DNA from: Arenicola marina
Lineage: Eukaryota > Annelida > Polychaeta > Arenicolidae
NCBI GenBank assembly: GCA_964019135.1
Contig: OZ025257.1
Coordinates: forward strand, 16,643,971-16,707,970
Direction of reading: 5' to 3'
Length of the DNA stretch: 64,000 nt
In this document: positions 1-64,000 of the stretch, piece after piece
How the letters are laid out: every line of letters starts with the position of its first letter
How positions within the stretch are numbered: position 1 is the first letter of the stretch
Translations under genes and position numbers: made by a program
The notes under the pieces: model-generated
Seen by the model: only the letters and a program-made list of their open reading frames with translations
Databases searched by the model: none
What the model was told of the DNA's origin: nothing

Positions 1-3000
1 GACAAACGAACATTACACCTTGTCGTAGTTAATTTAAGCCTTACCACACTATATTTATACTTAGCAGTTAACCGTTTATACTTCATCAGAATGGGATGAG
101 ATCTCTTCTAATGTCTACGTATGTTAGGCCAGTACGCAAAGTACTGATACAAGACCATTTTCAATCCAGACTGCAATCAACAAAAGTGCTTAAAATGTGC
201 AACTGATATGTTTCACACGGGTAGGCCGCTACTTTAGTTCAAATTGTAAACGGATAGCAGTCTCGGCTAGTAGGTGAACATTAAGAAAGGTAAACGATGA
301 TTTCTGCAAACATTGAAAAGTGATCACTACGGTTATTCCCATAATGATATGTGTATTGTTTAAGCACACTGATAATAGAGGGGGAGGGGAACCTTCATAC
401 ACGTTCCCAATTAAACGGCTGGCGTTTTTGACTGAAGGGTGTCTACCTACTCACACTTGATCTGATCACTATACAGAGGGCAATAGAGGCGGCTAACGTC
501 GAACAATAATTTACATGCATTAACCTTATCTAACAAAAGCATCGCAGAAGATATCACAAAAGATGACCAATTCACAAACAGAGTTGCATAATGGATGGAT
601 TAATGACCGTGTATGTTATTTTTCTGCAATCAATGACCGCGTCGGAGCAAGAACTTTTTTTAATTTATTATTAGACAAAAGCCCCATACTAGAAGAATTA
701 TTTCCGTAGCCTAAGGTACCAAATGACAGTAGATGACTATTAAGGCAAATGTACGTGTCAAAACAAATCTCTTTTTTAAATTAGTCTAAAAAACGAAACG
801 TGCACAGAGCACCGATATGACGTCACTCAGCCAATCTGCTTCACATAGTACTAAAAGTAGCATATCTAAACTTCCTAAACTAAACGACCTCGCAACACGT
901 GATATGACAATGGTTGTACACGTGCATCATACCAAAGGCCGGACGGCTGATTATGTTGAGAGAGCCACTTTATGTGACACTGACTCTGACTCTTGGATAT
1001 TCTATATTACTCTCCCTAACTCTTGGCGATTCAGAGGGGGGTACACCCCACCCCCCCCCCCCCACCTCTCATACTATCCACCGACATCAACATCGGTCAT
1101 TGTGTGAGCCGTGAGTGATACGTGAGCGACAACTTTCTGCAGACCGTATAATTACGCAACGGTTCCACGGGTTGCAGATCCCGCTCGTTCCGATGTTTAC
1201 AACCCAGCAGGATATGACTGCAACATGCAGGTGCAAGACAGTGGAACAACATCTACCTCGAATGATAGTTAGTTAATTAACTACCCATCGTTACAGACAA
1301 TTTATCACACTGTAACGTGCAGCTAACAGCAATAGTATTGTGCCGGAGACTTCAAAGACGAGACCATAAACAACAGATAATATGTGCCTTATGAGAACAA
1401 CAAAAGTGACTGTCTGGTATGAATAAACAACAAACATCTATACGGGTATACAGCGACGCACGTGTACAACGATCTGGCGTCATACTCACGAGAAAACCCA
1501 TATTCTCCTTGAAAGTAAAAGCCAGACACCTTTTCAGGGTTCAGAATATTAACGTAGTAGTTGACTTTATACAAGAGAGAAATCATGGCAGTAAAACTGG
1601 TCCAGCCTTGAAAAATGAGGGCCAAATTATTGATTTAAATGGAGTGGTGCTTTTGACCACCTATTCTGTTGTATACAATGTAAACACCAAGCCAATGAAA
1701 CTCCGGGGAGAATGAGATTAAAGATATGTATGTATTGGATTTGTGTTCTTTTAGTCTAACTGTGTGGACATGCAGGCACAGCCGTGCCAGGAACGTCCGG
1801 AGAAATACGGAAATAGTATGATAAATACGGAAATACTATGATAAATACGTATATAATACGTGTAGAATAAGGTAAAAAAGGACAAGGTGGTCGTTGTCGT
1901 GTGAATCTTACATAAATAACAGAGGACGAATATTTAATCACGGTTTATAGACCGACACAGGTTTCATGCCAATGCCTGAAATATCACCCAAATATCAACC
2001 AGCCCCTTGAAGCAGCAAAAGGATTGCATTATGCCATAACAGCTTCAAGCGAACGGGTTAGTTTTATGCATGAAAACTTCATTAATAAAAGGCAAATTTA
2101 TAATTCAAAACCTTTTTTTTCCACATGGATCTGACTATATCCATTTGCGCCAAAAAAAGGAGCAAAAAACTACAAAGACGGTCTCAAAGCGGAGAGGATT
2201 GTGTAGCCCATGAGACAAAGCAATACGTGAGTCACTTCAATATGTTATCAGGTTGTCATAACTACCACACGCATCTCCACGACAACTATGATATGTCTCT
2301 CGACAACATAACGAAAAACGGATTGTTCTTTCATCTACATAACACCATAACAGATAAGTTGAACTGGAGGGAATGCCATATATATTTTACCTGTTGTTCT
2401 GCCATCACTCTCTGGAAAGCAGGCAATGGGAGATCGCATACATAGAGATTAACGGCATATCGTGGGGATTGTAAAGAGTGCATTATAAAGATTATAAAGA
2501 GCTTCTAATCATTATATATCAGTGATTTTAGACGCGATCAAAATATCATGATGTTAATCTGGCACCGACATAGTCATTTTTTGCTATCTGTTACACTATA
2601 TAACTAAAGAAACATTATGGTTTATGAATAAACGAACATGATATGTATCACCTTATGAACACAAGATCGAACTGTAATAATGAAAACGCACTAAGCATAA
2701 TATTATTGATGATTAGATAATCCAAAAGACTTTGGGCTGTCAACAACTCTGGGATGTTACTCATAAACATGATCGGAATTTATTATTTGAATCAAATATA
2801 AGCAGCTATGAAGAAGTTACACATAAGCAGCAATCCCCCCCCCCCCTCCACTCCTTAATCACGGGTAGGTTGATGCGACCCAAGCTCAGAATATACCCGT
2901 CTGTTTGTGAACTTTTGCCATGTTTCTAATTTAATTTCTATGTATTAAACATTCTTTGTCGGATGCCAACCACATTTGTTGGGTGGAACTTTTCCGGTTT

Positions 3001-3700
3001 TTGCTCTCATACATAATTGATAATCTACATCTATAATTGGGACTTCATTGCCCAGGTCGTACAGTACAGTGTTGCCGTCGACTGGCCGAGCCATTCAGTC
3101 ACATGTGCGTAATAGAGGACATACTTTTGCCCATACCAGCATGGGTTATTCATTTACAGCACCATTGTTGCATGGCTGTCGTGGTCTTAGGTTCAGGTTG
3201 GGACGTGTATATTTGGTGGTCAGTTTCATCAGTTTCACGACTTTCATCCCACGAACATTCTAAAACACAGTTGCATATAAGCAGATGAATATGTAACATA
3301 TTGTTTTGCAATGTACGACTTCTTACTGAATCTATGGCACCAGCTTAAGCAACCAGATTTAAGCCACAGCAACTGGTTCGCTGGTTGGAAAATTTAGTTT
3401 CTCGTCCACAAAAGTACCTTTCGTGGCAAGAAATTAGTCTTTTTAAAAATTTAAATGCACATGTCTCGCCAGTAACCTACTTCAAAAATCTTTAAAAAAT
3501 CTGACCAATGGCAGTGGCAACAGCGTCGCTCGCGGAGCGCCACCATGCGGTGGAGTTTGCACCTCGATGCTTGAGTGGCAACTTTTCCAAACAAAATTAA
3601 AAAGAAGCTTTGTACACACGTAGGGAAAAGATTTTCATGGTATTTGTGAATTTCAGTTTGCGCACCTGCTCGGACGAACCCACCCAGCCAGTTCACCATG
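1..3700. other. non-coding stretch, no gene recognised
   Basis: No open frame here resembles a known protein and no exon with paired splice signals was found. It lies downstream of the last visible BPHL exon, so it is either BPHL intron or intergenic DNA. It holds short poly-C runs near 1050 and 2837. A short motif near 2960 (GGATGCCAACCA) is also seen at the 3' end of the LINE at 63.4 kb, so a LINE tail is possible. Confidence 0.5.
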
Positions 3701-3779
3701 ATCGTCACTGTTTCACTATTACTTCCCTGCGGCAGAACATTAACATATATATACATATACCCACCTAGCGGATCGGCTG

Positions 3780-5888
3780 ACCCACCCGATACTCGGGGCA
3801 CTCCACCCGATACTCGGGGCACTCCACCCGATACTCGGGGCACTCCACCCGATACTCGGGGCACTCCACCCGATACTCGGGGCACTCCACCCGATACTCG
3901 GGGCACTCCACCCGATACTCGAGGCACTCCACCCGATACTCGGGGCACTCCACCCGATACTCAGGGCACTCCACCCGATACTCGAGGCACTCCACCCGAT
4001 ACCCGAGGCACTCCACCCGATACTCGGGGCACTCCACCCGATACTCGGGGCACTCCACCCGATACTCAGGGCACTCCACCCGATACTCGGGGCACTCCTC
4101 CCGATACTCGGGGCACTCCACGCGATACTCGGGGCACTCCACCCGATACTCGGGGCACTCCACCACCCGATATTCGAGGCACTCCACCCGATACTCGGGG
4201 CACTTCACCACCCGATACTCGGGGCACTCCACCCGATACTCGGGGCACTCCACGCGATACTCGGGGCACTCCACCCGATACTCGGGGCACTCCACCCGAT
4301 ACTCGGGGCACTCCACGCGATACTCGGGGCACTCCACCCGATACTCGGGGCACTCCACCCGATACTCCGGGCACTCCACCCGATATTCGGAGCACTTCAC
4401 CACCCGATACTTGGGGCACTTCACCCGATACTCGGGGCACTCCACCCGATACTCGGGGCACTCCACCCGATACTCGGGGCACTCCACCCGATACTCGGGC
4501 CACTCCACCCGATACTCGGGGCACTCCACCCGATACTCGGGGCACCCCACCCGATACTCGGCACACTCCACCCGATACTCGGGGCACTCCACCCGATATT
4601 CGGGGCACTTCACCACCCGATACTTGGGGCACTCCACCCGATACTCGGGGCACTCCACCCGGTACTCGGGGCACTCCACCCGATACTCAGGGCACTCCAC
4701 CCGATACTCAGGGCACTCCATCCGATACTCGGGGCACTCCACCACCCGATACTCGGGGCACTCCACCACGCGATACTCGGGGCACTCCACCACCCGATAC
4801 TCGGGGCACACCACCCGATACTCGGGGCACACCACCCGATACTCGGGGCACTCCACCCGATACTCGGGGCACTCCACCACCCGATACTCGGGGCACTCCA
4901 CCACCCGATACTCGAGGCACTTCACCACCCGATACTCAGGGCACTCCACGCGATACTCGAGGCACTCCACCCGATACTCGGGGCACTCCACCACCCGATA
5001 CTCGGGGCACTCCACCCGATACTCGAGGCACTCCACCCGATACTCGAGGCACTCCACCCGATACTCGGGGCACTCCACCCGATACTCGGGGCACTCCACC
5101 CGATACTCGGGGCACTCCACCCGATACTCGGGGCACTCCACCCGATACTCGGGGCACTCCACCCGATACTCGGGGCACTCCACCTGATACTCGAGGCACT
5201 CCACCCGATACTCGGGGCACTCCACCCGATACTCGGGGCACTCCACCCAATACTCGAGGCACTTCACCACCCGATACTCGGGGCACTCCACCACCCGATA
5301 CTCGGGGCACTCCACGCGATACTCGAGGCACTCCACCCGATACTCGGGGCACTCCACCACCCGATACTCGGGGCACTCCACGCGATACTCGGGGCACTCC
5401 ACCCGATACTCGGGGCACTCCACCTGATACTCGAGGCACTCCACCACCCGATACTCGGGGCACTCCACCTGATACTCGAGGCACTCCACCTGATACTCGA
5501 GGCACTCCACCTGATACTCGGGGCACTCCACCCGATACTCGGGGCACTCCACCCGATACTCGGGGCACTCCACCCGATACTCGGGGCACTCCACCCGATA
5601 CTCGGGGCACTCCACCCGATACTCGGGGCACTCCACCCGATAACGGGGCACTCCACCCGATACTCGAGGCACTCCACCTGATACTCGGGGCACTCAACCC
5701 GATACTCGGGGCACTCCATCCGATACTCGGGGCACTCCACCCGATACTCGGGGCACTCCACCCGATACTCGGGGCACTCCACCCGATACTCGAGGCACTC
5801 CACCACCCGATACTCGGGGCACTCCACCTGATGCACGGGGCACTCCACCTGATGCACGGGGCACTCCACCTGATGCACGTGGCACTCA
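3780..5888. repeat. 21-bp minisatellite, about 100 copies
   Basis: Head-to-tail copies of a 21-bp unit (core CACCCGATACTCGGGG), with interspersed 24-bp variants carrying an extra CAC. Variants CTCGAGG, CGCGAT and ATTCGG are scattered through it. Because 21 and 24 are multiples of three and the unit has no stop in most frames, very long open frames appear on both strands; the + frame reads a heptad PPDTRGT. A unit near 5641 is one base short and changes frame with no stop, which argues that no frame is selected. It probably lies in a BPHL intron or just downstream. Confidence 0.95.
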
Positions 5889-5894
5889 AGATAC

Positions 5895-6500
5895 CTGTCT
5901 TCCTTTACCTCCTTCATGATACCCGTCATCTCTTACCCCCACCTGGACACCCTTAATCCCTTATCCCCACCAGACACCCCTCAACCCTTACCCCCATCAA
6001 GACAGCCCTCATCCCTTACCCTCACAAGAACACCCCGCATCGCTTACCCCCACCCGGACCTCATCCCTTACCTCCACCAGGACATCCCTCCCTTATCCCC
6101 ACCAGGACATCCCTCCCTTACCTAAACTAGGACACCCCTCATCCCTTATCCCCACCAAAACACCTCTTACATTCCTTACTTCCACCCTGACACCTCATCC
6201 CTTATCCCCACTAGAACACCCATCATCCCTTACTCCAACCCAGCACCTCATCCCTTACCCCCACCAGGACACCCCATCCCTTACCCCCAACAGGACACTC
6301 CACCCCTTACCCCCACCAGGACGCACTTCATCCCTTATTCCCACAGGAAAAATCTCGCCCTTAACTCCACCAGGAAACCCCACATCCCTTACCCTCACAC
6401 CTCATCCCTTACCCTCACCAGCACCAGGTCACCCTAGCCCCAGTACTGAGGCTGTAGGACGGGCAAAAATCTGACAGTCCGTCCCACAGCCCCAGAACTG
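5895..6500. repeat. degenerate ~23-26 bp C-rich tandem repeat
   Basis: Imperfect copies of a unit like CATCCCTTACCCCCACCAGG directly follow the 21-bp array. Spacing is variable (about 23 to 26 bases) and identity is much lower than in the neighbouring array, so it is probably older. It ends about 50 bases from the BPHL exon 3 donor. Confidence 0.75.
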
Positions 6501-6550
6501 GGGCTACTCCTCATCCCTTATCCCCATCGGAACCCCCCCCCCCCACTTAC

Positions 6551-6717
6551 ATCCATCAGGGCGGCGGCGTCGTCGGCATCGCGCTCCAGGAAGTGCTCGG
6601 GCCAGTCCCGTTCTGGGGGGATGCTTTTGCCGTACCCCCGGGGGTCCCAGGCGATCACGGTGAACAGGTCCTTGTTCAGGTTGTCCAACTGAGGTCCGAA
6701 ATCTGTTCGCGATGAAC
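6551..6717 (-). CDS. BPHL: BPHL exon 3
   Basis: Acceptor TAG at 6718-6720, donor GTAAGT at 6545-6550. Encodes 55 codons after a split Gly, including FGPQLDNLNKDLFTV, AWDPRGYGKSIPPERDWPEH and ERDADDAAALMD. This is the best-conserved segment seen and identifies the family. Confidence 0.92.
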
Positions 6718-9700
6718 CTACACGTGAAGATGACACACAAAAAAATCTTACAAACAAACCAAGTGTGCAAAATGGAAAGTCTTGTGTGTGTGTGGGGGGG
6801 GGGGGGGTAGCAGTGGTCTTGAGGGAGCGTACTCGACGGCAGACCAACAGGTTGCGAGTTCACAACCCCACCTGCGTCTGGAGCCGCTTCATCCTTTCGT
6901 CTCAGGCCCGGTCCAATCCACCCACGTCTCACATTGATTTACTATACAGACCTACATATAGTTCAATAGTATGTACCATATGTCTGGGTTGTTATCGTTG
7001 GCGTATATTAACCACGCTACCATGAAGGGCACTAAGGTCCCAAGACCCTTGGAACGGTAAATGTCGGGAGTAGTTGGGTTGTTTGAACAGGAATCTTTAT
7101 CCTGTAATATTAAGCTTATTTATATAACCTTATTGATAACAACGTGAGAAGATCCAAATTGAATGAAGAAATATCCCTGATGGTAACCTCGGATTCCTGT
7201 GCAGAAAAACATGGGACCTGTATCCTGCACAAACTCCTACTAGGATTTCGTACAGGGAGTGAGACACGAACGCCGGCACGCGGTCCGGCGTGGCAGAGAT
7301 TGTACTCGATAAAGCCGGGATTGCCAGACCAATCCGGTGGTCCTGTGGTGATCCATGACCAAGAAGATGGTAAACAAATGAATTGATGATTGGTTGTATA
7401 TCAGGACGCTTTAACTACTTTTGGTCATATCGCGTCAATGGGAGAAGAAAGGGAGAGTGGAGCCATGTCCCCGGGGGTAACCCCCTACTCTTTGCGAAGA
7501 AGGACATGGGATCTTTATTCTGCGACCACATGACATGGCCACAGCGGGGCTCGAACCACCGATCCACGTGCCTTTAGGCTCTCAGGTGGCCAGAGCGCCA
7601 AACGCGAGCGCTCTAACCCGCTGAGCTATCGGGGCGGCTCTAACTGAATTGATGAACGCTGGGGGCCTCTGAGGGACGTTGCGTGATGTTACCTAACGCC
7701 CCGGGTAGCAGCAACACGACATGGTTTCCCAAGCCGCCTTTCTCGAAATGCAATTTAGCGCCCCTGATGTCCACTTTGTGGGATGAAACCCATCTGAAAA
7801 AGGAAAACAGAAGAAACAAGGATTTCAGCGCTTTTTGATGATATCTGGACTTCAGGGCATAAGAGCAGTAACACATTTGCTATCCTTTTTGGTTGGTACC
7901 CGGACTACTCACGGCATAGTTGGTACCCAGACTACCTTCTCAGCCTCTTTATCCTCGCTGTTTCCCTGACAACCTAGAACATTGTTTGTCGAATATTCAG
8001 AGCATTGCTGGTAATCTAAAAACATTGGTCATAACGGCACCGAGTGTGCTCAATGCACACAACGGAAAACCCAAAGTAGACGGGACAAAAATGTATAGAA
8101 ATTGCTGAAAAACTTGCATGCTGATGGCATAACGTCAAAGTAGATAAATAGCAGTAAATTATGTTCCTGCATCGAAGAAACGACTTCCGTAGCATCTCTT
8201 ACTGATTTCGTTCTCGTTCGGGCTTCGTTATTTCCGCCTGTGTCAATGTCTCACCTGGCCTCTTCGTGCGATCTCTTGCCGCTGATGTCAGATGCTAAAG
8301 CCGCGAAAAGGCTGTAAATGCAAAACTTGTGTGAAATCAAGAGCCAAATTTGCAACGTAACCTATTCGCCCGTGCGTTCCTGATGACCACGGCTGGATTT
8401 AGCTCGGACTCGAAGCAGCATAAACGTGGATCGTCAATTTGTATTACAATATTAAGATAATTAACAACGGGAATTTGCAGCCGCTAATCACTCTTGTCAA
8501 AAGCATGAACATTGCAATTACGGTTGCATTGCTTATTTAGTCGGCATATAACAGTAACACAAAAATAAAACAAAACCGTATATATAACAGGAAAAAGTGA
8601 AATGCCAGAACAAGCACCGAGCCTAAGTAAGGATGCAACACGAAATAATTACTTTTATCTCTTCATGCTTAGTATAACATATCTATCATAATATCTATCA
8701 TAATACAAGATGCAACAAATTCCGTGCAGCTAAACAGGAAAGCAAGACAAATCCACTATGTAGCACATATAATGAATAAACAATGTTGTTGGTGCGTGTC
8801 ACTAAGGTGCGCATCAACATACCAACGAAATTCCATACACGCGATAGAAAGACAGATCGCTACACCGCCAAGAAAGCATCATAACGTTAACACAGAAGGT
8901 GGTGGTCTCGGTTAACAGTGAGGGGTATTAATATGTCGCATTGATCTGTACATTATTGGAACTATTTTTGGAACTATTTTTGGAACTATTCCTCCGGATA
9001 CGAAAGGTACGTGGGCCAGTGAAATGTTCAGGAATACCACGTGGCGGATTGCGATGTTTTCTGCGGTTTGTGATGTTCACTGTGGGTTGTGATGTCCACT
9101 GTGGGTTGTGATGTTCACTGTGGGTTGCTATGTCCACTGTGGGTTGTGATGTCCACTGTGGGTTGTGATGTTCACTTTGGGTTGTGATGTCAACTTGGGT
9201 TGCGATGTCCACTGTGGGTTGTGACGTCCACTGCATTTTGTGATGTTCACTGTGAGTTGTGATGTCAACTTGGGTTGCGATGTCCACTGTGGGTTGTGAC
9301 GTCCACTGCATTTTGTGATGTTCACTGTGGGTTGGGATGTCCACTGTTGGTTGTGATGTCCACTGTGGGTTGTGACGTCCACTGCAGATTGTGATGTTCA
9401 CTGTGGGTTGGGATGTCCACTGTTGGTTGTGATGTTCACTGTGGGTTGTGATGTTCACTGTGGGTTGTGATGTCCACTGTGGGTTGTGATGATCACTGTG
9501 GGTTGTGATGTCCACTATGGGTTGTGATGATCACTGTGGGTTGTGATGATCACTGTGGGTTGTGATGATCACTGTGGGTTGTGATGTCCACTATGGGTTG
9601 TGATGATCACTGTGGGTTGTGATGATCACTGTGGGTTGTGATGTCCACTATGGGTTGTGATGTCCACTATGGGTTGCGATGTCCACTGTGGGTTGTGATG

Positions 9701-12700
9701 ATCACTGTGGGTTGTGATGATCACTGTGGGTTGTGATGATCACTGTGGGTTGTGATGTCCACTATGGGTTGTGATGATCACTGTGGGTTGTGATGATCAC
9801 TGTGGGTTGTGATGATCACTGTGGGTTGTGATGATCACTGTGGGTTGTGATGATCACTGTGGGTTGTGATGTCCACTATGGGTTGTGATGATCACTGTGG
9901 GTTGTGATGTTCACTGTGGGTTGTGATGTTCACTGTGGGTTGTGATGTCAACTAGGGTTGCGATGTCCACTGTGGGTTGTGATGATCACTGTGGGTTGTG
10001 ATGTTCACTTTGGGTTGTGACGTCCACTGCATTTTGGGATGTTCACTGTGAGTTGGGATGTCCACTGTTGGTTGTGATGTTCACTGTGGGTTGTTATGTC
10101 AACTAGGGTTGCGAAGTCCACTGTGGGTTGTGATGGTCACTGTGGGTTGTGACGTCCACTATGTGTTGCGATTTTCACTGTGGGTTGTGATGTCCACTGT
10201 GGGTTGTGATGTCAACTAGGGTTGTGATGTTCACTGTGGGTTGTGATGTCATCTAGGGTGGTGATGATCACTGTGAGTTGGGATGTCCACTGTGGATTGT
10301 GATGTCCACTGTGGGTTGTGATGTCAACTAGGGTTGCGATGTTCACTGGGGGTTGTGATGGTCACTGTGGGTTGTGATGTCCCTTGTGGGTTGTGATGTC
10401 AACTAGGGTTGCGATGTTCACTGGGGGTTGTGATGGTCACTGTGGGTTGTGATGTCAACTAGGGTTGTGATGTTCACTGTGGGTTGTGATGTCATCTAGG
10501 GTTGTGATGTTCACTGTGAGTTGGGATGTCCACTGTTGGTTGTGATGTCCACTGTGGGTTGTGATGTCAACTAGGGTTGCGATGTTCACTGTGGGTTGTG
10601 ATAGTCACTGTGGGTTGTGATATTCACTGTGGGTTGTGATGTTCACTGTGTCTTGTGACGTCCACTGTGGGTTGTGACGTCCAGTGCAGTTTGTGATGTT
10701 CATTGTTGGTTGTGATGTTCACTGTGGCTTGTGATGTTCACTGGGGGTTGTGATGGTCACTGTGGGCTGTGATATCCACTGTGGGTTGTGATGTCCACTG
10801 CGGGTTGTGATGTACGTCCCCTGTGGGTTGTGATGTACGTCCACGGTGGGCTGTGATGGTCACTGTGGGTTGTGATGTCCACCGTTGGTTGTGATGTCCA
10901 CTGTGGGTTGTGATGTCCACCGTTGGTTGTGATGTCCACTGTGTGTTGTGATGTACGTCCACTGTGGGTTGTGATGATCACTGAGGGTTATGATGATCAC
11001 TGTGGGTTGTGATGTCAACTGTGGGTTGTGATGTTCACTGTGGGTTGTGATGTACGTCCCCTGTGGGTTGTGATGTATGTCCACGGCGGGTTGTGATGAT
11101 CACTGTGGGTTGTAATGTACGTCAACTGTGGGTTGTGATGTCCATAGTGGGTTGTGATGATCACTGTGGGTTGTGATGTTCACTGTGGGTTGTTATGTTA
11201 ACTGTGGGTTATGATGTCCACTGTGGGTTGTGATGTCCACTGTGGGTTGTGATGGTCACTGTGGGTTGTGATGTCCACTGTGCGTTGTGATGTCCACCAT
11301 TGGTTGTGATGTCCACTGTGGGTTGTGACGTCCACTGCAGTTTGTGATGTTCACTGTGGGTTGTGATGTTCACTGTGGGTTGTGATGTTCACTGTGGGTT
11401 GTGATGTTCACTGTGGGTTGTGATGTTCACTGTGGGTTGTGATGATCACTGAGGGTTATGATGATCACTGTGGGTTGTGATGTCAACTGTGGGTTGTGAT
11501 GTTCACTGTGGGTTGTGATGTACGTCCCCTGTGGGTTGTGATGTATGTCCACGGCGGGTTGTGATGATCACTGTGGGTTGTAATGTACGTCAACTGTGGG
11601 TTGTGATGTCCATAGTGGGTTGTGATGATCACTGTGGGTTGTGATGTTCACTGTGGGTTGTTATGTTAACTGTGGGTTATGATGTCCACTGTGGGTTGTG
11701 ATGTCCACTGTGGGTTGTGATGTCCACTGTGCGTTGTGATGTCCACCATTGGTTGTGATGTCCACTGTGGGTTGTGACGTCCACTGCAGTTTGTGATGTT
11801 CACTGTGGGTTGTGATGTTCACTGTGGGTTGTGATGTTCACTGTGGGTTGTGATGTTCACTGTGGGTTGTGATGTTCACTGTGGGTTGTGATGTTCACTG
11901 TGGGTTGTGATGTCCACTGTGGGTTGTGATGTTCACTGTGGGTTGTGATGTTCACTGTGGGTTGTGATGTTCACTGTGGGTTGTGATGTTCACTGTGGGT
12001 TGTGATGTTCACTGTGGGTTGTGATGTTCACTGTGGGTTGTGATGTCCACTGTGGGTTGTCCTGACTTCCTTCGCAAGTTTTACATTGAGATTTGCGATA
12101 TTTACATTGAGAATTGTGATGTTTTCATTGAGAATTGCGATATTTTCATTCAGAATTGTGATGATGCAGTTATAATTTTCATTGTGTGGTGTGTCACTTT
12201 AGCTCACATATTACTTACCCTATATTGCATTTCGTTAAGACAAGCTGGAAGACAGACCTGGCATGTGACATTGGAGAAGGAGGATTGTGAGGGCTTCTTC
12301 ACATCAAACATAAAGAGGTTCACACTGCAGAGGCACTGTTAACTTAGCCCAATTAAGCATCTGACAAACAAACCTGGTGCATAAATTGTCAGCATTATTT
12401 GGGTGGCATGACAACTTATGTCAGGATCAAACTGGAACTCCAGTGGGGTAAATGAAGAAACGTCAAAAAGCAAGGACAATAAAGCAAATATTATTTAAGA
12501 ATATTAGCTTGCTGAGGAGAAATAAACATACCAATACTATTGATTACAAAAAAGAAAATCCAAAAGGTAAACCCATGCACTGAATCATAGTATCAGCACA
12601 GATAGTGATACTACCTGGCAGATTTAAACAAGTACTACGCCACAAGCTCGTCAAAGAGAAGAATAGGCTATATAGTATGTAGCCACTTACGAGTTTCCTG

Positions 12701-15700
12701 CAGCTTCTCTATGAAAATCATGAATACAATATTTTTGATATCAATGTTATATACTAGCCTATTGCATATTTATATAAGAGATATGTAATTATAAATATAA
12801 AAATGCAATGCATAAAAATGCAATGCAAAATATGCTTTATTTATATTTGGCATCGTCAACCAGATTTCTTCTGGATATTAAGTACCGGTAGTAAGAAAAC
12901 TGAAATTTACCATTTACAACTGGTACAATGTGTAAGCATGTGCATGTGGCCATGCTTGAGGATTATACAATCAAGTCTACCAGGTATATATCTACAGAGT
13001 ATAGCCTGCCTGACATCTAACATAAAAAGTCAACCCCCCAATAAGCATAATAAGGAGGAGAAATACATATCAGCTGCAAAATCGAGCTGGCTGCATAGGT
13101 ATAGTACCACATCGAAAGAATTAATATCTACCTCAACAATAATAGTATGATAATTACTAGTTCACATACCATCAACTACGGTAGATCTTTTACATGTATA
13201 TGTTTCAGAAGAAATTTTCCAAAAAAAAAAATCCAATGTTTTGGTGCACCCTAATTTTCCTGAAATTTATCGATATATTTATTTATCTATTTATCTGTAC
13301 AGATTACAAATTATTCCACCCACACCATCAGTTAGCTCTGGGATCCTGTTCTTTGCCCAAACACTCCTACAACTTACGACATACTGCATGCATGGAAGCC
13401 ACAAACCCGAGTGGTCTCAATCTCTTGGTGGCTGATGACAATGGTGCATGTGAAGCCATTTTCTGCTTCTGCTATAAGGCATCTGGTAAACCTACACTAC
13501 CTGTTGCCCACCTGTCTAACAAAACAACTGACTGACAACTGAGCCAAAATCGCCTATTGTCACCCTCACTTGCTCTGAGTGCTACACAAAGCTACCAGAG
13601 TGATGAAGAGGCTAAGTTGGTGCCCTCTCCCTCCTTTCGCCTCATCCCCTCACTCCAGAGTAGTGAAGAGGCTAACTTTGACGCTAGGAGGCCATACACT
13701 GCAGGCTGGTTGACTGGTTGACCATATAAACTCCACCTCATCCTGCCCCTCGCCTGTATCCTGTAGTGGCTATGGTTACAGTAGCTCTTCGACTGACCAA
13801 CCTACAAGCCCCTGACCCCTTACCCGCCTCACACATTCAACTGTCAAATGTAAAAATGAACCAAAAATTTAGAACAGAAGGAAAATTAATTTTGGGCTGT
13901 AAGTTTTGGTATACCCAGGTTTGTAATTATTAATCTGGTATACCAAAACAGATGCAAATGAATAGACATATTATCTCACTTTATCAGTATTTCTGCTTCA
14001 GGGAATAAGTCTTGATATGCGCCTATTATCAGGATATCTAAAGCAGTACAGATATATTATCAATACATAGTATTTTTTATTAAGGTTGAGAGCGGGTGGC
14101 GCCTGGGGGATTTTTTCAGAACTAAATTCAATTGTTTTTTTTAATTTTTAGGGTCAAATTTCAATCAATATCAATCTATGTCACATCAAATAATATTTCC
14201 TCCCCCAAATTTGCATGTCTTTAATGTATTACAAGCAAATACCAAGATATTTAGTAATTGCATTATGCGCCAAAAGGTACAATTGTGACAATTCGTCATT
14301 AATGGCCTATTTTATAGCCTATTTAGTTACAATAGAGCTTATAGAACAAAAGTTAGTTCAGTAACATATCATTTTTTTGTTTTTTTCGTATTCACCATGA
14401 AGCTGGGCTTCAGCAGGCAGTTTTTTTGGGAAGTCTGTGAACCAGTTTTTATAGGGGCTTTCAAAACATTGAGAAAAAAACATATTTATAAGATTTTCCC
14501 ATTGACCGACATCCCGCTATTTGCCTGGTGAAAATAGTCCTGAATGCAAATTAAACATCAATAGAATGCTGAAAGAACTTCCACTTAATTGGTACTTTCA
14601 AAGATTTGAATGCAATGATGTCACTGAGAAGATAAAGTCAGACCATTTGAAACAAATAACCGTTAAACAACTATGACAACTGTCTGATGTGATGTAGAAT
14701 CTTTACTTTACATTCCCCAACCAAAAATGTACACACACCCAGCGATTATTTATTTTCGGTGCGCCTGAACCCCAATCAAAATATGGCACCTGCGGCAGTC
14801 CAAAAATCTCAGAAATTACACAGCAGATAATGGAAGTTATTAAAACAGAAGCATCAAGCAATGTCAGATCCCAAATTGGTAACAAATCAACAGAGAATTG
14901 GTTATTTTATGTAAATATATAGTTCATTGCTAAATATCCACGCAAAAAAGTAATTTTATAACCATGTAAAGGCCACCAAGATTTTGGGCTGGATTTTACT
15001 ACTGGAAAGAGATTGTTAGGAGATGTAACATAGTTCTGCGACTATATCCATATCACAGCTAACTATGTTACATCTATGGAACAGATGCAGATGAGGGCTA
15101 ACTTCCCTATTATTTGCACAAGGCGATTTTCACAATTCCAAGACGTTATATAAGTTACTTACTGGCTCAATATGTGACATAATATACAGCGTCATTAAAT
15201 AAAAACTGTGAATATTATAGAGACTTTCCCCATTTTTGGTCCCATCTACCAATGGCAATGGTTAAGGAACAAACAAAAAAATCCAAGGACCTTGACCGCT
15301 GACGTACATACTCTGCTAATAAACTTGACTGAGCCATGTTGACTACCCATTCGATGGGTAAAGTTACAGAAAGACATGTTACATTTTGCAACCTACAGAG
15401 CGTGCACACACACACACAGAAAAACCAACGTAGTGATAGATGCCGTAAAATCAAAGATTTTATGTCATAAATAGATCTTTACAGATCATTAATAACATAC
15501 AATGTTAGCGGCGTGGGCACAGTTTGTACCAAATAGGCGAGGACCTACATTGGCATAATTGATCTACTCCAGCCTTGAAATAACTGGCATAATTAGCAAG
15601 TTGAAAGATACAGATCTAAAACTTTCTCATCCGGTCAGGACTTCACTTTAGCAGTTTAGAATAGAAGGCCATGTTGTTTGGGAGACTGGACTAGTCTAAG

Positions 15701-15873
15701 TTCTAAACACTTCATTTGAAAACGCAGATCATAAAAAGCAAGGATGCTACTGATACTTACCCAGCAGGCGGAGCTCCCACTACATTTGCATCATGTGAAA
15801 TTGATCTTGGTGATCCGTGTCGAAGCAGACGGATAAGTTTAGGCAAAACTGGACGACACAATGTCAAAGACAT
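6551..15873 (-). CDS. BPHL: BPHL, biphenyl hydrolase-like / valacyclovir hydrolase (5' part, exons 1-3)
   Basis: Alpha/beta hydrolase; in mammals a mitochondrial serine hydrolase acting on amino-acid esters such as valacyclovir. Three exons join in frame: 15761-15873 (ATG, 37 codons + 2 nt), 7693-7793, and 6551-6717. Exons 2 and 3 read VDIRGAKLHFEKGG, HVVLLLPGALG, TDFGPQLDNLNK, then AWDPRGYGKS, PPERDWPEHF, ERDADDAAALMD, which track the human protein closely (human LLLPGMLG, TDFGPQLKNLNK, AWDPRGYGHS). Phases agree (2, 1, 0) and donors are GTAAGT, GTAACA and GTAAGT. The catalytic serine (GWSDGG in human) and later exons are not visible and should lie left of the window or in unrecognised exons. 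Exon 1 encodes a basic, Arg-rich N-terminus fitting a mitochondrial presequence; its link to exon 2 across a 7.97-kb intron rests on phase and position, not homology. Confidence 0.85.
6815..6905 (+). repeat. possible tRNA-derived SINE fragment
   Basis: A stretch in BPHL intron 2 resembles the tRNA-like head of a SINE: an A-box-like start (TAGCAGTGG), then a B-box-like GGTTGCGAGTTC near 6850. It directly follows a poly-G run. Only one copy was seen here, so the call is tentative. Confidence 0.3.
7455..7638 (-). mobile_element. tRNA-derived SINE in BPHL intron 2
   Basis: On the minus strand the element starts with a tRNA-like head: A box TAGCTCAGCGGG (7617-7628) and B box GGTTCGAGCCC (7547-7557), as expected for RNA polymerase III promoters. 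A non-tRNA body follows. The extra sequence between the boxes and the lack of a clean cloverleaf argue against a functional tRNA gene. A second, more decayed copy of the body lies at about 63.69-63.79 kb on the plus strand. A still weaker match may lie at 7180-7330. Confidence 0.7.
7693..7793 (-). CDS. BPHL: BPHL exon 2
   Basis: Acceptor TTTTTCAG at 7794-7801, donor GTAAC at 7688-7692. Encodes WVSSHKVDIRGAKLHFEKGG then LGNHVVLLLPGALG, the first beta strands and the conserved LLLPG loop that helps form the oxyanion hole of this hydrolase family. Confidence 0.88.
7797..9050. other. BPHL intron 1, 3' part, nothing recognised
   Basis: AT-rich intronic sequence between exon 2 and the 19-bp array. 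No conserved open frame or repeat structure is evident. Confidence 0.5.
9056..12057. repeat. 19-bp minisatellite, about 155 copies, in BPHL intron 1
   Basis: A 3-kb array of a 19-bp unit (TGATGTCCACTGTGGGTTG) with common variants at the middle position (TGATGATCACT, TGATGTTCACT, TGATGTCAACT). Three units equal 57 bases, which gives 19-residue periodic open frames on the minus strand that are artefacts. A block of about 360 bases starting near 10977 is repeated almost exactly about 470 bases later, near 11447, so the array has grown by duplication of multi-unit blocks. Confidence 0.95.
12078..12165. repeat. short 21-bp tandem repeat flanking the 19-bp array
   Basis: About four copies of a 21-bp unit (ACATTGAGAATTGTGATGTT-like) sit just beyond the 19-bp array. 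The TTGTGATGTT portion is shared with the larger array, so this may be a diverged edge of it. Confidence 0.6.
12170..15754. other. BPHL intron 1, 5' part, nothing coding recognised
   Basis: AT-rich sequence with no recognisable exon. A ~30-base segment near 13591 (GATGAAGAGGCTAA) recurs near 13657 as a local direct repeat. Short open frames here (for example 12803-13150 and 13194-13535) show no family resemblance. Confidence 0.5.
15761..15873 (-). CDS. BPHL: BPHL putative exon 1 (mitochondrial presequence)
   Basis: Starts at an ATG (15871-15873) and reads MSLTLCRPVLPKLIRLLRHG, then SPRSISHDANVVGAPPA plus two bases, ending at a strong GTAAGT donor (15755-15760). No acidic residue appears before residue 28 and there are several Arg, typical of a matrix-targeting peptide. 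The ending phase exactly fits the start of the 7693-7793 exon (joined residue Gly). Presequences are poorly conserved, so this could be the first exon of another mitochondrial gene. Confidence 0.55.
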
Positions 15874-16010
15874 TTTTTCAAGAAAGTTAGGCTTGTTCAC
15901 CGTTCACAACACCGGAAAAGTTACTTGTACCTCCCAATAGGAGAGCTCTTCAACTCTGGCTGAGTTGGGGCCGCGGAACCAGGCTTCACGGCCTTCGTGG
16001 GACGGTAGCA

Positions 16011-16024
16011 GCGCCACCTGGCGG
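16011..16024 (-). promoter_or_regulatory. CTCF-like motif upstream of BPHL exon 1
   Basis: On the minus strand CCGCCAGGTGGCGC fits all 14 positions of the common bilaterian CTCF core written CCRSYAGRKGGCRS. It lies about 140 bases upstream of the putative BPHL start codon. Binding is inferred only. Confidence 0.5.
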
Positions 16025-16529
16025 CCCGTACAAATAAAAGTGACCAGAAAACACGTTACTGTCGTTAGACAGTAGGTAATGTACGACAAGTAACGCCTTG
16101 TTTTCAGGGTACCAGCTGCCGTGAACCATTTATATATGGAGAGAGCAAGGCGGTTATGTTTCAGATCACGCAGAATAAATTTAGGCCCTGCGTGGTCACC
16201 GTGGAAGTCACAAAGATGGGCTGATACATGCTATAAATTGGGGATTTCATATTAAAATTTCCTATTCACGATTTATGAAAATCCTTGATCAAGATGGTGA
16301 TCTTACAGTCTTACCCAGATATCATGCCAACGTTAAATTAACGCTAGTCGAACGTTAGCATATACGTTTAATTAACGTTGTATGTTAACGTTATCAAAGA
16401 ACTTCTATACTATAAATTCTTTGACGTTATTCCAACGTAATTTTGCTAATTGATTTAACGTTAAATTAACGTTTTACATGTTACCGTTAACAGTAAACCA
16501 TTTTAAAACGAATAGCGATCGGCAAAAGT

Positions 16530-16700
16530 CGGGTCTTTCTACTGCTATACACCCTGTGGCACTGCGTATTTCCCGAAAGGGTGGTCCCAGGAGGCCATCG
16601 GCACCAGTGTGGTAGTTGGAAGCCCTAGCACTCTGAAAGCTCATCCCCGCCAGGCCGGGGATTAAACTCCGGTCGCGATACAAGGTAAGGCACGCACGCT
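16530..16700 (-). repeat. possible SINE inside the TIR element
   Basis: On the minus strand a B-box-like segment with arms CCGG around AGTTTAAT is followed by a body with CCTGGGACCACCC. The layout suggests a decayed tRNA-derived SINE, but the A box is unclear. Confidence 0.35.
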
Positions 16701-16702
16701 TG

Positions 16703-17203
16703 TTAGAACCCAAAACGTCATAGTGACCAAAATGTCATACCTTGGTAGAATGAAATATACAGTTTAAAGTTTAATTTCAACCATTCCGGTTATCGCTCAC
16801 ACAACCTTGCGTGGCGTTTCTGAAGGAGACAGGGCGGGGCCACTCGGGGCTAAAGGATTGCTTGATTGACAATTAGAGACCTCTTGGAGGCCGAAATTTG
16901 CGAATTAAGGCGCAGGAAAATAAGGAAATCTAAGATTTCTTGAAATAGGAGGTTCCAAGGGATGGACCCGGAGGGAGTTTGGGGGGGGGGGGGGGGGGGG
17001 GGGGGCGGGGCGATACCCATATTCCATTGTTTATGAAAGCAGTTAAATATATCTGAAACTGAAGAGTTACTGCCTCATATATTCATAGCCCCCGTCAACA
17101 GACACTGCGATCGAGGCACAGTGTGAAACTGTACATTTGCTCCTAGATGGCTCAGACCGTCTGATCTGACGTTTTCGTCACTATGACGTTTTGGGCCCTA
17201 ACA
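16703..17203. mobile_element. inner TIR element (~0.5 kb)
   Basis: Inverted repeats of about 40 bases, left GTTAGAACCCAAAACGTCAT and right (reverse complement) GTTAGGGCCCAAAACGTCAT, continue inward as GTGACNAAAANGTCA. It encloses a 26-base poly-G run at 16980-17005 and no coding frame. It is nested in the 16314-17512 element. Confidence 0.6.
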
Positions 17204-17514
17204 CACGCTAACCACTGCCGGCTGTATCAAATGGTTCAAATAAATATAAAGGCAAAATTAATTAATTAAAAAAAAAAAAACTTTTTTTCGAAAAACTATT
17301 ATTGAAATGGATCTTACTTGATTTGCCCCTTATCTTTCGATGTTTTGAATTTCGATCACGTTTCGGCTGAGATCTTTTTGCAATTTATGTTGCAAACGTA
17401 TATTTGTAAACAAAAAGCAAACGTTAATTTAACGGAGTAAATAGCTTGAAACCATATATCACCTATGCTTAACACAATCTAACGTTAACCTAACGTTAGC
17501 ATGATTTCTGGGTA

Positions 17515-18390
17515 GTACCCCATTCCAAGTTCTCGAAGAATTGTCCTCATTTATTAATTGTTTATTGAAGTAATCTCTTTGAAGTCTAATCTTATATGGA
17601 GCCTTATGTGGTTTAAGGGCGTCATAAACCGGTAGCATAAGTCTGTTGTGGCGTGGCCAGCCTGAAAAAAAAGTGAGACAAAACCAACGGAGAGGACGGT
17701 CCGAGGGTGAATTTTGGCTTTGCAAATTGCCCCTGAAAAAGGGGACGCACTGCGTATTCTGCGCCAACGGTAGCTACGCCACAATATCATATTGCAAGGG
17801 CCATTCCAAAGGACTAGATCTTTGGAAGTTTTCAGTTTGCCGGTTATTGGTCTTGTGCGCGCAAGCGCATGCCCCATCATTCTACAATGTTGCGTCTAAG
17901 GCGCGGGATTGCTGGATTCCCAGGTTTTACTGGCGGAAAATTAAGCGCTCCCGCAAGTTGTATTGGCACACATTCGAGCACAGGCCGCGGTCTAAAGACT
18001 TTTCTATCAGTAACATCCTAGATTTTATCAGAGATTAAGAAAAGTATATATACATGTATAGCAAACTCAGTCGTATTTAGCAGTCTGGGCGAAGGTATCA
18101 AATAATTTTGAGCAGCAGACACAATTTTCCAACCTGGCGCGTTTTTGATGCCTCTAGTCGCATGGAAGTAGTTCTAAACAGTCTACCACTCTTATGTGAA
18201 TTGTGGCGCATGCCTCCTCAGCCTACCCATTTGTGCGAAAAGAAAAAAAAGACACCTAAATCCAGAAAGCGGTGTTTGCTATATCATGAGCGAGAGATAG
18301 TTCAGAAAGAAATGTTCGGCATGGCCAGTCATTCCGCATAATTTGCAGGTAACCGAATAAGACCAGAACAAGGATATGTAGATTTTTCAG
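17515..18390. other. intergenic, nothing recognised
   Basis: Between the nested TIR elements and the beta-tubulin A 3' end. The open frame at 17646-18038 shows no recognisable family or splice logic. Confidence 0.5.
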
Positions 18391-18391
18391 T

Positions 18392-18397
18392 TTTATT
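18392..18397 (-). terminator. candidate poly(A) signal of beta-tubulin A
   Basis: AATAAA on the minus strand, about 280 bases downstream of the tubulin A stop codon. It is the first canonical hexamer after the stop. Confidence 0.5.
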
Positions 18398-18674
18398 CCG
18401 GCAGAAACATAAGTCAGTCTTTGGCACTTCCGTCAGAAACCGTCCAACTGTTTGAGGGATCGAGTGACGACTACGGAGAAGTACTCGGTAAGTCTTAAAC
18501 AGCTTAATAGCACGCATAATGTCTTTAAAACCAATCCAAGATAAAATTTCTTAGTTGTATAAAATATGCGAAAATGACCTGACATAATCAGTTCGTAAGT
18601 CTAGAGCAATTTTGAAAAGACAAAAGACAAAGAGGTGGTGGGTGGAGACAAGGGCGGATGTGCCGTTGTTCCGT

Positions 18675-22285
<3,611 letters not shown>

Positions 22286-22289
22286 GTTT

Positions 22290-22750
22290 GAATGATGTTC
22301 AATATATTCTTCAACGACAACCGCTTCGTCCGTCTGCCTGGTTCAAACTGACCGACTGCACAGTGCGGTAGCCAATATTTCTAGAACCGCGCCTGTGCAC
22401 CGCCAAAATCCCTCCGCACTGAAAGAAGTGTCTGTATGATTTTGAAAAAATATCAGTGATACGCTACTCAGTCATTGAAAAGATATATCCAATAACCTGT
22501 AATCTAATCATTGAATGAGTACATTATTTGTTTGTCAAATTATGTCATTGGCATAAACGATTATTATCAGGAAAAATAGTTCCTCTCGCATTATACATTC
22601 GAATAATTCAGGCTTCTCATTGGCTCATTCGGCCATATGGCCTGACATTTGAAATAGCCAAACCGGCGGAGGCAGGCGGAAGGCGGGCGTTGCCGCCAAG
22701 GGTGGAGATACAGTAGGGAGCTGCGCTGTGGGACAGGGTTCAGATTGCGG
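22290..22750. other. upstream region of beta-tubulin A
   Basis: Should contain the tubulin A promoter. No convincing TATA box at a usual distance was found. A CCAAT box (minus strand) lies at 22619-22623, about 335 bases upstream of the ATG. Confidence 0.35.
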
Positions 22751-22759
22751 CATCAGCCT

Positions 22760-23488
22760 TTGGCGCAAGTGCCCCCAGGCAAGCCCGCTTCTCTAGGGGC
22801 ACAACGGTAACAATGTTAAAATCCTTCGACGTTAGTAGGGAATCGACTGTAGCTTTTATTATAATGCGGGCGCGTACAATAATAGTGCTTACGTATTCTA
22901 TATACCTTGTTCTATCTTCTGACATCAAGAAAGTGTGTCAACACTAGATTGTTCCAGTCATATTTTCGCGAACAAATGTTGGAGCATGCGACTTTTCCCT
23001 ACCAACCGCCATGTATATGCAGCGCCACCTGGCGAATCCCGCCACCATTTGAACCATATGTAGCCTGGGTCCCAAACTTTGTAACAGTCAATGACCTGTG
23101 AAAGAGGGCGCTGCTGTTGTCGTTAAGTTCAAAGTGAGCGACTGACAAGGCCCTCTAGCGGAGAGTCATATGCTAACGGAGAGGAGGAACCAACTCGCAT
23201 TCACAGGTACCGACATCCGCCAAAAACAAATATGGCGGATGGCTGGTCGGGAACAGTTGTGTGCTCCAACATTTCTTCGCGAAAATATAATCGAAACAAC
23301 CTAGTGTCGACACACTTTTTTGATTTCAGATGATAGAACAAGGTATATAGAATACGTTAGCACTATTATTGTACGCGCTCGCATTATAATAAAAGCTACA
23401 GTCGATTCCCTACTAACGTCGAAGGATTTTAACATTGTTACCGTTGTGCCCCTAGAGAAGCGGGCTTGCCTGGGGGCACTTGCGCCAA
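22760..23488. mobile_element. foldback element 1 with 9-bp target duplication
   Basis: Near-perfect inverted arms of about 245 bases (from 22760 inward and 23488 inward), each starting TTGGCGCAAGTGCCCCC, surround a core of about 240 bases. The direct repeat CATCAGCCT flanks both ends exactly (22751-22759 and 23489-23497), a 9-bp target-site duplication typical of Mutator-like or Foldback elements. The arms produce two mirrored open frames of about 60 codons that are not genes. The core is related to that of the element at 29615-30293. It sits between the two tubulin genes. Confidence 0.8.
23022..23035 (-). promoter_or_regulatory. CTCF-like motif in foldback core 1
   Basis: Minus-strand TCGCCAGGTGGCGC fits 13 of 14 positions of CCRSYAGRKGGCRS. 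A further GAGGGCGCTGCTG-type half lies near 23106. Confidence 0.4.
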
Positions 23489-23969
23489 CATCAGCCTCTG
23501 AGTCCTATGCACTTGGCTCACATACAGGCGCAGTAGTCAAGACCGCAAACTTGAACAGTTGAATAACCGTTAAAAGTGGCATACACATGACTGAAGAGTA
23601 ACGTTAGATCAGTAGGCCTACGCCTACTGCAGAAGGACTATTAGAGATTTGCTTGAAGAGACAGATGCGTATAGCTGCGCCTAGCCCTGTTGCATGCCCC
23701 TCCCTGGCCTATCCGCTCTGGGGAGCGGGCCGGAGCGCCATGAAGTAAACATTCAAATTTAGCGTTGATTAAAAAATGTGCACTCTTCGGGCGGCGATTG
23801 CAGAAAAGTACACACATAAACGGTCCTTATCGATGTGTCAAGTTGTTCTTCATACCTTTATAGTTCCGAGGGCAAAGTGATTGAATACACACAAATGTGA
23901 TCACTTTTCGTACTGGCAAAACTTTCCAACAACAATTTTTTACAACATCTCCTCGCGGCTATGTTGCTG

Positions 23970-24092
23970 TAACGTCACAGTTCTCGTCATCTCCCGGCAG
24001 AGGGCGTTACGCTTACACCATAGTCCTAGGAAAAATTGTGATGCGAGGAACGAGCTCCGTCTGGCGGGAGATCGACAAGAACTGTGACGTAA
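23970..24092. repeat. small inverted repeat (~32-bp arms)
   Basis: TAACGTCACAGTTCTCGTCA on the left pairs with a segment at 24061-24092 ending CAAGAACTGTGACGTAA. A CTCF-like CCGGCAGAGGGCGT (13 of 14 positions) lies at 23994-24007. It may be a minimal TIR element. Confidence 0.5.
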
Positions 24093-24099
24093 TTTCAAT

Positions 24100-24790
24100 A
24101 ACGATCGTAAGGGGTCTGAAATGGCGACACGCGGCACAACAATATTTGAAAAATCGAAATTGACCCCTAAATTCCGACACTGAGGATCTAAAAAAACAAA
24201 ACTGAAGCAACAGTGTACGGAACGTCCTGGAAAATGTCGGCATTCCACGCTGAGAATTTCGAAAAATCGACACTGGACACTGCCTCCCTCCCTTCCATAG
24301 CCCTATCATAACACCAAATCTAGGTTTTATGCAGCGGTGACAGCCGCTTGCACTTACTGAAATGGATATGGTGGGGGTCTTAACTTAGGACTCCTACCCG
24401 GGCCCCCAGTCTTAACGCTATGACCGGACATAAGCCAGTTGTTAACATGTACATATGTGTATCCACTCGCATAGGCTTGCGGCAGGATCACGATGTTGGC
24501 AAATAAAACGGAGATTGGTTACGCATATATTAGGGCAATTAAAGTCATATTTTTTAAAGTGGGCCATTTATTGCAAAATTAAATTAATGCAACTAAGGAT
24601 TCAATTAGCATATATATGCAGCGACTACGATCAGGCTAAACTGCTCAAACGTTTACTAATCTATGACAACTGTGACATATCTTCTTCTCAAATCCAACAG
24701 ACTAACAGAATTTATGTGATACGAGGCGACAGATTTAGCGTAATTGCAAATGCAAAATTTGGCAATAATAACTGGTCTCGTAGTGGAAGG
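24100..24790. other. intergenic, nothing recognised
   Basis: No coding or repeat structure identified between the tubulin genes in this part. Confidence 0.45.
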
Positions 24791-24796
24791 GGGCCT

Positions 24797-24846
24797 CAGG
24801 GGCGAATCCAGAAAATCGCCCCCCCCCCCCCCTGGATCCGCCCCTG
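24797..24846. mobile_element. mini inverted-repeat unit with CAGGGGCG ends
   Basis: Ends CAGGGGCGAATCCAG and CTGGATCCGCCCCTG are inverted copies around a poly-C run; total 50 bases. The same terminal motif recurs across the window (24934, 36680, 38170, 41005), suggesting a dispersed MITE family. No target duplication is visible. Confidence 0.5.
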
Positions 24847-24933
24847 GGCTTGTCATGAATGAAGGGTTTGGAGCACTGGGCCATCTGCCCGGCGGTGACC
24901 CGGTGATATTGGATCCGAAAAACCTAAACAAGA

Positions 24934-25036
24934 CAGGGGCAGATCCAGACCCCCACCCTCCCCCCCCACCATTTTTTTTATTTTTTAGGAAGAATGGATG
25001 GAAAAAAGGGGGGGGGGGGGGCTGGATCCGCCCCTG
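24934..25036. mobile_element. second CAGGGGCG-ended mini element
   Basis: Starts CAGGGGCAGATCCAG and ends CTGGATCCGCCCCTG, with poly-C and poly-G runs facing each other inside, so the whole 103 bases can fold on itself. Confidence 0.5.
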
Positions 25037-25523
25037 AGAGTCACCTTCCGTGTTCTCGCGTGTTCAGTGGACATTCGTGTCTAAAAAATAGAGTTCTCTC
25101 TTACTTACCGGCAGCGTTTTGCGGTTTGTCTTAGTTAATGACAAGAGTCGCTAGTATGCCGAATTTGGTCTTAACAGTATGCCCGGTTATACGTTAAGAC
25201 CATTCTTCATGAAACCGGCCCCAGCCTAGTAATTATATAAAAGTAAATTTTCGATAGTCGCACCCAACCTAGGGGAGGGGAGTAAAAGCAAAGTATATAA
25301 TACCTCTGATAAACAGAGATCCTCTCCCGTGCTAATGAGGCCGATATATATAATGATTTCTATGAAACCATGGTTACCGTAGGCTACATCACGGTTCTAG
25401 GGGCACTTTACGACGAGAATTATCTAGAGTAAAATCGGAATAGCACGGAAGGTGAAGTTTAAGCTCAGGAGGGGCCCGTGTGGTAAAGATTCGGGGACCC
25501 CATGTTGCTCCGGTTTTGAAGTA

Positions 25524-26123
25524 CAGGGTCGGATCCACGCAGCGGTTTGGCCCCCCCCCCCCCCCCCCCAGGCTGTCCAGTGATCCTACTTTTTTATCTC
25601 CATCCTATTTTTCATACTTTTTCTTCAAAATACCTACATTTTCCTACTTTTTGGTATTTGCTTCACCAGGCGCAATTTCATAATGTCGTGAATTGCTGTA
25701 AAAGTGTGCATATCGCTTCTATTATTGCAAAAGTCAGAGGTATTTTGTTTTTGGGTCCTGATATATCTTTAAATCAACACTAGTGTCTGTCAAGTTCTAA
25801 TAAAGAAAATACAGGTACAGCTGAGCAGCATATAAGAAATGTTCTAAAAAAGCATTTTCTCAGTAATATAGCTTTTTGTCATTTGTTTATCCGGAATAAT
25901 GTTGCTACATATGCTATTTGAGTCATACCATTTGCTTCTAATTTCCTACTTTTTCTGTAGTTCCATTCCTACTTTTGTCCTACTTTTTCATGAGGGTGTG
26001 CTGGACAGCCTGCTCCCCTTTTAGGGCCGAAATTTATATCATTTAACATATGAAAACCAAAAATTTAGGCAATTACTCGAAACCGCCTCCCCCCCTTTTC
26101 TAGCATATCTAGATCCGACCCTG
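25524..26123. mobile_element. 600-bp TIR element flanked by TA
   Basis: Begins CAGGGTCGGATC and ends GATCCGACCCTG, both flanked by TA. A subterminal pair (CAGGCTGTCCAG near 25569 and CTGGACAGCCTG near 26002) is also inverted. Poly-C tracts lie near each end. No coding frame. Confidence 0.65.
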
Positions 26124-26990
26124 TATAATGAACAAAATCATTACCATAACGCAATCTTTCGATAATGCAGAAAATCTTCCTCTACATGTGATATATAAGC
26201 GATAACAAACTTAAGAGAGAAGTTTCCAGGCGCAGGGGAACGAGACACATGGCAATGAAACCTGGTTAACTCAGCGGAAAATAGACAGGTTGTCAATCAT
26301 TCATTGAGGTCACTTGCTTTTATCGAATCACCTGGCGAAGAAAGGTCTTCTGCCACGTGTGTTACTTTTTTGTCAGTGTCAGATCTGAATGCTTTTCACT
26401 TGTACCTGCAATCAGCTATGATCATCAATTCCATACTCACGATTTACGATCATAGTAAAGGACTCACACGTAGGCGGGGCTTTGTGTCGGAGTGTGGTAT
26501 AGTGTATATCGGACCGTTGATGGTAGGTTTGTACGTTAACTTCCCACTTTTTTTGTCATTTACGGATGGCAATATCGCAACCGATGATCAAGACTGATCT
26601 GAAAAGAGTTAAAAATATCTGTTGGCCGCCAAAAGATCACAAATTGTAATCAACGTTTTAATACAGTCGCAAAAGTCCCACTTTGTGGCATTTCGAGTCA
26701 CATCTAAAGAGGCCCAGAGCTATTTTGTCCAGACCAGAGCTTAGCAAACAATCTTGCCAGAACTCGGCGGTTAAATTGGGTAATAGTTACCATCTACTGC
26801 TTGGACACCAAACACGATTACATTGTATTAAATGTATACTGGGAAGGAATGAAGACAATCCCAGGTCAAAATATAGTCTCGAATTAATATATAGACTATA
26901 TTATTTGTTACTTCTCTAGAATGTATATGCTCAATTATGGCATTACATTCAGGTCAGATTCCACTAGTTCACTCCAACGATATCGGATTA
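26124..26990. other. intergenic 3' of beta-tubulin B, nothing recognised
   Basis: No family match or repeat structure seen. Confidence 0.5.
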
Positions 26991-26996
26991 TGAAAT

Positions 26997-27002
26997 TTTA
27001 TT
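26997..27002 (-). terminator. candidate poly(A) signal of beta-tubulin B
   Basis: AATAAA on the minus strand about 130 bases after the tubulin B stop codon. Confidence 0.55.
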
Positions 27003-27129
27003 GCAGACCGAAATACCACGATTACAAGGAGTTTCCTTCAATTATCCATGATGTTGAAATTTCAGTTTCAATCGTTCTTTCCGCGTCTACACGATTTTAC
27101 TAAAAGTGTTCGCTTGTCGAGTCCATAAT

Positions 27130-32641
<5,512 letters not shown>

Positions 32642-32727
32642 GTCGAGAGATTTTTCGCTTGGCGTCTGACACGACTTCGAGAGTCAATTGTTCGACTTGT
32701 CGTTGATTTGCATGGTGATGGTTATTG

Positions 32728-32735
32728 CTTTTATA
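32728..32735 (-). promoter_or_regulatory. TATA box of beta-tubulin B
   Basis: TATAAAAG on the minus strand, 87 bases upstream of the start codon, leaving room for a 5' UTR of about 55 bases. Confidence 0.6.
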
Positions 32736-32802
32736 GTAGTGACATCGCACTCCTTGGTTGCACCGGGATCCCTCCGCGCTTCTCTCATAATAATGCATTA
32801 CC

Positions 32803-32807
32803 ATTGG
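32803..32807 (-). promoter_or_regulatory. CCAAT box of beta-tubulin B
   Basis: CCAAT (AACCAATGG context) on the minus strand about 70 bases upstream of the TATA box, a common position. Confidence 0.5.
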
Positions 32808-33399
32808 TTGAGCAATGAAAAGGGGTCCTCGGAACTACTTGGCTTTGAAATTGCTCGCTGAAGTCATAAAGAAAACGAGAGACCATTTTCAACATTAGAT
32901 TGTTCTGCCCACTAAAGAACAAAACGTGTTTTTCATTTTGGTAGCGTCCTTTGTTACGTAAATATAAAATAGCCGCGCACAACAGAGGCCTCACAAGACA
33001 TCACCTAAAACGACCTGTCACTCAAGCGGATGGCTATCAAACGGTTCCACCTTAGACTGTTTTCAAATTTAGGAATGGTAGTATTGAGCTTACTATACGT
33101 TAAAAATGTGCGCATCAACAGAGAAGAATATTTGTAACGAAAGTATCGGAGTTGCTCCGGCAATATATCATGGACAAGCCGTTAAATGCAGTGTCCATTT
33201 GGTATTATTGTTCATTCGAACAGAATACGCAAGGCAGGATATTGTTGCGCCGATTGTTGACCTGGCAACTGTCACCCGTGGCAACGTGCGCGCTTGCGGT
33301 TAGAAACGAAATTTTCTGATTTAGCAAAGAATTTACATACCATTTCGATGAATAATAGTCTATAGTAGAGCCCCTAGGTCTCGGTCAGGGAATGATCTA

Positions 33400-34040
33400 T
33401 GGCGGGGGTGGGGGTAGAGAGTTGGCAGCTACCTCCCCCCCCCCTGGCAACTTGCGCATTGCTTGGCTTTCCGGCGAAATACATGGTAAAGTGACTAGCA
33501 TTGTAGGGGGGCCGGGGAGGTGGGGGGGGAGGCGTTCCTCGAGGGGGTGGGGGAATACCTTTTCCGATCTCCGCGATTGGCATCCAGAAATTCGCGATTA
33601 GCTGTTGGCAATTGTTGGGGATCGTTAACCGTACAATTCCTGGTTCTTAATAGGGAAAGACCCTTCCCTATTAAGGGGGGGGGGGGGGGGGGCAAAGGGA
33701 CATTTCCGTTCCTCGGGAATGGGCTTTTCATGTCACCGTGAACGGGGAATGAGATTCCACCCCCCCCCCCCCCCCCCCCCCCCTATTGACCGCGATCCGT
33801 TATAACGTTATAAGCAGTCTGAATTCCCGGTCTTGAACAGTCTTCATCTTGGAGATTTGATGTTGCTCTCCCTAATACTGGGGATTCGCGATTCAGAGGC
33901 GGTATCCCCTGACCCCCCCGCCCCCCCCCCCCCCAACCTCGGGAATGGGGCTTATTATTTTACCGTGAACTGGGAATGACAAAACTAATTCTTCGTGAAA
34001 TGGGAATGAGGTACACTATAAACCGACCGCCGTGAGCAAA
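33400..34040. repeat. poly-G/C-rich dispersed repeat region
   Basis: Several long C or G runs (33436, 33678, 33761, 33917) alternate with a motif like CACCGTGAACTGGGAATGA, which recurs three times here and again, inverted, near 48100-48150. It looks like a decayed dispersed repeat family. No gene. Confidence 0.5.
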
Positions 34041-34477
34041 AAATTTATTTCGACCACCTCTCCCGGTCGTCACTATTTGGAGAGCTCCAACTCCTCTTAT
34101 TACAAATACTCCGGGAGGAGGGCGGTCTCCCACGTTCCACGCATAGATCTGTATAAGTTATAAGCTTACTGGCTTCCAAAGTACTTGATGTATCCAGTAA
34201 GCTTACTATCTATCAACTTTATTTCAAAAATACGACATAGACTACAATGCGTGGCAATGATTACTTATACACGTGTTTGTCTTGACTATGATCATACGCC
34301 GTCATCTTATTCCACCCAAGAAGTTAAAGATATGCAGAAATACATTAATATTTTCATATCATTATGAATGTAATGATATGTACAAGAGACGTTAACAATT
34401 TCGCATACGCGGCTTCATTAACTATATCTGAAATGACCTTTGACGTTCTGTTAGATGGCACTCTAAGGTACTGATAC

Positions 34478-34716
34478 CTTCCGATTTTCTCATTGCTCAT
34501 AATTTGATTCTGTCTAATATTTGTTTCCGCTATTGTCGCATAAAAATTAGTTTCTAGTCTTGGCAAGCAACAACGAAAGGGAAACAAATCATTTGACGTA
34601 AATGCCTTGGTAAATGTCATCACGGGATGCGCTTCTTCCATGCGGGGCGTGTGGTCCTCCAAGCCCCAGGATGTGGTCTGGCTTCCAAAAGCCCTTCCAG
34701 ACAACAGGCAGGTATT
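34478..34716 (-). CDS. putative exon of an unidentified gene
   Basis: An open frame on the minus strand runs from a polypyrimidine-CAG acceptor (34717-34719) to a possible GTATCA donor (34472-34477) and continues open beyond it to about 34357. It reads NTCLLSGRAFGSQTTSWG, then LEDHTPRMEEAHPV, MTFTKAFTSNDLFPFRCC and ATIAETNIRQNQ. The composition looks like real protein rather than repeat, but I cannot assign a family. No partner exon with matching phase was found; a GTGAGT donor at 35930-35935 (minus) follows a short ATG-initiated frame but its phase does not fit. It could be a chance open frame. Confidence 0.3.
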
Positions 34717-34739
34717 CTGAAAAATGGAAGGAGACACAT

Positions 34740-37700
34740 AGGACCTACAGAAGATAAATAATAAATGGCAAATAAACCATTATTTGTGTGATTGCATCAC
34801 TCTAAATTTCATATTGAGTAGACTTGTATATGTTAATCCATAATGTATCAACTGGACATATACTCATTGGAGAGATTTTTTTATTTGAAGGACACTTATA
34901 CTAGCGGATCTAGGGGTGGGAGGGTCTGGACTTCCCTTTTTAAGCCAGTTTAGTGCATATTGTTCTCCTCCATATGTACGCGCGCACCCCCCCCCCCCCA
35001 CCCCTCCCCTTGTTTCTCTTAGGTGCGCCCCCTGCGACCTCGTCGTTTTATATTAGAAAAGACGATCCAGTGTGGACCGCCCATCCCGTTGTTACAAATG
35101 AAATGTGGCTACCGTACGTCAAATCCATGTAGGGAGTATTCACTTCACAGTACAAGGCACCGGGCCGAGTTCGTCATTTCTGTTCGTATTTCTCCACGAA
35201 ATCGTACCCAGCAGATCACAGGCGGACCCGGGCGGGGGGCGGGGGTCCAGAGTGATCGTTTTTGGACAGCTCTTCTCCCAAGCTAGACACTCCCCCCCCC
35301 CACCCCTTCCTTTAGATAGCTAATCCCACCATAACATGGGGTCACGCGTTTTGTATACATAAGGCCTATAGACAAATACTATAAATACGACCCCAATGTA
35401 GAAATATGACGTTGCAAACATCGTTCAGATAATAGTCTGCCGCATAGAACCTTAGCAACCGGAACATTTGGAACATGATTTAGTTGTATCGGGGACATCG
35501 GTCCCCATCACCTCTACCACAACGCAGGCCGGGCCCTTCAGCTAGACGCGGCGACATTTAATGGTTGCCATGGTACCATAATGAATGTATCCCGACCCAA
35601 TTTTCGGGCTTCAGCGTCTAATAATATATTTTTATTATTCATGTACATAGCCTATTGTATAGCGCCAATCCCATATATTATCATGAGTAATGGATTGCGA
35701 GGTTACACCACGTGCAAGGCACATATATCTACGTCATATCCGTATGGGGCGACATCCACACATATGTCATACATAAAACGTATACATACAATCTACGACA
35801 AAAGTTCGGTCCAGGTCAGAGCTGCATGACCTTCGACCACCTAGCCGGACATCGCTCCCTCAGAAGTCGAGAGCCGCAGTGACTAGGTGACCGACAGAGG
35901 TCGGAGCGCAATACGAAGTCAATAATATGACTCACCGCCTCATTTGGCACACTGGACAGACCATAAACACATAAACGCCGTACTTAGGGCCTAGTCTTTG
36001 GCACGGTTGGCCCTGACTCGTGCCATCATACACGTAATTTCGCAGAGGGTAAAATGTATATATACGACAAAAACGACGCATGGCTGACGAATATCCCGAC
36101 CCATCCCCCCCTTCAACCATAGTTGAAGAAGGAGGACCATGACGACATCCTCTCCCTTACTGCTTACACATCACTCTGCACACCCGTCTGCTTTCCCATG
36201 ATTTCCAGTCGTCTGGCCGGGGTCTGCGGGGCGGTCAGTCTCGCCAGTACCAGGGGCAGCCAGACAACAGAGGCGAACCGAAATCCCTAGAGACACTAGC
36301 TACCTTACTTGTCTCATCCCGCCTCGTCCCCATGTCTATCCTTTTTGTGCCGTTGACAATGCCCGAACGCTGTTCACTGGGACGTGGTTGCACCCTCTTA
36401 ATTAGTTTAGAATATATAACTATTTAATATATGGCCAAGAGATAATTATGCATTATATGTAACGTTCCGGCAAATTACATGACGGCATTTAATAGTAATA
36501 CGGGTAATATATCCCAACTTGAGTGCATAATATTATGTGTTGTTAACTTTTTTCCCTTGTCCTGATTCGCTGGAGGCCGTTTTTTTCGGATTTAAAAAAA
36601 TAACTTGTATTATTGGGCTAATATGGCGTCAACGTGGTGTCCTTGAGCGAATGCTCAGTATTATAAACTTTTGCCCCCGCTTCGCACATCCTGGATCCGC
36701 CCATGGTTCATTTTGTTCGCTGTCTTCTCTATGTACCAACACGGCAACGCCGAGATACCTTTGCTACATATCAGTCTACACAGTAAATTCTTCATGGCAA
36801 ACACTGCCCGCCGTGACGTCATCACTTAACCTTTAGCCAGCATGATATAACGACGTCATTTCCTTATCAAGAACTGGCCGCAACCCGGATCCAGCCCTGC
36901 GCAACACTGACATGCTTGTGGCTCGGATGACTCGACCAGCCAGACGCCACAGGACTCTCGCCTCTGCCCCCACCCCTCCCCCCAACCCCTCTCTCCTCCC
37001 CATCTCGGCGTCTCTCTCGCCACCTCCTGCCCGCCAAGCCCCAGCCAGCAGGAGTGGCCAGCATGTGGCATCGGATGGCCATGTCTCGTTATCGATCCGT
37101 CTGGACCTAATTTTTTACCTCTACTGCAGACGTGACATCACATATATTAGTACTAATATCTTTGGTGACATATTCACCTGTCTAGACGGTTGATAGGTTC
37201 AGGTTATATAGCCACCTCAGAGTTGAGCCTAATTCACGTCTACGGTTCAAGTGAACTAGTGAATCACTGGAAACCATACGCGCAAAACCCTTATGAAGTT
37301 CTTATTCACGGGGATGCGCATGGTCAAAAACTTCGTCTGACCACGGTACCAACACCGTCTAATTTGAAACAGGCGAAGGGAGCGGGGGGTGGGGAGGGGG
37401 GGGGGGGGGTGGTATGCAACTATCTGCTGGTTTGCTGAGAAAAGTAGGCCTATACCTACCTGCCTCCCCACATCTTAGATATTTAACTACGGAGAGTGGG
37501 TTGAGACAAGGCTTGTGAATACGTATGTCGTCATTTGCATATTAACGGCCCATGCAGCCACCCCCCACCCCCCGCCCACCCCATCTTCAGGACAAGGATG
37601 TAGACGATAAAGGCTGTATGTATTGTGTTATGCTGCATTGGATGAAACAGCATACACGCTATTATGCTTCACGCATTGTATTATAGGACATATATTGGAT

Positions 37701-39600
37701 TACATTGCATACATCGCATGCATTGTATTGTAAAACACAACGGTAGCCCACACGGCGTACGCATCCCATGCGGCGGATGTAGATTGACATACACTCACGT
37801 AGGGGTACTTCAAAGCTACCGTTAGACACTGCAGGGGGCCACTGCGATGTTGTACAATCTGCAATCACTGACTCAGCATGCGAGCAGGCGTCCACAGACA
37901 AGACTGACTATAGCTAGTCACACAACCCAGCCGGCCAACAGCTTGATGTTAATGGTGTCTAAATTGTCATCAGTCATGGAGCAAATGCATGCAACATAAC
38001 CCTAACGTAGCCTAGGCGCATGATATCGGTGCTCACTAGCTTCTCAGATAGGGGTTGCGAGGCCTATAGGAGCACCCACACTCTCACTCACGCCATATTC
38101 CCCATACCGCCAATGCTTTTTGTACCGTACTGGGAGACCTCTGGGATGACGCCAACTGTGAAACGACTATACAGTGGCGGATCCAGGGGAGAGGGGCGGG
38201 GGGGGGGGGGGGGGGCAGAGGGGTAACGTGCCCCCCACCCCCTTCACTAGAATACGGGTGAAAAAAGGCACTTGCACCACCTTTCTCTGAAGAACGGGGC
38301 ACAGGCAGTATTCTTTCTGCACAACCTCACCAGGACCACCCCCCCCACCCCCCCAAGTTCATCTTTAAGTTGCTCGATACACATATGTTATATATGTATA
38401 TAAATGTATAAATGTATAAAATATTGTCAGAAACGTCACACAGACACAGACAAGTAGCCCATATGGACTAGTATACAGACAAGTTCATATAATACTGGTG
38501 ATATCGAACACTGGCGGATCGGGTGGCAGGGGCGCCCGAACGCCTTGTGGATATAATATATAGTCATGTGCATGTTCATGACGGCCTAAGTAAATGGACC
38601 AAGAAGCCAGCCAGCCGGCCAGCCAGCCAGACAGACAGCCAGTCTAGGACATTGCTGACCAAGATCGACGGCTTGCTGTCTGTGTCTGTCTGCTTCTCCA
38701 TGGCAACCATGATGGGGTATCATGAAAAGACATGCCCCCCCCCCCCCTCTTCCCCGTACTATTTTGAACAGAAAGGCGCATGGACGAAAATTGGCATATC
38801 TTGCAAAAACTGGGTTTAAATGGTCTTTTGGAGCTCAGACATGAGAATTGTGTCTCCGATACAGTCAATTCACCCGTCCATACTTCAGGGAGACAGATGA
38901 CGGAGAACACGCCATATGCATTGGGATCACGATCACATATCGACATGAGGACTAGATATCGCGGGAAACTGTCAAACGCCTTTATTAGCCCTCCCCACCC
39001 TCACTGCTACTTCGGCAACTGGGCTTTGCACTAGTTTTCCCCCCAATACGTCCCAGAGCCCATGCACCATGTTCACTGAATCAGACGTCCCATTATACAG
39101 GAAGGGGTTATAACCTTTACTGATGCTCTTCTGTGGCTCTATTGTGAGCTGTGAGCAGAGAACAAGAGGACAACACATCAGACAAATACGCCAAGGGTGG
39201 GCCTCCAGGCTCAATAATGAAAACTGCATCCAGACGATTCATCAGAACCGTTGCCAAAGCAACCGCCATCCACCTCAACCCCCTTCGGTCCATCCCGCCA
39301 CGGAAACACCGTTGGACCAACCGCCCCGCAGTATCATTCACACCAACCGACTGTACACACACTGTCTGACACATGCACACACGGTTGCAGTAGAAACCCT
39401 CCTCACCATGCTCACTATGAATGTGACTCACACTGTCGGCCACGTTGGCACGTGACTAATGCTGAACAGCCGGTACAGGCGTACCGAGTAGGGTGGACGA
39501 ACAGGGAGGGTCGGGTCTGAAGCAAGCCCCGCTCGCTCCAGCCTACCCCTGCCACACAGCAGGCCAGGCCACACAAAAATCATTCAACAAGTACAAGTAC
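34740..39600. other. non-coding, scattered poly-G/C tracts and repeat ends
   Basis: No recognisable gene. Poly-G/C runs occur at 34988, 35292, 37397, 38197 and 38727. GGATCC-type element ends lie at 34908, 36690, 36885 and 38173. A segment at 39228-39290 matches 42129-42192. Several short open frames show no family signature. Confidence 0.45.
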
Positions 39601-39620
39601 CGTCGGATAGAGAGCGGGTG

Positions 39621-39634
39621 CTGCCACCTAGCGA
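39621..39634 (-). promoter_or_regulatory. CTCF-like motif
   Basis: Minus-strand TCGCTAGGTGGCAG fits 13 of 14 positions of the CTCF core. A TCTCGCGA promoter-type motif lies about 95 bases to the right, inside the end of the neighbouring TIR element. Confidence 0.35.
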
Positions 39635-39713
39635 CCGCGCACAAAAGCCAAGGCAGCGCTATTGGCGCTAGCTGGCGAATTGTCATGGAAGTACTTCGAA
39701 TTTCGCAGACATA

Positions 39714-40680
39714 GGGCTATATAGTTCTCGCGATCGGGCTGCGAGACTTCAGTTTTGGGGACAAACAAACACACGTGCTCCATGTTGAAGTATAGGCAGC
39801 TATAAGTGAATTTCTTTCCAGGTTTATTCTAAAGACTATGAGTACCATTTCACTAAACATGGCTATGGGAGATATACGTTAAAATATTTGGAGGCGATGA
39901 AGCGCAGAACTTTGGGAATATACAAGGAAAAATCCGCCTTCATTACACTCGAAAGCTAAAAATAACGTTCTAAATTTACCCCTGCACCCGGGCTTTCGCA
40001 AGTTCACTAAACAGCTAGTGACGTTACAGGGTTTCGCGTGCCTCCGCGGTAACAAAAATGGCGAGAGCAAGCGATCGACTTAACGATTCCGCTGTCAAAA
40101 TGTGCAGTGCATGGAGTAACTACACACGGGTGCGTCATTAAACCACATGGTAAAGATAAAATAAGACCAGTTGGATGTTTTCGTATCACTTTTGGGTCAC
40201 GAAAAGACCAAGTTTCTTCATTTTTGTAAGTTTTCTGTTTGAAGCGTTGCGCCAACGTTGTCACCGGGGAGAGTCCGTGTGACGTCATAATGCCTCGTTT
40301 TCGTAGGAAAGGCAAAAAAACGTTAGTTTTTCAGTCGTATTGTCCCGTCGTAACAAATATTCGTCATTGTGATGGCGCAAACGAATAAAAAATATGTCAT
40401 CTATCCGTTTTGTGAAGTTAAATTTCTTAAATATTTTTAATCATAGCGCTAGGTCTTCCGCAATATACCCACCCCTCGGCGCCTGGCTTTTGCGCAGGTA
40501 GTCTGGTTCCCAGTCTCTCTCTTTGCGTAACATACACGTCACGCCTACGTCAGAGATAGTCAGGATACCAGTTTGCGCAGAGATTATAAACTCGTTCCGA
40601 ACACGTGCTTCGTTTGTTTGTCCCCAAAATGAGTAAACCGCAAGTCCAAGCAAACGAGACTTTATAGCTCTATTCCTCAT
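39714..40680. mobile_element. TA-flanked TIR element (~0.97 kb)
   Basis: Ends GGGCTATATAG and (reverse complement) GAGCTATAAAG, both flanked by TA. Further in, TTTTGGGGACAAACAAAC followed by CACGTG is inverted between 39755-39780 and 40603-40627. No transposase frame. The open frame at 40441-40791 is inside it and shows no family. Confidence 0.6.
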
Positions 40681-40826
40681 GGACCAAAAGCTACCTATAT
40701 TCCGATGTTGGGTAATCAAAGAATAAATCTTATTTTCTTCAATTAAAGACAGTTCCATTGTATTACAAGGTCGTTTGCATATATTCGCCAAAAAACTGTC
40801 CTACTTACGCATCAGGGTAACTAACG

Positions 40827-40926
40827 CACAGGAGCCTCGATCCCCCGCCTCAATCGCGGGTGGGTGGGTGGGGGGGGGGTCGAGCACCCCTACACCGCCC
40901 ACCTACCCGTGATTGAGGCTCCTCTG
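40827..40926. mobile_element. 100-bp hAT-like MITE
   Basis: Ends CACAGGAGCCTC and (reverse complement) CAGAGGAGCCTC; the direct repeat ACTAACG flanks it (40820-40826 and 40927-40933). CAG-type ends and a 7-8 bp duplication suggest hAT. Its interior (AATCACGGGTAGGTGGGCGG) folds back around a poly-G run; a related piece lies near 2855. Confidence 0.6.
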
Positions 40927-41258
40927 ACTAACGTTACAGCCTAATCGGTGACGTAGGCGATTATATGTATTTTGGGAAATATATATTATATACAGACCAC
41001 ACATACGGGCGGATCCAGAGATAAAATAGGGCGTCCACATGTACAATAAGCGATCGGAAAAAAACAATGGCCTCTGCTAAATAAAGTTTGGGGGCGGGAG
41101 CCCCTGGACATGCACGCCCCCCCCCCCTCCCCCCATGGATCGGTTAAATGGCGATACTGGACATCTCCCCTTTCAGACCCCTACTTGTTCAGAACTTCAG
41201 CACTAAACACTTACTTGCAAGGTTCTCAGAACAGCAGCAGGAACAGCCTTGTCTTTGG

Positions 41259-41380
41259 TCAAAACTTATCCTCACAATTGATCATTTCTGTCATAATTCG
41301 CTTTTCCACGAGTGGCAGCATCATTGTGTCCTCTGTGGCTATGTTGTAGCTCACAAACACTTGCTTACCAGTTTTTTTGG
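41259..41380 (-). CDS. PSMG4: PSMG4 exon 3
   Basis: TTTCAG acceptor at 41381-41386; encodes KKTGKQVFVSYNIATEDT to CEDKF and the TGA stop (41259-41261). Confidence 0.92.
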
Positions 41381-42952
41381 CTGAAATGGTATAAAATGAA
41401 ATACAAGTGCACTAAGACTTAGTGGAATGTAAATATCTATATATAAGCATGCATATGTTGTCTTTCAAGATGATTTGCTAATATTAATATAATAAAGTTG
41501 TTACTATATTATTGGATCATATAAATGCATGCATTTTGTGTTTTGACACCATTTCAATAGCTGCAGCTACACAGTCTAATTATTTTTAAATATTTAATTT
41601 TCTACTCTCTCTTTAAAATGGAATATCGATGTCCCCTCATTATTGAAATGCTATACTTATATGAGTAGATATATACAACAATTAATGATATCAATAAGTA
41701 TTTGCAAACATAAATAGGTCTTCAACCATTGTATTTGTAACCAAATGTTTTATTGATTAAAAATATAGCAAAAGAAAGGTAATGCTCAACTGCTTCAACT
41801 AAAAAAGCAGACTTACCTAGTTTCTGAGCCAATGTGGTAGAGGTTGAGTCAGTAAATTTTCCTAAGACTTTGCAAGAAGAAGGCTCAGGATCCTGAAATA
41901 AATTTTCATCAAATTTATTTTAAATCTTGAAATACATCCTGTGTTGATCTAAGGTAAATATAGTTCAACAAATTAAACGCGGTCTGCTCCCAACTTGGAT
42001 ATTTCGTGACTCTGTGGCTACACAGTGTGACTGGACTACGGTAAATACAGCTTTAATATAGTTATATTTAAATCAGATGAACTCTCAGATTTTGAAAGGA
42101 ACTATAAGCATGATAAGTTAGTTATAGAACTGCATCCAGATGATTCATCAGAAGTGTTTCCAAAGCAACCGCCATCCACCTCAACATGCTCAAGGTAGAT
42201 AAGACTAAGTTATTATACCTTAACTTAAAATTATACTTATATTAAATATAAATATATATATCTATACTGTTTAAAATATATATTAATTCCAAGTCTTCTC
42301 ATATCTACAATTATCAACCTAATTAAAACATATTAAATTACTCATAAAGTGGATTAAATCTTTAAATTATAGATCGGATATAAGTAAAAAAACATTGCTG
42401 TGGGCAATTATAAGTAGCTATGTAGTGCATTACAGCAACTATAAGGATGGAACCAGGGGGGGCCGGGGGGGGGGGGGGTCCATATTCACCCCTCCCTCCT
42501 TTTGAGGAAGAATGCTGTCTGAGGCAGTCCCCTCTTCCCAGTCGCAAGTTTTCAGTGGACCCCCCACTGGCCCCAGTCCCAGTTATATAATTAAATGCAT
42601 TGTTCCGCCCCTATATCTGTATATAGCCTGATAGCCTAGTATAGGCTATACAGGCCTAATGTTAGAGTTACAGAATCAACATGAAGATGCTGCTAGATTT
42701 ACAAGCCCGCAATACTTAGTGTAACGATTCCTTTTATCTGAAACTGGAAGAGAAACTTACAAATTGTGTCTTCATTGCAACTGCTAAGTTAGACATCGTC
42801 TCCGGCTTGGTTCCAACCCAGAGATAGAAACTTCCCTGCATTTTGAGGACCTGAAAGTTTACGTTTGTGTCCATCAGTCTTTCAGAGAAACTGTAAAGGT
42901 TTAGCCCACATGTTGCGCTTTCGTAGGACCCATCTGTTATCACGTTGTCCAT
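41259..42952 (-). CDS. PSMG4: PSMG4, proteasome assembly chaperone 4 (complete, 3 exons, 129 aa)
   Basis: Cytosolic chaperone (PAC4) that pairs with PAC3 to help build the proteasome alpha ring. Exons 42761-42952 (64 codons), 41817-41892 and 41259-41380 join in frame to 129 residues; human is 123. Seen: LYSFSERLMDTNVNFQVLKM, GSFYLWVGTKPE, NLAVAM, DSTSTTLAQKL, KKTGKQVFVSYNI, PLVEKRIMTEM, ending CEDKF. These align with human FSARLWEQLVHFHVMRL, SLFLWVG, NLAVAM, DTTSTGLAQRL and KTNKQVFVSYNL. Splice sites are consensus (GTAAGT donors, CAG acceptors). It lies about 8.6 kb upstream of beta-tubulin B on the same strand, as expected from the human BPHL-TUBB2A-TUBB2B-PSMG4 order. No canonical poly(A) signal was seen just after the stop. 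Confidence 0.93.
41817..41892 (-). CDS. PSMG4: PSMG4 exon 2
   Basis: Encodes DPEPSSCKVLGKFTDSTS then TTLAQKL; TTTCAG acceptor and GTAAGT donor; ends in phase 1. Confidence 0.92.
42129..42192. repeat. dispersed repeat fragment in PSMG4 intron 1
   Basis: Shares about 55 of 62 bases with 39228-39290 (core CAAAGCAACCGCCATCCACC), same orientation. Family unknown. Confidence 0.55.
42440..42560 (+). repeat. dispersed repeat copy with poly-G head
   Basis: Matches, in inverted orientation, the segment at about 63.80-63.92 kb (shared TTGAGGAAGAA and CGCAAGTTTTCAGTGGACC). Probably an uncharacterised short mobile element just upstream of PSMG4 exon 1's intron donor. Confidence 0.55.
42761..42952 (-). 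CDS. PSMG4: PSMG4 exon 1
   Basis: ATG at 42950-42952, GTAAGT donor at 42755-42760, phase 0. Confidence 0.92.
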
Positions 42953-43625
42953 GATCCCTTAATTGTTGTGTAAAAACTCATTTAATTGCAATAATCATTT
43001 AAACCGAATCATGTAAACAAACTCATGTGTTGTTACAGGGGGCAGCCATTACTGTTTGTCATAACGTGCTCGTCTAACCGCATTCTGCAGCCGCCTGGCG
43101 AATAACCGGAGAATTACGCAGCAGCCGTTGAGGAGAAGCCAGACGGTTTGCCCGGGAAATTATATTAACTAGCCGCCCGAGCGGTCTAGCGTTCGTAGTA
43201 ATAAGCTAAAGAAATAACAGTATGACAGTATTTTGTTTTATACGTTAAATAGTAGCAGGCAGAAGGTAAATATTGGGCAGAAATAATATCGATAATTATA
43301 TTGACATAAATTGAGACCGGGAGCTATGGAATAACGGGACATAAATGTTAAGGATATTTAAACCCTGTGCAATTATTGTGCATCCAGTACAGAATACTCA
43401 AATTGCGGCTAAAGCACGATAATAAACGAATATCAGTCCAGTAAAACGGTAAGGCCCAAGCTCAAACATTGATTAAGTAATAAAAGGGGTTGATTGAGTT
43501 AAAAAAGAGGCTGTTTCCCGTCCGTTGTTCGCCATTTAACGCAGTACTACTACCTTCAGTGGATAAAATCTGCCTGACGTCCTGGTTGGATCTATAGAAT
43601 TGACGTGTAGTCCCCTTAACTATAC

Positions 43626-44320
43626 TGTAGAGGGATTTGGTAGAGCTAGACGAGGGTTGGGGTTATCATGGGGGAGTAGCAATAGTATGTAGAGCGGTGG
43701 TGGGCAGCGGGGTCATAAACCGGGGTCAAGGCGGGGGCAGCATGCAGGAGTGATCAGCGCAGGCGGGCGGACGCTCTCGGATAGGGGAAGGGGGGAAGCT
43801 CAGGATTGGGGTGGTACCCCCAACTTAGCGAGGGGGTGAATCCCTGGGTTGGGGTGGTACCCCCAACTTAGGGGAGGGGCGAGTCGCCGGGTTGGGGTGG
43901 TACCCCCAACTTAGCGAGGGGGTGAATCCTGGGTTGGGGTGGTACCTCCAACTTAGGGGAGGGGCGAGTCTCCGGGTTGGGGTGGTACCCCCAACTTAGC
44001 GAGGCGGTGAATCCTGGGTTGGGGTGGTACCCCCAACTTAGGGGAGGGGCGAGTCGCCGGGTTGGGGTGGTACCCCCAACTTAGCGAGGGGGTGAATCCC
44101 TGGGTTGGGGTGGTACCCCCAACTTAGGGGAGGGGCGAGAGAGAGACGTATAAATAATCGAAGACCAGGAGAACAAGAGGGACTTGAGAGAGAGATAAAG
44201 AGATAGACGGATCGTGTGGCATGGAATAGTATTGTGGATGGAATATTATGGTGGAATAAAGCTGAGAAAAGAACGACATGTGTTGAATTTCACTACGCGG
44301 CCCGACGGGAGAACCGAAAA
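43626..44320 (+). mobile_element. LTR of a Ty3/gypsy-type fossil (plus orientation)
   Basis: Begins TGTAGAGGGATTTGG, contains an AATAAA near 44255 and is followed by a primer-binding-site-like TGGTGTCAGAA. Inside is an alternating tandem repeat of about 43 bases (GGTTGGGGTGGTACCCCCAA core) whose copy number differs from the other LTR. The two LTRs look about 97 percent identical outside the repeat, so the insertion seems fairly recent. Confidence 0.7.
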
Positions 44321-46287
44321 GTGGTGTCAGAAGGAACTTTAACAACTGGTGTCAGAAATGGGATCTGATCTTTAACACGCACTGGATACTGTTGGATTGG
44401 TTTTTACTTGAGGATTAGCAGGAACATGTTGGTCATCAACGCGTTTGAGTGCAGCGAATGCTTTGCTTTTCTGCCTAGGCTGGAATTTCCTCACGAATGT
44501 CCTTGCGTGGAACGAGAACTTGCTGACATTTGCGAAATAGCGATGAGCATCTTCGTACATATATTGAGGCATCACAAGGATATGAATGTGCAGTTGCATC
44601 CACGAAGCCGGTGTGTGCTGACCTTGTGTTCATCTGCGGAAGGGGCTGACATAAGGAATATCGAAGATGCCGCCAAAAAGGGACAATAAGGAACGGGAAA
44701 CCGAGGGGAGCGAGGAGGCGGCCGCCTCTGCTGCGGAAAGGGCCCTTTGGGGCGAGATGGAGGCGCTTAGGTCAGAATTGGCAGAGCAAAGGCGTCTAAA
44801 GGATATCGCCGTGGCGGAGGCCGGGGATATAGTGGCAGCGGCTAAGCGCCAGACCGATTCGGCGGAACAGCGGGCCGATTCGGCGGAACAGCGGCCCGAT
44901 TCGGCGGAACAGCATGCCGATTCGGCCGAACAGCAGGCTGAGTCGTTGGAACAGCGGGCCGAAGCAAGGCTGGCGGCAGCAACGGGCGCCCCAATGGCCG
45001 AGGTGCGGAGCTTCGCTTGTCAGGAGCTGAGGCACTACGCCCGCTCCTGTCCGAGAGGCAGTGGCGGCGAGGAGATCGGCGAGCGGCGCGGCGAGTGGCC
45101 GGCCAGCGGCTCCACCTTCCACCAGGGAAACTAGTAGGGGCCGGCCCTACCAGCCAGTCGTCGGCCCTGGTTGCGAAGGATTGTGTAGGAAGGTACGAGT
45201 TGGGGTCGTCCTTCAGGAGAGTAGACGAAAATATACCACTAAAGGCACGGAGGGTCGGCGTGTCGCAGGTGCCGAAAACGCGGGCGTACGGCGCAGACGA
45301 TGCGCGCCCCGTCAGGAGAAGTGTGTTTGTTGTAATGGTTGTGTTTGTTGTGCTGCTTGTGTTAGTGTGGTGGTGCAGCGTCATGTCTTGGTTGAGATGT
45401 GGCGGCCAGGAGGTTGTGAGGAGTGGCGCACAGGGAGGTGGCTGGGCGTGGCGGCTTTGTCGTTGGAGTCAGGTCAAGTGGCGGGGTATGACGCGCAGGG
45501 AGCGCGATGTGACACCCCGTGGGCCTACTCCGGCTTTGGGTGGGAGATCCACCGCGAAGGAGAGCCACGAGCCGAGGAGTAAACCTGTGCTGCCGCGGGA
45601 CCGGGCTGGATGTCGAAGAGTGACACGTGGGGAAAAGGGCGGAATGTCCGAGTACCCGCATCAATCTTTAAGTGGGAGATTGTCACTAACCACGGATAAG
45701 GCGCCGGTCTGCAATATGTCGAGAAGGACAAGACAGAGGGATGTAGTCCAACCCCAAGGCAAAAAGCACGGCGACGCAGATGCGTTGTCACGGATACCGT
45801 GCGACCCGAGCGAGTGTGATTGCTTCGATGGAGACAAGGTGCTGACCGAGTTACCTTGCGGCGGATGTGATGTTGGTTTGCAAAGGCACCGACCACGGTC
45901 GTCATCCTGTGAGTTGGGTGACGTGAAGCCGCTAGGAGCTCAGAGGGTCAGCGTGTCTCAGGCATCAGCAATACGGGTCGGCGACGGGAAGGTGGCGCGC
46001 TCTGCCTAGGTCAGTGGGTGGGACCCAGCGGCCGGAAGGCGAGAGATGGCCAGGAGGAGGGTTCGTTTAGTCGAGTCCGGAGGTGTGGTGGATCTATTTG
46101 GCGGGGTTTGAGGCGCATAAAGCGTGATGTGACACCCCGAGGGTCGGCACCAACCTTACGTGGGAGATCGGCCGATAACGGAAGCCAGCAACGGAAGCGG
46201 AACGACGCGGACCAGCGGTTGGAAGGCTCAGGTCTGCTCTTTGGTGGGAGATCCCCACCAGCTCCCATTGATAATGCGAGGGCGGCT
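44321..46287 (+). mobile_element. internal remains of a Ty3/gypsy-type element (broken)
   Basis: GC-rich internal region between the LTRs. A gag-like stretch (44.67-45.13 kb) has a coiled, Ala/Glu-rich part with a DSAEQRA-type repeat followed by a zinc-knuckle-like remnant. Around 45.7-45.86 kb are RNase H-end remnants of the kind KHGDADALSRIPC and LPCGGC, typical of Ty3/gypsy pol. Most of pol is missing and several breaks are present; it is a fossil. Confidence 0.65.
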
Positions 46288-46430
46288 AGTTAGCATAGAA
46301 GATTGAAATACTAAGTAAAAAAGTAATCTGATGACACACATGCTATAACGTTTATGCGCTATGTGAATGTGTGGATAAATGTGTAGGTGGTAGTGGGGGC
46401 ATAATTTTTTTTTTTTTACAACTGAACCTT
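46283..46430 (+). repeat. direct repeat, copy 1
   Basis: GGCGGCTAGTTAGCATAGAA and about 130 further bases recur at 47783-47935 in the same orientation, 1.5 kb away, with only a few differences. Confidence 0.8.
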
Positions 46431-46500
46431 GCCTATTTGATTTTTATCTTTTTGATCTTTGATCCAATTTTAGAGTATTGTTAAGTTCTTTCTGACACCA

Positions 46501-47092
46501 CTTTTCGGTTCTCTCGTCGGGCCGCGTAGTGAAATTCAACACATGTCGTTCTTTTCTCAGCTTTATTCCACCATAATATTCCATCCACAATAATATTCCA
46601 TGCCACACGATCCGTCTATCTCTCTATCTCTCTCTCAAGTCTCTCCTGTTCTCCTGGTCTTCCCTTATTTATACGTCTCTCTCTCGCCCCTCCCCTAAGT
46701 TGGGGGTACCACCCCCACCCAGGGATGGGGTACCACCCCAACCCGGAGACTCGCCCCTCCCCTAAGTTGGGGGTACCACCCCAACCCAGGATTCACCCCA
46801 TCGCTAAGTTGGGGGTACCACCCCAACCCGGCGACTCGCCCCTCCCCTAAGTTGGGGGTACCACCCCAACCCAGGGATTCACCCCCTCGCTAAGTTGGGG
46901 GTACCACCCCAACCCTGAGCTTCCCCCCTCCCCCTATCCGAGAGCGTCCGCCCGCCTGCGCTGATCACTCCTGCATGCTGCCCCCGCCTTGACCCCGGTT
47001 TATGACCCCGCTGCCCACCACCGCTCTACCTACTATTGCCACTCCCCCATGATAACCCCAACCCCCGTCTAGCTCTACCAAATCCCTCTACA
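46501..47092 (-). mobile_element. LTR of the same fossil family in opposite orientation
   Basis: Reverse-complement copy of the LTR at 43626-44320, shorter because it has fewer of the ~43-base internal repeats. Ordinary LTR pairs are direct, so the inverted arrangement shows a rearrangement or two insertions. Confidence 0.72.
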
Positions 47093-47782
47093 CTATCTCC
47101 CACTAGCCTTGGCATCTCCCGATGACATGACACATACACACATGCACTATACAATTAACAATGTTCGTTCGGAAAAATGTCTCAGCATCTTTGAGCCGCG
47201 CTGTCGGTCACACAGTCAGATCAGTAGACCGGCCTATGTCCACCGCCTGCTGTCGTTGAGGGGGGTTGCATCTCTCGCACTTTAATCTGGCCCCACACCT
47301 GATGGCGGTCCTGGGCCCGGGGAAATGGCTGTCCCGTCGCCGCGTTTCATCCTGCGCTGCTCCCCGAAGCACGTACTTCGCTTTCGGGTGATTATCCGGC
47401 GTGGTGACCATATCTGTGGCGGGCTACTTGGCTTGGTGCCAACAGTAATAAATTTTTCCCAACGCCTTATCGCCCGAACCGTCATCAAAGTAAACAAATC
47501 CCGTACTGTCTCGCGCCCACAATTTCCCATCAGTAGCAAATTGTGTCCACTGAAGGTACGTTAAATGACGAACAACGGGCGGGAAACAGCCCCTTTTTTG
47601 TACTCAATCAACCCCTTTTTTTTACTCAATCAATGTATGAACTTGGGCCTTAGTTTTACTGGACTGATATTCGTTTATTATCGTGCTTTAGCCGCAATTT
47701 GAGTATTCTGTACAAACGAAATACTGTCATATTGTCATTTCTTTCGCTTACTAGCAAGACCGCTAGACGTCCCGCGAGCGGA

Positions 47783-47935
47783 GCGAGCGGGCGGCTAGTT
47801 AGTATAGAAGATTGAAATACTAAGTAAAAAAGTAATTTGATGACACGCATGCTATAACGTTTATGCGCTATGTGAATGTGTGGTTGAATGTGTAGGTGGT
47901 ATTGGGGGCATGAAAAATATTTTTTTACAACTGAC
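47783..47935 (+). repeat. direct repeat, copy 2
   Basis: Second copy of the segment at 46283-46430; it starts where the right arm of the inverted-repeat composite ends, so it may be flanking DNA duplicated in the rearrangement. Confidence 0.8.
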
Positions 47936-48960
47936 CTCAGTCTTGGGAGAAAACGCAGTTCTTAGGGGGGGGGGGGGGGGGGTACATGAATTGGCGATTT
48001 CCCAATTTACGTTGATTTAGTATTAAAATTCTCAGTCAGTTCACGATAAATGAAAATCACGACGGTCGGCTAATATCTCATTCGCAGTTCATGAAGAATC
48101 AATTTCCTCATTCCCAGTTCACGGTGAAAAAAAGGCCGTTCCCGGGGAACGAGAATATCCCTTGCCCCCCCTCCCCCCCCCCCCTCTTACGTATAAGGCC
48201 TTAATATAAGTTATATGGTCACTGAAACAATTAACGTTAACCTCAGTATGATCAGTATATACCCGGTAGGTTACATCGCGACAGTATAAGAAGGAGAGAG
48301 ATGAGCCATGTCACAGGGAGCAACCCTTCGGCACTGTATGTGAAGACATACATCTTTATCGTTGCACTAGTCGATTTGGTTTTTTTCATATGTGCGGATC
48401 GACACAGTAGTGATTATGATCATCGGGGGTGAGCGCTCGCGAGCATAGCTAGCACACTAGCTTAGCTGAGACATTAGCCGAACGCATAACCTACAACGCG
48501 GTGACCGCTCGAATAATTTGAAAAAAAACCCAGCCATACACGGCATTGGTGGGAGGCCTTAATTAAATACCTGCCCAATAGACCACTTCGCTAATCGTAG
48601 TTCGATTTTGCCCCGGTGAGGCGCCACTGCATGTGCAATGCATTATGGGTATTATTATGGTCTTTGCGAGATGTCAAGATGGCGTCAACGCCTAACAACG
48701 TATTTTGTAGACATTAAAGCATGAAATAGTGTCATCTACATAACGGAAAAGTTACGTAATCTGAATGTAAGTTAGATATATGCTCATTAATTTTACACAT
48801 GCCTTGCCAATAACGTGGAAATATGGTATTTATCTCCATAGAAAAAGTCAAAATAACATCAAAATATTTCTCATGATAACTCTTTGCGCCAGTCTCAATT
48901 TCTCCAAGATGGCGTATATATAAGTGCGAAGGAGTTCGTGTATATATAAAGGAAGTGGGA
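47936..48960. other. intergenic with decayed repeats, no gene
   Basis: Contains poly-G (47966) and poly-C (48165) runs and a motif related to that at 33.7-34.0 kb. No coding sequence recognised. Confidence 0.5.
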
Positions 48961-48966
48961 TATCGA

Positions 48967-51835
48967 GGCTTTAAATCTCAGTCCATTGCATGCAGGGCGC
49001 AAGCTTTAAATCACGGCCCAATGGATAAAGGGCGTAGGAAGCTTTAAATCTCGGCTCAATCGATAAAGGGGGTGAGGGGCTTTAAATCTCGACCTAATAG
49101 ATAAAGCGGGTGAAAGGCATTAAATATCGGCCCAATGGATAAAGGGCGTAGGAGGCCTTAAATCTCAGTATGATGGATAAAGGGGGTGGGAAGCTTTAAA
49201 TCTCGGCCAAATGGATAAAGAGCGTATGAGGCTTTAAATCTCGGCTCAATGGATAAAAGGCATAGGAGGCTTTAAATCTCGGCCCAATGGATAAAAGGCG
49301 TAGGAGGCTTTAAATCTCGGCTCAATGGATAAAAGGCGTAGGAGGCTTTGAATCTCGGCCCAATGGATAAAGGACGTAGTAGGCTTTAAATCTCGGCTCA
49401 ATGGATAAAAGGCGTAAGAGGCTTTAAAGCTCGGCTCAGTGGATAAAAGGCCCAGGAGGCTATAAAACTCGGCTGAATGGATAAAGAGCGTAAGAGGCTT
49501 TAAATCTCGGCCAAATGGATAAAGGGCGTATGAGGCTTTAAATCTCGGCTCAATAGATAAAAGGCGTAAGAGGCTTTAAATCTCGGCCCAATGGATAAAA
49601 GGCGTAGGAGGCTTTAAATCTCGGCTCAATGGATAAAATGCGTAGGAGGCTTTAAATCTCGGCTGAATGGATCAAGGGCGTAAGAGGCTTTAAATCTCGG
49701 CTCAATGGATAAAAGGCGTAGGAGGCTATAAATCTCGGCTGAATGGATAAAGGGCGTAGGAGGCTTTAAATCTCGGCTCAATGGATAAAAGGCGTAGGAG
49801 GCTATAAATCTCGGCTGAATGAATAAAGGGCGTAAGAGGCTTTAAATCTCGGCCAAATGGATAAAGGGCGTATGAGGCTTTAAATCTCGGCTCAATAGAT
49901 AAAAGGCGTAAGAGGCTTTAAATCTCGGCCCAATGGATAAAAGGCGTAGGAGGCTTTAAATCTCGGCTCAATGGATAAAATGCGTAGGAGGCTTTAAATC
50001 TCGGCTTAATGGATAAAAGGCGTAGGAGGCTATAAATCTCGGCTGAATGGATAAAAGGCGTAAGAGGCTTTAAATCTCGGCCAAATGGATAAAGGGCGTA
50101 TGAGGCTTTAAATCTCGGCTCAATAGATAAAAGGCGTAAGAGGCTTTAAATCTCGGCCCAATGGATAAAAGGCGTAGGAGGCTTTAAATCTCGGCTCAAT
50201 AGATAAAAGGCGTATGAGGCTTTAAATCTCGGCCCAATGGATAAAAGGCGTAGGAGGCTATGAATCTCGGCTGAATGGATAAAAGGCGTAGGAGGCTTTA
50301 AATCTCGGCCAAATGGATAAAGGGCGTATGAGGCTTTAAATCTCGGCTCAATAGATAAAAGGCGTAAGAGGCTTTAAATCTCGGCCCAATGGATAAAAGG
50401 CGTAGGAGGCTTTAAATCTCGGCTCAATTGATAAAAGGCGTAGGAGGCTTTGAATCTCGGCCCAATGGATAAAGGACGTAGTAGGCTTTAAATCTCGGCT
50501 CAATGGATAAAAGGCGTAGGAGGCTTTAAAGCTCGGCTCAATGGATAAAAGGCGTAGGAGGCTATAAATCTCGGCTGCATGGATAAAGGGCGTAAGAGGC
50601 TTTAAATCTCGGCCAAATGGATAAAGGGCGTATGAGGCTTTAAATCTCGGCTCAATGGAATAAAAGGCGTAGGAGGCTTTAAATCTCGGCCCAATGGATA
50701 AAAGGCGTAGGAGGCTTTAAATCTCGGCCCAATGGATAAAGGACGTAGTAGGCTTTAAATCTCGGCTCAATGGATAAAAGGCGTAGGAGGCTTTAAAGCT
50801 CGGCTCAATGGATAAAAGGCGTAGGAGGCTATAAATCTCGGCTGAATGGATAAAGGGCGTAAGAGGCTTTAAATTTCGGTCAAATGGATAAAGGGCGTAT
50901 GAGGCTTTAAATCTCGGCTCAATAGATAAAAGGCGTAAGAGGCTTTAAATCTCGGCCCAATGGATAAAAGGCGTAGGAGGCTTTAAATCTCGGCTCAATG
51001 GATAAAAGGCGTAGAAGGCTTTAAATCTCGGCTGAATGGATAAAAGGCGTAGGAGGCTTTAAATCTCGGCCCAATGGATAAAAGGCGTAGGAGGCTTTAA
51101 ATCTCGGCTCAATGGATAAAAGGCGTAGAAGGCTTTAAATCTCGGCTGAATGGATAAAGGGCGTAAGAGGCTTTAAATCTCGGCCAAATGGATAAAGGGC
51201 GTATGAGGCTTTAAATCTCGGCTCAATAGATAAAAGGCGTAAGAGGCTTTAAATCTCGGCCCAATGGATAAAAGGCGTAGGAGGCTTTAAATCTCGGCTC
51301 AATGGATAAAAGGCGTAGAAGGCTTTAAATCTCGGCTGAATGGATAAAAGGCGTAGGAGGCTTTAAATCTCGGCCCAATGGATAAAAGGCGTAGGAGGCT
51401 TTAAATCTCGGCTCAATGGATAAAAGACGTAGAAGGCTTTAAATCTCGGCTGAATGGATAAAGGGCGTAAGAGGCTTTAATTCTCGGCCAAATGGATAAA
51501 GGGCGTATGAGGCTTTAAATCTCGGCTCAATAGATAAAAGGCGTAGGAGGCTTTAAATCTCGGCTCAATGGATAAAAGGCGTAGGAGGCTTTAAATCTCG
51601 GCTCAATGGATAATTGGGGTAGGGCATTAAAGCTCGACTCAATGGATAAACGGCGTAGGAGGCTTTAAATCTCGGCTGAAAGGATAAAGGGCTGAAGAGG
51701 CTTTAAATCTCGGCTCAATGGATAAAGAGCATATAGGCTTTAATTCTCAGTCCAAAGGATAAAGGGCGTGGGAGGCTTTAAATCTCGGCCCAATCGATTA
51801 AGGGCGTAGAAGACTTTAAATCTAGGCCCAATAGT
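48967..51835. repeat. 38-bp minisatellite, about 75 copies
   Basis: Unit AGGCTTTAAATCTCGGCTCA followed by ATGGATAAAAGGCGTAGG, 38 bases. Four main subtypes (CTCAAT, CCCAAT, CTGAAT, CCAAAT) recur in a repeated order, giving a higher-order pattern of several units. Units at both edges are more diverged. Confidence 0.95.
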
Positions 51836-51839
51836 AACA

Positions 51840-53270
51840 GATATTTGAATCTGTTATACCACACGCGGCCATTATTATTTTCCAACCCCGGGTGTATGGA
51901 AGGGGATCGGGGCCAAAATTCGATATGGTTCATTTTACACTTTTTTGGCTATCCATGTGTCATTTTTAGTTTGTTCATTGAACATTTGACGCGGTGACAT
52001 ACGTGTTTCAACATTTCAAGTCGCTCGATTTGACACCGCAAGATTTGACATTTAAAGATTCGAGATTTGTCCATGCGACCTTTGACACCTGAAGATTGGA
52101 CATCGCAACATTTTACAATGTTTCTTCACCAAGAGGCGCTGCGCACCGGTACAAGAACGCCCTCTCGTGGTACGTTACCGCGGTCATGTACTCAGTGCAC
52201 ATGCGCGGCAAGCAGTTGGCAGAGCCAGCGACTTTTTATTTTCTACCGGGTAATGGCCGCCGCGGGATACGTCACAGATGTGCATATGTAACAGTTGGCC
52301 CAGTTAGCAGAGACATCGCAGGGCTACCTTCTGACAAGAATTATACAATCAGGTGTAAGCAGGTCTAAGCGAGCTCGCACTTTGTCGATAGTACGATAAC
52401 ATATAAAAGAGAGTGAAAAACTTCCCCTTACCATACGGGTGACATGAGCGGGTACATGATGGAAATGTCGATGATGACGACGATCATTGTACTAATCACT
52501 TATCTGATTTCGGTAACGACACAAAATAAAGCCACAATAAAATAGCAAAAAGTTTTTTTTTTATTAAATATCCGTCAGTGAGGTCTACATAAGCGGGTCA
52601 GTCGCCGGTAGCATAACTGGCGCCCTGGGGAAGGTAACATCCCAGAGGGACGGCGTCGCCCACAGCATCCGAGTTACTTACAATGGTACTTTCCGAAATT
52701 CCTAATAATATTAAGGCGTTGGCTTTGAAATGGAGTGGGCAAGTCCATCCCCATCGCCTGCTCGACACCGCTGTTTGTTTCCAAAATGTAAAAAGAATCC
52801 CGGCGGCTCGTTTCTAACGAACGAGTCGCATGTGTGCTGTCGTGTACGCATGGTCGTTCCATCGATGGGCTAAGATGTTCATCAGTGTCCAGAGTCGGTT
52901 GATGACGATATTCAGTCTAGACATCAAGATGCGGCACAGGTCGTCTCTCTACAGTCGCTCACAGATCAAGCGTCTGCAACATGATAATATAACATGTAAC
53001 GTAAAACACTCAATCTTCAGCGACAAACTACTCCTAAACTAGTTACTCATTAAGTCTGTATCGCCAAATCTGTGTAAATTATGCATGCTAAAACGGAAAA
53101 GACAAAGACCCCATCTACGCTAGCATGAGTGCATTCAAGCTTACGTTCACCCAAACAGCATCTATCGCTCCATAATAAAGTGAAAATACAAGGAATAATT
53201 TTCTTTTCTTTTCTCAGTGTAACTCTAAAAAGGTCCATTCACAAGCAGATAAGACCCGATTTATGCAAAT
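51840..53270. other. intergenic, nothing recognised
   Basis: No homologous open frame or TIR structure identified. Microsatellite-free, mixed composition. Confidence 0.45.
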
Positions 53271-53276
53271 CCAGTT

Positions 53277-53575
53277 ATGATCAGTTTGGGATCACCCTGA
53301 TCAGCTTAGGGATCAGCTTAGGGATCACAGTAATCTGCTTAGGGATCACCCTGATCAGCTTAGGGATCACCCTGATCTGCTTAGGGATCACCCTGATCAG
53401 CTTAGGGATCACCCTGATCAGTTTAGGGAACACCCTGATCCGTTTCAGGATCACCCTGATTAGTTTGGGATTACCCTGATCAGTTTGGAATCACTGTGAT
53501 CAGCTTAGGGATCACTGTGATCAGCTTAGGGATCATTGTGATCAGCTTAGGGATCACCATGCTCCGCTCAGAGAT
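53277..53575. repeat. 21-bp minisatellite, about 14 copies
   Basis: Units like GATCAGCTTAGGGATCACCC with TGATCA palindromes; the unit length of 21 creates a spurious SLGITLI heptad frame. Located downstream of ATP5F1E. Confidence 0.9.
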
Positions 53576-54227
53576 TACCAGCAGGGTGATCACTCACAAC
53601 ACACAATAGCATCCTGAAGTATCCCTATAACTACCAACCCAAATGATTTCAGATTCGCCCAATCAGTTGAAGATGAATTATAGAGGCACAAGAGAAGAGG
53701 CTGGTACATCCAGGGTATTAGCCAGAATTTCAGTGTTCAGTGTACGCACACAACATGGCGCCAGCCAATCAGGTAGCATTTTGAGCTCGCAAATTTTCGG
53801 TCTTGGGTGGGTAAGCAGCGCCTGAGTGCCCGCCAAATTGAAAATCTGCCTGCCAAAATTCAAACTGCCCCCCCATCCGGCTGGGCCTCTGGCTAATACC
53901 CTAGGTATATCTATCGCTTTGAACATAATGACAGCAACAGAGTGTAGGTACACCACTGTAACAAAAACGCTGCTTGAAATAATGTGGTAATATGCCACAT
54001 ATATTTCAAATAATTACAATAGAGTTAATGGTATGCTACAAAACTAATTAAACAGGCCAGCTAGAAACAGTGTTGAAAGATAAAAGTACCAACTTCATGC
54101 CTGTTTCACTGAAATGAAAATGAAATATATCATATACTGGTACCTACACAAGGAGCAGGCATAGTTAGAAATCAGGGCATGTTCATGAAGCCTACTTAAC
54201 TCTATGTAAATCTTCTTAGTGCACCAA

Positions 54228-54233
54228 TTTAAT
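54228..54233 (-). terminator. possible poly(A) signal of ATP5F1E
   Basis: ATTAAA on the minus strand about 140 bases after the ATP5F1E stop codon. Confidence 0.3.
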
Positions 54234-54371
54234 AAATACCTGTGCAGAAGTTTAATCCATGCTCAAAACATGAAAGGCACAGACTAAAATTGTGAAATAC
54301 CACTTATGTGGCAAAAATATAATTAAATCATTAAGTTCAGGAAAGGAGCAATGTCAGATATATGACCTGAT

Positions 54372-54513
54372 TTACTTACTCTGTACTGGTTTACCATCCT
54401 TCCAGTATGTGACCCGGGCGTGGCCTACATTACGCTTGGCTGCCAATTCTTTTGCTTCTCCCTTCAGAACCTGTCTCACTATTTGTGCACAGATCTGAGA
54501 GTACTGGACGTAA
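54372..54513 (-). CDS. ATP5F1E: ATP5F1E exon 2
   Basis: Starts one base before TAC GTC CAG; carries the conserved YVQYSQICA segment and ends at TAA (54372-54374), unless spliced at the GTAAGT that begins at 54379. Confidence 0.88.
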
Positions 54514-57500
54514 CTACAAGTGTAAACAGATATAATTTTATTATTTACCAATCATTACATTTGAAAATATCTGAAAAAGTCTTTTATCAGCGTTGAACTA
54601 GTGTGTTCTCATCTAGACATCTTGCAAAAGGCAAAAAATGTAACCTTTTCTCAAAACTGTCGTCTCTTAACGCATAACCATTGTTGTTCTGATCTCTGTT
54701 GTCAGCTACTTACTCAATGCTTTTGCTGTAATATTAGCTTTTCCCAGACATTGTGCAACTGTTGTTATTACAATTTAGATTTGAATTATTAAAGTGGTGG
54801 GGCATGGTTTAGGGTGCAATGTCAGAAGGTGCAACTTGATCCAGCTGCGATCTGATACTACTTGTCTATGATCGATGATGGGAGTGATTGGCTTGGTTCT
54901 GAAGCCAGAGGCGATTATGATAGGTAGGGCATGCAAAAGTGTAATGGGGCAGCAGTGAGGGAGGCAGAGGTACAGGGCATATGTCTTTTGGCCAGGACTA
55001 GTGGGCTGCCCTGTATACTTGAGCATGTTGAGCTCTTCCGGACCTGCTGGTCTGGCTATGCCGAATGTCAATGAAATGTTCACACAGGTCATGTCCAGTT
55101 CATTGAGGTGCAATGGAACTAGCCTAGGCAGTCACTTTTCAATCAGCCTCCCATCTTCTTCCAATCATCCTGTGCTGTTTTGAACTGGGCATAATGGCAT
55201 ATTGAATGGATGCTCGCATACCCGACCACAGGGAAAGAAGTGTCTGGTAGACAAATATAGGTCATATATGTATTCTATGTATCTTGGGAAGAAATGAAAC
55301 TTTTGACGTAGTGACGTAGACAATACAGTATCCGTTGTAAACAAATGGTGTGCAGATCGACAGCTTATGAAACTATCTGGCAATGTTAATGGCGAGAGGA
55401 ATTCAATTTCCTCTGTGATCCAGATGAAATACAGGTCCAAAAATGTTTACAATAAAGCTCATGTATCATCATAAAAATACAGTGCACTTTTTTCAGGCCA
55501 GTTCGTAATCCTTACCGATGAATTTCAAGCGAAGAATCGAGAGCAAAATTTGCAGCAGCTCATAGCGCGCATGTAGATAAAAAGTCTCTTACCAAAGAGA
55601 TGCACCCACACTAGGCCACAGTGAGAGCCAGGACCAGGTATAGGTTATAATAACTTTCCCGGAAACAATGAAAGAGTTCGCTAAAAGAGTTTCACCACTC
55701 TACCACTCTTGAAATGAATATTATAAGATTGTGATGATGTGAACTAGCAGATGCTGACATATATACGTAGAAGGGGGGGGGAGGGGGATAAGGGTTTAAT
55801 AATTGTGCGTGAACTGGGTAAACTATACAGCAGGAGGTGGTAGATGCAATTTCTTTGGTAACCTAGATATATCTCAAATGTGGATAGAATATATATATTA
55901 TGCAACGTTTTACTGCTGGACACTTCTTTCACACAGGTCTGGTGCGTGCGTATTCATTCGGTGCACCTATCAGGTCGATTCTCAAACCCTTTTATGGAAA
56001 TCGTTTCCACATCAAGAAAACCTTTCCTGTTCTGGAAACCACATGTGCATTGTGTGCTCTTCCAGTAGAGGGCGCACGCTGCTGCTATGCTGGTGTCCAG
56101 ACCCCTGCTTAATCATACGGTACCATTCCTTCGCGCTACGCTGATCGGATGACATGCAACGGGTGGCTTAGCAGCGTTGTCAACATTTTATATATATATT
56201 GTCGGATAGGGCGACTGACCAGTTTATCACTGTGAGTATTGCCATAAAAAGTTCTGTTGCATTCTCTAAGGAATTTTTATTCAGGTGACAAAGTGCTGAA
56301 ACAAAGGGACCAATTTTAGATGAACACACTTTCTTCCCGTCTGGTGGTTATTTTATTAAAACTTTGTCTGACTGAAAAAACTGAAGAATGGGGGGAGGCA
56401 GATGTTCCCCGCCCCCCCCCCCCCCGGGATGAGGGGGGCCATTTCTTTGATGGGCTCTCCTTATTAAAATATGGAATGTCGCCACTGACTGCGTAAGTTT
56501 TTTATAGTTTTTTTTATAAAATCTTTATTGTCATAGACACTAAAGTAAATGTACATTAAAATAACGGTTGATAAATAAATGAATAAAATTTACATAGCAC
56601 TACAAATCCCTGTGATCTCTAAAAGAGGTATAATTTTTTGGCATTTTGCACTTAACCTATATATGTCTATTAAAGTATTAGACTGCGTGACAGTTTATCA
56701 CATGGCGCGAGAGAGACAATCGGTAGCACAGTGTAATAAGGAAATACTGGCTTTATTTTTAACCTTGCACTCTATTGAACTTACCGAGTGTCTGCTTGTA
56801 GTCTCTCCCTGCCCCCTTGTCAACTTTCGGATCGGCAGGGTTGGACCACAGGCACAGTGAATCAGTGAAGGGCTGAAGCACCTGCCCCCACCCCCTCCCC
56901 CTGCCTGTCCCCCAACACCCACTGACTGTGCCTGTGGCTCCGATTGTACACGCGCATAGTTTCGGGCACCCTCCGGAACCCAAGACCTGGATCACCACTG
57001 GCACTAAATTGACCCCACACCGTTCTGAATGCAAGGCCGGCCCTGGAGGCCGCTAGAACGCTAGCTGTCGGTGGACAAACATCCACAGCCTGCGAGCATG
57101 TGTACTATGCCAGGGTCTGTGCCGTGTGTGAGTGGGGGGGGGGGGTTGCTACAATTGAACCGTGGGTGAGTGAGGGTGAGAGCAGCAACACTATTATGTA
57201 CATCCCACACCCCCTACCCATGAACGACCGACATGACAGGTGGTAGGTCATCACCTTTGTCGTACATACTGAACATACGTACTGAACAGATGTGCCCAAT
57301 TTTGAACCCTATTTGGCGAAGCCGGTCAAAGTTTTTGGAGCCTCCCCCCGCCTCTGTCAGGAGCGTCACCCCCCCCCCCTCCCCCTTATACTTATTCTAG
57401 TCTAGTTGTGAAGAATGGAGGTGTTTTATTTACACGATGTGCATTCCATTGAAGCGCCAAATATCGACCTGCCCCCCCCCCCCCATCCCCCCTGAACCTC

Positions 57501-60500
57501 GGTTGTGGATGGATGTTCCCCTGTTTAGCCCCATTTGGCGGAGTATTCAAGTTTCTGAAGTGCCCCCCCTCAATGAGGACATCTCAAATTTGAAAAAAAA
57601 ACTGGTCAACATTGAATGCACTGTTTCATTAAATGTAACAACATTTAGAATTCAGAATGAAAAATAAATTTTATGTTTTAGGACTACAAATGAAAAGTTA
57701 AATGATTTGTAGTTATGTTAGTTTTACAGAAATGTGAAAACAGCAAAGATGTTATTGTGAATTGCAATTTGTTATGGCACCAGGAGAGTTTCACCGGCAA
57801 AAAGGCTGGTATCTGCTGCCACTTTAGTGCAAGCCTGTATTTTCAATGAGGAAATCTCAAATTTGAAAAAAAACTTGTCAACATTGAATGCATTGATTTA
57901 TTAAATGTAACCACATTTAGAATTCAGAATGAACAATAAATTTTATGTTTTAGGACTACTAAATTTGTTTTTTAGCAAAATGGCCCCTGGCCCCAGAGTC
58001 AGCCATATTGGAACCAAATCCTCCAACCACCACTTCAATTTTAAAATCGATATAACTCCGAAAGCTCACCATAGATTTCAAATGCACGCTACAAAAAGCA
58101 ACTAAATTATATTTCCAATCATCAGAAAGTGAAATTTCGATTCCGGCATAAGAATTGACGTTCCGCCGCCAGGTGAAACAGGGGGACTATCAGCCTAAAG
58201 TCGGCCATATTGGAACCAAATTCTCCTACCCCCACTTCAATTTTAAAATCGATATGACTCCGAAAGCTCACCATAGATTTCAAATGCACGCTACAGAAAG
58301 CAACTAAATTATATTTCCAACCAACAGAAAGTGAAATTTCGATTCCGGCATAACAATTGACGTTCCGCCGCCAGGTGAAACAGGGGGACTATCAGCCTAA
58401 AGTCGGCCATATTGGAACCAAATTTTCCTACCCCCACTTCCATTTTAAAATTGATATAACTCCGAAAGCTCACCATAGATTTCAAATGCACGCTACAAAA
58501 AGCAACTAAATTATATTTCCAATCAACAGAAAGTGAAATTTTGATTCCGGCATAAGAATTGACATTCCGCCGCCAGGTGAAACAGGGGGACTATCAGCCT
58601 AAAGTCGGCCATATTGGAACCAAATTCTCCTACCCCCACTTCAATTTTAAAATCGATATAACTCCGAAAGCTCACCATAGATTTCAAATGCACGCTACAA
58701 AAAGCAACTAAATTATATTTCCAATCAACAGAAAGTGAAATTTCGATTCCGGCATAAGAATTGACGTTCCGCCGCCAGGTGAAACAGGGGGACTATCAGC
58801 CTAAAGTCGGCCATATTGGAACCAAATTCTCCTACCCCCACTTCAATTTTAAAATCGATATAACTCCGAAAGCTCACCATAGATTTCAAATGCACGCTAC
58901 AAAAAGCAACTAAATTATATTTCCAATCAACAGAAAGTGAAATTTCGATTCCGGCATAAGAATTGACGTTCCGCCGCCAGGTGAAACAGGGGGACTATCA
59001 GCCTAAAATCGGCCATATTGAAACCAAATTCTCCTACCCCCACTTCAATTTTAAAATCGATATAACTCCGAAAGTTCACCATAGACTTCAAATGCACGCT
59101 ACAAAAAGCAACTAAATTATATTTCCAATCAACAGAAAGTGAAATTTTGATTCCGGCATAAGAATTGACATTCCGCCGCCAGGTGAAACAGGGGGACTAT
59201 CAGCCTAAAGTCGGCCATATTGGAACCAAATTCTCCTACCCCCACTTCAATTTTAAAATCGATATAACTCCGAAAGCTCACCATAGATTTCAAATGCACG
59301 CTACAAAAAGCAACTAAATTATATTTCCAATCAACAGAAAGTGAAATTTCGATTCCGGCATAACAATTGACGTTCCGCCGCCAGGTGAAACAGGGGGACT
59401 ATCAGCCTAAAGTCGGCCATATTGGAACCAAATTCTCCTACCCCCACTTCAATTTTAAAATCGATATAACTCCGAAAGCTCACCATAGATTTCAAGTGCA
59501 CGCTACAAAAAGCAACTAAATTATATTTCCAATCAACAGAAAGTGAAATTTCGATTCCGGCATAAGAATTGACGTTCCGCCGCCAGGTGAAACAGGGGGA
59601 CTATCAGCCTAAAGTCGGCCATATTGGAACCAAATTCTCCTACCCCCACTTCAATTTTAAAATCGATATAACTCCGAAAGCTCACCATAGATTTCAAATG
59701 CACGCTACAAAAAGCAACTAAATTATATTTCCAATCAACAGAAAGTGAAATTTTGATTCCGGCATAAGAATTGACATTCCGCCGCCAGGTGAAACAGGGG
59801 GACTATCAGCCTAAAGTCGGCCATATTGGAACCAAATTCTCCTACCCCTATTTCAATTTTAAAATCGATATAACTCCGAAAGCACACCATAGATTTCAAA
59901 TGCGCGCTACAAAAAGCAACTAAATTATATTTCCAATCAACAGAAAGTGAAATTTCGATTCCGGCATAAGAATTGACGTTCCGCCGCCAGGTGAAACAGG
60001 GGGACTATCAGCCTAAAGTCGGCCATATTGGAACCAAATTCTCCTACCCCCACCTCAATTTTAAAATCGATATAACTCCGAAAGCTCACCATAGATTTCA
60101 AATGCACGCTACAAAAAGCAACTACATTATATTTCCAATCAACAGAAAGTGAAATTTCGATTCCGGCATAAGAATTGACGTTCCGCCGCCAGGTGAAACA
60201 GGGGGACTATCAGCCTAAAGTCGGCCATATTGGAACCAAATTCTCCTACCCCCACTTCAATTTTAAAATCGATATAACTCCGAAAGCGCACCATAGATTT
60301 CGAATGCGCGCTACAAAAAGCAACTAAATTATATTACCAATCAACAGAAAGCGAAAATTTCGATTCCGGCATAAGAATTGACGTTCCGCCGCCATGTGAC
60401 CCAGGGGGACTATTTGCCTCTGTTTACCAGTGTCCACTGGCACTACCCACTGTAACAACGAACTTTCCTTTTCTGGAAAAGTCTATATATAGGGGCCAAG

Positions 60501-61195
60501 GGGTCGGCCACAAAACTTTCCCCCACGTGACAATTTGCATATGCATTGTTTTAGTCCGCGACCCGCCGCAAAGTAAACACTGTCGACGTCCCAAGCAATA
60601 TGTAAACATGAACACGTGCAAAGCCAACAGAGCGTGATGAAAATGGTTAATGCGCATGCGCCGATTTCCAGAACAGGAAAGGTTTTCTTGATATGGAAAC
60701 GATTTCCATAAAAGGGTTTGAGAATCGACCTGCCTATGTGCCCCGTTCAAAACAGCACAGACCTTCGGGAGAAGATTGCGGCTGATTGAAACGAGACTGT
60801 CCAGGCTGGTTCCATGACCCCTAAATTAACCGGACATGACTGGTATAAATATTTCGTTGACATTCGGCGCAACCCGACCGGCAGGTCCGGAAGAGCCTGA
60901 GTATACCGGGCGGCCTACCGGTCCTGGCCCAAACAAAGTCTGCAAAGAAATGGCAAAATGCGCCCGGCCCCGGTCTCGGTGAGGCCTGACTGTCTCTGAG
61001 TCTGAGGCTGAGCCTGTGACAGTGTGAGGCTGAGGCTCGTGAGGGACCATAAAAACCTAACCATTCATCTTTTACATATAATATTGAGAACACGATAGCA
61101 AAGAAATACGTCAGATATGAGCTATACTATATAATATTCGTTAGAAATATAAAATATACTTGCTTTAGGCCAGCTTGACGCCAGAACGCTGTCAT
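54372..61195 (-). CDS. ATP5F1E: ATP5F1E, ATP synthase F1 epsilon subunit (2 exons, 57 aa)
   Basis: Smallest subunit of the mitochondrial ATP synthase F1 stalk. Exon 1 (61164-61195) reads MTAFWRQAGL plus two bases; exon 2 (54372-54513) reads YVQYSQICAQIVRQVLKGEA, KELAAKRNVGHARV, TYWKDGKPVQ, then SK and a TAA. Human is [20 protein letters not shown]; the fly protein has a similar C-terminal NGKPAQ. The exons join in frame only if intron 1 uses a GC donor (GCAAGT, 61158-61163) with the TAG acceptor at 54514-54516. The last codons overlap a perfect GTAAGT (54374-54379), so splicing to a further exon is an alternative to the TAA stop. The 6.6-kb intron is filled by a TIR element with satellite DNA. 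In human, ATP5F1E lies next to TUBB1. Confidence 0.88.
55195..55965. mobile_element. nested TIR element splitting the left arm
   Basis: Its ends are themselves inverted and diverged: GAATGGATGCTCGCATACC and (reverse complement) GAATGAATACGCACGCACC, followed on both sides by GAAAGAAGTGTC. The uninterrupted right arm of the host element shows the empty site. Confidence 0.55.
56062..56075 (+). promoter_or_regulatory. CTCF-like motif in the ATP5F1E intron element
   Basis: CCAGTAGAGGGCGC fits all 14 positions of CCRSYAGRKGGCRS. It lies just inside the left arm of the TIR element. Confidence 0.5.
56847..56936. mobile_element. 90-bp MITE related to the one at 61.3 kb
   Basis: Starts CACAGGCACAGTGAATCAGT and ends with the inverted ACTGTGCCTGTG. 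Same ends as the 296-bp element at 61336-61631 but a shorter interior; no clear target duplication. Confidence 0.5.
57568..57960. repeat. ~275-bp direct repeat leading into the satellite
   Basis: A segment of about 115 bases starting TCAATGAGG at 57568 recurs at 57843 (shared CATTTAGAATTCAGAATGAA and TTTTATGTTTTAGGACTAC). Confidence 0.8.
57975..60420. repeat. 202-bp satellite, 12 tandem units
   Basis: Copies of a 202-base unit (start TCGGCCATATTGGAACCAAA) recur at exactly 202-base spacing from 57999 to 60221. The first and last units are the most diverged. The variant ATTTTGATTCC with GACATTCCGCC marks units 3, 6 and 9, giving a 606-base higher-order period in part of the array. It has no coding frame and lies inside the TIR element in the ATP5F1E intron. 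Confidence 0.95.
61164..61195 (-). CDS. ATP5F1E: ATP5F1E exon 1
   Basis: Ten codons plus two bases from the ATG at 61193-61195; MTAFWRQAGL matches the conserved epsilon N-terminus. Followed by GCAAGT, a typical GC-type donor. A GT lies four bases further but would shift the frame. Confidence 0.82.
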
Positions 61196-61218
61196 TTTGT
61201 CTGGTTAGGCTTCCGAAA

Positions 61219-61230
61219 GTGACCTTCCGC
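61219..61230 (-). promoter_or_regulatory. ETS-like and ERR-half-site-like motifs upstream of ATP5F1E
   Basis: Minus strand GCGGAAGGTCAC combines a GGAA core with AAGGTCA, elements common at promoters of oxidative-phosphorylation genes. It is only about 25-35 bases from the ATG, so it could lie in the 5' UTR. Confidence 0.25.
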
Positions 61231-61335
61231 TCGTTCTCACAGCGAGGTTGACACCAAACTACATACCGGAAAATTTAACATAAACTGATCAATGCTATCT
61301 CGCTGTAACACTCATCGTAAATCTTCCTCATAATT

Positions 61336-61631
61336 CACGGGCACAGTAAATCAGTGGAGGGGGGAGGCCGGGGGGGGGGGGGGTAGGGGGCCCCATAACG
61401 CATACTAAACACACAGTACATGTCTCGTTTACTTATTGATGAAATAAATAAATTACTTAGAAAGCGGACTTAGGCATTTATGAGGCCCGTCAAGCGCGGT
61501 AAAAGTGCGATATTGGGGGTTGAAGCGGGTGCCTGTCGCTCAGTTCCAGCGGGAGTTGGACACCTTGTGTGTTTGGTATACGTTGTGCCCCCCCCCCCGG
61601 CCTCCCCCTCCACTGATTTACTGTGCCTGTG
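61336..61631. mobile_element. hAT-like MITE with 8-bp target duplication
   Basis: Ends CACGGGCACAGTAAATCAGT and (reverse complement) CACAGGCACAGTAAATCAGT; flanked by TCATAATT (61328-61335) and TCATAATA (61632-61639), a near-exact 8-bp duplication as in hAT insertions. Poly-G and poly-C tracts face each other next to the ends. It lies just upstream of ATP5F1E exon 1. Confidence 0.72.
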
Positions 61632-61639
61632 TCATAATA

Positions 61640-62034
61640 TAAAGGTTGTGTTCCAAGGTCGGAAAGGAAATAGACATGTTGCTTGTGGTCACCATTTTTT
61701 TTCAGATTAAAATGCCATGGGATAGAAGTCAGACAGTGATTGCACGGATACCAATAGTTGCGGAAATGATTGATACAATTTTAGAGCAGTCTTTTACCAA
61801 ATATGTGACTTGATGAATATAAATTATATTTTATTATCTTTTGCACGATTCTAAACGAGCTGACTGCTATTATTACCATTTCGTCATGGTGCATCTTCAT
61901 ATGCGCAAATACACATATATGGAATGAAAAAACTTGTTCTGACCAAATATTTGACCTATTTTATTTATGATAATTATATATTCTCACTGCTATTTTGCAC
62001 GATTTTAAACCATCGGCTTGCTAGTCTTATTATT
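61640..62034. other. AT-rich spacer with a degenerate direct repeat
   Basis: TTTTGCACGATTCTAAAC near 61839 recurs as TTTTGCACGATTTTAAAC near 61992, with similar flanks. No gene. Confidence 0.5.
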
Positions 62035-63415
62035 TAGATGTCTTAACTTTCTATTGGTAAGACCAAGGCTTTTGATACTGTCAGCAGATCTGGCTTGTAC
62101 AAAATCTTGGAGTGTATTGGGTACCCCCGCAGATTACTTAACCTTATCCGCTCCTTTCATGAACACTCGTTCAGCACAGTACAGTTCGACGGAGCAACAG
62201 ACAATTCCGAGAGCTTCCAAGTCAGAAATGGCGTGAAGCAGGGTTGTGTTTTTGCGCTAACTTTATTTGGCATCTTCTTCTCTATGCTTCTTACTCACGC
62301 ATTTAATGAGGATGCGGACGGTGTTTACTTGCACACCAGATCTGATGGGAAGCTGTACAACCTTTCAAGGTTGCGCGCTAAGTCCAAGCGGAGGCGCTTC
62401 CTAATAAGAGAACTGCTATTCGCTGACGACGCAGCGTTGGTTGCGCACTCAGAAAGCCAGCTACAGAGACTCATGGATCGGCTCTCAAATGCGTGTACTT
62501 TATTTGCTTTGGCTATTAGTGTTAAAAAAACAGTCGTGCTGAGCCAAGGGGCTATCACACCGCTAGTGATTACCCTTAACAACATGCCTTTAGAGGTAGT
62601 TAATAAGTTTTGTTACCTGGGAAGTACCGTCACGGATAATCTATCCCTGGACGAGGAAATAAATACTCGAATTGGAAAGGCAGCCACCATGTTTGGTAGG
62701 TTAAACAAACGTGCTTGGCGTAATTCAAAACTTACCATTCGCACCAAAATGCTAATCTACAGGGCGTGCGTTCTAAGTAGCTTGCTGTATGGCAGTGAAA
62801 CGTGGACTACGTATTGTAGCCAAGAAAGTAAATTGAATATCTTCCATTTTCGTTGCGAAACATTTTAGGCATATCTTGGCAAGACAAGGTCACGAATGCT
62901 AAAGTGTTAGCCCGGGCCAACCTACCAAGCATTCTTGCTCTTGTGAAGCAAAGTCGTCTACGTTGGCTTGGGAACGTTCATCGTATGCAAGATGAACGCA
63001 TTCCCAAGGATGTGCTATACGGTGAATTCGTCGACGGCAAAAGGCCAACTGGACGGCCAAAGCTTAGGTTTAAGGATGTTTGTAAGCGGGACATGAAAGC
63101 TTTCGGCATCGATCCAGATTCTTGGGAGGACTTAATTGGCATCCCAAAAGAGGGGATGGGCACGTGTCGTGCGTGACGGAATGGCCCACCACGACTCACT
63201 ATGGTTTGTGAAACTGGGCTTGAAACGCCAATCTAGGCGTCCACCAGCGAGCACAAACCAAAATCTATCGACAGGTCACCGTTGCGATGACTGCAGAAAG
63301 CTCTGTCGATCACAGACAGGCTTATTCAGTCATCAGCGTAAATGCCGCGTTACGAATCGTATAACTTAAACCAAACAAAGCTGCAAATCCATCGTCTTTC
63401 GCAGACGGACGGATG
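62035..63415 (+). mobile_element. 5'-truncated LINE (reverse transcriptase C-terminal half and zinc finger)
   Basis: Starts within the reverse transcriptase at KTKAFDTVSR, then GVKQGCVFA, the catalytic LLFADDAALVAHS, GSTVTDNLSLDEEI, LLYGSETWTTY, LGISWQDKVTNAKVLARANL, RLRWLGNVHRM and RPTGRPKLRFKDVCKRD. A C-terminal C2H2-type finger follows (CDDCRKLCR, H, C). Three overlapping frames are needed: shifts lie near 62860 and 63130, so this copy is dead. The sequence resembles widespread animal LINEs with a 3' zinc finger, but the clade is not assigned. The 5' part, including any endonuclease, is absent, the usual result of incomplete reverse transcription. Confidence 0.88.
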
Positions 63416-63684
63416 CCAACCATAACTTTTCATTGGAGTTTGTGTCAATGACTTCGGAACATCTGATAAGCGTTATCCCATAGTTTTATGTATTACTTTT
63501 GATTGTAAGTATAATTCATGTCCTGTGACTACGACTCGATATGAAGCATTGTACAAAAAACACGGGAAGGCCGTGGCCACATTTCGCCACATCTATACTA
63601 ACAAAGACAAAAAGCCACTCCCCACCTTAACACAATGTGACGCCTGTACGATGGTTGTGCCGAGAAATGCACTTTAAAAAAAAG

Positions 63685-63790
63685 CCCGATAGCCACCCGA
63701 TGAGGCTGAGAGCCTAACGCTACGTGGATCGGGGCTTTCATCTCCGCTGTGGTCATGTCTGTGTGCATGGTTCCTAAGTCTTTCTTTTGC
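63685..63790 (+). mobile_element. decayed copy of the tRNA-derived SINE
   Basis: Shares GAGAGCCTAA, ACGTGGATCGG and CCGCTGTGGTCATGTC with the SINE at 7455-7638 (opposite orientation). The A-box region is lost. Confidence 0.55.
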
Positions 63791-63794
63791 GACC

Positions 63795-63925
63795 GGGGGG
63801 GGGGGGGGGTAGGAGTGGTCCACTGAAAACTTGCGACGGACTGAGGAGGGGGAATCCAAGCCGCCTCAGATTGCTTTCTTCCTCAAGACAAAGACAAAGG
63901 TGGGGGGAGGGGGGTCCACGCTTCA
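63795..63925 (-). repeat. copy of the poly-G-headed dispersed repeat
   Basis: Inverted match to 42440-42560 with shared CCACTGAAAACTTGCGAC and TTCTTCCTCAAGA. Family unknown. Confidence 0.55.
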
Positions 63926-64000
63926 GATGGCCTAAATTATGCCTTAAAAAACTGCATTTTTGCTAAAATGGGAGGGTCCGGACCCTCTAAAGTCCCAGAG

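Follow-up and report, generated by a model that had tools for sequence, protein, structure and literature searches.

Two mammalian beta-tubulin neighbourhoods are the closest described counterparts of the locus reported here. On human 6p25, the gene order given in the relevant portions of two sources is GMDS - WRNIP1 - SERPINB - NQO2 - RIPK1 - BPHL - TUBB2A - TUBB2B - PSMG4 ... SLC22A23 - PRPF4B (PMC4502905, PMC7479479). The portion of the first (PMC4502905) lists GMDS ... BPHL, TUBB2A, TUBB2B, SLC22A23, FAM50B and PRPF4B and leaves PSMG4 unnamed, and one table column excerpted from the second (PMC7479479) gives BPHL, TUBB2A, TUBB2B and PSMG4 in that order. On mouse chromosome 2, the excerpted list by position reads Gnas, Th1l (= NELFCD), Ctsz, Tubb1, Atp5e and Slmo2 (= PRELID3B) (PMC4308015), and the same Gnas/Nelfcd/Ctsz/Tubb1/Atp5e/Prelid3b set is listed for cattle in an extract of PMC10486602. 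Our search of the open-access literature found no description of the block presented below, of a TUBB paralogon or of this adjacency.

We analyzed a window of 64,000 nucleotides, the whole stretch of Arenicola marina DNA introduced above, together with its flanks. In the gene models, ATP5F1E, PSMG4, beta-tubulin B, beta-tubulin A and BPHL share one orientation, that of the minus strand. Together with the PDB and Pfam identities of their products, the models confirm the order BPHL, beta-tubulin, beta-tubulin, PSMG4, ATP5F1E that an earlier note had read from the DNA, as well as its placement of all five genes on a single strand. The block lies on a contig of 43.2 Mb (C10), and the 264 kb inspected around the window contain no N. 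Coordinates below are those of the window unless the contig is named.

6551..7793, minus strand: BPHL (valacyclovir hydrolase) orthologue, in-window exons 7793-7693 and 6717-6551 (PDB, Pfam, splicing)
C10:16643854-16643569, 16642645-16642522 and 16642090-16641991, minus strand: three further exons of BPHL, beyond the window
22285-22229, 20383-20275, 20086-19731 and 19499-18675, minus strand: beta-tubulin A, four exons, 448 amino acids (splicing and translation)
32641-32585, 29502-29394, 28876-28521 and 27954-27130, minus strand: beta-tubulin B, four exons, 448 amino acids (splicing and translation)
42952-42761, 41892-41817 and 41380-41259, minus strand: PSMG4 (proteasome assembly chaperone 4), three exons, 129 amino acids (PDB, Pfam)
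61195-61164 and 54513-54372, minus strand: ATP5F1E (mitochondrial F1 epsilon), two exons, 57 amino acids (PDB, Pfam)

When the exons of the five genes were re-spliced and translated, splice sites and frames were consistent; the exception is BPHL, whose first exon was not located, though the intron phase shows that one exists. The outer three BPHL exons lie 116 to 1979 bases to the left of window base 0, and the gene ends 2 kb outside the window. Position 6551 is the end of a BPHL exon and not of the BPHL gene. The ATP5F1E intron spans 6,650 bases, has GC-AG borders and contains a 202-bp tandem array; large tandem arrays also occupy intergenic parts of the block and lie inside BPHL introns. The nearest ends of the three non-tubulin genes are separated from the tubulin pair by 10.9, 8.6 and 21.7 kb.

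The annelid block resembles each mammalian neighbourhood in part. As on human 6p25, a tandem pair of beta-tubulins is flanked by BPHL and PSMG4, and unlike the block, the excerpted 6p25 gene lists do not include ATP5F1E. As on mouse chromosome 2 and human 20q13, a beta-tubulin adjoins ATP5F1E, and unlike the block, the excerpted mouse list does not include BPHL or PSMG4. The same neighbours are found in a distant phylum, the annelid locus being read from sequence and the mammalian loci from portions of published gene lists.

The three non-tubulin genes were identified by structure and Pfam matches. The BPHL product matches human valacyclovir hydrolase (PDB 2ocg; E 6.6e-99, query residues 3-254 aligned) and Pfam Abhydrolase_1, and carries the nucleophile elbow G-x-S-x-G as GWSDG; with its first exon missing, it still aligns over nearly the full length of human BPHL. 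PSMG4 matches proteasome assembly chaperone 4 (PDB 5wtq; E 7.8e-27) and Pfam PAC4 (E 7.4e-25), and ATP5F1E matches mitochondrial F1 epsilon (PDB 8h9f; E 8.9e-11) and Pfam ATP-synt_Eps (E 1e-20). A whole-genome search with the three proteins as a joined query revealed no further copy of any of them: nine of its ten matches are the genes' own exons at the block, and the tenth has an E-value of 0.16. By their best matches, and with no second copy found in this genome, these three qualify as orthologues of the mammalian neighbours, a statement that does not extend to the tubulin isotypes.

Both tubulins are full-length beta-tubulins by their translations, with an MREI start and the GGGTGSG loop, and they share intron positions after codon 19 (phase 0), in codon 56 (phase 1) and after codon 174 (phase 0). 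The last exon of tubulin A is 97% identical to human TUBB2B. Between A and B, the last exon is homogenized (dS 0.97 against 0.10), and the pair seems to have arisen by its own tandem duplication, followed by gene conversion of that exon. Because of the conversion, the age of the duplication is not datable. The human TUBB2A/TUBB2B pair is a duplication of its own. A direct correspondence of the annelid pair to TUBB2A/TUBB2B was considered and rejected, since the homogenization and dS favor an independent tandem pair, and the annelid genes are probably not the forerunners of the human ones. Beta-tubulin proteins are so similar that a tree would not separate the isotypes.

We assessed the wider linkage in this single genome with markers of human 6p25, 20q13 and 18p11, and placed 13 of the 14 used. 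Ten of the 13 (one tentatively) have their best match on C10, the block chromosome, which makes up 5% of the genome, and three lie elsewhere. The ten on C10 are GMDS (40.95 Mb) and PRPF4B (34.87 Mb) from 6p25 and PRELID3 (33.76 Mb), CTSZ (20.32 Mb), NELFCD (34.11 Mb) and GNAS (11.17 Mb) from 20q13, with AFG3L2 (11.28 Mb), VAP (13.13 Mb), SEH1L (11.20 Mb) and, as the tentative placement, FOXF (11.56 Mb). None of the ten controls (PCNA, TPI1, GAPDH, SOD1, PGK1, TBP, SOD2, UBE2I, RAN and GLO1) has its best match on C10. The binomial tail for 10 of 13, given the genome share of C10, is 2.4e-11, a value to be read with the ten markers forming about five clusters and so not being independent.

Several placements count against the reading of an ancient neighbourhood that is set out below. 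AFG3L2, PRPF4B and GNAS were placed on C10 by exon identity (61-94%), and their best E-values lie off C10, in long single frames of 32-43% identity. CHMP1 is best on C1 with one weaker exon on C10, and FOXC1 is best on C2/C8 among 86 of 376 candidates scored, an unsafe placement given the many forkhead genes. BMP6/BMP7, TFAP2A/TFAP2C and EDN1/EDN3 are candidate family pairs, divided between 6p25 and 20q13, for a paralogon from the vertebrate duplications; BMP5-8 is best on C4, which also counts against, and TFAP2 gave no match in the joined queries and none with PF03299, a profile that was matchless in the control genomes as well, so that a true absence of TFAP2 is not shown. Most 20q13 neighbours, among them GNAS, NELFCD, CTSZ and PRELID3, are on C10 but sit megabases from the block, unlike in the excerpted mouse chromosome 2 and human 20q13 order, and that tight mammalian arrangement is lost. 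Because 10 of 13 markers and 0 of 10 controls are best on C10, descent of the 6p25 and 20q13 genes from one ancestral linkage group is supported, and the block is a local remnant of that group. The earlier note had called the block an ancestral version of two human tubulin loci and proposed checking whether 6p25 and 20q13 belong together; GMDS, PRPF4B, GNAS, CTSZ, PRELID3 and NELFCD answer the latter in the affirmative, and the former stands for the linkage group and is not supported for the tubulin pair itself, given its dS and homogenized exon.

The age of the arrangement follows from the host. A deuterostome host was rejected, as the mitochondrial gene order is that of an annelid. On contig C762, the order of mitochondrial protein and rRNA genes shows annelid-pattern features given in the relevant portion of PMC2639372. 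Annelids are protostomes, so a homologous mammalian match predates the protostome-deuterostome split, and the block is older than the earlier note required.

We consider it very probable that the block survives from an ancient bilaterian neighbourhood, BPHL - beta-tubulin - PSMG4 - ATP5F1E, that was duplicated and differently pruned in vertebrates. The annelid would have kept this neighbourhood on a chromosome descended from one ancestral linkage group, and two whole-genome duplications in the vertebrate stem would have multiplied it. The 6p25 copy may then have retained BPHL, tubulin and PSMG4, and the 20q13 copy tubulin and ATP5F1E, with complementary losses. The annelid tubulins would be a tandem duplicate whose last exons gene conversion keeps alike. 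No shared function of the five genes would be needed, as slow local rearrangement could be enough. Human TUBB2A, TUBB2B and TUBB1 all point against their neighbouring genes, in contrast to the uniform direction in the annelid. On these strands, one tubulin inversion relative to the neighbours would suffice in place of separate later ones; most simply it would predate the duplications, or alternatively a single inversion may have occurred in the annelid line.

The heavily shuffled order of C10, where CTSZ, NELFCD, PRELID3, GMDS and PRPF4B lie far from the block, would also suit an ancestral chromosome in common on which annelids and vertebrates each reached the tight adjacency by separate reshuffling. 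We think this improbable: random order would very rarely bring three specific genes within ~25 kb of the tubulins on 43.2 Mb, and BPHL and PSMG4 flank the tubulins as they do in the excerpted mammalian 6p25 lists. Survival of the block while the remaining linkage group scattered could instead reflect selection on adjacency, through tubulin enhancers in PSMG4, BPHL or the ATP5F1E intron or through shared open chromatin of housekeeping genes. Large tandem arrays lie between the genes and in the BPHL and ATP5F1E introns, and gene directions differ in mammals, which leaves selection an equally doubtful account.

That chance or an assembly artefact joined unrelated genes is highly unlikely. A single assembly was examined, which leaves some room for this, but the window lies inside the 43.2 Mb contig, N-free over the 264 kb inspected, and the marker and control counts speak against it. 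With three mammalian tubulin neighbours at such distances on this contig, chance is a poor explanation: by simple arithmetic, if each gene were placed independently along the contig, the probability would be a few in 10^9.

Descent from a common bilaterian neighbourhood may reach further. TUBB6 lies at 18p11 and TUBB3 at 16q24. Since AFG3L2, SEH1L and VAP (18p11/20q13) are also best on C10, we would give even chances to TUBB2A/B (6p25), TUBB1 (20q13), TUBB6 and TUBB3 being four daughters of one bilaterian locus, with a single inversion before duplication that would account for the reversed tubulins at both 6p25 and 20q13. Protein trees of beta-tubulins, which are too alike, cannot assign the vertebrate isotypes to duplications, and neighbouring genes offer an independent handle. 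A protostome pre-duplication locus with markers of both human loci makes it possible to derive TUBB2 and TUBB1 from a single gene, perhaps together with TUBB6 and TUBB3. Subject to confirmation in other phyla, the block would be a further example, with four genes, of adjacency retained since the bilaterian ancestor. The locus is a new example of ancient microsynteny, a known phenomenon, and not a new kind; it resembles the bilaterian linkage groups and microsynteny blocks in the excerpted part of PMC11371463, with genes held on one chromosome since that ancestor and a few still adjacent.

Other sequences in the window are sparse. No tRNAs and no Rfam families above gathering score were found. 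A Pfam scan of 122 open frames, from the 150 longest of 287 candidates (a set that short exons could escape), found a reverse transcriptase frame at 62047-62865, a weak ABC_trans_CmpB match (E 7e-4) and no other extra protein genes in the block. Ten of the 150 listed flank frames were scanned, and among these ten there were no known mammalian tubulin neighbours, except possibly an H3-like receptor. One had no Pfam match, and the others comprise three 7tm_1 receptors, two sulfotransferases, one PNMA-like frame, one RecQ-helicase piece and two DUF6589 frames.

Protein searches of the window, with human proteins as queries, located all five block genes, every one on the minus strand, in the transcriptional order ATP5F1E, PSMG4, tubulin B, tubulin A, BPHL. 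The window spans 16643971-16707970 of contig C10 in a genome of 867 Mb and 762 contigs, and 100 kb was fetched on either side. Splice sites were read and every model was re-spliced from its coordinates; together with the searches, the models confirm the earlier note's claim that five named genes adjoin on one strand.

ATP5F1E: start codon 61195, minus strand; 2 exons, 57 residues, re-spliced model
PSMG4: minus strand; 3 exons, GT-AG introns, 129 residues
Beta-tubulins A and B: minus strand; 4 exons and 448 residues each
BPHL: minus strand; 2 exons inside the window, 3 further exons to its left

The predictions match human valacyclovir hydrolase (BPHL, E 6.6e-99), proteasome assembly chaperone 4 (PSMG4, E 7.8e-27), and mitochondrial F1 epsilon (ATP5F1E, E 8.9e-11), with concordant Pfam assignments. 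Searching the genome with these three joined as one query gave 10 rows, of which 9 were their own exons at the block and the tenth had an E value of 0.16. The ATP5F1E intron (window 61163-54514, minus strand) is predicted from genomic sequence as GC-AG, with donor GCAAGT rather than GT, because this was the sole reading found that preserves the frame. At position 6551, taken previously as one limit of the block, an internal BPHL exon ends, not the gene itself; 61195 is the ATP5F1E start codon. A search for the first BPHL exon found none, although the phase of the earliest exon in the model shows that one exists.

The mammalian counterparts are split between two regions. The relevant part of one source lists the 6p25 interval as GMDS, WRNIP1, SERPINB genes, NQO2, RIPK1, BPHL, TUBB2A, TUBB2B, SLC22A23, FAM50B, and PRPF4B, a list that does not name PSMG4 (PMC4502905), and a table column elsewhere reads BPHL, TUBB2A, TUBB2B, PSMG4 (PMC7479479). 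A listing for mouse chromosome 2 gives, by position, Stx16, Npepl1, Gnas, Th1l, Ctsz, Tubb1, Atp5e, and Slmo2 (PMC4308015); the same set appears in excerpts for cattle (PMC10486602) and, in an alphabetical list, for human (PMC9599555). In Arenicola marina, the three nontubulin genes lie within about 25 kb of the tubulin pair on the 43.2-Mb C10. Co-chromosomality alone would not place three particular genes that near the tubulins, and retention, as opposed to later reassembly, is thus the best reading of the local order. The neighborhood seen in the earlier note is a real and old one.

A common origin of 6p25 and 20q13 in a single ancestral chromosome predicts that genes of both regions will be co-chromosomal in an animal without the vertebrate duplications. 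We tested 14 markers and placed 13, as follows (positions are those of the best match); AFG3L2, SEH1L, and CHMP1B lie in human band 18p11.

PRELID3: C10, 33.76 Mb; PRELI family on four contigs, the PRELID3B part of the query matching C10 only
CTSZ: C10, 20.32 Mb
GMDS: C10, 40.95 Mb
NELFCD: C10, 34.11 Mb
AFG3L2: C10, 11.28 Mb; up to 90% identity
VAP: C10, 13.13 Mb
FOXF: C10, 11.56 Mb; 59% versus 55% for the next match, tentative
GNAS: C10, 11.17 Mb
SEH1L: C10, 11.20 Mb
PRPF4B: C10, 34.87 Mb
CHMP1: C1; a single weaker exon matches C10
BMP5-8: C4
FOXC1: C2 or C8, among the matches listed

The best match fell on C10, 43.2 of the 867 Mb, for 10 of the 13 placed markers in this one genome and for none of 10 controls, which upholds the proposal that the 6p25 and 20q13 genes formed one ancestral linkage group. 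Two controls, UBE2I and RAN, had weak paralogue matches on C10. For AFG3L2, PRPF4B, and GNAS, better E values came from long single frames on C465, C747, C1, and C4, but at only 32-43% identity, and these were set aside. TFAP2 gave no match in the genome searches, its profile (PF03299) being silent in control genomes too. The binomial tail for 10/13 is 2.4e-11, but the markers form about five clusters, so the true probability is less extreme, though still small. At C10:18.57 Mb, a second AFG3L2 relative (45-65% identity) may be SPG7 (paraplegin); it was unplanned as a marker and left out of the count. NELFCD and PRELID3, both from 20q13, are no more than about 1.1 Mb away from PRPF4B, a 6p25 gene, and the two sets are therefore interleaved; the remainder of the linkage group is scattered along C10. 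GNAS, SEH1L, AFG3L2, and the FoxF-like gene fall inside 0.4 Mb (C10:11.17-11.56 Mb), a candidate second block of old microsynteny; GNAL, AFG3L2, and SEH1L lie close together at human 18p11.

The tubulin pair itself has a different history. Between A and B, dS is 0.97 in exons 1-3 and 0.10 in exon 4 to codon 434; the difference at fourfold sites dwindles across the initial part of exon 4, and codons 63-124 form a second low-divergence stretch (5/30 sites). The homogenized last exons are as follows.

Window 18675-19499, minus strand: last exon of tubulin A
Window 27130-27954, minus strand: last exon of tubulin B

This divergence pattern is the apparent mark of an older tandem duplication overlaid by gene conversion, chiefly in the 3' exon. 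Human TUBB2A/TUBB2B is a mammalian duplication, and the annelid and human pairs therefore probably arose independently. The reading of this locus as an ancestral version of the human loci is accordingly supported for the neighborhood but probably does not extend to the tubulin pair. Both tubulins share three intron positions: phase 0 introns follow codons 19 and 174, and a phase 1 intron interrupts codon 56. A cluster of four beta-tubulins on another contig (C7:36.31-36.34 Mb) lacks introns 19 and 56 and keeps intron 174, which suggests that both 5' introns were lost. Introns 19 and 56 are likewise missing from a beta-tubulin 5' part on C5 at 27.5 Mb.

Other gene families have already established that vertebrate 6p25 and 20q13 are paralogous, and the general conclusion is therefore not new. 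This specific block was not found in the open-access texts searched. Added here are evidence from an annelid, a broader linkage test that includes controls, and a corrected view of the tubulin pair.

Beyond BPHL lies a same-strand receptor.

C10:16630205-16631536 (6235-7566 of fetched stretch L017), minus strand: amine-type receptor, 444-residue open frame, about 10.5 kb past the BPHL end

Among solved structures it matches histamine H3 receptors best (E 3.1e-75), followed by the muscarinic family (9e-55). Human HRH3 lies at 20q13.33 and HRH4 at 18q11, so this H3-like receptor may extend the block.

Contig C762 is the mitochondrion and holds the sole COX1 match in the genome. From 15,000 of its 15,942 bases, ARAGORN tRNAs and open frames gave the single-strand order cox1, cox2, cox3, nad6, cob, atp6, nad5, nad4L, nad4, rrnS, rrnL, nad1, nad3, nad2, in which frame names and rRNA places are our own reading; the 25 ARAGORN calls include extras, taken as spurious, 2 of which fall on the opposite strand. 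In the annelid pattern, as set out in one source, nad6/cob directly follow cox3, atp6 sits between cob and nad5, nad5 has exchanged places with nad4L/nad4, and nad3 is flanked by nad1 and nad2 (PMC2639372); another source adds that annelid genes all share one strand (PMC4505326). Each of these PMC2639372 features is present on C762, and the animal is thus an annelid.

Matches with in-frame TAA/TAG occur on unplaced contig C750 and also on C747, C465, C356, and C666. A divergent alpha-tubulin on C750, aligned to annelid alpha-tubulin, has 13 such codons among 422, standing against 5 Glu, 2 Asp, 2 Asn, 2 Arg, 1 Pro, 1 undetermined residue, and no Gln. The alternative reading of these codons is a decayed gene. 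Peritrich ciliates read UAR as Glu, and the five contigs are perhaps those of a protist that does so.

Six frames of a foldback-like element at window 43787-46933, among 122 window frames scanned with Pfam, gave no clear domain. The stretch looks like a foldback-type element in its layout, two inverted arrays of a 43-bp GGTACC-rich unit (43806-44139 and 46727-46933) flanking about 2.6 kb with open frames. Other repeats in the window, four large tandem arrays among them, are as follows; the reverse transcriptase fragment is probably of the non-LTR type.

3782-5887: tandem array, 21-bp unit, in a BPHL intron
9049-12060: tandem array, 19-bp unit
49003-51832: tandem array, 38-bp unit
57997-60413: tandem array, 202-bp unit, in the ATP5F1E intron
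62047-62865, plus strand: reverse transcriptase fragment (RVT_1, E 5e-12), just upstream of ATP5F1E
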